From assembly GCF_016862575.1 (NCBI RefSeq), contig NZ_BONF01000042.1, positions 1-64,000 of the forward strand: a stretch of DNA of 64,000 nucleotides, read 5' to 3'. Positions 1-64,000 of this stretch are shown piece by piece; position 1 is the first letter of the stretch, and the number at the start of each line of letters is the position of its first letter. Below the pieces are notes generated by a model that was given only the letters and a program-made list of their open reading frames with translations, did no database searches and was not told the DNA's origin. The translations under genes and the position numbers were made by a program. The DNA is from Catellatospora bangladeshensis (lineage in GTDB: Bacteria > Actinomycetota > Actinomycetes > Mycobacteriales > Micromonosporaceae).

Positions 1-228
1 TGGCTTTCTTGGCTCAATGTCGCCGAGATCCCTGTCGACATCGTTCAGGGCACGCTCCACGGCACACACATGACGCGGCTCGCGCGCTCATGGCCGGCTC
101 CCGCGATCTCGGACATCAATGACATGGCTGAGGACGTCGGCCGTCTCCTGGTCACGTATCAGACCGGAGTGGTCCTGCCACGGCGAGACCACCTTCCGGA
201 CGAGTGGCCACCGCTCCGGATCCGCTGA
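1..228 (+). CDS. 3' end of an unidentified protein
   Basis: An open frame runs from the first base to a TGA at 226-228 and encodes 75 residues; its start lies before the window. The peptide contains WLNVAEIPVDIV near its start and ends PPLRIR. I recognise no domain. Codon third positions are GC-rich as in neighbouring genes, which supports a real coding tail. It converges on the next gene with only about 30 bases between them. Function unknown. Confidence 0.4.
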   Translation, partial: WLSWLNVAEIPVDIVQGTLHGTHMTRLARSWPAPAISDINDMAEDVGRLLVTYQTGVVLPRRDHLPDEWPPLRIR

Positions 229-259
229 CGTGTGCCCAGCCCAGCGCCCCGGACGAGAC

Positions 260-1612
260 TCATGATCCAGATGATGGCACCGGAGCCGTCGCAGCGGGGT
301 GGAGCCGTCGACCGGCTGCCTCGCGTACGTCGTCCTCCTCCAGTGGGTCTCGGCTCAGGTCGGCCAGCCACTGACGGGCGTCATCGGTGGGCGGCGTGTG
401 CTCGGCGGCGAGCAGCCGCACCCCAGGCTCGCAGTCCAGCAGGCCGAGGGGCAGCAGCTGCGTGGTGCGTTCCGTGTCGAGCGCGAGGAGGCTGGTCAGG
501 TAGCTGGTCCGCTCGTACGAGTGGGGCGAGCCGTGCAGCAGTCTGCGCAGAATGCGTACCAGCTGATCCTTGACGGAGACTGCGCCGCCCACGGTGGTCA
601 CGATGCGGGTGAGTCCTTCAGTGAGGGTGTCGTAGCCGCACCAGCCGGTGCACTCGTCGAGTTCTCGTACTGCGGCGAGCAGTGCAGGAATGTCGGCCTG
701 GCCGCCGTGATCGGCCAGGATCTGCCAGCCGGTCCAGGAGAGAGGATGGCCGGGTTGGGCGGCCCAGGTGCGCGCCTGCGTGAGCGCCAGGGGGCCGAGC
801 CGTCGGATCGTGGAGCCGAGGAAGGGCAGGTTGAGTTCCGCGACGCGGTCGGCGAGGCCGAGGAGTTCTGGTGCCGGTTCGCGGCGGCGGAGCTGGGCGA
901 GCACCGAGATTTTGGCCTGGCGGCTGACTGCGGTGGTGCCGAGGATCGCGATGAGCTCGCTGGTGGCCTTCTCTTCGAGGCCGGGTTGCCGGTGGCGCGA
1001 ACGTGCCCGCGCGATGCGGCTGTCGGCGGCGCTGAGAACAGCGTCGATGGCTGGATCGCGTCCGGTCCAGACCGACCAGGGCCCGCTGCCGGGGAGGACG
1101 TCGTGTGCGTCGTCGGGCCGCAGGCGGCGTGCCGCGACCGTCCAGAGGTCATCCCACCAGGTCGCGGGCCATTCGCCGGCGATCTGCTCAAGCACGTCGA
1201 TCCACCGGACGCCGTCGGCGGTGTAGTCGCGCAGCGCGCCCCGGGCGTGGTCGTCACCGGACCGAGCAAGAGCTGCGAGGACGCCTACAGCGACGTCGAA
1301 CTGGTTGTCGTCGTCGGTGGGATCGGGCTCGGTGTAGTGCTTCTGCGGGCCGCAGGCTCGCATCTGCCCGACCAGCGGAGCGAGGTCGAGGTGCAGGTCG
1401 CGCACCAGGCGGGCCAGGTACACGATCCGGTCGTCGACCTGCCAGTCCCACCGGTGGTCGCGGCGCAGGCACTCGCCGGCGAGCTGAGCACCGTCGGGAT
1501 CGCGCGGGGCCAGGTACGCGGCGTACCCGAGGCCACGCTGCATGCTGCCGCGCAGGGTTTTCGGAGAGTCGTAGTGCCAGGCGTGGTCGCAGTCCTCGTC
1601 AGCGCAGCTCAT
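260..1612 (-). CDS. HEAT-like/hypothetical protein
   Basis: This 450-residue soluble protein begins with a Cys/His-rich stretch (MSCADEDCDHAWHY). It then shows many amphipathic helices with LL, LAAL and ADR motifs, consistent with HEAT/ARM-like solenoid repeats, although I cannot assign a named family. I chose the ATG at 1610-1612 because it overlaps the stop codon of the upstream PAP2 gene by 14 bp, which suggests translational coupling. An in-frame ATG 16 codons upstream is possible. The third gene of a snapalysin, PAP2 and HEAT-like run. No signal peptide or membrane segment is seen. Function unknown. Confidence 0.6.
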   Translation of the reverse strand: MSCADEDCDHAWHYDSPKTLRGSMQRGLGYAAYLAPRDPDGAQLAGECLRRDHRWDWQVDDRIVYLARLVRDLHLDLAPLVGQMRACGPQKHYTEPDPTDDDNQFDVAVGVLAALARSGDDHARGALRDYTADGVRWIDVLEQIAGEWPATWWDDLWTVAARRLRPDDAHDVLPGSGPWSVWTGRDPAIDAVLSAADSRIARARSRHRQPGLEEKATSELIAILGTTAVSRQAKISVLAQLRRREPAPELLGLADRVAELNLPFLGSTIRRLGPLALTQARTWAAQPGHPLSWTGWQILADHGGQADIPALLAAVRELDECTGWCGYDTLTEGLTRIVTTVGGAVSVKDQLVRILRRLLHGSPHSYERTSYLTSLLALDTERTTQLLPLGLLDCEPGVRLLAAEHTPPTDDARQWLADLSRDPLEEDDVREAAGRRLHPAATAPVPSSGS

Positions 1613-2522
1613 CGGGGGGAGTATGGGCTGCCGCGGGTTCGGCGACCACCGCTTTATCAACGGGATCCGATTCCGCCGCAGGCCGCGCCCGGTGCCGTCG
1701 CCGGACGAGGCTGCCCCACGCCGTCGCGACCGCCACGGAGACGGCCACCAGCACCATGCTGCCCACGACGTCGAGCACGTAGTGATTGCCCGTCGCGATC
1801 ACGACCGCGACCATGAGCAACGGGAATGCCCACGCCAGCAGCGCCAGGCGCGGGCGCGACACCCGCAGCGCCGACCACGCGGCGTACGCGCACCACAGCG
1901 ACCAGCCGACGTGCAGGCTGGGCATCGCCGAGAAGTGGTTCTGGCCGTTCCCCAGGTCCCGGGAGGCATGACCCAGGATGTCGTACGCGGCGACGATGTC
2001 GACGACGCCGGGCAGCGCGAACCGTGGCGGCGACAGCGGCAGCGCCCAGTAGACCGGGAGGATGAGCACCGTCATCGCGACCAGCGTGCGGCGAATCCGG
2101 CGGTAGACGCCTGCATGCCGCAGGAACACCCACACCAGGACCGCGATGATCACTAGGTAGTAGAGCCGGTACACGTACACCGCCAGGTGGCTGACGAGCA
2201 CGTTGCCGGCCAGCCAGCCGTTCACGGTCCGCTCGATGTCCAGGTGCAGGGTCTGCTCGGCGGACTGGACGGCGTGCGCGTTGGCGGTGGCCGCAGCGAC
2301 GTCCTTGCCCGCCGCGGCGTGCAGCCGGGTGAAGACCACGAGCCAGAGCATCAGGCCGGCCACCTCGACCAGTGCGCCGGGCCGCCCGCCGGCACCTCGG
2401 ATGAGAGGGCTCGTCCAGGCTCGTACCAGCGGATTCGGTCTGTCACCGGCGGCCGCGCGCTCCTGACCGGCCCGCTCTGTCTGCCATGGACGGCGGCGTC
2501 TGGTCTCCGGCGGCGGAGTCAC
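1599..2522 (-). CDS. PAP2-superfamily (Aur1/Ipt1-like) membrane phosphatase or phosphotransferase
   Basis: A 307-residue integral membrane protein with about six hydrophobic segments. The PAP2 signature is visible: PPRF around 165-168, SAMPSLHVGW at 198-207 (catalytic His in PSLH) and GNHYVLDV from 245 (second His plus Asp). PSLH rather than PSGH and GNHYxxD are typical of the inositolphosphotransferase-like PAP2_3 branch, whose members act on lipid-linked phosphates at the membrane face. No ATG lies near the expected N-terminus; the GTG at 2520-2522 gives a basic cytoplasmic leader before the first membrane helix. It lies 77 bp after the snapalysin gene and is coupled to the HEAT-like gene. 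Substrate unknown. Confidence 0.75.
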   Translation of the reverse strand: MTPPPETRRRRPWQTERAGQERAAAGDRPNPLVRAWTSPLIRGAGGRPGALVEVAGLMLWLVVFTRLHAAAGKDVAAATANAHAVQSAEQTLHLDIERTVNGWLAGNVLVSHLAVYVYRLYYLVIIAVLVWVFLRHAGVYRRIRRTLVAMTVLILPVYWALPLSPPRFALPGVVDIVAAYDILGHASRDLGNGQNHFSAMPSLHVGWSLWCAYAAWSALRVSRPRLALLAWAFPLLMVAVVIATGNHYVLDVVGSMVLVAVSVAVATAWGSLVRRRHRARPAAESDPVDKAVVAEPAAAHTPPDELR

Positions 2523-2599
2523 GCGGCCACGATACGCCGACAGCGGGGACGGCAGGCCGTCAGGCGCCGCCGTCCCCGCTGTGGGCAAGGAGTGACCTG

Positions 2600-3154
2600 T
2601 CAGGCGCCGTCGTGGCGCCAGCCGGCGGTGACCAGGGCACCGCTGGCGAACAGGCTGTTGACCTTCGTGATCTCGGCGGAGTTCGGGAAGGCGCTGGTGC
2701 AGGAGGTGCCCGCGCTGCTGCCCGACATCAGTTCGGAGCAGATGCCGGTGCGCCGGTCGGGCAGGCCGAGGATGTGGCCGAGTTCGTGCGCGGCGATGCG
2801 GGTGGGGTTGTGGCCCTCGGCAGTGGCCTGGCGGCCCATGTAGATGGTGCCGTTGCCGAGGGAGTTCACGTAGGCGCGCGGCCAGTTGTTGTCGGCGTAG
2901 ACGCGGATGTTGAGCGGGCGGCCCGAGGTCCACCGCTCCAGGCGCACGTTGGTGACCCGGGCGTTCCAGTTGGCCGCGCCCTGGTGTACGACGTTGATGA
3001 ACTCGGCGGCCTGGCTCGCGTCGTAGTAGAGCACCCGGACGGCGGCGGGTGCCGGGGCCGCGGTGGCGGCCGCACTGCCGAAGAGCTGGCTGGACAGGGT
3101 CATCGTGATCGCGGCGAGGGTGGCCACGGCGATGCGCGCGAGGTGTTTTCTCAT
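2600..3154 (-). CDS. Snapalysin-family (M7) secreted zinc metalloprotease
   Basis: A 184-residue secreted protein. Residues 1-33 form a Sec signal peptide (basic start, hydrophobic core, Ala-rich end). The metzincin-type zinc site HELGHILGLPD is at 123-133, giving His, His and the Asp ligand typical of snapalysin. C139 and C152 could form a disulfide. The mature size of about 150 residues fits the M7 family, which is small and usually lacks a propeptide. Unlike classic Streptomyces snpA loci, no LysR regulator lies next to it. No clear Shine-Dalgarno sequence precedes the ATG at 3154. An AT-rich palindromic patch upstream may carry the promoter. Confidence 0.85.
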   Translation of the reverse strand: MRKHLARIAVATLAAITMTLSSQLFGSAAATAAPAPAAVRVLYYDASQAAEFINVVHQGAANWNARVTNVRLERWTSGRPLNIRVYADNNWPRAYVNSLGNGTIYMGRQATAEGHNPTRIAAHELGHILGLPDRRTGICSELMSGSSAGTSCTSAFPNSAEITKVNSLFASGALVTAGWRHDGA

Positions 3155-3172
3155 GAACAGACACGATGCCGC

Positions 3173-3203
3173 ATATGCTGAGATATTTCAATCTATAGAT
3201 ATG
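3173..3203 (-). promoter_or_regulatory. AT-rich palindromic promoter/operator patch
   Basis: In an otherwise about 70% GC background this short stretch is strongly AT-rich. It holds the perfect palindrome ATCTATAGAT (3191-3200), with a further ATAT on each side. It lies 19-49 bases upstream of the snapalysin start, where a -10 element or regulator site would be. The assignment rests on composition and position only. Confidence 0.35.
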
Positions 3204-3280
3204 ACTGCTCACGCCCTCATGGTGCGCGGGATGGTGCCGCATCGCCCTGAGCAGGGTCATTGACGCAGGATGCAACCACC

Positions 3281-3309
3281 ATGACCGGCGGAAGGAGCCC
3301 TCCTAGATT
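3281..3309 (+). promoter_or_regulatory. Candidate promoter of the small secreted protein gene
   Basis: ATGACC (3281-3286), a 17-nt spacer and TAGATT (3304-3309) resemble actinobacterial sigma-A-like -35/-10 elements. They lie 45 nt before the ATG at 3354. An AGGGGAG ribosome binding site sits 6 nt before that ATG. Confidence 0.35.
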
Positions 3310-3353
3310 CGAACACGTCCGCACCCGCGGACCACTCACGAGGGGAGCCCAAC

Positions 3354-3674
3354 ATGGGTATGAAGGTCCGGCTGCTGGTGGCAGCGGCGGCCGTCGCGAC
3401 GGGAGTCCTGACCGGCGCCACGGGGGCCCAGGCGTCGCTGGGGTCGTGCTCGGGCGCGGTGCAGAGCTTGAACAGTTGGACGGTCTACTGCAACGGCACG
3501 AACTCGACCCACGAGTACCGTGCGACGGCTAAGTGCTACACGCTGACCGGCGTCTACCACCACACCGCGTACGGCAGCTGGGTCACCGCCGGCTGGCCCA
3601 CCGTCAACTCGACGGCGAGCTGCACGTCGCAGTACGAGCTGGCCGACGGCTACTGGCAGACCCGCCTCAAGTGA
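3354..3674 (+). CDS. Small secreted Cys-containing protein, unknown function
   Basis: A 106-residue protein with a clear Sec signal peptide (basic start, AAAAVATGVLTGA core, cleavage after GAQA near residue 27). The mature part of about 79 residues is rich in Tyr, Trp, Thr and Ser and has four Cys, suggesting two disulfides. The start is supported by AGGGGAG spaced 6 nt before ATG; a second in-frame ATG lies two codons later. It resembles small extracellular proteins common in actinomycetes, but I can name no family. It converges on the SARP regulator, with a strong hairpin between them. Confidence 0.75.
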   Translation: MGMKVRLLVAAAAVATGVLTGATGAQASLGSCSGAVQSLNSWTVYCNGTNSTHEYRATAKCYTLTGVYHHTAYGSWVTAGWPTVNSTASCTSQYELADGYWQTRLK

Positions 3675-3717
3675 TCCGGCAACATCGCCGATTGACGCAT
3701 AGCGAGCTATAACAGTG

Positions 3718-3752
3718 CTCGGGTGGGCGGACGGTCCGTCGGCCCACCCGAG
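3718..3752. terminator. Bidirectional terminator-like hairpin
   Basis: CTCGGGTGGGC (3718-3728) pairs with GCCCACCCGAG (3742-3752), with an inner GACGG/CCGTC extension. It lies between two convergent genes. There is no U-tract, as is usual in high-GC actinomycetes. Confidence 0.65.
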
Positions 3753-3767
3753 TGCCGTCGGCCACGC

Positions 3768-6700
3768 TCAGCTGATCTCGCCATCATCGGCCCGAGGAAC
3801 CGCGCTGCGCGCAGCGCGAAAGCCTAGCGGTGCAGTGGCGGCGGCCATACCGTCGCGCGCCGCCTGCTCGAGCCGGGAATTCTCGAGCTTGCCGGCCAGA
3901 TCCGACGCCTCGCCGAACACCACCGCCGCCCGCTCCCGCTCCCCTAGCGCCGCGAGCACGCCGCCGTACTCGATCTGCGCCTCGAGCAGGAACGTCGGGT
4001 TCGCCCGCAGCGCGTCGACGCAACCTTCCAGCTCGCGGTTGGCCGAGCCGTAGTCGTGGCCGCGGGCGTGCACGACAGCCTGCGCGAAGTGCGCGTAACC
4101 GGCGTACTGCGGCAGCGACACCTGTTCGGCCAGGCCAAGCGCCTGGTGGGCGTGCAAGCGCGCGTCGGCGAGCTGTCCCGCGTTGGCCAACGTCACCGCC
4201 AGTTCGGAACGCACCACCAGCTCCCCGACCGGGTCGCGCTCCCGCTCGACCAGTGACAGGCATTCGGCGTACGCGCCGATGGCCTCCGGCCAGTTGCCGC
4301 GGTCGCGGTGGAACCGCGCCATCCGCCGCAGGCCGTGCGCCAGCGGCAGGCTCGCGTCGGCGGTCCGCAGCAGCCCGACCCCGCGCACGTAGTAGCCGCC
4401 GGCCGCCGTGGCGTCGCCGGTGCGGGCCGCGATGTCGCCCAGCGCGGTCAGCTTCACCCCGGCCTCGGCCATGTCACCCACCGCGAGGTAGTGCTCGGTG
4501 GCGTGCTCGAGGGCCGTGAGTTCTGCTGCCGTGTCGGCCAGCCCGTTGTAGATGTGGGCGGCGACCGTGTAGATCTCCGCCAGCAGCCACCGGTCGTCCA
4601 GCTGCCCGGCCAGCCCTAGCGCGCGGCCGATGTCGTCCGACGCGGCCTGCAGGTCGTCCTCCAGCAGGGCCGCGAACGCGATGCTCATCGAGATCGAGGC
4701 GATGCCTTCGGCGTCCCCGGTCTCCTGGACCGCCTCCAGGGCGCGCCGCCCCCGGCTGCGCACCTCCGCGGTGCGGGCCTCCATCCTCAGGTAGCCCTCG
4801 ACGTTGTAGATGAGCTTCCACTGCCACTCGGCGATACCGGCCTCGGCGCACCGCTCGACCATGTCGAGGATCGACGTGCACTCGATCGCGAACCAGGTCC
4901 GCGGATCGCGCCGGTGCACGTCGATCGGGGCGACGTGACCGGACTTCGGCGGGCGCGCGAAGGCGTCGGCGTAGTAGAGCGCCATGTCGGCCTCCTCGGC
5001 CAGGCACTGCCAGGCCCGCGCAACCCGGTCCAGCAGGTCGCGCAGCGCGGCGCCGGGCTCCTCGTCCCGTGCCCGGTCCGCGGCGAACGTGCGCACCAGA
5101 TCGTGCAGCCGGAACCGCTGCTGGCCGAGCGCGTCGGCACCCTGCGCGGTGACGAAGCTCGACTCGACCAGGGCCGCGAGCCGGTGCGGGCCGTCCTCGC
5201 TCCCGAAGACCTCGGCGGCGACCCACTCCGGGAACGTGTCCGTCGTGACGATGGCCAGCCGGCGCAGCAGCCGCTGCTCGTCGGGCGACAGCGCCGCATA
5301 CCCGGAGCTGAGGCTCATCCGGACGCCGCGCTCCGGGCTGGTCAGCCGGTCGAGCCGCCGGGAGGCGTCGACAAGCTGGGCGGCCACCGCCTGCAACCCC
5401 GACGGCGAGGCCATCGCCCGGGTGCCGCTGATCCGGGTCGCCAGCGGCAGGTAGCCGCAGTAGCCCGCGATCGCCACCGCGGCCCGCCTGTCGGCCTCCG
5501 TGCGGAACGAGCCGGACAGCCGCTCCAGCATCAGCAGCGCCTCACGCTCGCTCCACGGCTCCAGCTGCACGAAGGCGGCTCCGTCGAGGTCGATGAGCCG
5601 GCGGCGGCTCGTGACGATCACCGGGCACTCCGGTCCCGGCAGCAGCGGCGCGAGCTGCGCCACGTCAGCCGCGTTGTCGAGCAGGACCAGCAGCCGCCGC
5701 TCGGCCAGCATCGACCGGTAGAGCGCCGACGCCTCGTCCAGGTCCTGCGGCAGCGCGTCCGGCTCGACCCCGAGTGTGCGCAGGAAGCCGTGCAGGATCA
5801 GCCGCGGCTGACGAGGCTCGGCGTGCCCGCGCAGATCCGCGAACAGGTGCCCGGCGTCCAGCTCACCCGCCAGCGTGTGCAGCACGGCCAGCGCCAGGCT
5901 CGTCTTGCCGACACCGGGCAGCCCGCTGACCGCCACGACCGGCGCGGCCCCTGCCGCCAGCCGCTCGGCGACCGTCGCGCGGATCGCCGCGACCTCCTCG
6001 GCCCTGCCGACGAAGTCCGCCAGCGGCGCCGGAAGCTGACGGATGGCCGGTGCCTTCACCGCGGCGAACGGCTGCGGTGCCGCCACCGGCGCCGGGCTCG
6101 CGACCCGCAGCAGCTCGTCCCGCAGCCGCGTCAGCTCGCGCCCCGGGTCGATGCCGAGATCCTCGGCCAGGCGTGAGCGCAGCCGGTCGTAGGCCAGCAG
6201 CGCGTCGCGCTGGCGGCCGGTGCGGTGCAGGGCGGTCATCAGCATGCCGACCGCCCGTTCACGCCAGGGGTGCGCGGCCAGAAACGGGTCCAGCTCCGCG
6301 ATGACCACGTCGTGGCGACCGAGTTCGAGCTCGCAGTGGATGAGTTCCTCGTACGCGGCGTCGCACCGCTCGGTCAGCGCCCGCGCCAGCGCGCCCAGCC
6401 AGCCTTCGCCGAGCCCGGCCAGCGCGGCACCACGGCGCAGCGACAGCGCCTGGCGCAGGTGGTAGGCCGCGTCGTGCCACCCGCCCTGCCTAACGAGCAC
6501 GTTCGCCCTGGTCACGTGGGTGTCGAAGACGTCGACGTCGCGGCTGCCCGGCGGCGCGGTCAGCAGGTAGCCGCCGGCCGTGCTCGTGATCAGATCGGGT
6601 GCTCCGGCGGCGCGCAGCGCCGAACGCAACTCCGAGACCCGGTTCCGGGCCTGGGTCGGCGCGGTGCGCGGCGGATCGTCGCCCCACGCCGCCGCGACGA

Positions 6701-6887
6701 GATCGGCCACGCTGAGTGAGGTGCCGGCTCTGGCGATCAGCGACGCCATGATGGCCTGCGGATGGCGTCCGCCGAGCGGGACGATGATGTCGCCGACCCG
6801 CACCTGCACCGGCCCGAGCAGGCGGAACTGGACATCTTCCCTGGCTGCCAACGTCGGTCCCCTGTCGCGCTCCCCGTTGCCAGGCAC
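3768..6887 (-). CDS. SARP/AfsR-family transcriptional regulator (BTAD, NB-ARC, TPR)
   Basis: A 1039-residue AfsR-like regulator. Residues about 19-110 form an OmpR-type winged-helix DNA-binding domain. Residues 115-262 are the bacterial transcriptional activation domain (VDVFDTHV through EDLGIDPGREL). An NB-ARC ATPase follows, with P-loop GLPGVGKTS at 322-330 and a Walker B-like LLVLLDNA. The C-terminal third is TPR-like helices. Such proteins activate secondary-metabolite or morphogenesis genes. The longest frame begins at GTG 6887 without a clear ribosome site. A TTG at 6848 is preceded by AGGGGA at 6 nt and could be the true start. It is divergent from the winged-helix regulator at 7081, its most obvious possible target. 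No biosynthetic cluster is visible nearby. Confidence 0.9.
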   Translation of the reverse strand: MPGNGERDRGPTLAAREDVQFRLLGPVQVRVGDIIVPLGGRHPQAIMASLIARAGTSLSVADLVAAAWGDDPPRTAPTQARNRVSELRSALRAAGAPDLITSTAGGYLLTAPPGSRDVDVFDTHVTRANVLVRQGGWHDAAYHLRQALSLRRGAALAGLGEGWLGALARALTERCDAAYEELIHCELELGRHDVVIAELDPFLAAHPWRERAVGMLMTALHRTGRQRDALLAYDRLRSRLAEDLGIDPGRELTRLRDELLRVASPAPVAAPQPFAAVKAPAIRQLPAPLADFVGRAEEVAAIRATVAERLAAGAAPVVAVSGLPGVGKTSLALAVLHTLAGELDAGHLFADLRGHAEPRQPRLILHGFLRTLGVEPDALPQDLDEASALYRSMLAERRLLVLLDNAADVAQLAPLLPGPECPVIVTSRRRLIDLDGAAFVQLEPWSEREALLMLERLSGSFRTEADRRAAVAIAGYCGYLPLATRISGTRAMASPSGLQAVAAQLVDASRRLDRLTSPERGVRMSLSSGYAALSPDEQRLLRRLAIVTTDTFPEWVAAEVFGSEDGPHRLAALVESSFVTAQGADALGQQRFRLHDLVRTFAADRARDEEPGAALRDLLDRVARAWQCLAEEADMALYYADAFARPPKSGHVAPIDVHRRDPRTWFAIECTSILDMVERCAEAGIAEWQWKLIYNVEGYLRMEARTAEVRSRGRRALEAVQETGDAEGIASISMSIAFAALLEDDLQAASDDIGRALGLAGQLDDRWLLAEIYTVAAHIYNGLADTAAELTALEHATEHYLAVGDMAEAGVKLTALGDIAARTGDATAAGGYYVRGVGLLRTADASLPLAHGLRRMARFHRDRGNWPEAIGAYAECLSLVERERDPVGELVVRSELAVTLANAGQLADARLHAHQALGLAEQVSLPQYAGYAHFAQAVVHARGHDYGSANRELEGCVDALRANPTFLLEAQIEYGGVLAALGERERAAVVFGEASDLAGKLENSRLEQAARDGMAAATAPLGFRAARSAVPRADDGEIS

Positions 6888-7080
6888 AGGTTATCCGCGC
6901 CCGCACAGGCGTACGACAGCCGGGGGCGCATGCACTGTGCGCGATCTGTGACGGCTCTGTGATCGCGATTCCTAGATTCCTTTCGAGCCGCCAAGACCTG
7001 CTGCTCACGGGGGAAAGGTCCAGCATCCGCATGCCCAAAACCATCTATACCAGACGAATCAGCGTAATCGGGAAACTCCC
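6888..7080. promoter_or_regulatory. Divergent regulator-regulator intergenic region
   Basis: This 193-bp region separates the SARP gene from a winged-helix regulator and should hold both promoters. A TAGATT hexamer (6973-6978) on the plus strand is a plausible -10, but the -35 is not clear. No convincing operator repeat was found. SARPs bind spaced direct heptamers, and I could not identify a reliable set. Confidence 0.3.
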
Positions 7081-8070
7081 GTGCTGAGAATCCACTTCAC
7101 ACCCGCAGATCTAGTCGCCGTCCGCATCGCCGCCAAACCCGATCCGATGTGGGAACTGGCGCTGAGCATGCACCACCTGCGCTACCGCAACCCGCCCGTC
7201 GCGCTGGCGCCGTGGAAGCAGCGGCTGGCCGGCCTGCTGCAGCCACAGAGCCCGCTACGGACCGACATCGACCTCCTGCTGGCCGTCAACCCAGCCGTCG
7301 GATACTTCCCGGACCTTCTGACGCCGAGCCAGTCACGGGACGGGTTCGAGCACGGGGTGCAAGCGGTCCTCGCCACCTCGAAACGCCGTCTCGGCGAGGA
7401 GATCACGCGGGTCGCTCGACCCGCATCCGCACAGGACCGCGTCGCGATGGAAGACCTCCGTTCCGGCAGGACCACCGCGGTGCGCGCGCTGGGAACGGGA
7501 CTGCGCCAGTACAAGAGAATCGCGCTCGATCCCTACTGGGATCGGCTGGTCACCGCGTTCGACGCCGACCGCGTCGCGCGAGCACGGCAGCTGCTCTCCG
7601 ACGGGCTGGGACCGTTCCTGTCCCACCTGCACCCGACGGCCCGGTTCCGCGACGCGGTGCTGCACATCACGAACTCAGGCACCTCGCCGGTGGAGCGTGA
7701 CCTGCACCTCGCCGGACGCGGCCTGACCCTGATCCCCAGCTATTTCAAGCGTGCCGCCAGCCTGATGGTGCTCGCCGACGAGAGCCTTCCACCGGTCCTC
7801 GTCTATCCCATCGATCGCGACCTCAAGATGATGGCCGCCGCGCGTCACTCGCCCCTGGCCAGGCTGCTCGGTGAGACGCGCGCTCGTGTCCTGGAGTGCG
7901 TCGAAGGACTCAGCACCTCCGAGATAGCCGCGCGGCTCACCCTCTCGCCGCCTGCCGTCAGCAGACACCTGACGGCGCTGCGCAACGCGGGCCTGGTCGC
8001 CGCGAGCCGCTATCACAACTCGGTGGTCCACACCCCGACGCCGCTGGGACGTACGCTGCTCGAAGGATAG
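7081..8070 (+). CDS. Winged-helix (ArsR-like) transcriptional regulator
   Basis: A 329-residue protein with a long N-terminal region of unknown fold. A C-terminal winged HTH spans about 268-329, with the helix-turn-helix GLSTSEIAARLTLSPPAVSR followed by HLTALRNAGLVAASR and a wing. This layout matches the large actinobacterial ArsR-like/DUF5937-type regulators, whose N-terminal part probably senses a ligand. Translation starts at GTG 7081, and the preceding ribosome site is weak. It is divergent from the SARP gene. Its stop codon is followed immediately by a perfect 23-bp hairpin. Confidence 0.8.
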   Translation: MLRIHFTPADLVAVRIAAKPDPMWELALSMHHLRYRNPPVALAPWKQRLAGLLQPQSPLRTDIDLLLAVNPAVGYFPDLLTPSQSRDGFEHGVQAVLATSKRRLGEEITRVARPASAQDRVAMEDLRSGRTTAVRALGTGLRQYKRIALDPYWDRLVTAFDADRVARARQLLSDGLGPFLSHLHPTARFRDAVLHITNSGTSPVERDLHLAGRGLTLIPSYFKRAASLMVLADESLPPVLVYPIDRDLKMMAAARHSPLARLLGETRARVLECVEGLSTSEIAARLTLSPPAVSRHLTALRNAGLVAASRYHNSVVHTPTPLGRTLLEG

Positions 8071-8122
8071 GCGGGTGGCGCCGCGGGTCCGGTAACGTGA
8101 CCGGACCCGCGGCGCCACCCGC
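8071..8122. terminator. Perfect 23-bp stem hairpin, bidirectional terminator
   Basis: Positions 8071-8093 are exactly complementary to 8100-8122, with the loop AACGTG. The stem starts at the base right after the stop codon of the regulator gene and lies between two convergent genes. Confidence 0.75.
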
Positions 8123-8171
8123 TACTCATTGGGGAGAATGCCGACGATCGACGCAGACGCCGAGCGGGCTC

Positions 8172-11100
8172 TCAACACCTGGCCGCCGCGCATGCCGCGT
8201 CGGTTGCCTTGTCGGTGAGCAGTCCACCCAGGAAGTCGGTGATGACGCCCGTCGCCTCTTCAATGCCCTTGTTGACGCTCCTGGCAAGCTTGTTCGGAAC
8301 CCATCTGGAGTGCACGAAGCTCCGCCCCACCACGGCTATCTCATCCCAGGCCCGCAGGCCCAGCATGCGGATGACACCCGGGGTGACGTGGGTCGCCAGC
8401 TTCTTGACGAGCACGTCCCCGGCTTTGCCGAGCAGGAAGCCGATGCCTGCACCCAGGATCTTGGAGATCCCCTCCCGCACCTCACCTCCGATGATCAACA
8501 GCAGTCCGGCAAGCACGGTGAGCCCGGCGATGATCGCCGCGCACGGAGCACAGAGCCAGCCGGGAATGAGGCTGACCACGTCGAGGATGTTGCCGAGGAT
8601 CTCACCGATGCGGGCTACCGTCTTTCGCCAGCCGGGCTTCTCCTCAGCACCACTGGCTCCGGCGGCGAGGTGGTTGTCCCCACAGCCGATGGTGCTGGGA
8701 TCGTCACAGATGCCCGGCGCGGTGACGGTCGATCCGCCGCCTCCGGAACCGCTGCCGGGCCCGGTTCCGTGGCAGTCGGACCGGTTCGGATTGTTCGCGC
8801 AGTTCCCGCCCGCGCCGCTGCCGGTGCCGCCCGTGCCGTGGCAGTCCGACCGGTTCGGATCCTCGTAGCACGGCGTGGGCGGCGCGGGTGCCGGACCGGC
8901 GCCCCCGTCACATACGTCGCAGGCCGCGAGGCCGGTGGGGTCGGCCATGACCACGGGAGCGTTGTTCGCGTAGGCATAGCCGTTCCACGATTGCGGATCC
9001 CGAAGGTTGAACAGCGGGTCGACACTGATGAACCTGCCGGTCACCGGGTCGTAGTCGCGGGCGCCGAGGTGGGTGAGGCCCGTCGGATCGGTGGTGCCGC
9101 CGACGAAGCCCTTGGTGCCGAAACCGCTCGGCTGGGTGCCGCGCGCTCCGCCGTAGGGCAGTGACCTCCGCCGTTGCACACTCACCGTCGATGCGTCAAC
9201 GACGACCTGGCCGGTGCCGTGATGATCGGCCAGTGTCCAGGTCAGCTTGTCGCCACCGGTCCGGTTGCCGGCGGCGTCGACGTTGGCGGTCCGCACCGCG
9301 ACCCCGCCGTAGTAGCGGGTCGCCGCGATCGATCCGGCGCCGTTGCGCTTGAGTTCGGTGCCGTCCGGCAGGCTCAGGGTCGCGTATGACCCTGGGTCGC
9401 GACGCAGTAGCCGTGTCCCTTCCGGGGTGTAGAGGTAGGTCGTGTCCGCGCCGCCCTCGGTGACGGTCTTGACGCGTCCTTCCTCGTCCCAGCTCAGCGT
9501 CTGCTGCCCGAGGCCGGGTCCGGGCCTGCTGGTGGTGTTGCCACCGGCGTCGTAGCCGTAGGCCTTGGTCCCCGCCCCCACTCCGGTGACGGTCACCGAG
9601 TCCAGCGTATGCGGGCCGTGGCCCGGGTCCGGGTAGGTCGACGTGGCGGTCGAGGCCACCGACCCGTCGACGTTGTAGCCGACCTCGCTGATGCGGTTAC
9701 CGGCGAGGTCGAAGGTCCACGACAGCCGGTACGGGTCCACGCCCTGCCTCTGCGGAGCGGTGCTGCTGCAGGCGGTGGTGGCCCCCTCGGTCCACGCCGC
9801 CGTCAGGCGCCGTAGGTTGTCGTAGTCGAAGCACTCGACCTGGTCCTGGACACCCGCTGTCTTGGTGGCGAGGTACTGGACGTTGCCGGTGGCGTCGTAG
9901 GAGTAGCTGCTGGTCGCCTTGTCGATCCAGGTGCCCGGAGCCGCCTGGCTCTCCGTGTCGATCTGGTCGGTGGACAGCCTCCGGGTGCCCGGTTGGTAGG
10001 TCAGCGTGTGCCGGACCTGCTTGCCTCCCACGCCGAGGATCCGCTCGCCGACGAGCCCGTCGTGGGTGTAGGCGGTGTCGGCAACGTAGACCTGCGCACC
10101 ACTGAGCGACGTGGGCTGGCCGACCGCGTTGTAGTCGCTGGCCAGTGTCTCGGCCGGCAGGCCGCCCACCGCGGGCAGGCTGGCGGTGTCGAGTGCGCCG
10201 TCGACCCGGTACGCGAAGTCGGTCCCGTACGTTCCCGCCAGCGCGCCTTCGGCGGACGGGATGACCGTCTCGACGTGGGTCGGCTGGTAACGGTCGTTGT
10301 AGCTCGTGGCTCGCTGGATGTACGCCTGCGTGCCGGGCTGGTTGTAGCCGCCCAAATAACGCACGGACTCGTACGGCTGGCCCTTGGCGGCGGTGTCGTA
10401 GGCCCAGCCGGCGAGCTTGTCGACGTTGGCGGTCGAGTCGCCCTTGAAGACGCCGATCTTGCGGCCGAGCAGATCGTAGGTGTAGGTCAGGATCTGGTCA
10501 CGGCCGTCCTTGGTTTTGATGACCTGACCGGCGCCGTCGTAGGTGACCGTGGCGGTCCCCGCGTCCGGATCGGTATTGCTGATCATGCGGCCGAGCAGGT
10601 CGAATCCGAAGGACCACTCGTTGCCCGCCGCGTCGGTGACCTTGGTGAGGTTGCCAGCGCGGTCGTAGGTGTAGCCCGCGGTGTCCCAGGCCTGCCCCTG
10701 GCCGATCGCCAGCGTCCCGATCGAGGTGAACGTGGTGTTGTCGCCGGTGAACCGCTTGAGCGAGGGGTCGGCCTGGTCGACGGGGTACGGCCCGAACAGG
10801 TCGAGCTTGCCGTCGCCGGTGAAGTCGGCGGCGGCAAGCGTCTGCCGCTTCCATCCGGTGAACAGGTCGGTGGCCGCGGCGAAGGTGCCGTTGCCGTTGC
10901 CCAGCGCCCGCCGCAGCATCGTGTCGGAGCCGCGTACGGCCAGCAGGTCGGCTTTGCCGTCGCCGTTGGCGTCGCCGCCGACGAGCTGGTCCAGGCCGGC
11001 CCAGCCGGTGCCCAGATCGGTCGGGCCGGTGAACGACCCGCCCCCGGATGCGGCCTGCCAGTACTGCAGCATGCCGTCGGCCGCGCGGATGCCGGCGAGG

Positions 11101-14100
11101 TCGGTGTACCCGTCGCCGTTGAAGTCGCCCGAAGCGAGTTGCCGCACTCCGGAGAACCCGGTGCCGACCTGGCCGTTGGCGGTCAGGTTGCCGGTGCCGT
11201 CGCCCGAGTAGCGCAACAGCGCGCCGTCGGTCTTGCGGATGCCGAGCGCGTCGAGGCTGGTGTTGCCGTCGAATCGTCCGGCGACCCACTCGCGCAGCGC
11301 GTCCAGCTGGTCTGCGGTGGTGGAGGAGGTGGGGGTGAAGGTGCCGTTGGCGTTGCCGGCGAACAGGACCTTGCGTCTGGCTCCGGGCCGGATGGCCTGG
11401 AGGTCGGCTTTGCCGTCGCCGGTGAAGTCACCGGCGATCAGGTCCGTGTAGTCGGCGAAGCTGTGGTACTGCCGCGTCTGCGTGGCACGGCCGAGCGCGT
11501 CGGTCAGCGTCGTGGTGTCGGTGCCGCCCAACGCCGCGTCGACCGTGGCACGGTCGCCGTCGTAGCTGGTCGAGACCTTCGACTGGAGGGCGTCGGCGCT
11601 CCACAGCTCGTCGGTGAGCTTCCGGCCGAGGCCGTCGTAGGTGTAGCGGTGCTGGTTGCCGACGGCGGTGTCGGCCCAGTCGGTGAAGCGGGCCGAGCCC
11701 GGCGCGCCGGAGTTGTAGAACGACGACACCTTGGCCGTGCGGCCGTGCTCGTCGTACTGGGTGTCGGTGATGGAGCGCCCGCCGTCGGCGGTGGGGCGCT
11801 GGGTCTGCCGGGTGCGCAGGAACCCGTCGAGGATCTCGTAGGACGTGATCTGCTGACCGTCCGGGCCCAGCCTGGTCGTCGCGACGTACGCGGCGGTGGT
11901 ACCCCCGTCGAGGCTGTACGCGTAGGCCACGTCGGGTGTCAGTGACGTGGACCGGTTGGCACGCCACACCTTGACCAGCCGGCCGAGGCTGTCGTACTGG
12001 GCGGTGGTGACCTTGTCGTTGGCGTCGGTGACGGTCAGCGGCACCCCGAACGCGGGGTCGAGCGCGGTGTCGATCGCGAAGGCCGACCCTGTCGGTGGCG
12101 TTACCGTGGTGGCCGTCGTCAGGCCCAGCGTCTGGCTGTAGGTGGTCGTGGTGGTCCGGCCGTTGCCGTCGGTGACGGCGGTGGGACGTCCCCAGGGGTC
12201 GTGGGCCGCGTCCATGGTCGTGATCCAGTTAGGGTTCGTGCCGGTGTAGTCCCGGACCTGCTCCACGCGGGTGACGTCCCCGTTGAGCGGGATCCGGGTC
12301 AGGCTCGGCGTGCTCGATCCCGGCTGGTCGTAGTACGTACGGGTCTCGGCCACGGCATCCGCGGGGAACGACGGGGTGCCGGCGCAGCCGACCCCGACCG
12401 TCTTCGTGCTCGCCACCAGGCTCGGCTGGTAGCGCGACTGCACGGTGACCAGGTCCCGTTTGCCGTCGCCGGTGATGTCGCCGACACCGAGGAAGATGTC
12501 GGTGTCGGTGGCGATCCTGCCACTGGCGATGACCGCCGGCGTGCCCACGCCGCTGGCGCCGTTGCCGGGCAGGACATACACCGACCAGTTGTCGGCGGCG
12601 AGCAGATCGGCCTTGCCGTCGCCGGTGTAGTCGCCGTACCCGAAGATCTGCTCGTACTTGTCGGCGCCGTATCCCGAGGCGGCGATGATGGACACCGTCG
12701 ACCACTGGCCGGCGCCGTCGCCCCGCCAGATCAGCAGCGCGTTGTCGCTGTGCCGGCGGCCCATGATGTCGGCCTTGCCGTCACCGCTGAAGTCCCCCGG
12801 CGAGAACAGGTCGTACTGCTTCCAGCCGTCGCTCTCGCCGATCTGCTCGCCGACGCTCACTCCTCCGGCGCCGTTGCCCTTGAACATGTACAGCAGGCCG
12901 TCGGGGTTGGCGCCGATGATGTCGGCTTTGCCGTCCCCGTTGAAGTCGCCGGGCGAGAAGATCTCGGAGTAACCCTGCCAGCTGCCCGGCCAGAAGACGA
13001 CCGCGGCGCCGAAGGTGCCGTCACCGTTGCCGGGCAGGTAGCTCATGCCGCCGGTGGTGCTGGACCGGGCGATCAGGTCCCGCTTGCCGTCCCCGTTGAA
13101 GTCGCTGATCGGGAACACCTTGTTGTATCCCGAGAAGTCGGCGTTCACCACGACCGGGGACGTCGAGAAGCCCGAGGTCGGCGCGCCGTCGTAGCGGCGC
13201 AGGTTCGGGTACGGGTTGCCGTTGTAGACGGTCGTCGTGCACGTGTCGTCGGTGGTCACCGCCGTGTCGCCCTTGGCGTCGGTGGTGAGCACGTTGGAGA
13301 ACGCGTCGTAGGTGTAGTCGGTCTGGGTGGTCCGCCAGCTGTTGGTCGCCGCGACCCAGGTCACCGTCCGGTCCCAGCCGGTCAGCTGCCGGTACGCGGT
13401 GGTCGGCACCACCCGTGCCCACGCCGAGGACAGCGAGCGCCCGCCGGACTGCACGGCGGCCGGGTCGTGGAACACCTTCTTGAGGATCGTGGTGCTTTCC
13501 CCGTCGAAGGTGATCTCCTCCTTGAGGAAGCCGGCCCGATACCAGAGGTCGGTCGCGGCCGCGTTGTCGGTATCGGTGATCGCCGAGGTGCGCGCCCCGT
13601 CTCCCCCGGCCGAGGTCCGGTCGCCCGACAGGCCCCGCAGGTAGAGCCGCAGCGTCTTCGACTTGACCGCCGTCCCGACCGTCTCGGTCACCAGCGGGTA
13701 GCCGACCCACAGGTTCCACGACCGGTCGTCCATGTCCAGCGTCGTGAACCCGGCCTGGTCGTGCTTCCACAGCACCGGCGACGACGAGCCGATGGTCCTG
13801 CCGGCCAGCGACATCGACACCGCGTAGTCATAATCGTGGATGATCGGCGGCGCGCCGCCGGTCAGGTCCTCCTCGGTGACCCGGTCCACCCGGTACTTGT
13901 GCCACCAGGTCCACACCTGTGCGGTGCCGTTGTCGTACAGCTGCGGGAAGCACCTGCGGTTGTTGTTGTCCGACGCCGGCGGCGAGATGCCGCCCACGCA
14001 GTTGCCGTCCGTCCCGGAGTAGGTGACGGTGATCTTCTTACCCGCCTCGGTCGTGATGCCCTTCAGCCGGTACTTCCACGACTCCGGCGCACCGGAACCC

Positions 14101-16070
14101 GCCGCGAACAGCGCCCGGTTCTGCATCGACGTGCCGTAGTCGAGCAGGACCGTGGGCATGCCGTCACGGGTGATCGAGAAGAGCGTCAGCACCCCGAGGT
14201 AGCCCGGGTGCCCGGTGCCCTTGATCGTGGTCCACAGGTCCACCGAGGTCACGGTCTGATAGGCGGGTGTGCCCGACGGCGACTCCAGCGCCTGCACCGA
14301 GATGTTCGTCAGCCGCTTCGCGGTCCAGTAGGTCGGCGCGCCACACCCGGAGCCGCCGGCGCAGTCCAGGTCCCACGGCACGTCGGGCCAGTTACTGCCG
14401 TCGTGCGTGCCACAGGACGACGTCCAGCACCGATCGGCCACGGTGAACACCACCCTGGCCGCCGGAGGTGTGCCGGGAGCCGACACCGACAGGTCGCTCG
14501 TGCGCTCGTCGCCCGCCCGGAAGCCGTAGTCGATCTTCTCCAGGTAGCCGCCGCGGTCGTATCCCGCCGAGCCGCCCGGAGTCGCCGCGTAGTTGTACTC
14601 CTTCTTGTAGGTGTAGACCATCGTGTTGCCGTGCGGGTCGACGACGTAGTCGAGGTTCCACCGGTACGCCATCGCACACGTTGACTTCAGCGCCGACGCC
14701 CAGTCGAAGCAGGGCTCGCCGCTGGAGTTGCTCAGCACCGGCTGCCCCCACACCGAGTGGGTGCGGTTGCCCTTCACGATCGACAGGCCGAAGTAGTACT
14801 GCGTGCCGTCCTTGGTGGTCAGCCGCCACCGCTCGTTGTTCCAGTTCAGGGTGCGGTCGTCGCCGCCGTCGGTGATGTACTCGACCTTGGTCGCGTCGTC
14901 GTCGGCCAGGTGCCACACCTTGGGCCGCGAGGTGTTCGGCGTGCTGCTGGAGTCGTCCGGGATGAGCTCCGTCGCCCGGCCGTCCCACATCAGGCGCGCG
15001 TTCGGCACCCGCCAGCACTGCATCGGCACGGTCGCGATCCAGTTCGGCGTCACCGGCGTCGTGTCGATGCCGCACGACATGTAAGACCGCTCGATGTAGC
15101 CCGGTTCGTAGGACCAGCCCTCACCCAGCCAGCCGGGCTGGGTGTTGCGGTGCGCGGTCTGCCCGTCGACGGCGGCGCTGGAGTAGCTGAGCGCGACCTT
15201 CGGCGCCAGACCGCCGGGCACGGGCACCGTCGGAATGTCGTACGACCAGGAGAACCCGCCGCCAGACTGCCCGGCCTGCCACGACGCCGCCTGCGACAGC
15301 GGCGTCTGCGTGAAGTCATCCGTGGCCGACGTCGGCGCGGCCATCAGCGCCACCACCGTGTTCGCACCCGCCACCGACACCTCGCCGGAGACGGTCTCGG
15401 TCTTGGCGTCAGTGGTCGACGGCACGGCGACCGCGTCGCGGCAGCCAGCCGCGGCCGGCGTCGTCAGCGCGCACTCCGGCAGGGTGACCAGCCGCAGCCG
15501 GTGCTCCCAGCCAGCGCCGAACGCGTCGTGGAACGCGCCGTAGCCGACGTCGAGCCGCACGGCGCCGGCGCTGCCGACGCCGTCGTTGCGGGTCAGGCGC
15601 ATCGCCACCGCCGCGCCAGCCTTCGCCGCCGCGGCACGGTCGGCGATACGCACCCCCACCTTCGCGGGCGCGGCGGTCGCCGGAGCCGCGTCGGGAACGC
15701 CCTTGCCCCGCTGCACGATCGGGGTCCGGTGCAGGGTCGTGATGGTCACCGGGAGGCCGCCGACCACCCCGTGGCCGGACCTGCTCCCGTCGGCGCGGGC
15801 CGTCAGCCCCACCTCACCCGCGACCGGTGCCGGCCACACGACCGGGTCGGCCCGCCACGGGGTCTGCTGCGGCTGCTGCTGCGGGCGGGGCTGCGCCGCC
15901 TTGCCCGACACCGACTTGTCGTGCGCCTGCGCCACCGCGGACGGGCGGGACGCGGCAAGCGCGGGTGGCACCCACCCCAGCAAGCCCGCCACCATCGACG
16001 CGGCGACACCGGATATAAGGACAAGGGCGCGTCGGCGCGCCCTCAAAGACGGTCTTGACAGTGGTATCAC
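8172..16070 (-). CDS. Giant secreted RHS/YD-repeat protein with FG-GAP blocks
   Basis: A 2632-residue protein starting at GTG 16070, preceded by GGGGA. Residues about 1-39 are a Sec signal peptide. The N-terminal region is SpvB/TcdB-like (for example PGGLAPKVALSYSSAAVDGQ). Two FG-GAP/VCBS blocks with repeated DFNGDGKxD calcium loops lie at about 985-1210 and 1545-1755. YD/RHS repeats lie between and after them (YDSLGRLVKV, YDRAGNLTKVTD, YDLLGRKIG). The RHS-associated core GARDYDPVTGRFISVDPLF is near 2340. The variable tail (2376-2632) has a Pro/Gly linker with two NRSDCHGTG repeats, then a hydrophobic segment (about 2490-2540) and a basic end. By family it should be a wall- or medium-exposed polymorphic toxin or adhesin, but the tail matches no toxin I know. 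No immunity gene follows; the next gene is convergent. Confidence 0.9.
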   Translation of the reverse strand: MIPLSRPSLRARRRALVLISGVAASMVAGLLGWVPPALAASRPSAVAQAHDKSVSGKAAQPRPQQQPQQTPWRADPVVWPAPVAGEVGLTARADGSRSGHGVVGGLPVTITTLHRTPIVQRGKGVPDAAPATAAPAKVGVRIADRAAAAKAGAAVAMRLTRNDGVGSAGAVRLDVGYGAFHDAFGAGWEHRLRLVTLPECALTTPAAAGCRDAVAVPSTTDAKTETVSGEVSVAGANTVVALMAAPTSATDDFTQTPLSQAASWQAGQSGGGFSWSYDIPTVPVPGGLAPKVALSYSSAAVDGQTAHRNTQPGWLGEGWSYEPGYIERSYMSCGIDTTPVTPNWIATVPMQCWRVPNARLMWDGRATELIPDDSSSTPNTSRPKVWHLADDDATKVEYITDGGDDRTLNWNNERWRLTTKDGTQYYFGLSIVKGNRTHSVWGQPVLSNSSGEPCFDWASALKSTCAMAYRWNLDYVVDPHGNTMVYTYKKEYNYAATPGGSAGYDRGGYLEKIDYGFRAGDERTSDLSVSAPGTPPAARVVFTVADRCWTSSCGTHDGSNWPDVPWDLDCAGGSGCGAPTYWTAKRLTNISVQALESPSGTPAYQTVTSVDLWTTIKGTGHPGYLGVLTLFSITRDGMPTVLLDYGTSMQNRALFAAGSGAPESWKYRLKGITTEAGKKITVTYSGTDGNCVGGISPPASDNNNRRCFPQLYDNGTAQVWTWWHKYRVDRVTEEDLTGGAPPIIHDYDYAVSMSLAGRTIGSSSPVLWKHDQAGFTTLDMDDRSWNLWVGYPLVTETVGTAVKSKTLRLYLRGLSGDRTSAGGDGARTSAITDTDNAAATDLWYRAGFLKEEITFDGESTTILKKVFHDPAAVQSGGRSLSSAWARVVPTTAYRQLTGWDRTVTWVAATNSWRTTQTDYTYDAFSNVLTTDAKGDTAVTTDDTCTTTVYNGNPYPNLRRYDGAPTSGFSTSPVVVNADFSGYNKVFPISDFNGDGKRDLIARSSTTGGMSYLPGNGDGTFGAAVVFWPGSWQGYSEIFSPGDFNGDGKADIIGANPDGLLYMFKGNGAGGVSVGEQIGESDGWKQYDLFSPGDFSGDGKADIMGRRHSDNALLIWRGDGAGQWSTVSIIAASGYGADKYEQIFGYGDYTGDGKADLLAADNWSVYVLPGNGASGVGTPAVIASGRIATDTDIFLGVGDITGDGKRDLVTVQSRYQPSLVASTKTVGVGCAGTPSFPADAVAETRTYYDQPGSSTPSLTRIPLNGDVTRVEQVRDYTGTNPNWITTMDAAHDPWGRPTAVTDGNGRTTTTTYSQTLGLTTATTVTPPTGSAFAIDTALDPAFGVPLTVTDANDKVTTAQYDSLGRLVKVWRANRSTSLTPDVAYAYSLDGGTTAAYVATTRLGPDGQQITSYEILDGFLRTRQTQRPTADGGRSITDTQYDEHGRTAKVSSFYNSGAPGSARFTDWADTAVGNQHRYTYDGLGRKLTDELWSADALQSKVSTSYDGDRATVDAALGGTDTTTLTDALGRATQTRQYHSFADYTDLIAGDFTGDGKADLQAIRPGARRKVLFAGNANGTFTPTSSTTADQLDALREWVAGRFDGNTSLDALGIRKTDGALLRYSGDGTGNLTANGQVGTGFSGVRQLASGDFNGDGYTDLAGIRAADGMLQYWQAASGGGSFTGPTDLGTGWAGLDQLVGGDANGDGKADLLAVRGSDTMLRRALGNGNGTFAAATDLFTGWKRQTLAAADFTGDGKLDLFGPYPVDQADPSLKRFTGDNTTFTSIGTLAIGQGQAWDTAGYTYDRAGNLTKVTDAAGNEWSFGFDLLGRMISNTDPDAGTATVTYDGAGQVIKTKDGRDQILTYTYDLLGRKIGVFKGDSTANVDKLAGWAYDTAAKGQPYESVRYLGGYNQPGTQAYIQRATSYNDRYQPTHVETVIPSAEGALAGTYGTDFAYRVDGALDTASLPAVGGLPAETLASDYNAVGQPTSLSGAQVYVADTAYTHDGLVGERILGVGGKQVRHTLTYQPGTRRLSTDQIDTESQAAPGTWIDKATSSYSYDATGNVQYLATKTAGVQDQVECFDYDNLRRLTAAWTEGATTACSSTAPQRQGVDPYRLSWTFDLAGNRISEVGYNVDGSVASTATSTYPDPGHGPHTLDSVTVTGVGAGTKAYGYDAGGNTTSRPGPGLGQQTLSWDEEGRVKTVTEGGADTTYLYTPEGTRLLRRDPGSYATLSLPDGTELKRNGAGSIAATRYYGGVAVRTANVDAAGNRTGGDKLTWTLADHHGTGQVVVDASTVSVQRRRSLPYGGARGTQPSGFGTKGFVGGTTDPTGLTHLGARDYDPVTGRFISVDPLFNLRDPQSWNGYAYANNAPVVMADPTGLAACDVCDGGAGPAPAPPTPCYEDPNRSDCHGTGGTGSGAGGNCANNPNRSDCHGTGPGSGSGGGGSTVTAPGICDDPSTIGCGDNHLAAGASGAEEKPGWRKTVARIGEILGNILDVVSLIPGWLCAPCAAIIAGLTVLAGLLLIIGGEVREGISKILGAGIGFLLGKAGDVLVKKLATHVTPGVIRMLGLRAWDEIAVVGRSFVHSRWVPNKLARSVNKGIEEATGVITDFLGGLLTDKATDAACAAARC

Positions 16071-16285
16071 GGATTCCCCGATCGCTGACGCAACTGGCCC
16101 AGGCGGCGTCGCCTGAGGCCGATCAGCGCGAGGATTCCGGAACCGTGCCGAGCACCACCAGATCCGTTACACAGGAGGCAATGTCGCAGCTCATCGCCTT
16201 GACAGGCCAGCCGGGCGGCGTTCGCCACGCCGCTGCCGGGATCGGGTACGCACTCGCCGACCCGAGCCCGGCAGCCGCTCGCGGG
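16071..16285 (-). promoter_or_regulatory. Upstream region of the RHS gene
   Basis: This 215-bp stretch holds no convincing gene and should contain the RHS promoter. I found no clear -35/-10 pair or operator repeat. Confidence 0.25.
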
Positions 16286-16490
16286 TCAGGCCGTGACCCG
16301 GAAGGTGGTGATGGTGTCGTCCTGCGCGTTGATCTCGCGCGCCGCGTCGGAGGAGACCCAGTCGTTGGCGCCGCCCTCATTGGAATGCCGTGATGAATCT
16401 GTCGACGGCGCTAATCCTGCGGCTTCTCCTTCCCACAGCCTCAAGGCACTCCTTCGGTCAGGCACAGCAGGAATGCACGGCGACAGCGAC
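16286..16490 (-). pseudogene. C-terminal remnant of an unidentified gene
   Basis: On the minus strand an open frame runs from the edge of the insertion-sequence scar to a TGA at 16286-16288. Its last residues read GGANDWVSSDAAREINAQDD followed by TITTFRVTA, which looks like natural protein. It has no start codon of its own, and the upstream side abuts the transposon end at 16491. The parent gene was probably interrupted and mostly lost. I do not recognise the parent family. Confidence 0.35.
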
Positions 16491-16644
16491 TTAGGGCGTG
16501 TCTCACTTGGTGAGGCGGCGGTAGCAGATCAGGGCACTGGCGATCATGGCAAGGGCTTCGTAGTGGTCGCCCTTGCGGTCGGTGCGCCGGACCAGGCGCC
16601 GATGACGCATCAGCCAGGGCAAACACGATTCGACAGCTTCCGGA
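16491..16644 (-). mobile_element. IS5-like transposase C-terminal remnant and IS end
   Basis: Read on the minus strand, the stretch from 16643 to the TGA at 16503 encodes EAVESCLPWLMRHRRLVRRT, a short linker, then ALAMIASALICYRRLTK. This is the characteristic C-terminus of IS5-group DDE transposases, including the catalytic-Glu helix and the RRLxR helix. Just beyond the stop is TTAGGGCGTGTCTC (16491-16504), which resembles a terminal inverted repeat of such elements. The rest of the element is missing: its upstream neighbour is the stop codon of the flavoprotein gene at 16645. It is therefore a non-functional scar. Confidence 0.7.
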
Positions 16645-18105
16645 CTAGGCGTGGCGTTCTGCGGCGGCGAGCGCGTCCAGCGGCACTGGCTTCACCGGCG
16701 GCTGTGCCGTGAAAGTGCCGACCTGCTCGGGTGTGCGCCCGGTCTGCGCGGCGATCAGCCCGCACACCGCGGGCGCGCACGACCTGCCCTGGCACAGGCC
16801 CATACCGGCACGGGTCACGAGCTTGACCGCGTTCGCAGTGCCCAGATGCGGGTGCTCGGCGAGCGCCTGTCGGATGTCCCCGGCGCGCACCTCCTCGCAC
16901 CGGCACAGCACGGTCTCGTCGGTGACCAGCGCGCCGAGCGTCGCCGGGGCCGGTGCAAACCTGCTGAGCACCGCAGCCGCGAAACGCCGCCGCCGCGCGA
17001 GGACCCGCCGGACCGGCCGGGCCAGCGCGCTCGCGCGGTCGGCGTCGAGCAGCCCGAGCGCTTGCAAGGTGCCGTACGCGGCGAGCCGCCCCTCGACCTC
17101 GGCCTGCTCCGCCCCGGCGACCCCCGTCAGCTCCCCCGCGACGCTGACACCGGGCACGGATGTGCGCATCCACGCGTCGTGCGCGACGACCCATCCGCCC
17201 TCGCCCGGCCGCCAGTCGACGGCGCATCCGGCCTGCCTGGCGAGTTCGGTGGACGGGACGAACCCATACCCGAGCGCGAGCACGTCGCAGCCCACGATCC
17301 GCTCGGTGCCGGGCATGAGCACACCGCCCGAATCCACCCTGGACATGTTCACCGAGTCGAGTGCGTCGTCGCCGTGCGCGGAGCGGATCACGGTCCCGAA
17401 CCGGATCGGCACCCGCGCCCGCCGCAGCGTACGCAGCGCGGCGGCCCCTTCGGCGAGCTTGCCCGCGCTGCCGAACGCGGCGAGCAAGTCCCGCGGCCCC
17501 GGCAGCAGGACACGCGGGTGCTGGCTGAACGCGACCTCGACCACCCGCGCCCCCGCGTCGACGAGCTGGGCGGCGACCACGAGCAGCAGCGGATGCCCGC
17601 CCGCCAGCACGAACCGGTGCCCCGGCAGCAGTCCCTGGGCTTTGACGAAGGTCTGCACGCCGCCCGCGGTGAGCACGCCGGGCAGCGTCCACCCGGGGAA
17701 CGGCACCGGCAGGTCGTACGCGCCCGCGGTCAGCACCAGCGCGGACGGCTCCAGCACCCGCCCGCCGTCCGGGGTGTGCACGCCGACCCGGATCCGCCCG
17801 GGGCCGGGTGCGGGTCCGGCGTAGTCGTCGAGCCCGGCCCTGGTCCCGAACACGCCCCACGCGGTGCTGTCGGGCAGCCACCGAACGTTCGGTGTCGACT
17901 CGGCCTCGGCCAGCAGCGCCCGGCCGGCCTTCGCCTGACGTCCCGGCCGGGTGAACCCGGCGGGCGGCTGGCGGTAGATCTGGCCGCCGGGCCGCTGCTG
18001 CTCATCGACGACCAGCACATCGGCGCCGTGGCGGCCGAGGGTCGCGGCGGCGGCGAGCCCGGCGGGCCCCGCGCCGACGACGACCACGTCGGGCTGCTCG
18101 TTCAT
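16645..18105 (-). CDS. FAD-dependent oxidoreductase with BFD-like [2Fe-2S] domain (dehydrogenase subunit)
   Basis: A 486-residue flavoprotein. It has an N-terminal Rossmann FAD site, VVVGAGPAGLAAA at 8-20, a second dinucleotide region around 140-280, and a C-terminal BFD-like domain with Cys401, Cys403, Cys438 and Cys443 (CRC and CQGRSC) to hold a [2Fe-2S] cluster. This matches HcnB/OoxA-type subunits of opine, D-hydroxyproline and cyanide-forming dehydrogenases. These work with a small ferredoxin-like subunit and a second FAD subunit, and both are encoded just upstream with 4-bp and 8-bp overlaps. The subunit probably passes electrons from the substrate flavin to the respiratory chain. Confidence 0.85.
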   Translation of the reverse strand: MNEQPDVVVVGAGPAGLAAAATLGRHGADVLVVDEQQRPGGQIYRQPPAGFTRPGRQAKAGRALLAEAESTPNVRWLPDSTAWGVFGTRAGLDDYAGPAPGPGRIRVGVHTPDGGRVLEPSALVLTAGAYDLPVPFPGWTLPGVLTAGGVQTFVKAQGLLPGHRFVLAGGHPLLLVVAAQLVDAGARVVEVAFSQHPRVLLPGPRDLLAAFGSAGKLAEGAAALRTLRRARVPIRFGTVIRSAHGDDALDSVNMSRVDSGGVLMPGTERIVGCDVLALGYGFVPSTELARQAGCAVDWRPGEGGWVVAHDAWMRTSVPGVSVAGELTGVAGAEQAEVEGRLAAYGTLQALGLLDADRASALARPVRRVLARRRRFAAAVLSRFAPAPATLGALVTDETVLCRCEEVRAGDIRQALAEHPHLGTANAVKLVTRAGMGLCQGRSCAPAVCGLIAAQTGRTPEQVGTFTAQPPVKPVPLDALAAAERHA

Positions 18106-18383
18106 CGCCCGGTCCGCACACGCAGACCCGGGCGGACCCGGACCAGGCAGGAGCGCTGGTAGGCCTGGTCGTCGACGGTGACGACGCAGGCGAAGCAGAC
18201 GCCCATGTTGCAGTACGGCGCCCGCGCCGCCCCCGAGGCGGTGGTGCCGGTCGCGGTGCGCCCGGCTGCCAGCAGCGCGGTGGCCAGGGACTCCCCTGGA
18301 TAGGCGGTGACGGGTTCGCCGTCGACCTCGATGGTGGTGGGCGCGGGCCGGTCCAGGCGGGTGCGGGTGGCGGTGTCAGACAA
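18102..18383 (-). CDS. (2Fe-2S)-binding small subunit (HcnA/OoxA-gamma-like)
   Basis: A 93-residue ferredoxin-like protein. Cys58, Cys63, Cys66 and Cys79 form the plant-type Cx4Cx2Cx12C cluster motif (YCNMGVCFACVV). The N-terminal IEVDGEPVTAYPGESLATAL strand-helix pattern is typical of the small subunit of amino-acid dehydrogenase complexes. Its start overlaps the stop of the upstream FAD subunit, and its stop overlaps the start of the BFD-type subunit by 4 bp, so all three are probably made in a fixed ratio. Predicted role: electron relay between the two flavoproteins. Confidence 0.85.
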   Translation of the reverse strand: MSDTATRTRLDRPAPTTIEVDGEPVTAYPGESLATALLAAGRTATGTTASGAARAPYCNMGVCFACVVTVDDQAYQRSCLVRVRPGLRVRTGR

Positions 18384-19542
18384 AGTTCAGCGCTCCGAAG
18401 CGTGCGGGAGAGTAGCCGTCCAGCGGCAGGTCGGGCTGCGCGCCGAGCAGGGTCGCGGCGAGCAGCCGGGCGTAGGTCGGCCCGAGGGTGAACGCGGACC
18501 CGCCGGTGGCCACGTACAGGCCGGGGCGGCGCGGGACCGCCCCGAGCAGCGGCAGCTGGTCCGGGGTCAGCGTGGTCATCCCGGACCACGACCGGATGAC
18601 GGGCAGGTGCATCACGGCGGGCACGACGCGGGCGGCGTCGGCGTTGCCGGTCAGGGACTCGTACCGCAGCTCGGGGTTGTGGTCGAGGTCGATGCGGCCC
18701 TGGCGGGTGACGAGTTTGGCGGGCCAGCCGCCGCCGAGCAGGATGTTGCCCTCGGGGGTCTGCTTCATGGACAGGCGGCGGCCGACGTGCTGGATGAGGT
18801 GCGGCAGCAGGGGCGCGGTGCGGGCGGTGGCGCTCATGGTGAGCCCGACCGGGAACACGGGCAGCCTGGTGTCGGCCATGGCGGCCAGCTCGGTGGTCCA
18901 CACCCCGGCGGCGAGCACGACGGTGTCGGCGGTGTCGGCGCGGCCTTCGGCGTGCAGGTGCCAGCGGCCGCCGTCGCGATGCAGCGCGGTGACCCGGTGG
19001 CCGGTGCGCAGCTCGGCGCCGTGCCGGGTGGCGGCGCGGGCGAAGGCGGGGGTGACCAGCCGGGGGTTCGCCTTGCCCTCACCGGGCAGGTGGGCGGCGG
19101 CCCGTACGGACTCGGCGAGGTAGGGCGCGAGATCCCGCAGGCGCGCGCCTTCGAGGACGTCGACGTCGAGGCCGTGTTCGCGTTCGAGAGCGGCCTTGCG
19201 GTCGAGGGCGGCGACCTCGGCGGGGGTCTCGGCGAGCATGAGGCCGCCGCGCTGGGCGACGCCGCAGGGTTCGCCGAGGGCGGCTTCGAGCCCGGCCCAG
19301 GCGCGCATGGCGTCGAGGTGCAGGGGCAGGGCGCGGGCGGCCTCCCGGGCGGCGTCGTCGCCGTGTTCGACCATGCGGTACTCGAGCTGGAAGTGCAGGC
19401 TGCCCGCGTTCTGGCCGGAGGCATGCCGGTTGAGCTGGTCCTTCTCGACGAGCAGGACGCGGGTGCCGGCGCGGGCGAGGTGCCAGGCGACCGCGCAGCC
19501 CAGCAGGCCGCCGCCGACGACCGCGGTGTCGTAGTGCGCCAT
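18376..19542 (-). CDS. DadA/D-hydroxyproline-dehydrogenase-like FAD oxidoreductase
   Basis: A 388-residue DAO-family flavoenzyme. The FAD-binding motif is VVGGGLLGCAVAWHLARAG from residue 8, followed by ASGQNAG, a motif common in D-amino-acid dehydrogenase and glycine oxidase relatives. The C-terminus (GLYVATGGSAFTLGPTYARL) closes over the flavin. The ATG at 19542 shares one base with the stop codon of the DapA-like gene. Together with the ferredoxin-like and BFD-type subunits it makes a three-part dehydrogenase. The neighbouring DapA-fold lyase suggests oxidation of a D-imino acid such as cis-4-hydroxy-D-proline (inferred); D-amino acids or opines are alternatives. Confidence 0.82.
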   Translation of the reverse strand: MAHYDTAVVGGGLLGCAVAWHLARAGTRVLLVEKDQLNRHASGQNAGSLHFQLEYRMVEHGDDAAREAARALPLHLDAMRAWAGLEAALGEPCGVAQRGGLMLAETPAEVAALDRKAALEREHGLDVDVLEGARLRDLAPYLAESVRAAAHLPGEGKANPRLVTPAFARAATRHGAELRTGHRVTALHRDGGRWHLHAEGRADTADTVVLAAGVWTTELAAMADTRLPVFPVGLTMSATARTAPLLPHLIQHVGRRLSMKQTPEGNILLGGGWPAKLVTRQGRIDLDHNPELRYESLTGNADAARVVPAVMHLPVIRSWSGMTTLTPDQLPLLGAVPRRPGLYVATGGSAFTLGPTYARLLAATLLGAQPDLPLDGYSPARFGALNFV

Positions 19543-20459
19543 CAGAGCAGGCCGAGCTGGGCCAGGGTGGCGCGGACGCGGGCCTGCTGGTCCTCGGTGA
19601 GCGGCAGCAGGGGGCGGCGGACGTGCCCGGCGGGCACGCCGCGCAGGGTGAGGGCGTACTTGAGGATGGCCTGGGCGCCGGCGAACCTGGCCCCGTAATC
19701 GGCGTTGAACCAGTTCTCCATGAGGACGCGGTCGCGGGCGCCGAGGCGGCGGGCGCGGTCGAGGTCGCCGTCGGCCAGGGCGCGGAAGAAGTCGGGGTGG
19801 TCGGCGCCGAGCACGGCCCCGGCGCCCATGAGGCCGTCGCCGCCGATGCGGGTGAGCAGCTCGATGCCGGTCTCGCTGGTGGGGATGCCGAAGTAGCGGA
19901 CGTGGTCGCGCAGGGCGATGAGGCCCTTGACGAAGCCGCCGAAGTCGGGGGTCGAGTTCTTGACGGCGACGACGGTGGGCAGCGCGGCGAGTTCGGTGAG
20001 CAGGGCGGTGTCGAGGTCGACGCCGGTGCCGCGGGGCCAGTTGTAGACGCACAGCGGGATGTCGACGGCTTCGGCGACGTCGCGGTAGAAGGCGACGATC
20101 TCCTCGCGGGCGGGCACGACGTACGGCGGCGGGGTGAGCAGGATGCCGTGCAGCCCGGCGGCCTGGGCGGCGCGGGCGTGGCGGACCGCCTCGGCGGCGG
20201 TGTACGCGTTGCACCCGCCGAGCACCGTCATCCGGTCCCCGACCTGCTCGGCGGCGGCGGTGAACAGCTCGGCGCGCTCGTGTTCAGCCAGGCTGAACCA
20301 CTCGCCGGTGGTGCCCGCGACGATGATGCCGTGCATACGCTGCTCGGCGAGCCAGTCGAGCTGGACGGCCCACGCGTCCAGGTCGAGGTCGCCGGAGGCG
20401 GTGAACGGGGTGGTGACGGCGGGAATGTAGCCGTGCCAGTCGACGCTGTCGCGGTTCAT
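19542..20459 (-). CDS. DapA/NAL-family lyase or deaminase
   Basis: A 305-residue class I aldolase-fold enzyme. Visible family residues are GTTGE at 49-53, Tyr139 in YNWPRG and the Schiff-base Lys167 in VAVKNST. The start at ATG 20459 is preceded by GAAGGACC; an upstream in-frame start would add ten residues. Its place beside a D-hydroxyproline-dehydrogenase-like complex recalls pyrroline-4-hydroxy-2-carboxylate deaminase (HypD/LhpC), which belongs to this family. A general pyruvate-type lyase cannot be excluded. True DapA is unlikely, because the gene is embedded in a catabolic operon. It shares one base with the downstream FAD gene. Confidence 0.82.
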   Translation of the reverse strand: MNRDSVDWHGYIPAVTTPFTASGDLDLDAWAVQLDWLAEQRMHGIIVAGTTGEWFSLAEHERAELFTAAAEQVGDRMTVLGGCNAYTAAEAVRHARAAQAAGLHGILLTPPPYVVPAREEIVAFYRDVAEAVDIPLCVYNWPRGTGVDLDTALLTELAALPTVVAVKNSTPDFGGFVKGLIALRDHVRYFGIPTSETGIELLTRIGGDGLMGAGAVLGADHPDFFRALADGDLDRARRLGARDRVLMENWFNADYGARFAGAQAILKYALTLRGVPAGHVRRPLLPLTEDQQARVRATLAQLGLL

Positions 20460-20491
20460 CGAGGGGTCCTTCCGTGGCGCAGGGCGCATCG

Positions 20492-20510
20492 GCCCGCCGG
20501 TCGGGCGGGC
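20492..20510 (-). other. Intergenic hairpin between regulator and lyase genes
   Basis: GCCCGCC (20492-20498) pairs with GGCGGGC (20504-20510) across a 5-nt loop, in the 84-bp gap between the XRE-cupin gene and the lyase gene. It could attenuate read-through, lowering either regulator-promoter transcription into the operon or the reverse. Confidence 0.35.
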
Positions 20511-20543
20511 TGCGCGGGTGGTGCGATCGGGGTGTGGGGGCGG

Positions 20544-21080
20544 CTAGGGGGTCGGCGGGGTGACCGCGATGACCAGGCGGGCCGGTTCGGTGCTGGTGTT
20601 GAGGTAGCGGTGGGGCAGGCGGGAGTCGAAGGTGACCGCCTCGCCGGTGGACAGCTGGTAGGTGGCGCCGCCGATCTCGGCGGTCACGGTGCCTTCGAGC
20701 ACGATGGCGCACTCGGTGGAGGGGTGCGACCAGGGCTGGGCGGAGCTGGCGTCGCCGGGGGCGAGTTCGGCCTGGAGCACTTCGAGGTCGCCGCGGCCGG
20801 GGGTGAGCCGGTCGTAGGCGATCTGGCCGGGCGGGGCCGCGAGGCGGCTGCGGGTGCCGGGGCGGCTGATGTACACGGCGGGGGCGTCGGGCTCGCTGAA
20901 CAGCATGGCGATCGAGGTGTCGAACACCCGGGCCAGTTTGCGCAGGGTCGCCAGGCTCGGATCGGTCGCGCCGTTTTCAATCTGACTTAGCAGAGCCGAC
21001 GAGACGTCGGCTTCGGCGGCGAGCTGACGCAGCGTGTACCCATGCTGCTGTCGCAGCTCACGGAGCCGATCACCGAGCAT
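20544..21080 (-). CDS. XRE-family regulator with C-terminal cupin sensor domain
   Basis: A 178-residue regulator. Residues about 5-62 form a Cro/C1-type HTH (LRELRQQHGYTLRQLAAEAD then SSALLSQIENG). Residues about 100-178 form a cupin barrel with HPSTECAIVLEGT and LPHRYLN, likely the ligand-sensing part. ATG 21080 has GGAGG six bases upstream; a TTG four codons earlier is rejected. It is divergent from the ten-gene import and hydrolysis operon and precedes the oxidation operon, so it is the natural local regulator of both. Palindromes in the shared promoter region are candidate binding sites. Confidence 0.88.
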   Translation of the reverse strand: MLGDRLRELRQQHGYTLRQLAAEADVSSALLSQIENGATDPSLATLRKLARVFDTSIAMLFSEPDAPAVYISRPGTRSRLAAPPGQIAYDRLTPGRGDLEVLQAELAPGDASSAQPWSHPSTECAIVLEGTVTAEIGGATYQLSTGEAVTFDSRLPHRYLNTSTEPARLVIAVTPPTP

Positions 21081-21099
21081 TGGCGCCTCCAACCCGATA

Positions 21100-21146
21100 A
21101 GTTTTACTGAACTTGTTTGACGAAACTACACGAGCGTGTTTAGTGT
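21100..21146. promoter_or_regulatory. Divergent promoter with palindromic operator candidates
   Basis: On the plus strand TTGACG (21117-21122), an 18-nt spacer and TAGTGT (21141-21146) form a good actinobacterial promoter for the transport operon. Overlapping it are AGTT-N6-AACT (21100-21113), GTTT-N4-AAAC (21115-21126) and CACG-AG-CGTG (21129-21138). These fit binding by the divergent XRE-cupin regulator. Confidence 0.55.
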
Positions 21147-21242
21147 GGTCAACCAGAGCGGTAATGAGCAGGACTCATGATCGCCCTTACCACGCTGTTG
21201 CCGGGCGCACGCGTCCGTCCACATCAAACCCGAAGGCGCGCC

Positions 21243-21316
21243 GCCGGCCGTTTGCCGGCCCTGGTTCCGCCGGTCCCCGGGAGGCCTCCTCCTCCCTGAA
21301 GCTCCCGAGGGACCGG
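21243..21316 (+). promoter_or_regulatory. Structured 5' leader with two hairpins
   Basis: The predicted mRNA leader of about 190 nt contains GCCGGC-N5-GCCGGC (21243-21259). It also holds a long stem pairing 21270-21283 with 21302-21316 (14 bp with one bulge), ending shortly before the AAGGAAGG/AGGA ribosome site of the substrate-binding protein gene. It may act as an attenuator or mRNA stabiliser. It matches no known riboswitch that I recognise. Confidence 0.45.
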
Positions 21317-21338
21317 CCCGAAGGAAGGTAGGAACACC

Positions 21339-22940
21339 ATGTCGGTGAACCCCCGCCGACTCCGCGTCGCAGCGCTCGCGCTCGCCGCCGTCAGCACCGC
21401 CTCCGTCACCGCCTGCACCGCCGGTTCCGGCGGCGGCGGCGCCGCCGGACCGACCGACACCCTCACGGTCAACACCTCGTTCGTGCTCAAGACCCTGGAC
21501 CCGGGTCGCGTGTACGAGGCCACCGGAGTCACCACCACCCACGCCCTCTACGACACGCTGCTCACCTTCAAGGGCTCGGACGTCAGCAAGCCCGTGCCGG
21601 AGCTGGCCGAGTCCTACGAGGCCTCCCCCGACGCCAAGACGTTCACGTTCAAGCTGCGCGAGGGCGTCAAGTTCTCCGACGGCACCCCGCTGACCGCCGA
21701 CGACGTCGTGTTCTCGCTGAACCGGCTCAAGAACGTCAAGGCCAGCCCCGCCGTCATGGTCACCGACCTGACCGCGTCGAAGACCGACGACCGCACCGTC
21801 GTGGTCACCTCGGCCAAGGCCAACCCGAACGTGCCGGTCGTGCTCGCCATGTCCGCCACCGGCGTGGTCAACTCGAAGGTCGCCAAGGCCAACGGCGCGA
21901 CCGACGGCGCCGACGCGGCCTCGGCCGACACCGCCCAGCAGTTCTTCGACAAGACCTCCGCGGGCAGCGGCCCCTACGTCCTCAAGTCGTACGACCCGTC
22001 GTCGCAGGTCGTGCTGGAGGCCAACCCGAACTACTGGGGCGGCAAGCCCAAGTTCAACCGGGTCGTGCTGCGCAACATGGACGTGCAGACGCAGAAGCTC
22101 ACCATGTCGCGGTCCACGGCCGCGGAGGTGTCGCTGGACATCTCCGGCAAGCTGCTCGACGGCCTGCCCGACAGCCTGCAGACCTCCGGCGTGCAGGACA
22201 CGGTGTACTACCTGATCCTCAACGCCGACCCCGCCGTGTCGAAGGTGACCTCGGACGCCAAGTTCCGGCAGGCGCTGCGGTCCGCGATCGACTACCAGGG
22301 CGTGGCGGCGCTGTTCGGCAAGGGCGCCGGTCCGGGCGCGGGCCTGGTCGCCCCGGCCTTCCCGGGCACGCTCACCGGTGAGGAGAGCAAGCGCGACGTC
22401 GCCCAGGCCAAGCAGCTGCTGACCGACGCCGGGCTGAGCAACCCGACGGTCAAGTTCACCTACCCGGCGATCACCTACCGGGGCGTCGACCTCGGCACGG
22501 TGGCCACGAAGGTGCAGGGCGACGCGGCCGAGGCGGGCATCACCCTGGAGCTGAACCCGCAGCCGCTGACCACGTTCCTCGACCAGATGCGCGGCGGCAA
22601 GATGCCCATGGGCTTCACCCCGCAGAGCCTCAACTACCCGGTCGCCGACTCGCTGGTCAACAACATGGCACCGGGTGCGGGCAGCGCCCTACGCGCCGGA
22701 TGGACCGTCGAGCGGGCCGCACCCAGCGTCGTCGCCGCCGGGGAGAAGGTCGTGTCCACGCTGGACCCTGCGCAGCGCGCCGAGGCCATGAAGGACTGGC
22801 AGCGCGAGATGAACGCCCACGGGCCGTACATCGTCATCGCCAACAACTCCGGCATGAACGTCGCCACCAGCGACCTCACCGGTGTGGAGTACACCCCCGC
22901 CGGATGGCAGCTCGACCTCGCCGCGATCGGCACCCGATGA
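21339..22940 (+). CDS. Peptide/opine-type ABC transporter substrate-binding lipoprotein (SBP_bac_5)
   Basis: A 533-residue extracytoplasmic solute receptor. It has a lipoprotein signal peptide with Cys26 in SVTAC, then a Gly/Ser linker. The family 5 (DppA/OppA) fold shows LKTLDPGRVYEATGV, LAESYEASPDAKTFTFKLR (residues ~87-105), GVKFSDGTPLTADDVVFSLNR and NPNYWGGKP. Its length is normal for the family. It should capture a peptide, opine or similar ligand and hand it to the permeases encoded next. The stop codon overlaps the next start (ATGA). It is the first gene of a ten-gene operon with a structured leader. Confidence 0.92.
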   Translation: MSVNPRRLRVAALALAAVSTASVTACTAGSGGGGAAGPTDTLTVNTSFVLKTLDPGRVYEATGVTTTHALYDTLLTFKGSDVSKPVPELAESYEASPDAKTFTFKLREGVKFSDGTPLTADDVVFSLNRLKNVKASPAVMVTDLTASKTDDRTVVVTSAKANPNVPVVLAMSATGVVNSKVAKANGATDGADAASADTAQQFFDKTSAGSGPYVLKSYDPSSQVVLEANPNYWGGKPKFNRVVLRNMDVQTQKLTMSRSTAAEVSLDISGKLLDGLPDSLQTSGVQDTVYYLILNADPAVSKVTSDAKFRQALRSAIDYQGVAALFGKGAGPGAGLVAPAFPGTLTGEESKRDVAQAKQLLTDAGLSNPTVKFTYPAITYRGVDLGTVATKVQGDAAEAGITLELNPQPLTTFLDQMRGGKMPMGFTPQSLNYPVADSLVNNMAPGAGSALRAGWTVERAAPSVVAAGEKVVSTLDPAQRAEAMKDWQREMNAHGPYIVIANNSGMNVATSDLTGVEYTPAGWQLDLAAIGTR

Positions 22941-24031
22941 CCGAGGTCAGCACCAAGCAGGACCCGGGAGCGGCCGTCACGGCCGCCCCCGGGCCCCGCC
23001 CCCGGCGCCGCCGCCCGATGCTCACCTACCTCGCCAAGCGGCTGGTGATCACCGTCGGGCTGCTGCTGGGCGTGACCGTCCTGACCTTCGGCCTGGTGCA
23101 GGTCGTGCCCGGCGACCCGGTCACCGCGAACCTGTCCGACCAGGCGCTCAACGACCCCGCCGCCGTCGCCGCGTTCCGCGCCAAGTGGGGCCTGGACCAG
23201 CCGGTGCACCTGCAGTACCTGCACTACCTGGGCAACCTGCTCACCGGCGACCTCGGCATCTCCCAGCAGACCGGCCGCTCCGTCGCCGAGGACCTGCTGC
23301 AGTACGTCCCCGCCACCATGGAACTGGCCATCCCCACCATGCTGCTGGCGCTGCTGCTCGGCACCGGCATCGGCATGCTGGCCGCCGTCCGCAACGGCCG
23401 CCTCACCGACCAGGTCATCCGCGTCGGCGCGCTGCTCGGCCTGTCCACGCCGCCGTTCTGGCTGTCGCTGGTGGTCCTCTACCTGTTCTTCTTCCAGCTC
23501 GGCCTGTCCCCCAGCGGCGGGCGGCTGTCCCCCGGCTTCACACCGCCCGACACCGTCACCGGCATGTACACCGTCGACGCGGCGCTGGCCGGGCAGTGGG
23601 ACCTGGCCTGGGACGCCGCCCAGCACCTGGTGCTGCCGGTGCTCGTGCTGACCTGCCTCACCGTGGCGATCCTGGTCCGGTTCGTGCGCTCCTCCATGCT
23701 GGAGGTGCTCCAGCAGGACTACATCAAGGCCGCGTACGCCAAGGGCCTGCCCACCGGGCTCGTGCTGCGCCGCCACCTGCTGCGCGCCGGGCTCGTGCCC
23801 GTCATCACCGTCTCCGGCCTGGCGTTCGCGTCACTGCTGTCCGGGACGGTGCTGGTGGAGAACATCTTCGGCTGGCCGGGCCTGGGCCAGTACGCCTACC
23901 GCAGCGCCAGCGCCCTGGACCTGCCCGCGATCCTCGGCGCCAGCCTGTTCGTGGCCCTGGTCTACACCCTGGTCAACCTCACCGTCGACCTGCTGTACGG
24001 ACTCATCGACCCGAGGATCCGGATCCAATGA
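22937..24031 (+). CDS. ABC transporter permease (DppB/OppB-like)
   Basis: A 364-residue inner-membrane permease. After a basic cytoplasmic leader of about 30 residues come MLTYLAKRLVITVGLLLGV and several membrane helices, including VVPGDPV, the DppB-type periplasmic motif. The BPD_transp_1 EAA loop is recognisable as DYIKAAYAKGLPTGLVLRRH. The start overlaps the previous stop by 4 bp, and its own stop overlaps the next start. It forms a heterodimeric channel with the following permease. Confidence 0.93.
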   Translation: MTEVSTKQDPGAAVTAAPGPRPRRRRPMLTYLAKRLVITVGLLLGVTVLTFGLVQVVPGDPVTANLSDQALNDPAAVAAFRAKWGLDQPVHLQYLHYLGNLLTGDLGISQQTGRSVAEDLLQYVPATMELAIPTMLLALLLGTGIGMLAAVRNGRLTDQVIRVGALLGLSTPPFWLSLVVLYLFFFQLGLSPSGGRLSPGFTPPDTVTGMYTVDAALAGQWDLAWDAAQHLVLPVLVLTCLTVAILVRFVRSSMLEVLQQDYIKAAYAKGLPTGLVLRRHLLRAGLVPVITVSGLAFASLLSGTVLVENIFGWPGLGQYAYRSASALDLPAILGASLFVALVYTLVNLTVDLLYGLIDPRIRIQ

Positions 24032-24933
24032 CCAGTCTCGCCCACGCCGACCCCAAGGCCGCCAAGTCGCTGGGCCGCCGCCGCTGGCTGCGCCGCCTGC
24101 GCGGAACCGGCACCGCCCGCCCCGTCTGGCGGCAGCCGGTCACCGTCGCCGCCCTGGCCATCCTCGCCGCCTGGCTGCTCATCGCCCTGGCCGCGCCGCT
24201 GCTCGCGCCGTACGACCCGATCGCGCAGAGCGTCGACACCTACCAGCCGCCGTCGGGCGCGCACTGGTTCGGCACCGACTCCCTCGGCCGTGACATCCTC
24301 AGCCGCGTCGTCTACGGCGCCCGGCTATCGATCCCGCTCGCGCTGGCCATCGTCGCGCTCGCGCTGCTGCTCGGCGGCCTGCTGGGCCTGGTCGCCGGGT
24401 ACGTCGGCCGGTTCCTCGACGAGGCCGTGATGCGGCTGACCGACCTGGTGTTCGCGTTCCCGCAGATCATCCTGGCCATGGCGGTCACCGCCGCGTTCGG
24501 GCCCAGCACCGGCAACGCCATCCTGGCTCTGGTCATCGTGTCGTGGCCGGTGTACGCCCGGGTCATCCGCAGCGCCGTGCTCACCATCCGGGGCGAGGAC
24601 TACCTCAGCGCCTCCCGACTGCTGGGCGTCGGCCCGATCCGGACCCTGCGCCGCGACGTGCTGCCCAACAGCGTCGGCCCCGCGATCGTGCTGGCCACAC
24701 TCGAACTCGGCAACGCCGTGCTGCTGCTGGCCGCGCTGTCGTTCCTGGGCCTCGGGCCCCGCCCGCCGGCCGCCGAGTGGGGCTCCATGGTCGCCCTCGG
24801 CGCGCAGGACCTGTCGATGTGGTGGGTCAGCGTCTTCCCCGGCCTGGCCATCCTGACCGTGGTGCTGGCCTTCAACGTGCTCGGCGACGCGCTGCGCGAC
24901 CGCCTCGACCCCCGCTACATGAACGGACGCTGA
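24028..24933 (+). CDS. ABC transporter permease (DppC/OppC-like)
   Basis: A 301-residue permease. Residues about 41-61 form the first membrane helix, followed by the DppC-type HWFGTDSLGRDILSRVVYGAR motif. The EAA loop is visible as EDYLSASRLLGVGPIRTLRR. It partners the DppB-like protein encoded just upstream. ATGA overlap upstream and TGATG overlap downstream show tight translational coupling. Confidence 0.93.
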   Translation: MTSLAHADPKAAKSLGRRRWLRRLRGTGTARPVWRQPVTVAALAILAAWLLIALAAPLLAPYDPIAQSVDTYQPPSGAHWFGTDSLGRDILSRVVYGARLSIPLALAIVALALLLGGLLGLVAGYVGRFLDEAVMRLTDLVFAFPQIILAMAVTAAFGPSTGNAILALVIVSWPVYARVIRSAVLTIRGEDYLSASRLLGVGPIRTLRRDVLPNSVGPAIVLATLELGNAVLLLAALSFLGLGPRPPAAEWGSMVALGAQDLSMWWVSVFPGLAILTVVLAFNVLGDALRDRLDPRYMNGR

Positions 24934-25910
24934 TGGGTGCGCTCCTCGACATCGACCGCCTCGCGGTGGCCCTGCCCGGACCCCGCGGACCCCTGCCGAT
25001 CCTGCACGACGTGTCGCTGACCGTCGGCGAGGGCGAACTCGTCGGCATCGCCGGGGAGAGCGGCTGCGGCAAGAGCATGACCGCGCAGACCCTGCTCGGC
25101 CTGCTGCCGCCCGGCGCCAAGGTGACCGGCTCGGCCCGCTTCGACGGCACCGAGCTGCTCACCCTCGACCGCAAGGGCTGGCAGAAGGTACGCGGCGCGG
25201 GCATCGCCATGGTGTTCCAGGACCCCACCGCCGCCCTGCACCCGATGCTCACCGTCGGGCGGCAGCTCACCGAGCACATGCGGGTGCACCTGGGTGTGGA
25301 CCGCAAGGCCGCCCGGCGGCGCGCGGTCGACCTGCTGGACCAGGTGCGCATCCCGGACCCGGAGCGGGCGCTGGAGGCATACCCGCACCAGTTCTCCGGC
25401 GGGATGCGCCAGCGCGTGGCCATCGCGAGCGCCCTGGCCGCCCAGCCCCGGCTGCTCATCGCCGACGAGCCCACCACCGCCCTCGACGTCACTGTGCAGG
25501 CGGGCATCCTGGCCCTGCTGGACCGGCTGCGCCGCGACACCGGCCTGGCCGTCGCGTTCATCACCCACGACCTGGGTGTGCTCAGCGCGCTGACCGCCCG
25601 CAGCTACGTGTTCTACGCCGGGCGCGTCGTCGAGTCCGGGCCGACGGGGCAGCTGCTCACCAAGCCCGAACACCCCTACACGGCCGCGTTGCTGGGGGCC
25701 CGGCCGCACGGCGGGCAGACCGGTGTCGCGCTCACGCCGATCCCGGGCAGCCCGCCCGCGCCCGGCGAGCTGCCGCCCGGCTGCGCGTTCAGCCCCCGCT
25801 GCGCGCACGTGCGCGACGAGTGCCGCACCGCCGTCCCGCCCCTGCACCCGGCGGGCCCCGGCCGCGCCGCGGCCTGCGTGATCCGACCCGAGCTGGAGGT
25901 GGCCGCGTGA
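24933..25910 (+). CDS. ABC transporter ATP-binding protein (DppD/OppD-like)
   Basis: A 325-residue ATPase. Walker A is GESGCGKS (from about residue 42), the ABC signature is FSGGMRQR, Walker B is LLIADEPTTALD and the switch His lies in ITHDLGV. The C-terminal oligopeptide-transporter extension has GCAFSPRCAH, a Cys-containing region seen in this subfamily. The start codon shares one base with the preceding stop. It powers import together with the next ATPase. Confidence 0.93.
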   Translation: MGALLDIDRLAVALPGPRGPLPILHDVSLTVGEGELVGIAGESGCGKSMTAQTLLGLLPPGAKVTGSARFDGTELLTLDRKGWQKVRGAGIAMVFQDPTAALHPMLTVGRQLTEHMRVHLGVDRKAARRRAVDLLDQVRIPDPERALEAYPHQFSGGMRQRVAIASALAAQPRLLIADEPTTALDVTVQAGILALLDRLRRDTGLAVAFITHDLGVLSALTARSYVFYAGRVVESGPTGQLLTKPEHPYTAALLGARPHGGQTGVALTPIPGSPPAPGELPPGCAFSPRCAHVRDECRTAVPPLHPAGPGRAAACVIRPELEVAA

Positions 25911-26863
25911 CACTCCTGGACATCGACGGCGTGCACGTCGAGCACAAGCCGCGCGGCCGCGCCCCCGTCCGCGCCGTCGCCGGAGTCGACCTGAGCGTCG
26001 CGCCCGGACAGATCGTGGGGCTGGTCGGTGAGTCCGGCTGCGGCAAGTCGTCGCTGGCCCGGGTCGCCGCCGGGCTCACCGCGCCCAGCGCCGGCGAGGT
26101 CCGCTACGCCGGGCGGCCGGTCACACCGCTGGGCTGGCGCCGCCGCACCGCCGACCAGGTCGGGCTGCAGATGGTGTTCCAGAACCCGTACGCCTCCCTC
26201 AACCCGCGCCGCGCCGTCGGCGAGCAGCTGCTCGACGGCGTACCGGCCGAGGTCACCGGGGCGGCCCGCAGCGCACGGCTTAACGAGCTGCTGGAACGGG
26301 TCGGCATGCCGGCCGCCGCGGCGAGCCGCTACCCGCACCAGTTCTCCGGCGGGCAGCGCCAGCGGCTGGCCATCGCGCGGGCACTGGCCCCGCAGCCGCG
26401 CGTGATCATCGCCGATGAGCCGGTCACCGCGCTGGACGCCTCCTCGCAGGCGCAGGTGGTGAACCTGCTCGTCGGGCTCGTGCGGGAGCTGGGCATGGGG
26501 ATGCTGTTCATCTCGCACGACCTGGCCCTGGTGCACGAGATCGCCGACGTCACCGCCGTCATGTACCTCGGCAAGATCGTCGAGACGGCGCCCACCCGGC
26601 AGCTGTGGGCCCAGCCGCACCACCCGTACACCCGCGCCCTGATCGACGCGGTGCCGCGCATCAGCACGGAGCCGGTGCTGCCCGCGACCCTGGCCGGGGA
26701 GGTCCCCGACCCGGCGAACGCACCCGCGGGCTGCCGCTTCGCGCCCCGCTGCCCGCACGCGTTCGACCGCTGCGCCACCGAGCCGCCCACCGTCGCCATC
26801 GGACCGTCCGCCGGGGTCGCCTGCTGGCTGCACCAGCCCGCACCCCAGACCGCCCGCCTGTAA
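25907..26863 (+). CDS. ABC transporter ATP-binding protein (DppF/OppF-like)
   Basis: A 318-residue ATPase starting at GTG 25907, which overlaps the upstream TGA (GTGA). Walker A is GESGCGKSS, the signature is FSGGQRQR, Walker B is VIIADEPVTALD and the switch is ISHDLAL. The C-terminal GCRFAPRCPHAFDRC is typical of oligopeptide ATPases. It completes a five-gene importer whose members are all in order and apparently intact. Confidence 0.93.
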   Translation: MTLLDIDGVHVEHKPRGRAPVRAVAGVDLSVAPGQIVGLVGESGCGKSSLARVAAGLTAPSAGEVRYAGRPVTPLGWRRRTADQVGLQMVFQNPYASLNPRRAVGEQLLDGVPAEVTGAARSARLNELLERVGMPAAAASRYPHQFSGGQRQRLAIARALAPQPRVIIADEPVTALDASSQAQVVNLLVGLVRELGMGMLFISHDLALVHEIADVTAVMYLGKIVETAPTRQLWAQPHHPYTRALIDAVPRISTEPVLPATLAGEVPDPANAPAGCRFAPRCPHAFDRCATEPPTVAIGPSAGVACWLHQPAPQTARL

Positions 26864-26873
26864 GGAGAACAGC

Positions 26874-28115
26874 ATGTTCCGCCCTGCCGAGCAGGTCCTC
26901 GTCAACTGCTCCGTCTACGACGGCGTCGGCGACACCGTCCTGCCCGACCACGCCGTGTGGACCGACCCCGACGGCATGATCCGCGCCGTCGGGCCCGTCG
27001 ACGACGTGCTCGCCGAAGCCCGCGGCGTCACCGTCGTCGACCTCGGCGGCGGCTACCTCATGCCCGGCCTGACCAACATGCACGTGCACCTGTCGCTCGG
27101 CCTGCCCGGCCACTTCGGCGACGAGGTGCACCGCTCCGACCAGGCCGAACTCGTCCTGCTCATGGCCGACTCGGCCCGCCGCACTCTGCACGCGGGCATC
27201 ACCACCGCCCGCCTGGTCGGCGAGAGCCGCTACGCCGACTTCGCCCTGCGCAAGGCCATCGAGCGCGGCGCCGTCGACGGACCCCGCATCTTCACCGCCG
27301 GGCACGCGCTGTGCTGCACCGGCGGCCACGGCTGGGACGCCGACGCGCTGGAGGCCGACGGCGCCGACGGGTTCCGCAAGCTCACCCGCCAGCAGATCCG
27401 CGCCGGGGCCGACCTGATCAAGGTGTGCATCTCCGGCGGCATCGCCGGCCAGCACGAGGCCATCGACACCCCACAGCTGCTCGACGACGAGATGGCCGCC
27501 GTCATCCAGGTCGCCCACGACTGGGGCCGCAAGGTCACCGCTCACGCGGGCCCGGCCGACTCGATCCGCCGCGCCGTCGAGCTGGGCCTGGACTGCGTCG
27601 AGCACGGCTACGAACTCACCGACGACGTCACGAAGCTGATGGCCGCCCACGGCACCTGGTACGTGCCGACCATCGTGGTCAGCCGCTGCGAGCAGTTCTT
27701 CCGCGACTCCGGCGTGCCCGGCTGGCTCATGGACCGGGCCCTGTCGGCCGGTCCCCGCCACTGGGAGAGCCTGCAGCTGGCCATCGCCAACGGCGTGCCC
27801 ATCGCCATGGGCAGCGACATGCCCCCGCACGCCGGCTACGACGAGACCACCGCCACCGTGCGCGAGCTGGAGTTCATGGTCGACGCCGGGATGAGCGTCG
27901 CCGACGCGCTCAAGTCCGCCACCGTACGCCCCGCGCAGTGGCTCGGCGCCGACGACCGACTCGGCACTGTCCAGGAGGGACGCCACGCCGACCTGATCGT
28001 GCTGCGCGACGACCCGACCAAGAGCATCTCCGCGCTGCGCACCCTGCACCTGGTCATGAAGGGCGGCGTCGTGTACCGCGACGACACCAACGTGACGCGG
28101 CGGTTCGCCCGATGA
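26874..28115 (+). CDS. Metal-dependent amidohydrolase (imidazolonepropionase/Xaa-Pro-carboxypeptidase-like)
   Basis: A 413-residue amidohydrolase-superfamily enzyme with an apparently complete binuclear metal set: His70 and His72 (NMHVHL), Lys183 (ADLIKVCISGG), His224 (TAHAG), His244 (VEHGYEL) and Asp315 (MGSDMPPHAG). It belongs to the imidazolonepropionase-like branch, which includes Xaa-Pro/Xaa-Arg carboxypeptidases and organophosphate-type lactonases. It is cytoplasmic, with no signal peptide. An AAGGAG site precedes the ATG. Following directly on the importer genes, it is likely the first hydrolytic step on the imported compound; an N-acyl or Xaa-Pro amide bond is a reasonable guess. Confidence 0.88.
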   Translation: MFRPAEQVLVNCSVYDGVGDTVLPDHAVWTDPDGMIRAVGPVDDVLAEARGVTVVDLGGGYLMPGLTNMHVHLSLGLPGHFGDEVHRSDQAELVLLMADSARRTLHAGITTARLVGESRYADFALRKAIERGAVDGPRIFTAGHALCCTGGHGWDADALEADGADGFRKLTRQQIRAGADLIKVCISGGIAGQHEAIDTPQLLDDEMAAVIQVAHDWGRKVTAHAGPADSIRRAVELGLDCVEHGYELTDDVTKLMAAHGTWYVPTIVVSRCEQFFRDSGVPGWLMDRALSAGPRHWESLQLAIANGVPIAMGSDMPPHAGYDETTATVRELEFMVDAGMSVADALKSATVRPAQWLGADDRLGTVQEGRHADLIVLRDDPTKSISALRTLHLVMKGGVVYRDDTNVTRRFAR

Positions 28116-29764
28116 GCACCATCACCGAGATCGCCGACGGCTATCTGGCCGCGCTGGCCGCGATCGACCCCGACGCGGCCGACGTCGTGGGACGCCCGCT
28201 GCCGTCCCGGTTCGGGGACCTGTCCCCCGCCGGGTTCGCCGCCCGCGCCGAACTCGACCGGCGCACCCTGACCGCGGCGCGGGCCGCGACCGCAGACGGC
28301 ACCGCCGCACACGCCCTCAAGGCAGCGCTGGTCGACCGGCTGGAGAGCGACCTGGCGCTGTACGACGCCGGGTTCACCACCCGGCTTCTCGCGCCGCTGG
28401 CCACGCCCGTGCACCTGACCCGCCAGGTGTTCGACCAGTTCCCCCGCGAGACCGATGAGGACTGGGCGGTCATCGCCGAGCACCTGCACGGCCTCGGCGG
28501 GGCGCTGGAGGCGTACGCGGCGACCCTGCGCGACGCCGCCGACCAGGGACACCTCGTCGCCCGGCGGCAGGTGCTCGCCGTCGCCGACCAGGCCACCGCC
28601 TGGATCACCACCGACGACTTCTACGGCCGCCTGGCCGCCGCCCGCCCCGGCGACGACCGGATCGCCGAAGGCGCCCGCCAGGCGTCCGCCGCGACCGGCA
28701 GGTTCGCCGCGTTCCTGCGCCTGGAGCTCGCCCCGCGCGCCGGGACCGTCGACGGCGTCGGCCGCGACATGTACGCCGTCACCTCCCGCAGCTTCCTCGG
28801 CGCGCAGGTCGACCTCGACGAGCTGTACGCCTACGGCTGGGACCAGCTGCGCAGCACCGCAGAGGAGATGCGGCAGGTCGCCGCGCAGCTCGGCCATCCC
28901 GACACGGCCGCCGCCTTCGCCGCGCTCGACGCCGACCCCGCCTGGCGCGTGGCCACCGGCCCGGCGCTGGAGCAGTGGCTCGGCGATCGCGTCGAGCAGG
29001 TCACCGCCGCGCTCGACGGCACGCACTTCGACATTCCCGCCGCGACCCGCCAGGTGACCTGCCGGATCAGCCCCGCCGCGTCCGGCGTCATGTACTACAC
29101 CCCGCCCGACGCGACCCTGACCCGCCCCGGCGGCATCTGGTGGGCCGTGCCCGGCGGCCACCCCGAGATCCCGGTCTGGAGCCACGTCGGCACCCTCTAC
29201 CACGAGGGCCTGCCCGGACATCACCTCCAGCACGCGATCACCATGACCACCGAGCAGCTGCACCCCTGGCAGCGGCACCTGTGCCACGTCCACGGCTACG
29301 CCGAGGGCTGGGCCCACTACGCCGAACGCCTCGCCGACGAGCTGGGCCTCTACCAGGGCCCCGCCGAACGCCTCGGCATGCTCTGCGGCCAGATCTGGCG
29401 CGCCGCCCGCATCGTCATCGACATGGGCCTGCACCTGGACGCACCCATCCCTGCCGGCAACGGCTTCACCGAGGCCACCCGCTGGACCCCGGAGCTGGCC
29501 GTGGACTTCCTCGTCCAGGTCGCCGGGCTCGACCGGGCCACCGCGACGTTCGAAGTGGACCGCTACCTCGGCTGGCCGGGCCAGGCGCTCGCGTTCAAGG
29601 CCGGGGCACGGCTGTGGGCGCAGGCCCGCCGCGACGCCGAGACCCGCGCCGGAGCCGCGTTCGACCGCAGGCGTTTCCACACCGACGCGCTGCGCCTTGG
29701 CCCCATGGGCCTGGACCCGCTGCGCGCCGTCCTCACCGCACTCGACCCCCAGGAGCGACCTTGA
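28112..29764 (+). CDS. DUF885 family zinc metallohydrolase
   Basis: A 550-residue protein of the DUF885 family. The zinc-binding motif HEGLPGHH is at about 364-371, and the downstream Glu is in EGWAHYAERL (Glu398), the family pattern. Members are mostly uncharacterised, metallopeptidase-like and often found near peptide transporters. There is no signal peptide, so it should act in the cytoplasm. Its start overlaps the amidohydrolase stop (ATGA) and its stop overlaps the next start (TTGA). A second peptide or amide hydrolase acting with the amidohydrolase is the best contextual reading. Confidence 0.85.
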   Translation: MSTITEIADGYLAALAAIDPDAADVVGRPLPSRFGDLSPAGFAARAELDRRTLTAARAATADGTAAHALKAALVDRLESDLALYDAGFTTRLLAPLATPVHLTRQVFDQFPRETDEDWAVIAEHLHGLGGALEAYAATLRDAADQGHLVARRQVLAVADQATAWITTDDFYGRLAAARPGDDRIAEGARQASAATGRFAAFLRLELAPRAGTVDGVGRDMYAVTSRSFLGAQVDLDELYAYGWDQLRSTAEEMRQVAAQLGHPDTAAAFAALDADPAWRVATGPALEQWLGDRVEQVTAALDGTHFDIPAATRQVTCRISPAASGVMYYTPPDATLTRPGGIWWAVPGGHPEIPVWSHVGTLYHEGLPGHHLQHAITMTTEQLHPWQRHLCHVHGYAEGWAHYAERLADELGLYQGPAERLGMLCGQIWRAARIVIDMGLHLDAPIPAGNGFTEATRWTPELAVDFLVQVAGLDRATATFEVDRYLGWPGQALAFKAGARLWAQARRDAETRAGAAFDRRRFHTDALRLGPMGLDPLRAVLTALDPQERP

Positions 29765-30144
29765 GCACCGACGACCTCGCCCAGGTCATCACCTCGATGT
29801 ACCGGGCGCTGGGCGACCGCCCCGCCTTCGACGCCCACCTGCACCCGGCCCTGACCATCTGGGAGTCCGACGCGCCCGAGCTGCTGCACGGCCTGCCGTC
29901 GCTGGACGCGCTGCGCGACCGGCGCGCCGCGGCCCGCTCCGGCGCCCCCGTGGCCGGGACGGTCACCGTCGCCCCCGAGGAGCTGCTGACCGAGAGCTGG
30001 GGCGAGACCGGCCTGGCCCGGTACCTGCTGCGCGCCGTGCACGCCGACGGCAGCCGGGACGACGTCTTCCGGGTCACCGACGTGCTGCGCCGCGACGGCA
30101 AGGGCTGGCGCATCGTGCACCACCACGCGGAGGCCGTGGCATGA
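29761..30144 (+). CDS. NTF2/SnoaL-like small protein
   Basis: A 127-residue protein starting at TTG 29761, whose last two bases lie in the preceding TGA. The helix-rich N-terminus (ITSMYRALGDRPAFDAHLHP), a central IWESDAPE strand and the C-terminal RVTDVLRRDGKGWRIVHHH match DUF4440/SnoaL-type cone-shaped folds. Such proteins can be small isomerases, cyclases or binding proteins. No catalytic assignment is possible from sequence alone. The rare TTG start and tight overlap suggest lower, coupled expression. Confidence 0.78.
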   Translation: MSTDDLAQVITSMYRALGDRPAFDAHLHPALTIWESDAPELLHGLPSLDALRDRRAAARSGAPVAGTVTVAPEELLTESWGETGLARYLLRAVHADGSRDDVFRVTDVLRRDGKGWRIVHHHAEAVA

Positions 30145-30464
30145 GCGACGAACCCGTCACCGACGTCTACGACCTGCGGGTCGTCGTCGAGCGCATCGAG
30201 GGCCGCTCCGTCTGCGGGCTGAAGGTCGGCGACTACATCGACCTCACCCAGTCGAATCGGCTGTCCACTCCCGAGGGCGGGCACTTCTGCCTGTACGCGC
30301 TGGCCGCGTGCCTGCCGCTGCTGCCCGCCAAGCAGCGTCCCCTGCCGCCGGGCGACTGGCTGGAGACCGACTGCCACGTCGCCTGCCCCGACCCCGACGA
30401 GCGGCTCATCATGCGCATCGAGCGCACCGCCCGCCGCACCATCCCCACGGAAGAACTCACATGA
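30141..30464 (+). CDS. TIGR04076-like small protein
   Basis: A 107-residue protein with VYDLRVVVERIEG, Cys46 in RSVCGLKVGDYI, LPLLPAKQRPLPPGDWLET and a CHVACPDP segment. This pattern fits the TIGR04076 family of small Cys-containing proteins, which often lie next to oxidoreductases or hydrolases and have no established function. It overlaps both neighbours by 4 bp. The conserved Cys residues could bind a metal or help a partner enzyme, but this is speculative. Confidence 0.75.
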   Translation: MSDEPVTDVYDLRVVVERIEGRSVCGLKVGDYIDLTQSNRLSTPEGGHFCLYALAACLPLLPAKQRPLPPGDWLETDCHVACPDPDERLIMRIERTARRTIPTEELT

Positions 30465-31462
30465 CCCAGCGCCTGATCGGGCTCGGCGTGCAGTCCGACA
30501 AGACCGCCGGCGAGTACGCCGCCATCGCCCAGCTCGCCGAGCAGCACGGCTTCGACGTGCTGAGCGTGTTCGGCGACCTGATGTACCAGCCGCCGATCTT
30601 CCCGCTGCTCGTGGCGGCCCAGCACACCAGCCGCATCGCGCTCGGGCCCGCGTGCCTGAACCCGTACACGATGCACCCGGCCGAGGTCGCGGGCCAGATC
30701 GCCGCGCTGGACATCGCGTCCGGCGGCCGGGCGTACCTGGGCCTGGCCCGGGGCACCTGGCTCGACCAGGTCGGCGTGCCGCAGGCCCGGCCGCTGCGGC
30801 GGCTGCGCGAGACCGTGGACGTGGTGAACCTGCTGCTGGGCCAGGACCCAGCCGGCTACCAGGGGCGCGAGCTGAGCATCGCCCCGGGCACCGCGCTGCG
30901 GTACACGCCGCACCGGCCGCGCGTACCGCTGCTCATCGGCACCTGGGGGCAGCGCACCGCGGAACTGGCCGCCGCGGTCGCCGACGACGTCAAGGTCGGC
31001 GGCTCCGCCAACCCGGCCATGGGCAAAACCATGCGGGCCTGGCTCGACGCGGCCGCGGCCGCCGCCGGGCGGGACCCGGCCGAGGTCGGGCTGACCCTGG
31101 GCGCGGTCACCGTCGTGGACGAGGACGGGGCCGCCGCCCGCGCCCTGGCCCGCACCGAGGTCGCCATGTACCTCGCGGTGGTCGCCGACCTCGACCCCAC
31201 CGTCGAGATCGACCCCGAGCTGCTGGCGCGGGTGCAGGCGCACGTCGGCCGGGGCGAGCACGCCGAGGCGGGCGCGCTGATCAGCGACGACCTGCTCGAC
31301 CTGTTCGCGTTCTCCGGCACGCCTTCGCAGATCGCCGACCAGGCGGAGGCGGTGTTCGCGGCGGGGGTGACCCGCGTCGAGTTCGGCACCCCGCACGGGC
31401 TCACCCCGATGCGCGGCGTCGAGCTGCTAGGCGGGTATGTCGTGCCCGCCCTGCGCGGCTAG
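30461..31462 (+). CDS. LLM-class (luciferase-like) flavin-dependent oxidoreductase
   Basis: A 333-residue TIM-barrel oxidoreductase of the bacterial-luciferase/F420 superfamily. GLGVQSDKTAGEYAAIAQLAE at the N-terminus, ALGPACLNPYTMHPAEVAGQ, a GRAYLGLARGTWLD core and LLIGTWGQRTAELAA are characteristic of F420- or FMN-dependent members such as methylenetetrahydromethanopterin-reductase-like proteins. It is the last gene of the ten-gene operon and overlaps the previous gene by 4 bp. It probably performs a redox or oxygenase step on a breakdown product. The cofactor cannot be told from sequence by eye, but F420 is common in actinomycetes. Confidence 0.86.
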   Translation: MTQRLIGLGVQSDKTAGEYAAIAQLAEQHGFDVLSVFGDLMYQPPIFPLLVAAQHTSRIALGPACLNPYTMHPAEVAGQIAALDIASGGRAYLGLARGTWLDQVGVPQARPLRRLRETVDVVNLLLGQDPAGYQGRELSIAPGTALRYTPHRPRVPLLIGTWGQRTAELAAAVADDVKVGGSANPAMGKTMRAWLDAAAAAAGRDPAEVGLTLGAVTVVDEDGAAARALARTEVAMYLAVVADLDPTVEIDPELLARVQAHVGRGEHAEAGALISDDLLDLFAFSGTPSQIADQAEAVFAAGVTRVEFGTPHGLTPMRGVELLGGYVVPALRG

Positions 31463-31729
31463 CCAGGCGCCAGCAGCTTCGGCACGTCGGCCCGGCGGCG
31501 CCGTTGAACTTCGACGACGGTACGACTTCGTGATTCGTGAGCGCCCTGTCCTTCGGAATTGCGCCGTCTGGGGAACTTCCGTCTCGGGAAGGTTCAGCCG
31601 GTCTCCCGTGGTGAGCCGGATTCTTCGCCACAGGAGAACATGTTCTCCTGTGGCGAAGAACCGATCTCAAGCCTGAGCCTGCGATGAGCGCCTACCTGAG
31701 CAGCCGGCAGGGTCGCAGACTGGCGTGAA
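31463..31729. other. Intergenic region between convergent genes
   Basis: This 267-bp region has no convincing gene. Its one notable element is the 40-bp perfect palindrome listed separately. Confidence 0.5.
31621..31660. terminator. Perfect 40-bp palindrome, probable bidirectional terminator
   Basis: The two 20-base halves (31621-31640 and 31641-31660) are exact reverse complements with no spacer. The left half begins TTCTTCGCCACAGG and the centre is ACATGT. It lies between two convergent genes. A bidirectional terminator or RNA-processing hairpin is the simplest reading; a dimeric protein site is possible. Confidence 0.6.
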
Positions 31730-32149
31730 TCAGTCGACGTACGCGCAAATGGCCTGGTCCTTGGGGAACCAGCGCATGTTCACCCTAAGGGTGGGATCGT
31801 AGACACCGGTCTCCGTAACTCCCTCCACACGTTGCACATAGCGGACTGCGTTCTCGGTCGCCGTGCCGAAGTCGCCGTCCACCACGAGGTTGAAGTAGTA
31901 GCACTTGTTCAGAGAGGTCTGCAGGACCCTGACTGCATTGTTGTCGTAGTTTCCATTGCGCATCTGGCAAGTGACGCCGGTGGTGCTGTTCTTCGGAATG
32001 GCCGTGAGTACGTTGTCGTGGTTGTAGATCGTTCCGCTCACATTGCAAGTCGCATACGCGGCGTGAGCGGGCGTCGCCACGCTCACGATCGTCGCCGCGA
32101 CCATCGACACGAACAGCCCGGACAACAGCCGTGCGAGCTTCTTGGACAT
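31730..32149 (-). CDS. Secreted peptidoglycan-binding-domain protein
   Basis: A 139-residue protein. ATG 32149 is preceded by GGGGAG and opens a Sec signal peptide (MSKKLARLLSGLFVSMVAAT through ATPAHA, about 32 residues). The mature part carries a PG_binding_1-like repeat: VRVLQTSLNKCYYFNLVVDG then DFGTATENAVRYVQRVEG. Four Cys may give two disulfides. There is no catalytic domain, so it is a stand-alone wall-binding protein that may decorate the wall or compete for it. A longer upstream reading is rejected because it would lose the signal peptide position. Confidence 0.8.
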   Translation of the reverse strand: MSKKLARLLSGLFVSMVAATIVSVATPAHAAYATCNVSGTIYNHDNVLTAIPKNSTTGVTCQMRNGNYDNNAVRVLQTSLNKCYYFNLVVDGDFGTATENAVRYVQRVEGVTETGVYDPTLRVNMRWFPKDQAICAYVD

Positions 32150-32486
32150 GTGTGTAACTCCCCGTTCGACACGTAGAATTTGGACACGGAGATCTTTTCC
32201 CGTCCCACAAAGGTTCGCCATGTCCTTTCCCCCTGGGGAAACCTGTGCTCTGACCGGGTCAGCCGTTGTCGCGATGTGGAGATGACCCGGCATCCGATCC
32301 CGCAGGCGGCGGCAAGGCGGCCGCTTCGCCCGTTGGCTCGCTGCGCAGACTCGCCGCCAACCCACCAGCTACCGCCGCGTCCACGGGGTCCGCTGGTTCC
32401 GGACGACGTACGGTCCCGCCCCGCCTGCTGGACAGCAGGAGCCTCACCTGGCCTGACCTCACCGCCGGACGGGATGGGTGCGGAAC
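32150..32486. other. Intergenic region without a supported gene
   Basis: This 337-bp region lies upstream of the peptidoglycan-binding gene and downstream of the M48 gene. The part near 32150-32230 is less GC-rich and should hold the promoter of the secreted-protein gene. I see no gene, clear terminator or repeat in the rest. Confidence 0.4.
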
Positions 32487-35009
32487 TCATCGATTATGGG
32501 ATGACGGCCAGTGGTCGGCGGGGACCTTGGCGGCCTCGGCCGCGGTGACGATGCCGCAGTAGTCGGCGATCGCCCGGTTGGCCTGGTGGTTGCGGGTCAG
32601 GTCGGCGGCGAGGAGCGCACGCATGGCCTCGTCGCCCAGCTTCTGCAGCACGATGTCGTCGGCGGACGCGGCGGCGGTGGCGGCGACGCCCAGCCTGCTC
32701 GGCCACGTCGTGCCGCTCAGGTCGGTCAGCCCGACCCCGTAGGAGTGCGCGGCGAGGCCATAGCCGCACGCCACGGCGCGCGGCAGGCTCGCCGGGCGGA
32801 TCGACGCCGCGTACTGGCGCAGCAGGTTGACCGAATCCGGCGACATCGCCGTGCTGTTGTCGGTGCCGCGCAGGTACGTGGTGGCCCCGGCCCCGCCGAT
32901 GACGGCGACCGCGAGCACCGTAGGCAGCAACCCAGCGACGGCCGGCCAGCGGGGGCCTGTCGGCGGCGGGGGCGTGCTGGGGCGCAGCGGCGCGCGTACG
33001 GCCGATCCCGCCATCGCCGCGAGCGCGGCCAGCACGACGGCCAGGACCGCTCCCGCCATGGTGACGCCGGTCAGGCCCTGGACGGCGAAGCCCGCGCCGC
33101 GGGCGGCGCAGTCGAGCACGTTCGTCGTGCAGGTGGCGGTGATCAGGTAGGCGGCAACGACGGCGACGAGGGCGGGCACGGCCGTGAGCGCGGCCAGGGC
33201 GGCGTGGACGGCCGCCTCCCCGGTCCGCCGGTGCCCGCCGCGCCACAGCCCGAGCCCGAACGCGCACGCCACGACGACGCTCCCGGCGACGACCCCGCAC
33301 AGGCCGAGCGCGGGCCACACCTGCCCCGCCCGCAGCAGCCCGCCGAGTCTGCCCTGGAAAGGGAGCATGGCCAGCGTGAACCCGATCGCGATCGCGCCCG
33401 TGGTCAGCAGCGCTCGGCCGATCTCGGCCCGCCGTGCGCGGATCAGCCCGGCGACGGGGTAGACGCAGGCCCAGATCACCCCGGCGGCGAGCACCGGGTT
33501 GCTGATCATCGCGCCGAGGCCGATCGTCACGGTCTGCCAGGTCGGGTACGACGACACCAGCATCGCGGGCAGCTTGAGCCAGGCCGACACCCACCACCCG
33601 AACACGGCGGCGGCCGCGAGCACCCCGAAGATCGCCTGCCCGCGCGGCCGCGGGTTGCCGCGCAGGTGGCTGTACGCGCTGCGGACGACCCAGCGCAGGT
33701 AGACCTGGCACAGCACCAGCAGCACGGCCGCGACCCCCGCGGCGACCAGCGGCTCGGACCACAGGACCTGCGCCCAGCTGCCGGCCTCCGGCAGGTTCGG
33801 GGTGAGCAGCTGGCCCAGCAGGAGCCCGCCGGTCAGCGCCGCCGCGGCGGGCCACGTCGCCGGGGGCCGGGCGTCGGCGTCCGCGAGCGCCCGCTGGACC
33901 GCGCGCCAGGCGGATCCGGCGACGACCGCCGCCGCGCACGTGCCCAGCAGCAGGCCGAGGATCCAGTCGTGGACGTAGAGCCGCGCATCCGGCCAGACGG
34001 TGCCGAGCAGGAAGCCCATCAGCGGATACGCGAACCCGAGCAGCACTCCCGCGCCCAGCGCCTCGCCGGGGTGCAGCCGGAACAGCACCGCGTGGTCGTC
34101 GAGCGCGGCCAGGCGCTGTGCCTCGGTGGGGTGGTTGGCGCCGAGCGTCCACCGCCTCGGGCGGCCGTGCCGGGGCTGCAGCGCCGCTGCCACGTCGCCG
34201 GTGTCGCCGGCCGTCTGGGCGGCCCGCACGTCGGCGTAGTACTCACGCGAGCGCAGCACGGCGGTCCGGGTCAGCCACAGCACCACCAGGAACAGCGCCA
34301 GCCGCCACGACACCTGGGTCAGCATCGCCGGCTCCACGGCGCTGTAGACGACGGCGGGCACCACCACCACGGCGAGGAAGCCCCACCACAGCGCCAGGGT
34401 CAGGTACGTGATGTCGATGTCGCGGTTGCGCACGTGGGCCAGCTCGTGTGACAGCACGCCGCGCAGCACCCGAGGGTCCCGGCCGCCGTGGGCGAGCAGC
34501 CCCGCGTCGAGCATGATGCGGTAACGGCCGAGCCGCCCGAACGCGCGCGCCCCGGCGGTGACCCGCAGTATCGCGACCTCGACCCGCACCGGCTGCCCCG
34601 AGGCGGCCAGGACCTCGTGCGCGGTGCGTACGGCCGGGCTGTCCGGCATCTCGGCCAGCGCGCGCAGCGGCTCTCTGCTGATGAACCGGGGCGCCGTGGC
34701 GTACGCGAGCACCGCGACCAGAAGCAGCACCCCCACCATCGCGGCGACCAGCCCGAACGCCGACCGGTAGGCGCCGTTGACGCAGCCGGTGAACCCGTCG
34801 GTCAGCGCCGCGCCGTCCAGGCCGAGCACCTGGCGGCGGGCGTCGTTCACGCACTCCACCCGCGCCGCGGCGACCGGGCCCCGGAAGGTCCCGCCGAACA
34901 GGCCCGCGATCCAGCTGAACACCATGATCGAGCCGATGGTCGTGGTGAGCATCAGCAGCACGAACCTGGCGCTGGTCGCGCTGGGCAGCACGAACGGGTC
35001 GGGTTTCAC
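32487..35009 (-). CDS. M48-family polytopic membrane metalloprotease
   Basis: An 840-residue protein with many membrane helices. The M48 zinc motif HELAHVRNRD is at 188-197, and the third ligand is probably Glu256 in REYYADVRAA, the HtpX/Ste24 pattern. The C-terminal half adds about ten more helices, making it far longer than HtpX (about 290 residues). The last about 120 residues after a further helix look extracytoplasmic. The start is GTG 35009, in a GTGA overlap with the upstream gene. A membrane-protein quality-control or signalling protease is likely. The large C-terminal extension is of unknown function. Confidence 0.85.
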   Translation of the reverse strand: MKPDPFVLPSATSARFVLLMLTTTIGSIMVFSWIAGLFGGTFRGPVAAARVECVNDARRQVLGLDGAALTDGFTGCVNGAYRSAFGLVAAMVGVLLLVAVLAYATAPRFISREPLRALAEMPDSPAVRTAHEVLAASGQPVRVEVAILRVTAGARAFGRLGRYRIMLDAGLLAHGGRDPRVLRGVLSHELAHVRNRDIDITYLTLALWWGFLAVVVVPAVVYSAVEPAMLTQVSWRLALFLVVLWLTRTAVLRSREYYADVRAAQTAGDTGDVAAALQPRHGRPRRWTLGANHPTEAQRLAALDDHAVLFRLHPGEALGAGVLLGFAYPLMGFLLGTVWPDARLYVHDWILGLLLGTCAAAVVAGSAWRAVQRALADADARPPATWPAAAALTGGLLLGQLLTPNLPEAGSWAQVLWSEPLVAAGVAAVLLVLCQVYLRWVVRSAYSHLRGNPRPRGQAIFGVLAAAAVFGWWVSAWLKLPAMLVSSYPTWQTVTIGLGAMISNPVLAAGVIWACVYPVAGLIRARRAEIGRALLTTGAIAIGFTLAMLPFQGRLGGLLRAGQVWPALGLCGVVAGSVVVACAFGLGLWRGGHRRTGEAAVHAALAALTAVPALVAVVAAYLITATCTTNVLDCAARGAGFAVQGLTGVTMAGAVLAVVLAALAAMAGSAVRAPLRPSTPPPPTGPRWPAVAGLLPTVLAVAVIGGAGATTYLRGTDNSTAMSPDSVNLLRQYAASIRPASLPRAVACGYGLAAHSYGVGLTDLSGTTWPSRLGVAATAAASADDIVLQKLGDEAMRALLAADLTRNHQANRAIADYCGIVTAAEAAKVPADHWPSSHNR

Positions 35010-35500
35010 CTCGCCGGCCCGGTCAGCGCTGCGGTGATGAGGTTGGCCACCCGCTGCGCCCGCTCCGGCTCGACCTTGGAATCCAGTGCCAGTTGCAGTG
35101 CGAGCCTTCCGATCTCGGCCGCGTCCGTGCTGGACAGCTGCGGCAGCGGCGTGTCCGAACCCTGCGGCGCCACCGCACCGCTGAGCCGCTTGCGCAGCCT
35201 GCGCCTCTCCCACCATCCGCGGGCCTGCCCGCTCACCCCGGCGGTCAGCAGGTCGCAGGCCACTCCGTTGAGGACGGTCAGCAGGAACGCCGCCAGCAGC
35301 CCGGCACCGCCCGCGAGGTCGAACCCGACCGGGTCGTCCCCGGAACGCCCCTCCAGGGCCGTTCGCACGGCGCGGTCCCGGCCGCTGTCACTGCCGAAGA
35401 ACCCCGCCGCGACGGGGTCGAGCAGTGCCAGCTCCTCGGGAGCCAGCTCCCCCAGGATCGCGGCTGCGGCCTCGTTGATGGTCGGCGGCGCTTCGGTCAT
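35006..35500 (-). CDS. Hypothetical protein coupled to the M48 protease
   Basis: A 164-residue protein. The N-terminal helical part is acidic (INEAAAAILGELAPEELALL). A hydrophobic segment near 65-85 (GGAGLLAAFLLTVLNGVACD) may be a membrane helix. The C-terminal part is helical. No family recognised. It overlaps the lipoprotein gene upstream by 4 bp and the protease gene downstream by 4 bp, so it is probably a partner of those proteins. Confidence 0.65.
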   Translation of the reverse strand: MTEAPPTINEAAAAILGELAPEELALLDPVAAGFFGSDSGRDRAVRTALEGRSGDDPVGFDLAGGAGLLAAFLLTVLNGVACDLLTAGVSGQARGWWERRRLRKRLSGAVAPQGSDTPLPQLSSTDAAEIGRLALQLALDSKVEPERAQRVANLITAALTGPAR

Positions 35501-36138
35501 GTGTTCCCCTGGGTCTTGGCGACGGCGGCCCGCACGACCGCCTCGGTGATCTTCGTATCGACCGGGCTGAAACTGCCGTGCGCCAGGTGGATCACCAGTC
35601 CGGCGCTGCGCACGGTGACCTCGTCGGAGTAGTACGGCGGCAGCCCCGGCGCCGTGGTGACGAACCTGAGCGCGACCGTCTCGTCGCCGATCCCCTCCAG
35701 GACACCCGGCTCGACGGTCGTCGTCAGCGGCGTCCCGTTGGCGTCACGGGCGGTGAACGTCGCGCACAGCGACACGCGCCGGGCCGTGCGCAACTGCTCG
35801 CGCGCACCCGGGACACCGCGCTGGTACAGGGCCAGGCGCAGGAAGGGACCGGAGACACCGGTGGCGAACTGGGTGCGCGCGTCGGGCGGGACCTCGGCGG
35901 TGATGTCGGGACAGCCCTGCACGTTCTGTGCGGGCGTGTCCGGGCCGTCGAAGTAGCCGAACCCGGGCGGCAGGTCGGCCACGGTCAGCAGCGCGGCCTG
36001 CAACGCCGTGGACGGCGAGGGCGCGGCGGCCGCCGGGACCGCGGCGGTGGGCAGCGGCACCAGGTCGGGCAGCTCCCGCAGGGCGCAGCCGCTCAGCAGC
36101 ACACAGCACAGGACTACGCCGAGCCCGCGTCCGACCAC
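35497..36138 (-). CDS. Lipoprotein of unknown function
   Basis: A 213-residue lipoprotein. The signal peptide ends with the lipobox LLSGC (Cys18), followed by a Pro/Ala-rich linker. The mature domain has TVADLPPGFGYFDGP and GCPDITAE, reminiscent of sensor-domain lipoproteins of actinobacteria, but I cannot name the family. The start is GTG 36138, just after AAGGAT and a TATAAA-like element. It is the first gene of a three-gene run (lipoprotein, helical protein, M48 protease), suggesting an envelope-stress or sensing role. Confidence 0.75.
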   Translation of the reverse strand: MVGRGLGVVLCCVLLSGCALRELPDLVPLPTAAVPAAAAPSPSTALQAALLTVADLPPGFGYFDGPDTPAQNVQGCPDITAEVPPDARTQFATGVSGPFLRLALYQRGVPGAREQLRTARRVSLCATFTARDANGTPLTTTVEPGVLEGIGDETVALRFVTTAPGLPPYYSDEVTVRSAGLVIHLAHGSFSPVDTKITEAVVRAAVAKTQGNT

Positions 36139-36244
36139 ACCATCCTTTATAGACTCGACCTTGCCGCGCGGGACACCGCCCGATGCGGTGAGTCGGCGAC
36201 CTGATCGTGTGACACCGAATCGGGTGTGTCGCCGCTCGCCCGGC

Positions 36245-37321
36245 TCAACCGGCCGGACTCAGGAACCGCGCCGTCGCGGCCGCTTCCTGCGCGACCCCGG
36301 CCTGGACCTCATCTGTCAGTGGCGTGAACGGGTCCACGGTGATCGCCCGGCCGCGCGACCAGGTGCCGACCACAAACCCGTCGACCAGCACGGTAGGCCG
36401 GATCACGCCCCCGCCGGGCCACACCCGCGCCTCGAATCCGGCGTCGACCGACTCCTGCCGGGTGCGGTAGCCGGTCAGGTAGTTGTCGTACGCGGGCAGC
36501 AGGCGCACGTCCGGCCCGCCGGACCGGTCACCGTGCCCCCGGGCGCCGCCGGCGAGGACGGTCAGATCACCGTCGGTCACGATCGCCCCGGATCGGGCCA
36601 TGGCCTGCCACGCCGCGCGGGCCGAGGTGAGGGCGAGGCCCGACCAGGAGGCGAAGTCGCAGACGGTCGCCGGGGCGTACCCGGCCAGGTAACGGCGCGC
36701 CAGCTCGGCGGCGGCCGCTTCACCCGCCAAGCCGGGCGCACCCGCCGCCGGGACCCAGTCGCGCAGCAGCACGTACGTCGGCTCGCCTGCGCGCAGCGGC
36801 CCGTGGCACACCAGGCCGGTCAGCGCGGCGTACCGGACCAGGTGGAACGGCGCCTGGCCGGCCGGGGCGACGCCGAGGGTGGCAAGCTGCTCGGCCAGCT
36901 CGGCTCTGGTGAGCGGGCCGTGCGCCCCGAGCAGCCGGCCGATCAGGTCGCCGGACCGCAGGCGCAGGTCGTCGGTGAGGCCGAGGTCGCGGTAGCGCGA
37001 GCCGGTCCCGGCGATCACCCGCGGGGCGAGCAGCGCGGTGACCCAGCCGACGTCCTCCGCCGGGATCGTGTGCAGCGTGCCGCGCATGAACCAGTTGCGC
37101 ACGATCGTCCGGTCGTCCTCGTACGCGGTGCGGATCGCGCGGGCGGTGAGGTCCTGCCCGCGCACGCGGATGCCCAGGTCGGCGGCGACGGTGTCCTGGG
37201 CCTGGATCGCGAAGACCTGCCGCACGACGTCCTCGGCGCTGCGCCCGCGCCTGCCCCCGGCCAGCAACTGGGCACGGGCACGCGCCTGGCTCAGGGGCTC
37301 GTCGTCGGCTCGGCGGGACAC
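36245..37321 (-). CDS. Winged-helix DNA-binding protein, AlkZ/YcaQ-like (HTH_42)
   Basis: A 358-residue protein of the HTH_42 family, which includes the DNA glycosylases AlkZ/YcaQ. Visible pieces are LSQARARAQLLAGG, VVRQVFAIQAQDTVAADLGIR, a RNWFMRGTLHTIP motif and LLPAYDNYLTGYRTR. The family QxQ motif appears as AIQAQD. AlkZ proteins unhook interstrand crosslinks and can give self-resistance to DNA alkylators. Other actinobacterial paralogues have no proven activity. The GTG at 37321 gives the usual N-terminus; earlier in-frame starts would run into the divergent gene's promoter. Confidence 0.8.
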   Translation of the reverse strand: MSRRADDEPLSQARARAQLLAGGRRGRSAEDVVRQVFAIQAQDTVAADLGIRVRGQDLTARAIRTAYEDDRTIVRNWFMRGTLHTIPAEDVGWVTALLAPRVIAGTGSRYRDLGLTDDLRLRSGDLIGRLLGAHGPLTRAELAEQLATLGVAPAGQAPFHLVRYAALTGLVCHGPLRAGEPTYVLLRDWVPAAGAPGLAGEAAAAELARRYLAGYAPATVCDFASWSGLALTSARAAWQAMARSGAIVTDGDLTVLAGGARGHGDRSGGPDVRLLPAYDNYLTGYRTRQESVDAGFEARVWPGGGVIRPTVLVDGFVVGTWSRGRAITVDPFTPLTDEVQAGVAQEAAATARFLSPAG

Positions 37322-37413
37322 GGCCTCGACGGTACGGCACCTCCGAATCCCCTTGCGCCGTGCCCAATGGATCACTACCGTCCACCGCCACACCCGACGC
37401 GAAAGGCACCCGC

Positions 37414-38016
37414 ATGGCGCAGCGCCTGCCCCGGCCCGTTTCCATCGCCTCGTACCTGCTGGTCGCGCTCGCCGCTGTCGCGCTGATCGATGTCGCCATC
37501 TCGGCGTCCGCTCTGCTGCGGGTCGCGGAGGAGGGGCCGAGATTCCTCGCCTCCCCGCTCGCGCAGCCGGTAGCCGATCCCGAACTGGTGGTGGAGACGA
37601 CGCGGCAGGGGCTGGGCTGGAATGCGGCGCTCGCCGGGGCGATCCTGGTCGTGTTCGGGGTGCTCGGCCTGCTCATCCGCCGCCCTTATGCGGCCGCCCG
37701 CAACCTGGTGTGGATCAGCGGCTCGGTGGCCCTGTTCGTGCTCTCCTGCGGCGTCACGGTCAACCCCGACTACGCGGCTCCGGCCGACGGCGCGGGCAGC
37801 CGGTGGTGGTCGATCACCGAACTCGGGCTCATCCCGGCGTGGCATTCGGGCGTACGCAGCGCGCTGACCGCGGTCGAGCTGGCCCTGCTGATCCTGGGCT
37901 GCCTGCAGTTGCTCCGGCCCGGTGCTCGTGACCACTACCGCAGGCAGACCTCCGAGATCAGCCTGGGCGCGGTGTTCGCGCAGCGCGAGGAGCGGCTGAA
38001 GCGCGAGGGCGCCTGA
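37414..38016 (+). CDS. Four-helix membrane protein, unknown function
   Basis: A 200-residue protein with four membrane helices (about 11-35, 75-93, 102-118 and 148-167). There is an extracytoplasmic loop between helices 1 and 2 and a basic, charged C-terminal tail. ATG 37414 follows GAAAGG. No domain identified; it resembles small uncharacterised actinobacterial membrane proteins. It is divergent from the AlkZ-like gene and converges on the next gene. Confidence 0.7.
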   Translation: MAQRLPRPVSIASYLLVALAAVALIDVAISASALLRVAEEGPRFLASPLAQPVADPELVVETTRQGLGWNAALAGAILVVFGVLGLLIRRPYAAARNLVWISGSVALFVLSCGVTVNPDYAAPADGAGSRWWSITELGLIPAWHSGVRSALTAVELALLILGCLQLLRPGARDHYRRQTSEISLGAVFAQREERLKREGA

Positions 38017-38037
38017 CGCGCTGTCCACGCTGGCAGG

Positions 38038-38439
38038 TCAGCGCCGCGGGGTGCGGCGGAAGCCGGTGTCGCGCATGTGCGGCAGCAGCCACGCCGCGCC
38101 GCAGCCCAGCGCCGCCAGCAGCACCAGCGGCGTGAGCGCGGGCACGGTCACCAGCAGTCCCGCGGCCGCGATGGAGGCCAGGTAGCCGGCGGCGTACCGG
38201 TGGCGGCGCGGCGGGGTCTCCTCCCGGGCGGCTGGGTTCCACCACGCCGGCGGCTCGGCCTTGCGACGGCGGATCTCGGCGCGGATGGCCTTGTTGACGG
38301 TCTCCCACAGGTCGCGCCGGTACTCGTAGTCCAGTTCCTTGTAGTCGGTCGGGAACCGGTGGGCCAGCAGGGTCAGCCGCAGGTACAGGGTCTCGTCGGT
38401 GACGGTCCGCAGGTCCTGCATCAGGGGATCGTCGGACAT
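38038..38439 (-). CDS. Small two-helix membrane protein
   Basis: A 133-residue protein. The N-terminal half is soluble and charged (LMQDLRTVTDETLYLRLTLL, ETVNKAIRAEIRRRK), and two adjacent hydrophobic helices lie at about 88-120. It ends with a basic tail. ATG 38439 has AAGGGG upstream. No family recognised. It is divergent from the ArsR-SRPBCC pair. Confidence 0.65.
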   Translation of the reverse strand: MSDDPLMQDLRTVTDETLYLRLTLLAHRFPTDYKELDYEYRRDLWETVNKAIRAEIRRRKAEPPAWWNPAAREETPPRRHRYAAGYLASIAAAGLLVTVPALTPLVLLAALGCGAAWLLPHMRDTGFRRTPRR

Positions 38440-38530
38440 TGCCACACCCCTTCCGGCGAGGCCTGCCTTCGACGGTATCGGCATCAAACAGGCAAAGCGA
38501 TCCCTCGACAGGGCTATCGCCGATCCTTGC

Positions 38531-38556
38531 AACATGCAACCGATTGGTTGTATGTT
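38531..38556. promoter_or_regulatory. ArsR-family operator
   Basis: AACATGCAACC-GATT-GGTTGTATGTT is an 11-bp inverted repeat with one mismatch around a 4-nt spacer. It lies 6-31 nt before the GTG of the ArsR gene. A CAACC-N4-GGTTG core is the expected kind of site for autoregulation. Confidence 0.7.
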
Positions 38557-38562
38557 GGAGCC

Positions 38563-38943
38563 GTGACCGAGCAGCGTGAAGATCAGGCGGACGCCTTCTT
38601 CCACGCGCTGGCCGACCGGACCCGGCGCGACATCATGCGCCGCGTGCTGGCCGGGGAGCACTCGGTCTCCGCTCTCGCAGCGAAATACGACATGAGCTTC
38701 GCCGCCGTGCAGAAGCACGTCGCCGTGCTCGAACGAGCCGGGCTGCTCACCAAGCGACGCAGTGGACGCGAGCAACTCGTCAGCGGCGACGTGGAGGCGG
38801 TGCGATCGGTGGCGTCCATGCTCACCGAGCTGGAGCAGATCTGGCGCGGCCGCATCGCGCGCATCGACGAGCTCATCGCAGCCGACCTGAATCTGGAGGA
38901 ACCATGCCCGTCACCGACGTCCGGCACGACCTCGACGCCCTGA
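38563..38943 (+). CDS. ArsR-family winged-helix regulator
   Basis: A 126-residue regulator with FFHALADRTRRDIMRRVLAGEH, the HTH SVSALAAKYDMSFAAVQKHV and LERAGLLTKRRSGREQ. This is the metal-independent ArsR type usually paired with an SRPBCC/AHSA1 protein. It starts at GTG 38563 after GGAG. The gene overlaps the downstream SRPBCC gene by 40 bp in a different frame. The inverted repeat just upstream makes autoregulation likely. It has no Cys-based metal site. Confidence 0.85.
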   Translation: MTEQREDQADAFFHALADRTRRDIMRRVLAGEHSVSALAAKYDMSFAAVQKHVAVLERAGLLTKRRSGREQLVSGDVEAVRSVASMLTELEQIWRGRIARIDELIAADLNLEEPCPSPTSGTTSTP

Positions 38944-39389
38944 CGCTCACCATCACCGCCGACTTCGCCGCCCCGGTGGAGCGCATCTGGCAGGTCTACG
39001 CCGACCCGCGGCAGATGGAGAAGGTGTGGGGGCCGCCGACCTACCCCGCGACCGTGGTCGAGCACGACCTGCGGCCCGGCGGGCGCGTCACGTACTTCAT
39101 GACCGGCCCGGAGGGCGACAAGCACGCCGGCTACTGGCTCGTCACGGCCGTCGAGGCGCCGTCGAGCCTGTCGTTCGACGACGGCTTCGCCGACCTGGAC
39201 TTCACGCCGAACCCGGACCTGCCCGTCACGAAGAACGTCTACACCTTCACCGCCCACGACGGCGGCACCCGGGCGACGTACGTGAGCAGCTTCGACTCCG
39301 CCGAGCAGCTGCAGCAGCTGCTCGACATGGGCGTCGTCGAGGGCGCGACCGGCGCGATCAGCCAGATCGACGACCTGGTCGCCTCCTGA
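38904..39389 (+). CDS. SRPBCC/AHSA1-like domain protein
   Basis: A 161-residue START-like fold protein: ITADFAAPVERIWQVYADPR, then WGPPTYPATVVEHDLRPGGR and an EGATGAISQIDDL C-terminal helix. This is the AHSA1-like branch regularly encoded next to ArsR regulators. It probably binds a small hydrophobic ligand or aids detoxification. The exact role is unknown. The start lies inside the end of the ArsR gene, so translation of the two is coupled. Confidence 0.85.
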   Translation: MPVTDVRHDLDALTLTITADFAAPVERIWQVYADPRQMEKVWGPPTYPATVVEHDLRPGGRVTYFMTGPEGDKHAGYWLVTAVEAPSSLSFDDGFADLDFTPNPDLPVTKNVYTFTAHDGGTRATYVSSFDSAEQLQQLLDMGVVEGATGAISQIDDLVAS

Positions 39390-39407
39390 CGCCATCCGGC
39401 TCCGAAC

Positions 39408-39438
39408 GGGCCGGGCGTCGCGCGGGGACGCCCGGCCC
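39408..39438 (+). terminator. Terminator hairpin after the ArsR-SRPBCC pair
   Basis: GGGCCGGGCGTC (39408-39419) pairs with GACGCCCGGCCC (39427-39438) across a 7-nt loop, 18 bp after the stop codon. Confidence 0.6.
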
Positions 39439-39457
39439 GGCATGAGATCGTCTGTCG

Positions 39458-39949
39458 GTGGACATGGTGGAGCTGTTGGCACACCCGCTGCGGCTGCGGC
39501 TCCTGCACGCCGCCCGCCGCGGCGCCCTCAGCATCGCGGAGTTCCGCGCGGCGATCCCCGAGGCCAGCAAGGCCACCCTCTACCGGCAGATCCTCATCCT
39601 GACCAGGGCCGGGCTGCTGGAAGTGGCGTCCCAGCGCCGGGTGCGCGGCCAGACCGAACGCAGCTACCGCCTGCGGGAGATCGCGGAGCAGACCGGCGCC
39701 GACCCGCGCCCCGGCCGCGGACGCCTGCAGCATGCGGTGCTGCTGGCCACGGCGGTAGCGGCCCTCGTCGTGGAGTTCGAGGCGGTCAGCGGCCGCGAGC
39801 CGCGCGGCACGTCGGCCGCTGCCGCCTCATCGGCCGCGCTGGCCCTGTCCGAGCAGGAGTTGCGGCTCCTGCGGCAGATGATCGACCGGCTGGCGACGGA
39901 ACCGGCCGCCGGCTCCCCCACCCCGGACCGGCCCGCAGACCCGCGCTGA
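39458..39949 (+). CDS. ArsR/HTH_20-like regulator
   Basis: A 163-residue protein. It has an N-terminal winged helix, MVELLAHPLRLRLLHAARRG then LSIAEFRAAIPEASKATLYRQILILTRAGLLEV, followed by a helical C-terminal domain. This is the YdfJ/HTH_20 pattern of many actinobacterial regulators. Translation begins at GTG 39458. No obvious operator is seen upstream, apart from the terminator of the previous pair. The target is unknown. Confidence 0.8.
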   Translation: MDMVELLAHPLRLRLLHAARRGALSIAEFRAAIPEASKATLYRQILILTRAGLLEVASQRRVRGQTERSYRLREIAEQTGADPRPGRGRLQHAVLLATAVAALVVEFEAVSGREPRGTSAAAASSAALALSEQELRLLRQMIDRLATEPAAGSPTPDRPADPR

Positions 39950-39959
39950 GCACGTGCGG

Positions 39960-41249
39960 CTACTGACTCCGGCGCGGGAAGAACCCGACGCGGCCGTGGT
40001 ACTCGTGTCCCAGGCGGTCGGTGTCCGAGCCCACGAACAGGCCCTTGGCGATGGACAGGAACGCCCGCAGGCCTTCGCCGCGGGTGCGGGTGGGATTCCA
40101 GGGCAGCGCCCGGCCGCTGCGGGGGTCGATCGCGCCGATGCCCTTGCGGTCGACCGCTCCCGGCCCTTTGGACTTGTCGCCGTCCGGGTTGTCCAGCCAC
40201 TGCAGGTGGCCGCCGACGTACACCGCGGCGGGGGTGACCTCGACGGCGAACAGCGAGTTGCCGCCGGTGTGGTTGACCCAGGTCGGCTGCTGCTCGCCGT
40301 GGCCTGCCGTCTCGTAGCGGGCGGCGGTGCCGCAGGCCAGCTCGTCGTCGGAGCTGTGCCCGCTGGTGACGATGACGGCGAAGCGGCCGTCGGGTGAGAA
40401 GTCGGCGGCGCGCAGGTAGGTGTGGAAGCCGTCGCCGCAGTCGTCCAGGCCGTAGAAGCCGGTGTGCCAGTCGGTGACCTTCGCGGCCGGGGTGCTGATG
40501 TCGAGCATCGCGACCTGCTCGCGCGGGTTGCTGTCGGCGGTGGTGAACGAGCCGATGGCCAGCAGGCGCGCGCCGTCGGGCGAGATGGCGACGTCCTGGA
40601 CCTTCACGGGCCGGTCGGCGGGTGCGGCCAGCCGGGCGTCGAAGGCCGGGTCGAGCGCACCGGTGTCGGCCGACATGCGGATCAGGCCGCGGCTGTAGGT
40701 CTGGCCGTCGACGGCGATCCGCCCGCCGACGTACAGGTCGTGGTCATGGCGGGCGAGGGTGAGCACCTCACCGGTGATCTTCGGTGCGAACCCGGGCACG
40801 GGCCTGCCGGTGACCAGGTCGAGGCGGGTGATCGCCCGCTGCGGCAGGCCGTCGACGGCGCGGAAGTCGCCCGCGGCGATGACGGTGCCGTCGGGGCCGG
40901 GCGCCAGCGCGTACACCGGGCCGTCGAACTTCGGGGCGAGGTCGAGGACGGTGCCGTCGCTGATCCGGAAGGCCATCAGGTTGTGCCGCTCGTACCGGGT
41001 GGCCTTGTCCGCGCTGGTGACGGCGCCGAACTCGCCCGCGACGAGGACGGTGTCACCGACCCGGGCCAGCGCCCAGACCTCGCCGTCGGTGAGGTGCGGC
41101 GTCCAGTCGGCGGGGTCGTCCTGGACCGGCTGCGGCGGTGCCGCGGCAGCGGGGGCGGCGGCCGCCAGCAGGCATGCGGTCAGCGCGGTGACGGTGGACA
41201 GCGTGGCACGGTTTCTGCGCACGCCCTGCTCAACGACCGGCATGATCAC
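39960..41249 (-). CDS. Secreted beta-propeller-type protein
   Basis: A 429-residue protein. A Sec signal peptide with LSTVTALTACLLAAAAPAAA occupies about residues 17-37. The mature part repeats short blades such as VYALAPGPDGTVIAAGDF, VLTLARHDHDLYVGGRI and VQDVAISPDGARLLAIGSF. This is a delta-60/DUF5122-like propeller with up to seven blades. No catalytic motif is visible. The first codon is GTG 41249, overlapping the upstream TGA; an ATG two codons later is an alternative. It is co-transcribed with the crystallin-like protein. Confidence 0.78.
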   Translation of the reverse strand: MIMPVVEQGVRRNRATLSTVTALTACLLAAAAPAAAAPPQPVQDDPADWTPHLTDGEVWALARVGDTVLVAGEFGAVTSADKATRYERHNLMAFRISDGTVLDLAPKFDGPVYALAPGPDGTVIAAGDFRAVDGLPQRAITRLDLVTGRPVPGFAPKITGEVLTLARHDHDLYVGGRIAVDGQTYSRGLIRMSADTGALDPAFDARLAAPADRPVKVQDVAISPDGARLLAIGSFTTADSNPREQVAMLDISTPAAKVTDWHTGFYGLDDCGDGFHTYLRAADFSPDGRFAVIVTSGHSSDDELACGTAARYETAGHGEQQPTWVNHTGGNSLFAVEVTPAAVYVGGHLQWLDNPDGDKSKGPGAVDRKGIGAIDPRSGRALPWNPTRTRGEGLRAFLSIAKGLFVGSDTDRLGHEYHGRVGFFPRRSQ

Positions 41250-41983
41250 CGGTCACGGGCGGGCGGGTGCTGGGCGGCGCCGGCCAGCGCGATCAGGGAG
41301 ATGCGGCCGGCCAGGTCCGCGCCCACGCCGGGGTGCGCGCCGGGCGGGAACAGGCGGCAGGTGCCGAGGTTCATGCCGTTGCTGCGGTCGTTGTCGCAGG
41401 CGACCGCCCGGTGGCCGGCGCCGATCCGCAGCGAGCCGACGGTCCCGGTGAGCCTGTCGAAGTCGCCGTCGACCTGCTCGTACCCGCCCGCGCCGAGCCT
41501 GATCCTCGCTCCGGTCAGGCCCTCGTGCTGGTATGCCGTGGCGCCGCCGGCCCTGGTGGGACGGCCGAAGACCGCCAGCAGCGAGATGCGGTCACTGAGG
41601 TCGTCGCCGACGTGGTCGTGCCGGCCCGCACCGAAGTAGCGGCACAGCCCGAGGCCGCCGGACCTGCCGCCGTCCTCGCCGCCGCCGTCGTCGCAGGCCA
41701 CCACGCGGTAGCCGGCGGCCACCCGCAAGGAGGTGATCTGGTCGTTGCCCACCGCGCCGAGGCCGCCGGAGGAGGTGTCGAACACGCCCGCGCTGAACGG
41801 CTGGCTGCGCCCGCCCTGCATGCGGTCGCTGTAGGCGACCAGCGCGACCGGGCCGGTGGGCCGTATCGGCAAGGCCGCAGGGGCCGGGCCGAGCAAGGGC
41901 GCCGTCGCGGCGCCGGCCGCGGTCTGCGACAGCGCGAGCGCGCAGCCGATGCTGACGCCCGCCGTCAGGGATCGAACCCGCAT
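41246..41983 (-). CDS. Secreted protein with two beta/gamma-crystallin-like repeats
   Basis: A 245-residue secreted protein. ATG 41983 has AGGAG upstream, and a signal peptide covers about residues 1-28. The mature region holds two related halves. Each has a SLRVAAGYRVVACD-like strand pair (second copy SLRIGAGHRAVACDNDRS) followed by LGLCRYFGAGRHDHVGDDLSD or LGTCRLFPPGAHPGVGADLA and then RISLLAV or RISLIAL. This resembles microbial beta/gamma-crystallin Greek-key repeats, which often bind calcium through paired D/S residues. Fold assignment is by pattern only. Function unknown. Confidence 0.6.
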   Translation of the reverse strand: MRVRSLTAGVSIGCALALSQTAAGAATAPLLGPAPAALPIRPTGPVALVAYSDRMQGGRSQPFSAGVFDTSSGGLGAVGNDQITSLRVAAGYRVVACDDGGGEDGGRSGGLGLCRYFGAGRHDHVGDDLSDRISLLAVFGRPTRAGGATAYQHEGLTGARIRLGAGGYEQVDGDFDRLTGTVGSLRIGAGHRAVACDNDRSNGMNLGTCRLFPPGAHPGVGADLAGRISLIALAGAAQHPPARDR

Positions 41984-42216
41984 GGAGGTACTCCTGATGC
42001 CGCCCGCGTCGGCGGGCATGTCGGATGTGCCGACCGGCGCTCCATGACCCGCCCCGGCGGCTGTTCCGGGTGCCGCGGGGCCGGTTGCCAGGGAAGTGCC
42101 GGACAGCCGGATCAACTGATCAACCCCGCGTCCGAAATGTCCCTGCTGGAAAAAGTTCGGCGAGATGAGAGGCCGTAGCGTGCGGCCTGCGGCGACGCGG
42201 CGCCACGGCGCCGAGG

Positions 42217-42882
42217 TCAGGCCACAGTCGCGATGCGGTAGCCGACGCCGGGTGTGGTGGTGACGATCGGCGGGTCGCCGAGCTTGCGGCGCAGCCTGCC
42301 CACGGTGACCGTGACGGTGTTGGTGAACGGGTCGGCGTGCTCGTCCCAGACCTGCTCCAGCAGGTCCTCGGTGGACAGGAAGCCGGGAGACGCGCGCAGG
42401 AGCGCCTCCAGCACCGCGAACTCCTTGACCGACAGGTCCAGCGCCCGGCCGTCGCGGGTGACCGTACGCCGCACCGGATCCAGCTCCAGCCCTGCGGCGC
42501 GCAGCGTGCGCGCCCGCGCGACCGGCCGGCGCCGGGCCAGCGCCCGGACCCGCAGCACCAGCTCCGGGAAGTGGAACGGCTTGGCCAGGTAGTCGTCGGC
42601 ACCCAGGGTGAACCCGCTGACCCGGTCCCCCGGTGCCCCGGCCGCGGTCAGCATCAGCACCATCGGCCGGTCGTCCCGCTCCGTGATCATCTGGCACAGC
42701 GTGTCGCCGTGAATGCCGGGCAGATCCCGGTCCAGCACCACCACCTCGTACGTGTTCACGCCGAGTTTCGCCGCCGCGGCCAGCCCGTCGAGGGCCACGT
42801 CGACCGCGATGCCCTGATCCCGCAGCCCCTCGGCGACGACCTCGGCCAGCGCCCGCGCGTCCTCGACCACCAGCACTCTCAC
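42217..42882 (-). CDS. OmpR/PhoB-family response regulator
   Basis: A 221-residue response regulator. The receiver domain has acidic pocket ED (7-8), phosphoacceptor Asp51 (VVLDRDLPG), Thr in LTAAG and Lys in AKPF. The C-terminal winged helix (about 125-221) ends TTTPGVGYRIA. Translation starts at GTG 42882, overlapping the kinase stop by 4 bp. Together they form a complete two-component system. A CCTAAC/GTTAGG pair in the upstream divergent region is a candidate target. Confidence 0.92.
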   Translation of the reverse strand: MRVLVVEDARALAEVVAEGLRDQGIAVDVALDGLAAAAKLGVNTYEVVVLDRDLPGIHGDTLCQMITERDDRPMVLMLTAAGAPGDRVSGFTLGADDYLAKPFHFPELVLRVRALARRRPVARARTLRAAGLELDPVRRTVTRDGRALDLSVKEFAVLEALLRASPGFLSTEDLLEQVWDEHADPFTNTVTVTVGRLRRKLGDPPIVTTTPGVGYRIATVA

Positions 42883-44132
42883 CGGCCCGACTCCCCCGTG
42901 CCGGGCCGCCCGCCGACGGTGGCCCGCGTGACGTGCGCGGACCCCGGTGCCCCGGCGGTCTCCGCCACCTCCTCGGCCCGCGGTTCGCAGGCCGCCGGAA
43001 GGCGCACGGTCACCCGCAGCCCGCCCTCGGGCAACGCGGCGAGGTCCACCTGGCCGCCGTGGGCCGAGGCGACCGCCGCGACGATCGCCAGCCCCAGTCC
43101 GGAGCCGTCGTCGGAGCCGGTCCGGGCGGCGCCCATCCGGTGGAACGGCCGGGTCAGCGCGGCCACCCGGGCCGGGTCGAGCACCTCTCCCCCGCTCTCG
43201 ACGACCAGCTCGGCCTGCCCGTCGCGCCGGGCTGCGGCCAGCCGCACCCGGCCGCCGTCCACGTTGTGGATCACCGCGTTGTCGACGAGGTTCTCCACGA
43301 GCCGGGCCAGCAGCGTCGCGCTGCCCACGGTCCATGCCGCCTCGCCCAGCCCCGCGGTGTCGACGGTCAGCCGCCTGGCCGTGACGTCGCCGTCCCGCGC
43401 GGCCAGGGCCGACCCGGCCAGCCCGGCCAGGGACACGGCGGCCCGGTCGGCGAGCGCGCCGTGCTGGGCGCGGGCCAGCATCAGGAACCCGTCGAGCAGC
43501 CGGTCCACCCGGTCCAGCTCGGTGCGGACCCGCCCGGCCAGCGCGGCCGTCTGGGCGGGCACCGGCTCGGGCTTGGCCATGGCGACGTCCACCGAGGCGC
43601 GCATCGTCGCCAGCGGCGTACGCAGCTCGTGGGACGCGTCCGCGACGAAGCGCCGCTGCGCCGCGAACGACGCCTCCAGCCGCTCCAGCAGCCCGTCGAT
43701 GGTGTCGGCGAGATCCTTCACCTCGTCGGCAGGCCCGGCCACGGCCAGGCGCTCGTGCAGGCTGTCGGCGGTGATCCGGCGCGTGGCCGCGGTGACGGTA
43801 CGCAGCGGCCGCAGCACCCGCCGGGCGGCCACCCGCCCCAGCACCACCGACACCACGGCCATCACCAGCAGCGCGATCAGCGACCCGGCCAGCAGCCGCC
43901 GCGACTGCATGATCTCGGCCTCGTCGAGCCGCTCCTGCAGCAGCCGGATGTGCTCCTGCGCCCGTGCCAGGTCCAGCTGCGGGGTCGTCTGGCCCGGCGC
44001 GACCGTCGTGGTGTCCCGGAACGCGAGCAGGTTGGTCAGCGCGAGCAGCCCGGCCCCCGACGCCAGGAACAGCGCCGCGTAGAGCAGCGTGAACCGCCAC
44101 GCCACCGTCCGGCCCGGCCGCAGCCCGCCCAT
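42879..44132 (-). CDS. Sensor histidine kinase
   Basis: A 417-residue membrane kinase. Helix 1 is at about 12-35 and helix 2 at about 80-98, enclosing a short extracytoplasmic loop of about 45 residues with a coiled-coil-like stretch. A HAMP domain follows, then the H-box FVADASHELRTPL (His168), an N-box NLVDNAVIH and a G-box GSGLGLAIV. I chose ATG 44132 because AGGGAGG sits six bases before it; an earlier ATG adds 20 residues. It is divergent from an ABC-2-like membrane protein gene. Confidence 0.9.
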   Translation of the reverse strand: MGGLRPGRTVAWRFTLLYAALFLASGAGLLALTNLLAFRDTTTVAPGQTTPQLDLARAQEHIRLLQERLDEAEIMQSRRLLAGSLIALLVMAVVSVVLGRVAARRVLRPLRTVTAATRRITADSLHERLAVAGPADEVKDLADTIDGLLERLEASFAAQRRFVADASHELRTPLATMRASVDVAMAKPEPVPAQTAALAGRVRTELDRVDRLLDGFLMLARAQHGALADRAAVSLAGLAGSALAARDGDVTARRLTVDTAGLGEAAWTVGSATLLARLVENLVDNAVIHNVDGGRVRLAAARRDGQAELVVESGGEVLDPARVAALTRPFHRMGAARTGSDDGSGLGLAIVAAVASAHGGQVDLAALPEGGLRVTVRLPAACEPRAEEVAETAGAPGSAHVTRATVGGRPGTGESGR

Positions 44133-44177
44133 CCCCGACCTCCCTGTCCCGTGCGAACGTCCAGCATGCCGCGCCGG

Positions 44178-44220
44178 ACCTAACATCGGCATGACAGCGG
44201 CGGTTCGGCCCGCGTTAGGT
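44178..44220. promoter_or_regulatory. Inverted repeat in the divergent kinase/transporter region
   Basis: ACCTAAC (44178-44184) and GTTAGGT (44214-44220) are exact 7-bp inverted copies, 29 bp apart, in the roughly 110-bp gap between the kinase gene and the divergent membrane-protein gene. Such a spaced pair could bind the response regulator. Confidence 0.4.
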
Positions 44221-44242
44221 GCGTCTCCGTAGAACCGACGCC

Positions 44243-45760
44243 ATGCGTACCCCCTTGGAAATCACCACCGCGCTGCGGGCGCAGTGGGCCGTGCTGCGCG
44301 CCGGACGCGGCCGGATCATCGCCCTGGCCGCCGCCGCGCTGGCCGTGCTGCTGCTCGGCCTGCTCCCGGCCCTGACGAACCTCAGCTCGTGCAGCGAGGG
44401 CACGGTCGAGGTCCAGTGCCCCACCGACCCGATCGGGCCCGACGGCGCACCCGTGAGCGACCAGTCCTTCTTCGCGCACGTGCCGCTGGGCGAGCGCGGC
44501 GTGATCACGGCGCGGATGACCGAGCTGACCGGCACCATCACCTACCCGCCGCCCAACCACGACCAGATCGTCAGCGGCGTGGTGCCGTGGGCCAAGGCCG
44601 GGCTGATCGTCAAGGACGGCACCGGGCAGGGCTCCGACTACGCCGCGCTGCTGATGACCGGCGCCCACGGCGTACGGCTGCAGCACTCCTACCGCCACGA
44701 CACGGCCGGCCGTCCCGGCGGGGTCTCCCCGGACCAGCCGCGCTGGCTGCGGCTGACCCGCGACGGCGACACCGTCACCGGCGAGGAGTCCGCCGACGGC
44801 ACGGCGTGGACGCGGGTCGGCACCGCCCGGCTGCCCGGCCTGCCCGCCACCGTGCAGGTCGGCCTGTTCGCCACGTCCCCCGGCGACCTGACACTGCGCG
44901 AGATCGGCCTCGGCGGGCACGTCGGCGAGGTCCGGTTCACCCAGGCCGTCGGCGTGTTCGACCACGTCACGATCGACGGCGCCCCGGTCACCGGCTGGCA
45001 GCGCGACACGGTCGGCGAGCTGGGCCACACCGACTGGGAGAAGTACCACCGCCCGGCCGGGCTGGTCGAGGAGAACGGCGTCCTGTCCGTCACCGGCTCC
45101 GGCGACATCGGCCCGATCGGCTCCATGGGCTCGACCCGCCCGGAGAGCACCCTGCTCGGCCTGGTCGTGGCCCTGATCGTGGTGATCGTGGCGGGGGCCC
45201 GCTTCGGGGTGGGCGCCGCAGGACGTGTGATCGCCGCGCGGGCCGCCGCACTCGGCGGGCTCGTCCTCGCGGGCGGGCTGGCCGTCGCGGGGCTCACGCT
45301 CACCGCCGGGACCCTGCTGATGCAGCACAAGGGGCTGCCCGTCGCCCCGCTCGGGCCGCTCACCGGACTGCGGGTCGCCGCGGGCGCGGGAGTACTGCTC
45401 GCCGGGGCTGCCGCGCTCGCGGTGGCGCTGGGGGCGCTGTGCCGCCGCGCCTGGGTTGCGGCGACGGCCGGGATCGCGCTGGTGGTGGTGCCGTACCTGC
45501 TCAGCGTGGTGCCGTTGCTGCCGGAGCAGGTGACCTCGTGGCTGCTGCGCCTCAGCCCCGCGGGCGGCTACGCGATGCTGCAGACGGTCGTCGCGTATCC
45601 GCAGGTGACCATGCACTACGCGCCGCATGCGGGCTACCTCCCGCTGCCGGGGTGGGCAGGGTTGGCGGTGCTGGGCGGCTACGCGGTGCTCGCCGTGCTC
45701 CTCGCGGTCCGGCTCCGGCCACCGGCCGGCACAGACCCCACGGTGGTGGACTTCCGCTGA
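44243..45760 (+). CDS. ABC-2-like membrane protein with large extracytoplasmic domain
   Basis: A 505-residue protein (ATG 44243). Helix 1 at about 24-45 is followed by about 270 extracytoplasmic residues (ITARMTELTGTITYPPPNHD, ADGTAWTRVGTARLPGLPAT), which look like a concanavalin/DUF1349-type beta-sandwich. Several more helices (about 305-490) resemble an ABC-2 permease. No partner ATPase gene is next to it. It is divergent from the two-component system, a common layout for antibiotic-sensing exporter modules, and is likely controlled by it. Confidence 0.65.
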   Translation: MRTPLEITTALRAQWAVLRAGRGRIIALAAAALAVLLLGLLPALTNLSSCSEGTVEVQCPTDPIGPDGAPVSDQSFFAHVPLGERGVITARMTELTGTITYPPPNHDQIVSGVVPWAKAGLIVKDGTGQGSDYAALLMTGAHGVRLQHSYRHDTAGRPGGVSPDQPRWLRLTRDGDTVTGEESADGTAWTRVGTARLPGLPATVQVGLFATSPGDLTLREIGLGGHVGEVRFTQAVGVFDHVTIDGAPVTGWQRDTVGELGHTDWEKYHRPAGLVEENGVLSVTGSGDIGPIGSMGSTRPESTLLGLVVALIVVIVAGARFGVGAAGRVIAARAAALGGLVLAGGLAVAGLTLTAGTLLMQHKGLPVAPLGPLTGLRVAAGAGVLLAGAAALAVALGALCRRAWVAATAGIALVVVPYLLSVVPLLPEQVTSWLLRLSPAGGYAMLQTVVAYPQVTMHYAPHAGYLPLPGWAGLAVLGGYAVLAVLLAVRLRPPAGTDPTVVDFR

Positions 45761-45799
45761 CCAGCCTGCAAGGTGCTTCGCGGCGATGTGTGACAGTTG

Positions 45800-45830
45800 T
45801 AGGCTGTGGTGTATGACAGCGCCACAGCCT
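45800..45830 (+). promoter_or_regulatory. Toxin-antitoxin promoter and operator around the start codon
   Basis: AGGCTGTGG (45801-45809) and CCACAGCCT (45822-45830) are perfect inverted copies flanking the ATG at 45813. TAGGCT (45800-45805) is a plausible -10 placed 7 nt before the ATG, so the mRNA may be leaderless. TTCGCG lies 17 nt further upstream. Confidence 0.5.
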
Positions 45831-46073
45831 GCCGAGCCCCGCGCTCGCCGCGTCACCGTCTATCTGCCCGCCGACGTGGCCGCCGTCGTCGAGGCTCAGG
45901 GTCCTCGTCAGCAGTCGGCCTTCGTCGCCGACGCGATCCGGATGCACCAGCGCCGGGCCGCGACGCGCGCGATGCTGCGCGAGGCCGGTTACCTGGTGAC
46001 CACGGAAGGCGTGGAGCGGATGCGGCAGAAGCTCGCGGCGCTGGACGCCCGGCGGGCGGCCGAGCAGCAGTGA
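45813..46073 (+). CDS. Antitoxin-like small protein (ribbon-helix-helix type)
   Basis: An 86-residue protein. The N-terminal RRVTVYLPADVAAVVEAQGP resembles a short DNA-binding beta strand plus helix of ribbon-helix-helix antitoxins. A charged helical tail follows (MRQKLAALDARRAAEQQ). It overlaps the downstream toxin-like gene by 4 bp (GTGA), and an inverted repeat covers its start. This is the classic order of an autoregulated type II toxin-antitoxin operon. The family assignment is moderate. Confidence 0.65.
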   Translation: MTAPQPAEPRARRVTVYLPADVAAVVEAQGPRQQSAFVADAIRMHQRRAATRAMLREAGYLVTTEGVERMRQKLAALDARRAAEQQ

Positions 46074-46498
46074 GCGACGAGGTGGCGGAACCGCAGATCC
46101 GCGTGTTGCTCGACGTCACCGCGCTGACCGCGTACGCACGGCTGACCGGCATGGGCGTCGCCGAGCTGATCGCCACGATCGAGGAGGAGGGCGGCGCCGG
46201 CCTGGTCGGCATCCCCGCCGCGTGCTTCATGACCGCGTATTGGCAGCTGGACGCGGACGAGCAGGAGCGCCTGGCTGCCATGGTGACGCGGCCGGACGCG
46301 GTGACGGTGCTGCTGCCGCTGCTGGGAACGGACGCCCTGGAGGCGGCACAGATCGGTGACGTCATGGGGCACGCCGTGATCGCGGCCAGGCGCACAGGCG
46401 CGTACCTGGCCACCTACGACGCCGACGAAGCAGGCCGGCACCTTCCTGACAGCGGCGTGCTCGAGGTGGAAGACAAGTTGTCAACTACCCGGCTCTGA
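46070..46498 (+). CDS. PIN-like toxin candidate, C-terminus altered by an IS end
   Basis: A 142-residue protein from GTG 46070, overlapping the antitoxin-like gene. IRVLLDVTALTAYAR carries an early Asp15 as in PIN nucleases, and GAYLATYDADEAGRHL near 118-133 could supply later acidic residues. The middle is less typical, so the PIN call is tentative. The last residues, KLSTTRL, and the stop are encoded inside the right end of the neighbouring IS200/IS605 element, so the native C-terminus was replaced or extended by the insertion. Confidence 0.55.
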   Translation: MSDEVAEPQIRVLLDVTALTAYARLTGMGVAELIATIEEEGGAGLVGIPAACFMTAYWQLDADEQERLAAMVTRPDAVTVLLPLLGTDALEAAQIGDVMGHAVIAARRTGAYLATYDADEAGRHLPDSGVLEVEDKLSTTRL

Positions 46499-46538
46499 AA
46501 GGCCGGGCTTGCGGGTCTCTTTCTCGCTGGCTGCGAGG

Positions 46539-47690
46539 TCAGGCCGCGTGTGGGCGGTTGACTGCGCCCCAGCCCTCGACGCCGCGCCGGGCGATGTTGA
46601 GGGCCGCATTGTGATCTGCGTGGGCAACGACCCCGCACGATCGACAGGTGAACGTTTCCTGGTCGGGCCGGTTGCGCTTGTCGCGGTGCCCGCACCGTGA
46701 GCACGTCTGGGAGGTGTACCGCGGGTCGACCTGGACCAGCGGTACACCGGCCCGGCACGCCTTGTAGGCCAGGAACGCGCCGAGCTGGCGGAACGACCAC
46801 GACGACAGAGTGACCCGTTGGGGCTTGCGGAGCCGGACCCGGTCGCGGATCCCCGTCAGGTTCTCGACGGCGATCCCACGGCCGGTGCGTACAGCCTCGG
46901 TCACGATGGTCTTGGCAATGACGTGGTTGACGTTCGCGGCGTGGCGGGCTTCCTTGCGGCGACGCCGGGCGAGCAGCCGCCTGGCCGACTTGGTGGCTTT
47001 GTGCTGCAGTCGAGCCCGCAGTCGTATCTGTCGTCGGCGGTAGCCGTTGAGCCGGGTTCCGGCGTAGCGATTGGCGTCGGAGTCATAGGCGATGTTGGCG
47101 ACGCCCATGTCCACACCCAGGAACCCGACGGGGTCGATCAGCTGCGGCTCGGGCACCTCAACGCTCGCATGAAGGAACCACATGCCGTCGCGGTGCACCA
47201 GGTCAGACTCCCCGATCGGCAGGGTGGCGACGGCTTTGAGCTGATCTGACGATCCGGTGTACGGTACGGCCTTGAGGCGGCCGTCGACCGTCCAGATCGA
47301 CACCGTGCGAACGTCCGGCCGCCAGGACAACATCCGCGCGTCATAAGGCTGCGCGGCGTCCCAACGAAACGAGACCGGGCTGGTTTCGGCATTGCGATGG
47401 CGTTTCGACCCGGGCTTGCCGAGATTGCCAGCCCGGATATTGGCTTTAAGCGTCTTGTACGCGTCGCTGACCTTCTTGATGACGTGCTGGGCCGCTTGCG
47501 CGCCGAGCCGATGATCATCCTTGACGGCCTGGTAGACGTGTCTACGCAGGTCGTAGTTGCGGTAGACGCCGACCTGCCGGGCCACGACGGCCACCTCCGA
47601 AGCAGCGGCATTGCACGCGCGCAGCGTCGCCTCCAGCGCCGACGCCTGCTGCGGCGCGGGCTGGAGTTTGAGCCGCACCACCAGCTTCAT
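46539..47690 (-). CDS. tnpB: TnpB RNA-guided endonuclease of IS200/IS605
   Basis: A 383-residue TnpB from ATG 47690; an in-frame start 13 codons earlier also exists. RuvC residues are complete: Asp in GVDMGVAN (about 194), Glu in AVENLTGIR (about 276) and Asp in HADHNAALNIARR (about 359). The zinc ribbon CSRCG...CRSCG is intact. The N-terminal MKLVVRLKLQPAPQQ is the typical wedge-domain start. TnpB proteins cut DNA guided by an omega-RNA made from the gene's 3' end and the IS right end. Here that RNA would extend into the toxin gene next door. All key residues suggest an active enzyme. Confidence 0.92.
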   Translation of the reverse strand: MKLVVRLKLQPAPQQASALEATLRACNAAASEVAVVARQVGVYRNYDLRRHVYQAVKDDHRLGAQAAQHVIKKVSDAYKTLKANIRAGNLGKPGSKRHRNAETSPVSFRWDAAQPYDARMLSWRPDVRTVSIWTVDGRLKAVPYTGSSDQLKAVATLPIGESDLVHRDGMWFLHASVEVPEPQLIDPVGFLGVDMGVANIAYDSDANRYAGTRLNGYRRRQIRLRARLQHKATKSARRLLARRRRKEARHAANVNHVIAKTIVTEAVRTGRGIAVENLTGIRDRVRLRKPQRVTLSSWSFRQLGAFLAYKACRAGVPLVQVDPRYTSQTCSRCGHRDKRNRPDQETFTCRSCGVVAHADHNAALNIARRGVEGWGAVNRPHAA

Positions 47691-47712
47691 GGGCTCACTG
47701 TAACACTCGTCC

Positions 47713-47813
47713 ATGTCCACAACGGACATTGAACTCGTACGTACGGCGCGACCGTGGCGTCATGCACAACCTGCACGTGCACTTGGTCTTCAGAACCAAG
47801 CGCCCGAACTGAT
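47713..47813 (+). pseudogene. tnpA: tnpA (Y1 transposase) remnant, frameshifted and truncated
   Basis: ATG 47713 encodes MSTTDIELVRTARPWR, like the start of IS200 TnpA. After a frame change near 47756-47762 the next frame reads VMHNLHVHLVFRTKRPN then stop at 47813. HNLHVHLVF is the conserved metal-binding HxH motif segment of Y1 transposases. The remaining about 100 residues, including the catalytic Tyr, are absent. Confidence 0.75.
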
Positions 47814-47975
47814 CGCCCGGCAGCGACCGAAATGGATCACGCCGTGATTCTGCATCACAGTCGTATGCCCTGGCGTCGTAGGCGCACCGCGCTGAAGGTT
47901 AGCGAGAATCAGCTGCGTCAGCACGCGGTCACAGGGGGACTGTTGGATGTCGGGGCTTCAGGCACCTGCCGTCGG

Positions 47976-48368
47976 TCAGCCGTCGGTCCGGTCGAACCAC
48001 ACGTCTTCGTAACCAGGCGCGATGACGAATCTCCAGCCCGGTGGCAGCGCGAGATACGGCACGACCTCGGGCCACCGCTCGTACAGATGCGCGGTATGCC
48101 ACGGCACGTAGAAGTCGTCCGCCTCCGAGTACTCTCCGGTCCACAGATACCAGCCGGTCGTGCCGCCTTCGACGTCGTGCCGGATGCCGTAGACCGGCCA
48201 GCTGACCGACGACGGCCTACGGCGCAGCCACCCGCTGCGGCCCCGCCCGCGAGAAAGCAAGCTGCGCGAGACGCCCGTGTTCAGCCCAGCAGGTGCAGCC
48301 ACAGGTAGGGCCTCGAATCGACGGCAGAGCCCTGCCTGCTCAGGCGTGACGTCGCTGGATCCGACCAT
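47976..48368 (-). CDS. Imm33-like (DUF2185-type) immunity protein
   Basis: A 130-residue protein. The C-terminal 70 residues, with RHDVEGGTTGWYLWTGEYSE, DDFYVPWHTAHLYERWP and LALPPGWRFVIAPGYEDVWF, match the Imm33-type family seen next to polymorphic toxins. The basic N-terminal segment (SLLSRGRGRSGWLRRRP) is less conserved. No toxin gene lies next to it: it sits between a transposon scar and a membrane-protein gene. It is an orphan immunity gene, possibly protecting against neighbours' toxins. The large RHS protein is over 30 kb away. Confidence 0.7.
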   Translation of the reverse strand: MVGSSDVTPEQAGLCRRFEALPVAAPAGLNTGVSRSLLSRGRGRSGWLRRRPSSVSWPVYGIRHDVEGGTTGWYLWTGEYSEADDFYVPWHTAHLYERWPEVVPYLALPPGWRFVIAPGYEDVWFDRTDG

Positions 48369-48502
48369 GCGTGCAACCTAGCGGATTAGCACCTCCGCCT
48401 GCTCGGCTGCCGTATCTGCTGGGGGCGGTGCGCTGCTGCCGGAGCGGTGGTACTCGTGGCTGCGGGACCGGCGGCGATCTGCCGGCGCAATCCCCACGTC
48501 GG

Positions 48503-49543
48503 TCAATCTTCGGCAGCGCCTCGGCCGCAGCCGCCTGATCGGGGTCCCCTCCCTTCCCGTTCGGCCTCGGGGCGGGGACGGGACACGATGATCTGGGCTA
48601 TGCCGATGAGCAGGACGGCGATGGTGAGCAGCCGCTCGGCGTCGGGCAGCGGCCGGAAGTAGCCGTAGACCTGGGTGGCCACGGCGAACAGCGAGGCCCC
48701 GAGCGGCAGCGCGATCGCGGGCCACCCCGTGATCTCCCGGGACGGGTGTACCCGCGACGGCAGCCGGGTGGCGCCGACCGCGAACGCGAGCGCGCCCGCC
48801 GTCCAGAGGAAGTCGTAGCGCGCGTTGTGGGCCGTGACGTCGGCCGCGTCGAGGCTGTAGGCGGCGTCGGCGAAGGTCAGGCAGACCAGCCCCGCCGCCA
48901 CCCACGGCCAGCTGCCGATCAGCCGCCAGGACATCAGCGGCAGGGTGCCCAGGAGCGCGCCGAGCAGCAGCACGTCGCCGAGTGGGTAGGCGACGGTGAC
49001 GGTCTTTCCCAGCAGATCGATCGGAGCGTTCTTCACGACGGGTTCGATGACCAGCAGCACGCCCGGGGTCGCCACGACGAGGACCAGGACGAAGCCGTCG
49101 AGCCACCGGTGCCAGGGGGCGTCGCGTACACGTGCCCGGACCATGCCGACGAGTCCTGCCATGAACAGCGGATAGGTGCTCAGGTAGAGCGGGTCGGTGG
49201 GGTTCGGGGTGGGGATGTCGCGACCGCCGGCGTACAGGACGCTCTCGGTGATCACGGCGAGGCCGTACAGCAGCAGCGCCGCGGCGAAGCACCACCACGC
49301 CGCCCGGGCCGGGCCTGCCGGCCTGCGCCGGGCGCCCCGCGCGCAGATCGCGCTCGACGCCAGGATGAGCCCCGCGCTGAGCCAGTCGTCGATGATCGGC
49401 AGGTCCGACGGGTGGCGACCGGCCGTGAGATCACGAACGGCCTCGACGACCACCCCGGTCAGCAGCACCACGGCGAGGGCCCACCGCGGGCCCCTCCCGC
49501 CGCATCGCTCGCGCAACCGCACCAGCCGGCCTTCGCGCGTCAC
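48503..49543 (-). CDS. Polytopic membrane protein resembling sensor halves of GGDEF/EAL proteins
   Basis: A 346-residue protein with about ten membrane helices. It has a GLAVITESVLYAGGRDIPTP loop, DPLYLSTYPLFMAGLVGMVR and ADAAYSLDAADVTAHNARYD. This pattern matches the N-terminal membrane sensor of actinobacterial diguanylate cyclase/phosphodiesterase proteins. Here the protein ends soon after the last helix with a Gly/Arg-rich tail and carries no GGDEF or EAL domain. GTG 49543 follows GGAGG. It may be a stand-alone sensor or a decayed one. Confidence 0.7.
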   Translation of the reverse strand: MTREGRLVRLRERCGGRGPRWALAVVLLTGVVVEAVRDLTAGRHPSDLPIIDDWLSAGLILASSAICARGARRRPAGPARAAWWCFAAALLLYGLAVITESVLYAGGRDIPTPNPTDPLYLSTYPLFMAGLVGMVRARVRDAPWHRWLDGFVLVLVVATPGVLLVIEPVVKNAPIDLLGKTVTVAYPLGDVLLLGALLGTLPLMSWRLIGSWPWVAAGLVCLTFADAAYSLDAADVTAHNARYDFLWTAGALAFAVGATRLPSRVHPSREITGWPAIALPLGASLFAVATQVYGYFRPLPDAERLLTIAVLLIGIAQIIVSRPRPEAEREGRGPRSGGCGRGAAED

Positions 49544-49658
49544 CGCCCCGCCTCCGGAACCTGAGGCTCACCCCGACAACGTCATTCTGAGCGTGCCGGC
49601 GGGGCGACGCTGCGAACTCCGTTCCGTGCCGGGCAGAAAGCCGCGATCCCGGCACACC

Positions 49659-50336
49659 TCACCCGGCTGCCTCGGACAGGCCGACCTCGGCCGCGTACGC
49701 ATCCAAGCGCTCCGCGAGCTCAGCCGGGCGGCTCAGGGCCGGGGTGTGGCCGCCGTCCAGCTCGTCCGCCTCGACGCCGAGCCGCTCCCGCGCGACCCGC
49801 CGCAGGTACTCGACTGGGAAGATCCGGTCATCCCGGCAGATCAGCACCCGGGTGGGCACATACGGCCAGGTGATCATCGGCGACGGCTCCTTCAGCTGCG
49901 CCTCCGACTGCGCCCGCCCGCGCCGCAGCGCCTCGGCGGCCAGCTCCGGCGGGACATCCTGGTAGAACAGCTCGATCGGGTCGTCGTAGTGCCCGACCTC
50001 GGCGTCCTCGTAGCGGGTGTGCGCGGTGTAGTCGGCGGGCGCCTCGCCCGGCGCGGGGATCATCGGCGCCACCAGCACCATCAGCCTGGCCGGGACCCGC
50101 TCGCAGACCAGCGGCGCGGTGAACCCGCCCAGCGACTGGCCCACCACGACCAGGTCGGTCCGGTCGGGCACGGCGTCGATGACCGCGCTCGCGTACTCGG
50201 CGAGCCCGGCGGAGTCGTCGTCGCAGGGCAGGTCCGGGGCGAGGGTCTCGTGCCCGCGGGCGCGCAGCTCGGCCTCGACCAGATGCCAGTACCAGCCGAC
50301 GTCACCGGCGCCGTGGATCAGGACGAACGTGGCCAC
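49659..50336 (-). CDS. Alpha/beta hydrolase
   Basis: A 225-residue esterase-like enzyme. It has an oxyanion-hole segment LIHGAGDVGWYWH, the nucleophile elbow GQSLGG with Ser68, an acid near DDRIFPVEY and the catalytic His in DGGHTPALS. There is no signal peptide, so it is cytoplasmic. It belongs to the RsbQ/hydroxynitrile-lyase-like single-domain group. Substrate unknown. It stands alone between the membrane protein gene and the divergent secreted esterase gene. Confidence 0.85.
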   Translation of the reverse strand: MATFVLIHGAGDVGWYWHLVEAELRARGHETLAPDLPCDDDSAGLAEYASAVIDAVPDRTDLVVVGQSLGGFTAPLVCERVPARLMVLVAPMIPAPGEAPADYTAHTRYEDAEVGHYDDPIELFYQDVPPELAAEALRRGRAQSEAQLKEPSPMITWPYVPTRVLICRDDRIFPVEYLRRVARERLGVEADELDGGHTPALSRPAELAERLDAYAAEVGLSEAAG

Positions 50337-50505
50337 TGCAGACTCCTTCCGCCGTGCCGGGCAGGCACGCTCGGGGCTCTCTTACCCCGCCGCCGGTGGA
50401 GTCACGCCCCACCGCCACGAATCGAAACATGTGGCTACGACGGATGGGTCCCGGACCCGCGCGGGCCTACGGTGACGCCACCCCTGTCACCGGAAGGAGT
50501 CGGTC

Positions 50506-51540
50506 ATGTCACCATCCCGTGTCCGCACCGGCCTCACGCTCCTTGCCACGCTCGCCGCGGTCCTGCTCCCGGCCCACCCCGCCGCCGCGGCCACCCCCTA
50601 CACCGTCCCGCCGACCCCCGGCACGCTGCAGACCTACAACATCTCCGCCGTGTACGTCGCCGGCGTCTCCTCCGGCGCCTACATGGCCGAACAGCTGCAC
50701 GTGGCCTACTCGGGCCGGATCAAGGGCGCGGCGCTGTTCGCGGGCGGGCCCTACTACTGCGCGCAGTACAACGCGGCGCGTGCGCTCAACGCGTGCGGCG
50801 ACAACCTGTGGTCCACGCAGCTGGCCGGCCTGCAGTCGTACACGTCGCTGTGGTCGGGCTACGGCTGGATCGACCCGCCGTCGCAGCTGTCCGGCGACCC
50901 GGTCTACGTCTTCCACGGCAACAACGACGGCACCGTGAAGAAGTCCGTCACCGACGACCTGGTCCGCTACTACCAGCACTTCGGCGCGAGCGTCAGCTAC
51001 AACTCGGGCACCTCGGCCGGCCACGCCTGGGTCAGCCCGTACGGCAGCGGCGGCTGCACCGTCACCGCCTCGCCGTTCGTCAACGACTGCGGCATCGACC
51101 CGCAGCAGGCGATGTTCACCAAGCTGTACGGCTCGGTCAGCGCGCGCAACACCGGCCCGCTGACCGGCACCCTGGTCCGCTTCGACCAGAACACGTTCGC
51201 GGTCAACGGCCTGGCCGCCGGGCTCAGCATGGGCGGCTACGGCTTCGCGTACGTGCCGAGCAGCTGCGCGTCCGGGCAGAGCTGCCGCCTGCTGGTCGCG
51301 CTGCACGGCTGCTCGCAGGGCTACAACGCGGTCGGCACGGCGTTCGTGGACCGGGCCAACCTGAACCAGTACGCCGACACCAACCGCACGGTCGTGCTCT
51401 ACCCGCAGGCGACGGCGAGCGGCGTGAACCCGTACGGCTGCTGGGACTGGTGGGGCTACCTCGGCTACACCAACTACCCGATCAAGGGCGGGCTCCAGCT
51501 CGAATCGATCATGAACATGGTGCGCCGCCTCGACGGCTGA
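50506..51540 (+). CDS. Secreted PHB-depolymerase-family esterase
   Basis: A 344-residue extracellular esterase. A Sec signal peptide covers residues 1-29 (LTLLATLAAVLLPAHPAAAA). The nucleophile motif GVSSGAYMAEQ has Ser55. The region around ALFAGGPYYCAQYNAARALN, GDPVYVFHGNNDGTV (acidic residue) and GTSAGHAWV (His) forms the rest of the triad. Many Cys residues suggest disulfides, as usual for extracellular depolymerases. GGAAGGAG precedes the ATG. It probably degrades short-chain polyhydroxyalkanoates or aryl esters outside the cell. Confidence 0.88.
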   Translation: MSPSRVRTGLTLLATLAAVLLPAHPAAAATPYTVPPTPGTLQTYNISAVYVAGVSSGAYMAEQLHVAYSGRIKGAALFAGGPYYCAQYNAARALNACGDNLWSTQLAGLQSYTSLWSGYGWIDPPSQLSGDPVYVFHGNNDGTVKKSVTDDLVRYYQHFGASVSYNSGTSAGHAWVSPYGSGGCTVTASPFVNDCGIDPQQAMFTKLYGSVSARNTGPLTGTLVRFDQNTFAVNGLAAGLSMGGYGFAYVPSSCASGQSCRLLVALHGCSQGYNAVGTAFVDRANLNQYADTNRTVVLYPQATASGVNPYGCWDWWGYLGYTNYPIKGGLQLESIMNMVRRLDG

Positions 51541-51546
51541 CCGGGC

Positions 51547-52536
51547 TCAGACCAGCAGCATCCGCAGCAGCAGCGCCGCCTCGGGGTCGATCAGCGTGCG
51601 CAGATCCACCAGCGCCTGATCGGCCCCGCCGGCCTGCCCCATGAACTTGCGCAGGTGCTGCAGCCGCCCGCGTGCCTCCTGCGCCGCGTGGTCGTCGCGG
51701 CCGTCCAGGCGCACGAGCCCCGCCTCGACCCGGTGCACGCCCCGCACGACCACCAGCGCCGGGTGGTCCGGCAGGGTGACCCGGTCGAAGTTGACCCCGC
51801 GGAAGTCGACGTCGTCGAAGGCGGTCACCCCGGCCATGTCCACGTCCAGCATCGGGTTGGGCGCCAGGTCCCGCTCGGGCTCCAGCACCCGCCCGTCGAA
51901 CACCACCTCGCGCAGCACCCCGGCGAACCGGCACCGGATCAGGCTGGCCTGCCAGAAGTTCGTGCACTCCAGCTGGGCGTGGGAGAAGTCGACGTCGGTG
52001 AAGCTCGCCACGCCGCAGCCCAGCCGGGACAGATCGGCGTGCCGGAAGTCGACGTTGCGCAGCTTGTTGGCCCGGTTGGCGTACCAGCCGCCCACCGACG
52101 ACCGGCCCAGCTCCGCCGCCAGGAACGAGCTGTCCATCACGTCGGTCGCCCACATCCGCAGGCCGACGCAGTACGCCCCGTCGAACAGGCTGTTGTCGAT
52201 GACGCAGCCGAACAGCCGCAGCCGTGGCAGGTGCGCCCCGCGCAGATCCAGGTCGCACAGCCGTGCCCGCTGGAACTCCAGCGTCGCGGCGACCGTCGCG
52301 AACTCGAAGGTGAACGTTATCGGGCCTGACTGCGGGCCGGCGGGTTCGGCGGGGTCGGCGTCGACGCCCCGGGGCTCGGGGGCGCCCAGGCCGCGCAGGT
52401 CCCAGCGGCCGTCGACGCGGTCCAGCGGCAGCCCGTCCAGGCGCTCGCCCATTCGCAGCCGCCGCAGAACCTCGGTCTGCAGCTCCGGGCCGCCGGCCGC
52501 GAGCCAGCGCCCGGCGAGCGCCTCATCGTTCAGCAT
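51547..52536 (-). CDS. Pentapeptide-repeat-like protein
   Basis: A 329-residue protein. The middle (about 90-260) repeats A(D/N)LxF-like units such as ARLCDLDLRGAHLPRLRLFG, NVDFRHADLSRLG, DVDFSHAQLECTNFWQASLI and DVDFRGVNFDRVTL, giving a right-handed quadrilateral beta-helix. An N-terminal helical segment and a C-terminal helical tail flank it. ATG 52536 has GAGGGGA upstream. Some pentapeptide proteins mimic DNA and protect gyrase; this one is unclassified. Confidence 0.8.
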   Translation of the reverse strand: MLNDEALAGRWLAAGGPELQTEVLRRLRMGERLDGLPLDRVDGRWDLRGLGAPEPRGVDADPAEPAGPQSGPITFTFEFATVAATLEFQRARLCDLDLRGAHLPRLRLFGCVIDNSLFDGAYCVGLRMWATDVMDSSFLAAELGRSSVGGWYANRANKLRNVDFRHADLSRLGCGVASFTDVDFSHAQLECTNFWQASLIRCRFAGVLREVVFDGRVLEPERDLAPNPMLDVDMAGVTAFDDVDFRGVNFDRVTLPDHPALVVVRGVHRVEAGLVRLDGRDDHAAQEARGRLQHLRKFMGQAGGADQALVDLRTLIDPEAALLLRMLLV

Positions 52537-52695
52537 CGGGGTCCCCTCGCATCGACGCGGCATCATGACGAGCCGCACGGTGCCGCAGCTCAACGGCCTG
52601 TTGGCGATCAAAAGTAGGGGGCTGCCCGCGTCACATCAACAGGCCGGTGTCCGGCATGCCCGGAGTTGTCGGAACGTGTTACCGAACCTTGACCA

Positions 52696-52725
52696 GGCCG
52701 GGCGCCCACGAGGGCGCGCCCGGCC
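52696..52725 (-). terminator. Terminator hairpin after the anti-sigma-like gene
   Basis: GGCCGGGCGC (52696-52705) pairs with GCGCCCGGCC (52716-52725) around a 10-nt loop, just downstream of the stop at 52734 on the minus strand. Confidence 0.6.
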
Positions 52726-52733
52726 AGTTCCGC

Positions 52734-53489
52734 TCATCCGTGCAGCACCGGCAGCTCCTGCCTGCCACCCGGGGTGACCGCGACGATCTTGGTGATCTCG
52801 GAGAACGCGTACGAGTCCTCGCCGGTGCCCGTGAGCAGGTACCAACCGTTCTCCAGGGTCGCCTGCCGCACCGTCCCGCCCGGGAAGTGCACCTCCACCC
52901 GGGTGGTCCCCTCCGGGACCCGGCCGAAGGTGTACGCCGCGGCGGGGTTGCTCCCCCAGTTCGCCGACACGTTGCTCAGCCTGCCCGGCGGATGCGCGGG
53001 ATCCATGTCCGTGGTCAGGTTCGACTGGTCGATCTCCACCGAGTGCTGCTCGGCGCCCAGCCAGCAGGCCACGTTGCGCTCGTCGTCGGCGTAGATCAGC
53101 AGCCGCAGCTCCGCCGGGACGACCTCGCGCTCGAAGCGCAGCGGCGGCAGCTCCGTCATACCCTCGGCGGCCAGCTCGGGCCTGGCGAAGTCGGCACACC
53201 GGCCCAGGGCCGTCGTCGCGCTGCTGGACGGCCGGGGCGGCTTGCCGGGCGGGGACGCCGAGGGCGACGGCAGCGCGGGCTGCAGCCCGATCGGCTGCCC
53301 GCCGAGCAGCACCCACGCCATGCCGAACAGCACCACGCAGACCAGCACCGCGGCGGCCGCGGCCACGGCGAGGCCCACCCGCCGCCGCGGCCGGGCCGCG
53401 ATGATCCGCGACAGCGGCACGGCCAGGTGCGTGTCCCGGTGCGCCTCGCGGATCAGGTCTGCCAGGTGCGTGTCGTCGTACCCGCTCAT
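52734..53489 (-). CDS. Anti-sigma-factor-like membrane protein
   Basis: A 251-residue protein. A short cytoplasmic N-terminus (LADLIREAHRDTHLAVPLSR) precedes one membrane helix at about 37-62. A Pro/Ser-rich linker and an extracytoplasmic domain of about 165 residues (LRLLIYADDERNVACWLG) follow. Its start overlaps the ECF sigma gene by 4 bp, the usual layout of membrane-bound anti-sigma factors. No zinc-type ZAS motif (HxxxCxxC) is visible, so it is a non-canonical anti-sigma or partner. Confidence 0.7.
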   Translation of the reverse strand: MSGYDDTHLADLIREAHRDTHLAVPLSRIIAARPRRRVGLAVAAAAAVLVCVVLFGMAWVLLGGQPIGLQPALPSPSASPPGKPPRPSSSATTALGRCADFARPELAAEGMTELPPLRFEREVVPAELRLLIYADDERNVACWLGAEQHSVEIDQSNLTTDMDPAHPPGRLSNVSANWGSNPAAAYTFGRVPEGTTRVEVHFPGGTVRQATLENGWYLLTGTGEDSYAFSEITKIVAVTPGGRQELPVLHG

Positions 53490-53989
53490 CGGTTCTCCTC
53501 CCCGGCCAGGCGGACGCCGTCACCGGCCGTGCCCGCCAACTGGGCGCGCAGCGTCGCCAGCGCGCGGTGCAGGTGCACGTGCACGGTCGCCGCGCCGATG
53601 CGCAGCGAGCGGCCCGTCTCCTCCGCCGACAGGTCGGCCAGCAGCCGCAGCGCGACCACCTCGCGCTGCCGTCGCGGCAGCGCGAGCACCATGGCCCGCA
53701 GCCGCTCGTCGAGCCCGCCGGGGTCCCGGTCGCGCGCGCCGCGTTCGGGCGGGTCGCCCAGCAGCTCGCGGCGCAGCCGCCGCCACCACGAGCGCTGCTC
53801 GTTCAGCGCGGTGCGCAGCACCCACGCGGTCGGGTCAGGATGCGCGCGGACCGCCGCCCAGCGCGCGTACGCCCTGGTGAACGCCTCGGCCACGGCGTCC
53901 TCCGCCCCCGGCTGGCCGCGCGTGGCGACCAGCACGGCCCGGTAGACGGCGTCCTTGCGCGCCGCGTAGAAATCGCCGAAATCGTCCAT
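53486..53989 (-). CDS. ECF (SigE/SigM-like) RNA polymerase sigma factor
   Basis: A 167-residue group 4 sigma factor. Region 2 is visible in DFYAARKDAVYRAVLVATRG then AEDAVAEAFTRAYARWAAVR and PTAWVLRTALNEQRSWWRR. Region 4 has LALPRRQREVVALRLLADLS and an ATVHVHLHRALATLRAQL recognition helix. I chose ATG 53989, preceded by AGGTGG; a longer start adds 12 residues. It is followed by the overlapping anti-sigma-like gene. Confidence 0.9.
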   Translation of the reverse strand: MDDFGDFYAARKDAVYRAVLVATRGQPGAEDAVAEAFTRAYARWAAVRAHPDPTAWVLRTALNEQRSWWRRLRRELLGDPPERGARDRDPGGLDERLRAMVLALPRRQREVVALRLLADLSAEETGRSLRIGAATVHVHLHRALATLRAQLAGTAGDGVRLAGEENR

Positions 53990-54159
53990 CGACACCACCT
54001 GAGACCGGGGAACGCACTGTCGCATGTACTACGCCCGGCCCGCCTCCCGCCTTTACTTTCCGGCGATGATCGCCATCTCCTGTCAGAACCTGTGGCTAGG
54101 CAGCACTTTTCGACACGAGACAGCGATCTTGCCCCGCGCGCCGCAGCGGTGCTTCCGGT

Positions 54160-54172
54160 TAGGATCCTCGCG
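54160..54172 (+). promoter_or_regulatory. Candidate leaderless promoter
   Basis: TAGGAT (54160-54165) lies 6 nt before the GTG start of the acyltransferase-like gene, the spacing expected for a leaderless transcript. The -35 is unclear, and no ribosome site is seen between them. Confidence 0.35.
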
Positions 54173-55116
54173 TGGATCTGGAGGAGATCGCCGCGCGGCT
54201 CGGGGTTCCCGTCGAAGAGGTCGAGCGCGTGCACCGGCTCGCCGGTGACCGGCCGTCGGCGCCGCTGCCCGCCAAGTCCGACGTGCCCGAGATGCTCGAA
54301 CGCCTCGCGGTGCGGCCGGACGACGCCGCCGAGATCATGGCGGGCTGGCCCGACCCGGACTCACCACTGTGGACGCCGGAGCTGCGCTGGCTGCTCGACC
54401 GCTCGATCGCGCTGGTCCGCGCCGATCTGGGCGGCCACGGCTGGCTGCCGCCCGGCCCGGAGCTGGACCGCGACCGCGGCCCCGCCTGGCGGCACCTGTA
54501 CGTGTACGCGTACCTCGCGCTGGTCGACGTCGCCATGGGCTACCACCGTGAGCACGGCGTCGCCGCGGACGTGTCGTGGGCGACCCTCGCCGACCTGGGC
54601 CGCAACCTGGCGATCGACCGGCGGATGGACCGTGAGGGCTGGCCGGTCATGCAGAGCTGGCTGACGCTGCACGCCCGCGGCGGCCTCTACCAGCTGGGCC
54701 GTCTGCAGCACCACCGGGGCGACAGCGCGATCAGCCTGCACATCCCGGACGCGGGGCCGCTCACTCCCGAGGCGGTCACGGCGTCGCTCGACGAGGCCCG
54801 CGCGTTCTTCCCCCGCCACTTCCCCGACGAGCACTACACGACGTTCGCCTGCGGCTCCTGGCTGCTCGACCCGCAACTGCTGGAGTACCTGCCCGAGGAC
54901 TCCAACATCGTCCGGTTCCAGCGCCGGTTCGAGCTGGAGCCCTACGAGGCGCCCGAAGGGCTCGACCCCGACGTCGAGGTGCTGCGGTTCGTGTTCCGCA
55001 GCCTGACCACGCCGCTGGACCGGCTGCCGCGCGACACCGTGCTCCGGCGCGCGGTCGTCGACCATCTGGAGGCCGGCCGCCACTGGCAGTGGCGCCGCGG
55101 CACCTTCCCGATCTGA
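54172..55116 (+). CDS. Acyltransferase-domain (DUF5596-like) protein
   Basis: A 314-residue soluble protein starting at GTG 54172. The N-terminal part (LEEIAARLGVPVEEVERVHR, DVPEMLERLAVRPDDAAEIM) is helical. The centre has HLYVYAYLALVDVAMGYHREHG and SWATLADLGRNLAIDRRM. The C-terminal half (AISLHIPDAGPLTPEAVTAS, FACGSWLLDPQLLEYLPEDS and NIVRFQRRF) is typical of the two-domain actinobacterial acyltransferase-like family, with a GNAT-like fold. Substrate unknown. It seems intact. Confidence 0.7.
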   Translation: MDLEEIAARLGVPVEEVERVHRLAGDRPSAPLPAKSDVPEMLERLAVRPDDAAEIMAGWPDPDSPLWTPELRWLLDRSIALVRADLGGHGWLPPGPELDRDRGPAWRHLYVYAYLALVDVAMGYHREHGVAADVSWATLADLGRNLAIDRRMDREGWPVMQSWLTLHARGGLYQLGRLQHHRGDSAISLHIPDAGPLTPEAVTASLDEARAFFPRHFPDEHYTTFACGSWLLDPQLLEYLPEDSNIVRFQRRFELEPYEAPEGLDPDVEVLRFVFRSLTTPLDRLPRDTVLRRAVVDHLEAGRHWQWRRGTFPI

Positions 55117-55292
55117 GCGACCGTGCACGAGGTGCCGGCGCGCGGGATTGGCCTCCCCCGTGTCGGCCAAGCCCGCGTCGCCCGAGCCGCACGGACTCGC
55201 CGCGCGTTCGGCGATTGCGCCGGTTCGCGCACGATCCTGCAAGACCCCGTCGCGATCGTCGAGGCTTTCGGCCACCGCCGAAACAGCCACGT

Positions 55293-55332
55293 GGATGTGG
55301 GGCGCCGGTCGGCGTCCCGGCGCCCCACATCC
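55293..55332. terminator. Bidirectional terminator hairpin
   Basis: A 16-bp perfect stem pairs 55293-55308 with 55317-55332 around an 8-nt loop. It lies between the convergent acyltransferase-like and serine protease genes. Confidence 0.7.
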
Positions 55333-55342
55333 GGTCGGTGGC

Positions 55343-56848
55343 TCAGCCGCGCCGCCACTTCTGGTTGGCGCCGCCGGTGCAGTCCCAGGTCTGCAGCGGA
55401 GTGCCGGTGCCGCCCCAGGCGGTCACGTCGACGCACTTGTTGGCCTGCGGGTTGACCAGGTCACCCGCGCCGGTCAGCACGAACTGCTGGGCTGGGTTGC
55501 CGCTGCAGCCCACGATCTGGATCGCCGCGCCGGCCGCGGTCGAGCCCCAGGCCACGTCCATGCACAGGCCGTTGACGGTACGGATCGTGCCGTCACCCGG
55601 GAACGTCCAGTTCTGCGCGTTGGTGCCGTTGCAGTCCCACAGCTGCAGGCGCTGGCCGTCGACGAAGTTCGAGTTCGGCACGTCGATGCACTTGTCCTGC
55701 CAGCCGATGATGCGGCTGGCGCCGCCCCCGCCGGTGGTGGTGAGCGTGAGGCCGTACGCGCCGAGGATCTCGTTGACCGGCTGGTAGAACGTGGTGCCGC
55801 CGGTCGAGCAGTTGCCCGAGCCGCCGGAGGTCACGCCCTGGGCCTGGTTGCCGCTCAGCCACGCGCCGCCGGAGTCGCCGCCCTCGGCGCACGCGGTCGT
55901 CTGGGTCAGGCCGTAGACGGTGCGCCCGCCGGAGTAGTTGACGGTGACGTTCTTGGCCTGGATGACGCCGCAGCGCCAGCCGGTGGTGCGGCCCGAGCGG
56001 CAGATCGACGCGCCGATCGCCGCCTCCTGCGAGCCCGCCACGGTCGCGCTCCCGCCCGCGTAGTTGTTGACCCACGGGCGCGGGGTCCAGTTGCTGTTGG
56101 TACGCACCCACGCGTAGTCGTTGTTCGGGAACGACGACCCGGCGAAGGTGCCCTGGGCCACGTTGTTGTAGCCGAGGGTGGGGCTGCCCGCGCCGCCGCA
56201 GTGCCCGGCGGTGACGAAGCCGCCGTTGTTGACGGAGAAGCCGACCGAGCACAGCGTGTTGCCGTTGATGACGTACTGGTCGCCGCCGCGGATGTCGTAC
56301 AGCGGGCGCGGCGCCTGGCCGGTGACGATCCGCAGCGCGGCGGCGTCGACCCCGCTCGCGGCGGCGAAGCGGCGGGCCGCGGCGGTGTCGGCGGCGGCCA
56401 CGGTCACGGTGTTGGCGGCCACGTCCACGTACCAGCCGTGCACGGCGGCACCGGCCTTGGCGGCGCGGGCGTCGAGCTTGGCCTTGACGCCGTCGAGCTG
56501 GGCGAGGCTGCGGGTCACCAGGGCGGGCACGGCGCCCGCCGCGCGGGCCTGAGCGGCGCCGGCCTCGTCGAGCACACCGACCTTGAGGCGGCCGTCGGCG
56601 GGCGAGAACCACGCTCCGGCGAAGCGGGCGCCGAGGCGCTCGCGTACGGCCCGCTCGACGACGGGTGCGGCGGCCTCGTGGGCCTGGCGGACGCGGGCCT
56701 GGTCGGCGGTGAGGCCGAGGTCGCGTTGCAGCGCCTGCTGCATGGAAGCGGCGGGGGCGATGTCGGTGGCGGGGGCGGCCGATGCGGGTATGGGGGCGGC
56801 CAGCGCCACGGCGAGCACCGCCGCGCCGGTCAGCGCAGTGACTCTCAC
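55343..56848 (-). CDS. Secreted streptogrisin-type serine protease with ricin-B lectin domain
   Basis: A 501-residue preproprotein from GTG 56848, with GGAGG seven bases upstream. The signal peptide is about 1-24. An alpha-lytic-type propeptide follows (about 35-180). The S1 protease has His216 (TAGHCG), Asp244 (NNDYAWV) and Ser326 (GGDSGGAW). A ricin-type beta-trefoil lectin covers about 378-501, with three QxW-like units (AQNWTF, AQQFVL, NQKWRR). The lectin should anchor the protease to polysaccharide. Regulation by a LacI-type repressor is suggested by the upstream operator. Confidence 0.92.
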   Translation of the reverse strand: MRVTALTGAAVLAVALAAPIPASAAPATDIAPAASMQQALQRDLGLTADQARVRQAHEAAAPVVERAVRERLGARFAGAWFSPADGRLKVGVLDEAGAAQARAAGAVPALVTRSLAQLDGVKAKLDARAAKAGAAVHGWYVDVAANTVTVAAADTAAARRFAAASGVDAAALRIVTGQAPRPLYDIRGGDQYVINGNTLCSVGFSVNNGGFVTAGHCGGAGSPTLGYNNVAQGTFAGSSFPNNDYAWVRTNSNWTPRPWVNNYAGGSATVAGSQEAAIGASICRSGRTTGWRCGVIQAKNVTVNYSGGRTVYGLTQTTACAEGGDSGGAWLSGNQAQGVTSGGSGNCSTGGTTFYQPVNEILGAYGLTLTTTGGGGASRIIGWQDKCIDVPNSNFVDGQRLQLWDCNGTNAQNWTFPGDGTIRTVNGLCMDVAWGSTAAGAAIQIVGCSGNPAQQFVLTGAGDLVNPQANKCVDVTAWGGTGTPLQTWDCTGGANQKWRRG

Positions 56849-56881
56849 GTCAGTCCTCCGGGGGTGGGACGGATCAGGGCG

Positions 56882-56931
56882 TGAGAGCGCTCTCAAAAAG
56901 GAGACTTTACTGTCCGGTCACGTGAAGTCAA
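56882..56931 (-). promoter_or_regulatory. Protease promoter with LacI-family operator
   Basis: TGAGAGCGCTCTCA (56882-56895) is a perfect 14-bp palindrome close to the CebR-type operator TGGGAGCGCTCCCA. On the minus strand TTGACT (56931-56926), a 16-nt spacer and TAAAGT (56909-56904) form a promoter just upstream of it. TCACGTGA (56918-56925) sits in the spacer. Confidence 0.65.
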
Positions 56932-57112
56932 TAGATGTGAATCGATTACTCTCTGTAGGCCGGCGGCCACGGTGGATGCGGGGGCTGCATGGTGCCGGGG
57001 TCGACGGCCTGCCCGCTGCGGCCGGGTGGGGAGAGCGATTTCAGGAGCGCGCCGACGAGGGGGTGGCGGGGCTGGTGCGAGGGCTCACCCCGCATCCGGC
57101 ATCGAGCCCCGC

Positions 57113-57985
57113 TCAGGGCGCGGGGAAGGCGTCGCGGGCGCGGGAGAAGACGGTGCGCGGGGGGTCGGCGGAGGTGTCCTCGTCGTCGGCGAGGGCGACC
57201 AGGGTCGCGTTGAGCGCCACGTCGGCGAGCCGGAGCAGCTCCGCCGGGGGCACATTGTCGCGCAGGTAGTCGAACTCCTCTTCCTCCTCCAGCTCGGCGT
57301 GCTCGACCAAGGCGTCGCGCAGGTTGGCCAGCTTCGTGGTGAAGTCGTCGTGCTCCAGGCCCAGCTCGTGCAGCTCCTGCAGGTCCAGCTCGGCCTGGTC
57401 CTCTTCCTCGGTGCGGGCGTCGACGACCGCGTCGCCGTCGGTCAGCCTGGCCCGGGCCAGCGGGTGCACCAGCAGCTGCTCGATGCTCTCGTGCACGGCG
57501 AGCAGGCGTACCAGCCGGTCGAACTGCGCCCGCCGGTGCGGGCCGCGCGCGCGGCCCAGCTCGACGAACAGGTCGGCGATCTCCTCGTGCTGGGCCAGCA
57601 GCAGGTCGATCACGTCGTCGTCGCGGTCCAGGTCGGGCAGCTCGACCCCGGGTGCGGACGGCACCCGCTTGGCCGGGCGCACCGGCGCCTGCGCCCGCGA
57701 CGACGGCGCGTTGTCGCCCGGCGGCACCAGGCTCTTCTTGCCCGTGGCGACCTTCGCCGTGGAGCGGGCGCGCTGGTCGGAGTGCATCGTCTTGAACAGC
57801 TCACGCACCAGCTCGTCCTTGCGCATGGCCGAGGTGCCGGTGACGCCCGCCTCGCGCAGTAACGCGCGCAGCTCCTTGACCTTCAGCCGGTACACGTCGG
57901 CCTCGCTGCGCCCCGCGGCGCCCGGCTCCGGCCGGGGCTGCTCGGGCTCGGGCCGCTCGTCGCCGGCCGCATCGCGCTGCGCCAT
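57113..57985 (-). CDS. Hemerythrin-like HHE protein with N-terminal Rho-N/SAP-like domain
   Basis: A 290-residue protein. Residues about 30-68 (VYRLKVKELRALLREAGVTG, AMRKDELVRELFK) resemble a Rho-N/SAP nucleic-acid-binding helix pair. A basic, disordered linker follows. From about 120 the HHE-type four-helix bundle has LLLAQHEEIADLFVELG, LLAVHESIEQLLVHPLARAR, GLEHDDFTTKLANLRDALVE and HAELEEEEEFDYL, with conserved His and Glu ligands for a di-iron site. It may sense oxygen or nitrosative stress. The fusion to a nucleic-acid-binding domain is uncommon. Confidence 0.8.
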   Translation of the reverse strand: MAQRDAAGDERPEPEQPRPEPGAAGRSEADVYRLKVKELRALLREAGVTGTSAMRKDELVRELFKTMHSDQRARSTAKVATGKKSLVPPGDNAPSSRAQAPVRPAKRVPSAPGVELPDLDRDDDVIDLLLAQHEEIADLFVELGRARGPHRRAQFDRLVRLLAVHESIEQLLVHPLARARLTDGDAVVDARTEEEDQAELDLQELHELGLEHDDFTTKLANLRDALVEHAELEEEEEFDYLRDNVPPAELLRLADVALNATLVALADDEDTSADPPRTVFSRARDAFPAP

Positions 57986-58193
57986 CCGCGCTCACCTCAC
58001 AGAAAGTCCGTTTCGTCACCATCCTGACGGAAACGACGGTCCGGCCGGGCCGAAATGGCGGCAGAGGCACCCGGAAGCGGACCGCGACCTCCGGCGGCCG
58101 GAGGAGGCACGCGAGCCGCATGCCCGGTTCGCGGCCTTGCCCCGACCGTCGTGGTCGGACAGCATGAGCCCCACGACATCGACGGGGGACGCC

Positions 58194-58985
58194 ATGAACG
58201 CTGCCGGGAACCGGAACCGAGCCGCTCGCCGCGCGGGGGTGATCGCGCTCTGCGCCGCCGCGTACACCCTGGTCGTGCTGCTGGTGCCGAGCGGGCCCGC
58301 CGTCTTCGCCGACCACTGGGCCTCGCTCTACGGCCCCGGGCACTGGGCGCTGTGGGCGATCCTCACCGGCAGCGGCCTGATCCTGCTGGCCGGCCGTCCC
58401 GCCCTCGCGGGTGCCGCCGCGACCGCGGGTGTGCTCGCCACCGTGCAGCTGGGTGGGACCGGCATCTGGGCGGTGCGCCACTGGGAGCCGTTCACCGGCA
58501 TGGGCGGGCGCGGTGAGCCCCTGCTCGGCATCCTCCGGCCGCTGGCCGCGGGGCTCGCCGTCGCCTGCGCCGCCGCGGTCGTGGCCTGCGCGCTGGCCGT
58601 GCTGCGCACCGGCGCGTGGCAGCCCGCCGCCGGACCTCGCCGGTGGCTGCCCGTCGGCGCCGGGGCGCTGCTCGCGGCCGGGTTCCCGGTCGCGCTGCTG
58701 GGCGGTCTGACCCCGATCACCCTGCTCGGCACGTACGGGCTGCTGTTCAGCCTGCCGTGGGGCCTCGCCGTGGCGGCGACCGGCCTGCTGCGCCGCGACG
58801 CCGCGATCAGCGCGGGCGTCATGGCGACCGTCGGCCCGCTCGCCGTCGCGGGCTGGAACCTCGCCTGGGACGTGTTCTACGGCGGCGGCTGGCAGTGGTA
58901 CCTGCTTCCGCTGCTCGCCGCGGCCCTGCTGGCCGCCGTCGCGACGGCCCTCCCGATGCGGCGCGCCCGGCCCGCCCGGCCGTGA
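58194..58985 (+). CDS. Polytopic membrane protein, unknown function
   Basis: A 263-residue protein with about seven membrane helices and a short basic cytoplasmic start (MNAAGNRNRAARRAG). ATG 58194 follows GGGGGA; an in-frame ATG ten codons upstream is possible. No conserved motif was recognised. It converges on the thymidine kinase gene. Confidence 0.7.
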   Translation: MNAAGNRNRAARRAGVIALCAAAYTLVVLLVPSGPAVFADHWASLYGPGHWALWAILTGSGLILLAGRPALAGAAATAGVLATVQLGGTGIWAVRHWEPFTGMGGRGEPLLGILRPLAAGLAVACAAAVVACALAVLRTGAWQPAAGPRRWLPVGAGALLAAGFPVALLGGLTPITLLGTYGLLFSLPWGLAVAATGLLRRDAAISAGVMATVGPLAVAGWNLAWDVFYGGGWQWYLLPLLAAALLAAVATALPMRRARPARP

Positions 58986-59031
58986 CCGGAACTCCCTGCC
59001 ACCTCGCCGGAGCGGCACGGCAGGGAGCCGG
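58986..59031. terminator. Bidirectional terminator hairpin
   Basis: CTCCCTGCC (58992-59000) pairs with GGCAGGGAG (59019-59027), extended by outer CCGG copies, between convergent genes. Confidence 0.55.
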
Positions 59032-59035
59032 ACGG

Positions 59036-59710
59036 TCAGCGGCCGAGGTCGCCGGAGCGGTAGTGGCGGCGGCAGAGGACCTGGTAGCGGACCTCGGCGG
59101 GGTCGGCGGCGGCGGTGTCGCCGATGACGACCTGCTCGCCCTCGCGGGCCACCACGCCGTCCACGATCCGGGCGTTGAGCAGGCCCTCGCTGCCGCACCA
59201 GCACAGCACCTCGACCTGGAGCCGGTGCACCTCGTCGGCCAGCTCGAACAGCCGCTGCGCCGCCGGGAACAGCCGCGAGCGGAAGTCCGAGGCCAGCCCG
59301 AACGCGTACACGTCGACGTCGTAGGAGTCGACCAGGTCGGCCAGCTGCTCGATCTGCTCGACGGTGTAGAAGCAGGCCTCGTCGCAGATCAGGTAGTCGA
59401 TGCGGGCGCCCTCGGACCACTCCTTGCGCACCAGCGCGATCAGGTCCAGGTCGTCGGTCACCTCGACGGCGGTGTGGGCCAGGCCGATCCGGGTGGTGAC
59501 CTGCGGGCCCATGGACCGGTCGTTGCGGGTCATGACCAGGCCGCGACGGCCCTGCCGGCCGTGGTTGTGGTCCATCTGCAGGGCGAGGGTGGACTTGCCG
59601 CAGTCCATCGGGCCCCAGAAGAACTTCAGCGCGGCGCCGTGGCGCAGCCTGCCGTCCCCGGCCGAGACACAGTGCGCGGGATCGGTCGTGGGTTCGTCAG
59701 CAGGCGTCAC
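59036..59710 (-). CDS. tdk: Thymidine kinase (type II)
   Basis: A 224-residue type II thymidine kinase. The P-loop GPMDCGKST is at 33-41. A Walker B-like LICDEACFYT follows near 110 and carries the catalytic Glu region. A lasso-like segment contains AFGLASDFRSRLFPAA, and a Cys-containing zinc region lies toward the C-terminus (VLCWCGSEG ... VLCRRHY). It phosphorylates thymidine in the salvage pathway. It starts at GTG 59710, inside the terminator hairpin of the MFS gene. There is no clear ribosome site, so it may be leaderless. Confidence 0.92.
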   Translation of the reverse strand: MTPADEPTTDPAHCVSAGDGRLRHGAALKFFWGPMDCGKSTLALQMDHNHGRQGRRGLVMTRNDRSMGPQVTTRIGLAHTAVEVTDDLDLIALVRKEWSEGARIDYLICDEACFYTVEQIEQLADLVDSYDVDVYAFGLASDFRSRLFPAAQRLFELADEVHRLQVEVLCWCGSEGLLNARIVDGVVAREGEQVVIGDTAAADPAEVRYQVLCRRHYRSGDLGR

Positions 59711-59740
59711 GGAGGGGCAGCCTAGCGGCTACCCCTCCGT
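59709..59740 (-). terminator. Hairpin between MFS transporter and thymidine kinase genes
   Basis: ACGGAGGGG (59709-59717) pairs with CCCCTCCGT (59732-59740) around a 14-nt loop with an inner AGCC/GGCT. It overlaps the first bases of tdk, so it could also influence that start. Confidence 0.5.
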
Positions 59741-59781
59741 CAGCGGGAATCCATGAGCGCGATTGGTGTTGGTACGGCGTG

Positions 59782-61140
59782 TCAGAGGCGGTCCGGCGGC
59801 GTGTTGCCCGCCGCAGCGATCGCCCGTGCCATGGGCACCCTCAGCAGCAGCACGAACCCGATGCCGAAGAACACGATCAGCGAGATGATCGCGACCCGGT
59901 AGCTGCCGGTCAGGTCGTAGGCCAGGCCGAACAGCAGCGGCCCGAACCAGCTGGTGCCCTTGTCCGAGATCTCGTAGAGGCCGAAGTACTCGCCCTCCTT
60001 GCCCTTCGGGATGAGCTGGCTGAACAGCGAGCGGCTCAGCGCCTGGCTGCCGCCGAGCACCAGGCCGATCGCGCCGCCGAGCACCACGAACGGCACCGCG
60101 TCGCCATACGGCAGGAAGTAAGCCGCGACCAGGATGAACGTCCAGCCGACGAGGCTGCCCAGCACGGTGCGCCACGCGCCGTACTTCTTGGCCAGGCGGC
60201 CCAGCAGCATCGCGCCCGCGAACGCCAGGAACTGCACCATGAGGATGGTCGGCATGAGCACGGTGTTGTCGAAGCCGAGCTGCTCGGAGCCGTAGGTGCC
60301 GGCCATCGCGATGACGGTCTGGATGCCGTCGTTGTAGATCAGGAACGCGATCAGGAACGACAGCGTCAGCGGGTACGCCTTCAGCCCCTTGAGCGTGTGC
60401 CCGAGCTGCTTGAACCCGTCGATGAGCACCGAGCCGCGCGCCTCGCCCGCCAGCGGGGGCCGGTTGCGCAGCCACAGCAGCGGGAACGTCGTGAACAGCG
60501 CCCACCACACACCGGCCGAGACCAGCGACCAGCGGGCGATGTCGCCCTGGTTCTCCTCGCCGCCGATCAGCACCACGATGACGTTGAGCAGCAGCAGCAG
60601 GCCGCCGCCGAGGTAGCCGGCGGCCCAGCCGCGGCTGGACACCCCGTCGCGCTCGTTCTCGTCGGCGATCTGCGGCAGGAACGAGTTGTAGACGACGACG
60701 CTCGCGCCGAACGACAGGTTCGCCACCAGGAACAGCGCGGCGCCCAGCGCGTACCGCTCGCCGGTGAGGAAGACCAGGCCGCAGGTGGCGGCGGCGCCGA
60801 TGTAAGCGAACAGGGCGAGCCAGAACTTCTTCTTCGCGGCCCGGTCGGCGATCGCGCCGACCACCGGCAGCAGCAGCACCTGCAGCGCCACCGACAGCGA
60901 GGTGGTGTACGCGAACAGCGCCCCGGCCTTGAACGACAGCCCGAGCAGGTGCACGTCGCCCGCCGCGTCCGCGCCGTTCTCGGCGATCGCGGTCAGGTAC
61001 GGCCCGAGGAAGGCCGTGACGACGGTGGTGGAGAAGGCGGAGTTGGCCCAGTCGTAGAAGTACCAGCCGACACGCTCGCGTTTGGTGCTCGCGCCGTAAC
61101 TCTCTTCGGGGGTGGGGGGTGCGCTGGTGTCAGCGGTCAT
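59782..61140 (-). CDS. MFS transporter, UMF1/Atg22-like
   Basis: A 452-residue transporter with about twelve membrane helices. The N-terminal GWYFYDWANSAFSTTVVTAF motif is diagnostic of the UMF1/Atg22-like MFS branch. LLPVVGAIADRAAKKKFWLA is the loop 2-3 MFS motif A region, and GPLLFGLAYDLTGSYRVAII lies toward the end. Atg22-like proteins export amino acids from fungal vacuoles; bacterial substrates are unknown. It overlaps the upstream GDPD gene by 4 bp. Confidence 0.88.
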   Translation of the reverse strand: MTADTSAPPTPEESYGASTKRERVGWYFYDWANSAFSTTVVTAFLGPYLTAIAENGADAAGDVHLLGLSFKAGALFAYTTSLSVALQVLLLPVVGAIADRAAKKKFWLALFAYIGAAATCGLVFLTGERYALGAALFLVANLSFGASVVVYNSFLPQIADENERDGVSSRGWAAGYLGGGLLLLLNVIVVLIGGEENQGDIARWSLVSAGVWWALFTTFPLLWLRNRPPLAGEARGSVLIDGFKQLGHTLKGLKAYPLTLSFLIAFLIYNDGIQTVIAMAGTYGSEQLGFDNTVLMPTILMVQFLAFAGAMLLGRLAKKYGAWRTVLGSLVGWTFILVAAYFLPYGDAVPFVVLGGAIGLVLGGSQALSRSLFSQLIPKGKEGEYFGLYEISDKGTSWFGPLLFGLAYDLTGSYRVAIISLIVFFGIGFVLLLRVPMARAIAAAGNTPPDRL

Positions 61141-61919
61141 TCGCGGTCCTTCCAGAGGCCACGGTGTGTGAAAACTTCCCGTAACACGTCGATGCGATCG
61201 GTCATGATGCCATCCACACCGAGATCAAGTAAGCCCTCCATCACGGCAGGATCGTCGACCGTCCACACATGGACCTGCAGCCCCAGCGCGTGCGCGTGGG
61301 CGACGAAGCGCCGGTCCACCACCCGCACCCGCCCGAACATGATCGGGACCTGCGCCGCGACCGCCGACGGGGGCAGCGCGATCCGCCGCCGCACCCGCGA
61401 GGCCAGCCACAGCCGGGCCGTCTCCCGCTGCGCCAGCGACGTCGCATAAGCCGGTCCGGCGAGCTGCCGCAGCCGCCGCAGCCGCGGGTCGGAGAACGAG
61501 GCCAGCAGCACCTGGTCCGGGGTGGCGCGCTCGTGCACGACGGCGATGGTCGGCTCGACGGCCGCGTCGGCCTTGACGTCGATGTTGAAGCGGACCTCCG
61601 GCCAGGCGTCGAGCACCTCGTCCAGCCGGGGCACGGCCGCCGCCCCGCCCACCCGCACGCTCTTCAGGTCCGCCCAGGTCATCGTGGCGACCGCGTGCGG
61701 ATCCCCGGCGACCCGGCCCAGGGTCGCGTCGTGCAGGACGACCGCCACGCCGTCGCGGGTGGCGTGCACGTCGGTCTCGACGTAGCGGTAGCCCGCCCGC
61801 ACCGCGCGGTCGAAGGCGCCGGCGGTGTTCTCGTCACCGGCGGCGGCGCCACCCCTGTGGGCGAAGGCGAGCGGGGGCGCGGCGAGATACGGATGGGGTG
61901 GACCCTGCGGCGTCTCCAT
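61137..61919 (-). CDS. Glycerophosphodiester phosphodiesterase
   Basis: A 260-residue GDPD-family TIM barrel. HRGG at 21-24, Glu30-Asn31, ETD at 48-50 and His63-Asp64 (VVLHD) give the catalytic and metal set, and FNIDVKAD carries a further Glu/Asp-type ligand. The C-terminal LGVDGIMTDRIDVLREVF is the closing family signature. ATG 61919 gives the usual cytosolic N-terminus; a longer start adds 21 residues with no signal peptide. It hydrolyses glycerophosphodiesters to glycerol-3-phosphate and an alcohol. Co-transcribed with the MFS gene. Confidence 0.9.
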   Translation of the reverse strand: METPQGPPHPYLAAPPLAFAHRGGAAAGDENTAGAFDRAVRAGYRYVETDVHATRDGVAVVLHDATLGRVAGDPHAVATMTWADLKSVRVGGAAAVPRLDEVLDAWPEVRFNIDVKADAAVEPTIAVVHERATPDQVLLASFSDPRLRRLRQLAGPAYATSLAQRETARLWLASRVRRRIALPPSAVAAQVPIMFGRVRVVDRRFVAHAHALGLQVHVWTVDDPAVMEGLLDLGVDGIMTDRIDVLREVFTHRGLWKDRE

Positions 61920-62069
61920 CTGCGAAAGCTTGCCACCCGGGGGTGCGTCCGCGTTGCCCCCATACTGACCGCTCGCCAACAACGGGCGACATCGGTGAGA
62001 ATGTCCGCACCACCGCGTCGAAACGAATCGATCTTTCCGAGAGACATTGTGCCGTGAAGGGGTGCTCAG

Positions 62070-62297
62070 GTGGCCGAGGACGACCCTGTGGACTGGCTCC
62101 GCCGGCTGTCTCCGGTGCAGCGTGCGCTGCTGGACCGGCTGGCCGACGGCGCGACGATAGCCGCGGCTGCCGCCGCGGAGTACCTGTCGCTGCGCACGGC
62201 CAACCGCCGCATCGCCGACCTGCGCCAGGAGCTGGGGCTGGCCACCACCCGCGAGCTGGTCGCCGCCTACCGCTCGCGCCGCGTGCCGCCGCCCTGA
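62070..62297 (+). CDS. Small LuxR-type HTH protein
   Basis: A 75-residue protein consisting almost only of a GerE/LuxR-like helix-turn-helix (LSPVQRALLDRLADGATIAA, AEYLSLRTANRRIADLRQEL, LATTRELVAAY). It begins at GTG 62070. No receiver or ligand domain is present, so it is a stand-alone DNA-binding unit, or an antagonist. The target is unknown. Confidence 0.72.
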   Translation: MAEDDPVDWLRRLSPVQRALLDRLADGATIAAAAAAEYLSLRTANRRIADLRQELGLATTRELVAAYRSRRVPPP

Positions 62298-62306
62298 CGC
62301 GGCCGG

Positions 62307-63077
62307 TCAGCGGGGGCTGCGCACGCGCGCGCGGCGGGTCTCGGCGGGCCGGGTCGGGTCGGTGCAGCGGGGCAGGCCGGGCTCGTCGGCGCGCAGCGGG
62401 ACGAGCTCCGCGTCGATCGCGTCGATGATGCGGTCGGCGATGCGCTGCGCCGCGCCCGGCCGCTCAGGATCGACGCCGGACAGGTCGACGGGCGCGCCGA
62501 CGTGCACCCGGACCCTCGGGCGAAGGCGCAGGTTCCGCCAGACCACCGGCCACATGCCGGTGGGCGCGGCGTACGGCAGGACCTCGTGGCTGCCCCAGAT
62601 CGCGATCGGGACGACCGGGGCGCCGGTGGCCAGCACGAGCCTGCCCACCCCGGTGCGGCCGCGCTCGGGCCACATCGCCGGGTCGAGGCCGATCCGCCCC
62701 TCCGGGTAGATCATCAGCAGCGAGCCCTCGGCCAGCGCGGTGACGCTGTCGGTGACCGCGTTGCCGGCGGTGGGCTCACCGCGGTCCACCTGGATGTGGC
62801 CCTGCCTGCGCATGAGCGGGCCGATCACGGGGGTGCGGAACAGTCCCGCGTTGGCCATGATCCGCGGATGCACGCCCAGCCGCCGGAACGCCGCGGCCGC
62901 CACGATCGGGTCGAACGGGCTGAGATGGTTCGCGGCCAGGATCAGCGGCCCGCCGCGCAGCCGCGCGGGCAGGTCCCCGGTCACCTCCAGACGCGCGAGC
63001 AGCCGCGTCACACCCTCGGCGAGCCACTGCGCGAAGCGCAGCAGCGGGGGCGGGGTCCAGGTCGGTGAGGGGCTCAC
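62307..63077 (-). CDS. 1-acyl-glycerol-3-phosphate acyltransferase-like (PlsC)
   Basis: A 256-residue PlsC-family enzyme. Motif I is NHLSPFDP (HX4D), motif III is MIYPEGRIG and motif IV-like VVPIAIWGS follows. It transfers acyl groups to lysophosphatidate or related lipids at the membrane. No ATG lies near the expected start; GTG 63077 is chosen, and GTG 63095 is nearly as good. The upstream region is shared with the divergent cydA promoter. Confidence 0.85.
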   Translation of the reverse strand: MSPSPTWTPPPLLRFAQWLAEGVTRLLARLEVTGDLPARLRGGPLILAANHLSPFDPIVAAAAFRRLGVHPRIMANAGLFRTPVIGPLMRRQGHIQVDRGEPTAGNAVTDSVTALAEGSLLMIYPEGRIGLDPAMWPERGRTGVGRLVLATGAPVVPIAIWGSHEVLPYAAPTGMWPVVWRNLRLRPRVRVHVGAPVDLSGVDPERPGAAQRIADRIIDAIDAELVPLRADEPGLPRCTDPTRPAETRRARVRSPR

Positions 63078-63186
63078 GGTCGAAGATCCTGCCACGAGGT
63101 CGCCCAACTCCCCTACCACAGGCCCGTGACCTGCGTATGGTCGCCAAAAGGGGGATCGATACACGCGCGTGTGGGGAGCGCTGGGC

Positions 63187-64000
63187 ATGGACGCGACGGA
63201 GCTGGCCCGCTGGCAGTTCGGCATCACGACCGTCTACCACTTCCTGTTCGTGCCGATCACCATCGGGCTGTCGTTCCTGGTCGCCGGGATGCAGACGGCC
63301 TGGATGCGGACCGGCGACGACAAGTGGCTGAAGCTGACGAAGTTCTACGGCAAGCTGTTTTTGATCAACTTCGCGATGGGGGTCGTCACCGGCATCGTGC
63401 AGGAGTTCCAGTTCGGCATGAACTGGAGCGTGTACTCGCGCTTCGTCGGCGACATCTTCGGCGCGCCGCTGGCCATGGAGGCGCTGCTGGCGTTCTTCCT
63501 GGAGTCGACCTTCCTCGGCCTGTGGATCTTCGGCTGGGAGCGGCTGCCCAAGAAGATCCACCTGGCCTGCATCTGGATCGTGGCGATCGGCACCGTGCTC
63601 AGTGCCGCGTTCATCCTCGCCGCGAACTCCTGGATGCAGCACCCGGTCGGTTACAAGATCAATCCGGAGCGGGGGCGGGCCGAACTCACCGACTTCATGG
63701 CCGTGCTGACCAACAAGGTCGCCCTGATCACCATCCCGCACACGATCGCCGGGGCGTTCATGACCGCGGGCGCACTGGTCGCCGCCGTGGCCATGTGGCA
63801 CCTGGTGCGCCGTCCCGGCAAGGACACCGCGGCGTTCCGGGGCGCGGTGAAGCTCGGGTCCTGGACCACGCTGATCTCCATGGCCGCCCTGCTGGTCACC
63901 GGTGACATCCAGGGCAAGATCATGACCGAGGTGCAGCCGATGAAGATGGCCGCCGCCGAGGCGCTCTACCAGACCGAGCAGCCCGCGCCGTTCTCCCTGT
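63187..64000 (+). CDS. cydA: Cytochrome bd ubiquinol oxidase subunit I (partial)
   Basis: The first 271 residues of CydA; the gene continues past the window. Haem ligand His18 is in VYHFLFVP. Glu98 and Glu106 (MEALLAFFLESTFLG) belong to the proton/haem pocket. His in TIPHTIAGAFMTAG corresponds to the haem b595/b558 region. The N-terminal GVVTGIVQEFQFGMNW is diagnostic. It catalyses quinol oxidation with oxygen reduction at low oxygen. ATG 63187 follows GGGGAG at about 8 nt. It is divergent from the PlsC-like gene. Confidence 0.95.
   Translation, partial: MDATELARWQFGITTVYHFLFVPITIGLSFLVAGMQTAWMRTGDDKWLKLTKFYGKLFLINFAMGVVTGIVQEFQFGMNWSVYSRFVGDIFGAPLAMEALLAFFLESTFLGLWIFGWERLPKKIHLACIWIVAIGTVLSAAFILAANSWMQHPVGYKINPERGRAELTDFMAVLTNKVALITIPHTIAGAFMTAGALVAAVAMWHLVRRPGKDTAAFRGAVKLGSWTTLISMAALLVTGDIQGKIMTEVQPMKMAAAEALYQTEQPAPFSL

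Follow-up and report, generated by a model that had tools for sequence, protein, structure and literature searches.

A recurrent two-armed locus in Catellatospora bangladeshensis, putatively for catabolism of a peptide-like amide, that resembles the hydroxyproline pathway and appears distinct from it

Catellatospora bangladeshensis is a soil actinomycete. Gene calling in the window, by which we mean the whole 64,000-nucleotide stretch of DNA that was analysed, delimits a 15-gene locus in which ten plus-strand genes (21339-31462) face five minus-strand genes (16645-21080); families were assigned from Pfam and NCBIfam profile matches. Eight of the nine gene junctions in the plus-strand arm overlap by 1-4 bp and the remaining one is a 10-bp gap, in agreement with an earlier note on this DNA that had described a ten-gene operon with nearly all junctions overlapping. 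The divergence of that operon from XRE-cupin, DapA-fold and FAD/[2Fe-2S]/FAD-BFD genes, which the same note had reported, is borne out by gene calling and by the profile matches. Scans for consensus promoters and terminators returned no matches. The features are as follows.

16645..18105, minus strand: FAD/NAD(P)-fold subunit with BFD [2Fe-2S] domain (PF07992, Pyr_redox_2; PF04324, Fer2_BFD; PF17806, SO_alpha_A3)
18102..18383, minus strand: [2Fe-2S] gamma-type subunit (PF13510, Fer2_4)
18376..19542, minus strand: DAO-fold beta-type (catalytic) subunit (PF01266, 225.6 bits)
19542..20459, minus strand: DapA-fold Schiff-base lyase/dehydratase of a distinct clade (PF00701, DHDPS)
20544..21080, minus strand: XRE-cupin transcriptional regulator (HTH_3 and Cupin_2)
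21113..21156, no strand: 44-bp inverted-repeat element between the arms, candidate operator (column conservation in 8 loci)
21339..22940, plus strand: family 5 solute-binding protein, SBP_bac_5 (PF00496, 249.8 bits)
22937..24031, plus strand: Dpp/Opp-type permease 1 (PF00528, BPD_transp_1; PF19300)
24028..24933, plus strand: Dpp/Opp-type permease 2 (PF00528, BPD_transp_1; PF12911)
24933..25910, plus strand: Dpp/Opp-type ATPase 1 (PF00005, ABC_tran; PF08352, oligo_HPY)
25907..26863, plus strand: Dpp/Opp-type ATPase 2 (PF00005, ABC_tran; PF08352, oligo_HPY)
26874..28115, plus strand: amidohydrolase-superfamily peptidase/amidase, Xaa-Pro dipeptidase/ochratoxin-amidase-like (PF01979, Amidohydro_1)
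28112..29764, plus strand: DUF885 metallopeptidase-like protein (PF05960, 441.5 bits)
29761..30144, plus strand: SnoaL/NTF2-like protein (PF13474, SnoaL_3, 36.5 bits, cut-off 22)
30141..30464, plus strand: TIGR04076 protein, companion of the LLM gene (TIGR04076, 64.5 bits, cut-off 33)
30461..31462, plus strand: LLM-class oxidoreductase, Mer/F420-like (PF00296, Bac_luciferase, 163.3 bits)

The core enzymes of the minus-strand arm retain their catalytic residues and their flavin and cluster motifs. By its domains and motifs, the FAD/BFD protein is the predicted alpha-type subunit of a HypDH/opine-DH-like complex, with GxGxxG at residue 11 and cysteines at 401, 403, 438, 443 and 448, and the gamma-type subunit carries Cys 58, 63, 66 and 79 in a C-X4-C-X2-C-X12-C pattern; the alpha, beta and gamma genes of this flavin-FeS dehydrogenase lie side by side, as in the canonical L-hydroxyproline pathway. 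In the DapA-fold protein, T50, Y113, Y139 and K167 are invariant across 31 aligned sequences. It matches 7 NCBIfam models and reaches the cut-off of none, and against 4-hydroxy-tetrahydrodipicolinate synthase (TIGR00674) it scores 143.2 bits, short of the curated cut-off of 206.15. In a structure comparison its AF2 model (pLDDT 95.5) matched many DHDPS-family enzymes about equally well, and one function could not be told from another.

In the opposite arm, the best-scoring model for the amidohydrolase is Xaa-Pro dipeptidase NF051886, at 263.5 bits, well below the curated cut-off of 500. The protein has H70, H72, K183, H224, H244 and D315, candidate metal ligands whose role we assume from the amidohydrolase superfamily, and its relatives of solved structure include one that is named ochratoxinase, as well as closer relatives that we take to be ochratoxin amidases. 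The DUF885 protein far exceeds the PF05960 gathering cut-off of 32.4, bears the HE-type zinc motif HEGLPGHH and has a relative in the PDB, 3iuk, at E 6.8e-114. For the LLM protein the best NCBIfam match is PRK02271 (methylenetetrahydromethanopterin reductase, Mer), at 163.5 bits against a cut-off of 276, and its gene adjoins a TIGR04076 gene in 20 of the 21 loci examined. For a structure model of the TIGR04076 protein (pLDDT 91.7) no counterpart in the PDB came up at E <= 0.001; this does not establish that the fold is new, and it says nothing about function.

All 15 genes occur in one locus in 11 genomes, the window's and 10 others (45-94% identity), from three actinobacterial families, Micromonosporaceae (f1) and two further families of the same class (f81 and f86), which answers the earlier note's call to look for co-occurrence of all these families in actinobacteria. 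Five of the ten lie outside Micromonosporaceae, and in each of these the locus was read from two adjoining stretches. The arms are tandem or divergent, and the order of the LLM, TIGR04076, DUF885 and SnoaL genes is shuffled; because the full set recurs in other families and in changed order, the grouping goes beyond chance. In a draw of 396 genomes, five hold a close member of the DapA clade (60-66%) and all five fall within the 22 that hold TIGR04076, but four of them come from one genus, so that the five cases are not independent. The two arms are nevertheless separable. The DapA/dehydrogenase core stands alone, within 15 kb, in Bradyrhizobium and at two Novosphingobium loci, and the importer/hydrolase arm lacks the core within about 20 kb in four genomes (G764, G632, G817 and G702) that gave no DapA-clade match genome-wide at E <= 1e-60. 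Separate carriage of the arms, which the earlier note had named as evidence against a joint function, is thus true of some relatives, but the 11 full-set genomes keep both.

Such solitary modules would fit a locus made of two portable units with unrelated tasks, an amide importer/hydrolase and an amino-acid oxidase/DapA unit, that have come to lie side by side. We consider this quite unlikely, since 11 genomes from three families keep the units together although the gene order has changed, since COG1228-type amidohydrolases adjoin the DapA gene even in three distant loci (L111, L113 and L114), and since the arms flank one conserved inverted repeat in eight close loci. That 44-bp element, TTGTTTGAC-N26-GTCAACCAG at 21113..21156, has 31 of 44 columns invariant among the eight close Micromonosporaceae loci; the remaining intergenic region of the same loci has 9 of 178 and 2 of 26. 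Its position and conservation make it a candidate operator between the arms, and the XRE-cupin protein, which scores below the PuuR cut-off, is likely a local repressor. Neither the f81 and f86 loci, nor three Embleya loci, nor a distant locus of the same family (L019) showed the repeat in that form. Searching the window's own genome with the 13-bp half-element and one mismatch allowed returned the window site and one other, and a reversed-pattern control also returned one; as the control gave as many extra sites, we claim no wider regulon.

The gene families also invite a reading in which a prolidase-like amidohydrolase cuts imported Xaa-Hyp; the FAD complex would serve as D-hydroxyproline dehydrogenase and the DapA-fold protein as Pyr4H2C deaminase, giving alpha-ketoglutarate semialdehyde. 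The superfamily set is the same as that of SCO6289-SCO6293 in the excerpted text of PMC6608401, and the top-scoring amidohydrolase model is that of an Xaa-Pro dipeptidase. The trees point away from it. The DapA-fold protein lies within a 25-row clade (support 99/98), from which the group of same-family, racemase-linked operons of hydroxyproline type is set apart at 98/93 (35 rows) and 100/100 (49 rows); identity to that group is 29-38%, and the motifs GTTGEW, YNWPRG and KNST differ from those of the group. The placement that the earlier note had proposed to determine therefore falls outside the canonical actinobacterial hydroxyproline-type groups. The DAO beta subunit is 26-31% identical to the racemase-linked beta subunits and lies outside their HypDH-type group, which separates at 100/100 and 100/99 in two trees, the former tree carrying a warning of long branches meeting. 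By inspection, without a congruence test, the main groupings of the DAO tree resemble those of the DapA tree. A branch that placed all 20 window-type DapA-fold rows on one side in the first tree (91/83) was not kept in the larger tree, where the 25-row clade excludes L026, L028, L029, L030, L097-L100 and L132 and the branching does not settle how these rows relate to other DapA-fold proteins of the own genome. Among 7999 scored candidates, 568 proteins match the window's DapA-fold protein at E <= 1e-40.

Genome content bears on the same reading. The absence of an epimerase, noted earlier for the window, holds beyond it: the own genome (99.69% complete) has 0 matches to PF05544 (4-hydroxyproline epimerase), and a proline-racemase/epimerase-family protein is absent genome-wide from 8 of the 11 full-set genomes. 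On another contig that genome does hold a semialdehyde-dehydrogenase candidate (G000:C16:212146-213432, one TGA in the aligned frame), 47% identical to an ALDH in a stretch of S. meliloti pSymB that is unannotated in the record and that we take to be the hyp region. None of the 11 racemase-neighbourhood loci examined has a DUF885, SnoaL, TIGR04076 or LLM homologue. We reject a canonical hydroxyproline operon on tree position and the missing epimerase family. What stands of the (hydroxy)proline-type proposal of the earlier note is that a single conserved locus brings together genes for uptake and for amide hydrolysis with those of a heteromeric HypDH-type dehydrogenase and of a DapA-fold enzyme; the hydroxyproline assignment itself appears weakened by the sequence comparisons, and we regard import and oxidation of hydroxyproline peptides as rather improbable.

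Hydrolases near related loci offer mixed indications of the substrate. M24 peptidases occur in L024, L026/L027, L089, L098 and L130, and S9 peptidases are also found among related loci, which fits prolyl-peptide-like substrates; the L024 protein shares 47-54% identity with M24 proteins that lie close to the racemase-linked operons L076, L077 and L083, and would also suit hydroxyproline peptides. Distant members of the DapA clade (39-43%) adjoin the dehydrogenase and some amide hydrolase: HyuA beside the COG1228-type genes of L111, L113 and L114, with HyuB confirmed in L111; HyuA with the core in L038; dihydropyrimidinase-like and AH_C (allophanate-hydrolase-C-like) genes with the core in L039, L110 and L112; and COG1228-like and dihydropyrimidinase-like genes in L019. 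No amide hydrolase was identified in L109, of the same clade. The hydantoinase-type enzymes seem to point away from ordinary dipeptides, and raise the alternative of a cyclic or aryl amide (hydantoin-, lactam-, diketopiperazine- or ochratoxin-like), from which an N-substituted or gamma-hydroxy amino acid would be released and oxidised, the DapA-fold enzyme then acting as the aldolase that cleaves it. The ochratoxinase entry and the closer putative ochratoxin amidases among the solved relatives would suit such a substrate. So would the hydrolase arm of genome G872 (L130), accompanied there by an HpcH/HpaI aldolase and an aminotransferase, and those of L125 and L135, which are followed by a kynureninase-like gene. 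L133, from the same genus, showed no such gene, so the kynureninase link is only a lead. The hydantoinase-type genes occur in loci whose DapA identity is only 39-43%, the window's importer is of the peptide class, and the M24/S9 neighbours favour peptides; we judge a cyclic or aryl amide unlikely.

We return to a peptide-like amide, and hold it about an even call that the locus is a co-regulated, accessory catabolic unit for such a compound, independent of an epimerase and built on a HypDH-like complex and a distinct DapA-fold clade. What the sequences show directly is the gene content, its conservation as a unit, the clades, the motifs, the conserved 44-bp element and the lack of the epimerase family; the substrate and each reaction, like operator function and the direction of electron flow, we infer. 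The compound would be taken up by the Dpp-type ABC importer and its amide bond or bonds cut by the amidohydrolase, with the DUF885 peptidase assisting. The freed alpha-amino or imino acid would then pass to the FAD/[2Fe-2S]/FAD-BFD complex for oxidation, with the respiratory chain as probable electron acceptor, and the DapA-fold Schiff-base enzyme would turn the resulting 2-imino or 2-oxo acid into a central metabolite by dehydration, deamination or cleavage. The LLM enzyme and its TIGR04076 companion may carry out a further redox step on one piece. The XRE-cupin protein would repress both arms at the 44-bp element until released by a ligand, and no proline-racemase-type epimerase would be required.

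Whether this amounts to an undescribed epimerase-free pathway for peptide-like amides is a more tentative matter, on the doubtful side in our estimate: it would join a HypDH-like complex to a new DapA-fold clade, with TIGR04076 as companion of a possibly F420-dependent LLM enzyme, and the same hydrolase arm would be coupled elsewhere to an HpcH/HpaI aldolase and an aminotransferase, perhaps also to a kynureninase. Among the matches listed from openly licensed PubMed Central papers no title concerns such a locus, and DUF3830 has no mention in the papers of that collection that were searched, whereas one of them mentions TIGR04076 and 13 mention DUF885. The locus supplies a recurrent, testable gene set around DUF885, TIGR04076 and the DapA-fold clade, families lacking a known function. 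Once named, the substrate would give functions to all three jointly and would reveal reuse of a hydroxyproline-type oxidation module on other amides.

Several known systems share parts with the locus. With the COG1228 amidohydrolases (Xaa-Pro dipeptidase, arginine carboxypeptidase Cc2672, ochratoxinase) the window protein shares its sequence family and candidate metal ligands; it differs in scoring 263.5 bits, short of the 500 that the curated Xaa-Pro dipeptidase model demands. Within the DHDPS/NAL superfamily (DapA, KdgD, YagE, HypD) the DapA-fold protein stays below the NCBIfam cut-offs and has motifs of its own. The flavin-containing opine dehydrogenase OdhABC has a heteromeric alpha/beta/gamma build, cofactor motifs and ABC transporter neighbours in common with the locus, but the main text of PMC4575208, which describes it, nowhere mentions dihydrodipicolinate; two A. 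brasilense Odh-like beta subunits, labelled from gene order and on long branches, also appear to lie outside the window's DAO group. The trans-4-hydroxy-L-proline pathway, represented by S. coelicolor SCO6289-SCO6293 and the P. aeruginosa Lhp genes, likewise combines DAO beta, [2Fe-2S] gamma and FAD/BFD alpha subunits with a DapA-fold enzyme (excerpted text of PMC6608401). The window's locus lacks the epimerase, its DapA-fold and DAO proteins fall in other groups, it adds importer, amidohydrolase, DUF885, SnoaL, TIGR04076 and LLM genes, and its regulator is an XRE-cupin protein rather than the GntR type of the known pathway. By sequence, then, the locus resembles the hydroxyproline pathway and appears to be distinct from it.

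The locus joins known parts in a genuine and conserved combination, and no prior description of this gene combination was found in the openly licensed literature among the matches listed. Codon-usage gene calling and profile searches bear out the gene anatomy proposed in the earlier note, two arms separated by an intergenic region of 258 bp:

16645-21080, minus strand, five-gene arm: XRE-cupin regulator and the core (DapA-fold enzyme; DAO, [2Fe-2S] and FAD/BFD subunits, or beta, gamma and alpha)
21113-21156, between the arms, inverted repeat TTGTTTGAC-N26-GTCAACCAG
21339-31462, plus strand, ten-gene arm overlapping at 8 of 9 junctions: importer, amidohydrolase, DUF885, SnoaL, TIGR04076 and LLM genes (hydrolase arm)

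The locus adjoins a gene for a protein of 2587 residues that contains FG-GAP and RHS repeats (8172-15935), and directly downstream of the LLM gene lies a small peptidoglycan-binding-domain protein of weak coding score (31730-32149), relatives of which were not found by tblastn in stretches L013-L020 from the window's family. At 55343-56848 one predicted protein unites an alpha-lytic-protease prodomain, a trypsin domain and ricin-type lectin domains.

The host genome belongs to the Micromonosporaceae, with Catellatospora strains as its closest named relatives. A search with the DapA-fold protein (E <= 1e-60) gave matches in 9 of 150 family genomes, its own included, and the same gene set is present at 75-90% DapA identity in six of them (G118, G016, G125, G012, G070 and G086, where a contig end cuts the set off ahead of DUF885 and SnoaL). 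Because 7 of the 11 own-genus genomes listed in this draw are without a match at that threshold, the locus is accessory. A second draw, from another order, gave matches in 11 of 396 genomes, and at 60-66% DapA identity G915, G660, G741, G577 and G591 each hold the 15 genes in a single locus. The search for co-occurrence in actinobacterial genomes proposed earlier thus recovers all 15 genes in 11 genomes, the window's among them. The arms are divergent in Micromonosporaceae and G915 and tandem in four genomes of family f86, and LLM/TIGR04076 precede DUF885/SnoaL in genus g13 and families f81 and f86. Gene order is shuffled yet all genes are retained, which argues for a functional unit.

In Micromonospora echinofusca (L023), C. 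sichuanensis (L015) and the three g13 loci the right half of the inverted repeat reads GTCAAACAG, 8 of whose 9 positions are complementary to the left half. Across eight aligned loci (window, L013-L018, L023), 31 of 44 columns are invariant within the repeat; in the flanks it is 9 of 178 columns on the right and 2 of 26 on the left. Mononucleotide shuffling of the window's region, repeated 20000 times, gave 7 sequences that contain the pattern with at most two mismatches per half. Streptomyces has a looser match; the pattern was not matched in L019 (same family), the Embleya loci or the f81/f86 loci. We infer that the repeat is a candidate operator for the XRE-cupin regulator.

TIGR04076 matches (E <= 1e-20) occur in 22 of 396 genomes of that other order, by their handles apparently the same draw. 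All five close-DapA-clade genomes fall among the 22, a non-independent sample with four of the five in one genus. Among the 21 loci inspected (G634 left out), five are full sets. Four (L124, L125, L133, L135) carry the entire importer/hydrolase arm with its regulator; DapA/DAO genes are absent from their 20-kb stretches, and their genomes are without a DapA-clade match in the 396-genome search. Partial hydrolase arms occur in another four (L127, L130, L132, L134), and eight (L120-L123, L126, L128, L129, L131) have the TIGR04076-LLM pair, the only further set members seen there being additional LLM relatives and, in L129, SnoaL as a partial match. LLM adjoins TIGR04076 in 20 of 21 loci, one gene intervening in L134. 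Phylum-wide, TIGR04076 was found in 3 of 296 genomes, the window's own included; of the two further loci, L090 has importer, amidohydrolase, TIGR04076 and LLM, and L089 has importer, TIGR04076, LLM, XRE-cupin, RidA, a DAO relative (27%) and M24. Since the TIGR04076 loci include arm-only, partial and pair-only versions, the hydrolase and oxidase/DapA arms are modules, and the two-arm locus is their stable combination. Bradyrhizobium elkanii and two Novosphingobium plasmid loci hold DapA-DAO-[2Fe-2S]-FAD/BFD (DapA 46-58%) with the hydrolase arm absent within 15 kb; three Embleya loci retain importer and SnoaL with a more distant amidohydrolase (35-37%), DUF885, TIGR04076 and LLM not being found nearby; and Streptomyces SID8352 retains amidohydrolase (63%) and DUF885 with a different importer and an extra M24 peptidase. 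The earlier note had named separate arms in relatives as a finding that would speak against one locus: some relatives do carry a single arm, but 11 genomes carry both.

TIGR04076 was also seen in other settings. On a Rhodococcus sp. YL-1 plasmid (L091:10494-15775), consecutive genes encode an APC permease, TIGR04076, two LLM proteins and an FAD oxidoreductase. In alphaproteobacterial plasmids (L092-L095) TIGR04076 is accompanied by a branched-chain-type ABC importer, an aldo/keto reductase and a GntR regulator; three of these loci (L092, L093, L095) also encode a protein related at 55-58% to the AKR-RidA fusion in L026, and DUF3830 stands beside TIGR04076 at L094:11499-11990 (annotation). As a separate observation, Vibrio vulnificus plasmid pVVS1-per1, which also bears sul1, has between two ISVsa3 copies (L096:2001-5107) a RidA gene, a short gene of the 'DUF885 family' (354 bp) and an amidohydrolase with 44% identity to that of the window.

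In a 49-row DapA-fold tree the window falls with all close relatives in a 25-row clade (99/98) that also takes in Bradyrhizobium, Novosphingobium, L019, L038, L039 and L109-L114. Proteobacterial L026, L028-L030 and L097-L100 and actinobacterial L132 lie outside it and are not separated from the own genome's other DapA-fold proteins. Neighbouring genes offer substrate clues:

Gene neighbourhoods of related loci
L111, L113, L114 (DapA clade): core, amidohydrolase (36-38%), HyuA; HyuB in L111 (Pfam) and, judged by eye, in L113 and L114
L110, L112, L039 (DapA clade): core, Amidohydro_1 protein (36% to annotated dihydropyrimidinases), AH_C
L038 (DapA clade): core, HyuA
L019 (DapA clade): core, amidohydrolase relative (30%), dihydropyrimidinase-like protein, proline racemase
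L109 (DapA clade): HpcH/HpaI aldolase; no hydrolase identified
L026/L027, L098 (related DAO, outside clade): M24 (L098 by annotation)
L030 (related DAO, outside clade): M81
L097, L099 (related DAO, outside clade): annotated dihydropyrimidinase
L028, L029, L100 (related DAO, outside clade): no hydrolase identified
L130: hydrolase arm, M24, aminotransferase, HpcH/HpaI aldolase
L132: hydrolase arm, S9 prolyl-oligopeptidase-family protein, DUF885, DAO (36%) and DapA (27%) relatives
L089: hydrolase arm, RidA, single DAO, M24
L125, L135: hydrolase arm, kynureninase-like gene (243.4 bits, slightly below the curated cut-off of 246.4)

Common to these loci, judging from gene content, would be amide hydrolysis followed by amino-acid oxidation or transamination, often with a lyase. 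Because this succession recurs, the preferred substrate is a peptide-like amide that contains an amino or imino acid of an unusual kind; the freed acid may be proline-like or a gamma-hydroxy amino acid, neither being favoured. Two further observations concern these neighbourhoods: DUF3830 stands beside the DapA/DAO/dihydropyrimidinase set at L097:11310-11720 (Pfam) and L099:11273-11689 (annotation), and racemase-bearing L019 encodes a 352-residue protein (10201-11259) that by eye resembles NicX-type dioxygenases and has no Pfam match.

T50, Y113, Y139 and K167 of the DapA-fold enzyme are kept in 31 of 31 aligned sequences; going by DHDPS, they are the catalytic threonine and two tyrosines and the lysine that forms the Schiff base. 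The clade has R143-G144 after the second tyrosine; the substrate-binding arginine of DHDPS lies one residue later. In the amidohydrolase, HxH, K, H, H and D stand at the positions expected for the superfamily. The gamma subunit's cysteines (C-X4-C-X2-C-X12-C) fit within the motif quoted in PMC4575208. That paper gives 15-20 residues between the second and third alpha-subunit cysteines; the window's alpha subunit has five C-terminal cysteines with a gap of 34, and canonical, hydroxyproline-type alpha proteins have 29-33 (9 measurable of 10). The DUF885 protein has HEGLPGHH, and its family is placed in the Peptidase_MA clan in PMC12572635.

Thirteen proline-racemase neighbourhoods were taken from the window's family. 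Eleven hold a DapA-fold relative, ten of them also a DAO relative (none in L071), and we term these 11 canonical since they resemble SCO6289-SCO6293; the label is not an experimental one. Their proteins, some truncated or with uncertain starts as extracted, are 29-38% (DapA-fold) and 26-31% (DAO) identical to the window's. Trees split canonical from window for DapA-fold proteins (98/93 with 35 rows, 100/100 with 49), both with one S. meliloti protein, presumably HypD, on a very long branch of the canonical side, and for DAO (100/100 with 31 rows, under a warning of long branches meeting; 100/99 with 38 rows, one RidA-linked DAO, L101, lying inside the DapA-coupled group). In the 11 canonical loci no homologue of DUF885, SnoaL, TIGR04076 or LLM was found. 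They do contain an amidohydrolase relative (34%, L073), XRE-cupin relatives (24-28%, L071 and L072) and importer relatives (L080), and three of them (L076, L077, L083) carry an M24 peptidase with 47-54% identity to the one next to the window-type locus in Streptomyces SID8352.

The epimerase that the earlier note found missing from the window is missing from the genome too: no PF05544 (proline-racemase/epimerase) protein was found there or in G016, G118, G125, G915, G660, G577 and G591; one or two were found in each of G012, G070 and G741. The family is absent from 8 of 11 full-set genomes and hence not a requirement of the system. On this absence and the two sets of trees, the canonical hydroxyproline operon was rejected as an identity for the locus. 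PMC6608401 describes SCO6289-SCO6293 of S. coelicolor as a hydroxyproline operon that holds these superfamilies and, in addition, an epimerase; growth on hydroxyproline was lost when SCO6293 was deleted. The superfamilies are common to that operon and the window's core, whereas the epimerase is present there and absent from the window's genome. The hydroxyproline-like core proposed earlier thus holds at the level of superfamilies but not of closer kinship: the locus putatively works like the hydroxyproline pathway, yet by membership falls outside it, its DapA-fold and DAO proteins standing apart from the racemase-linked groups.
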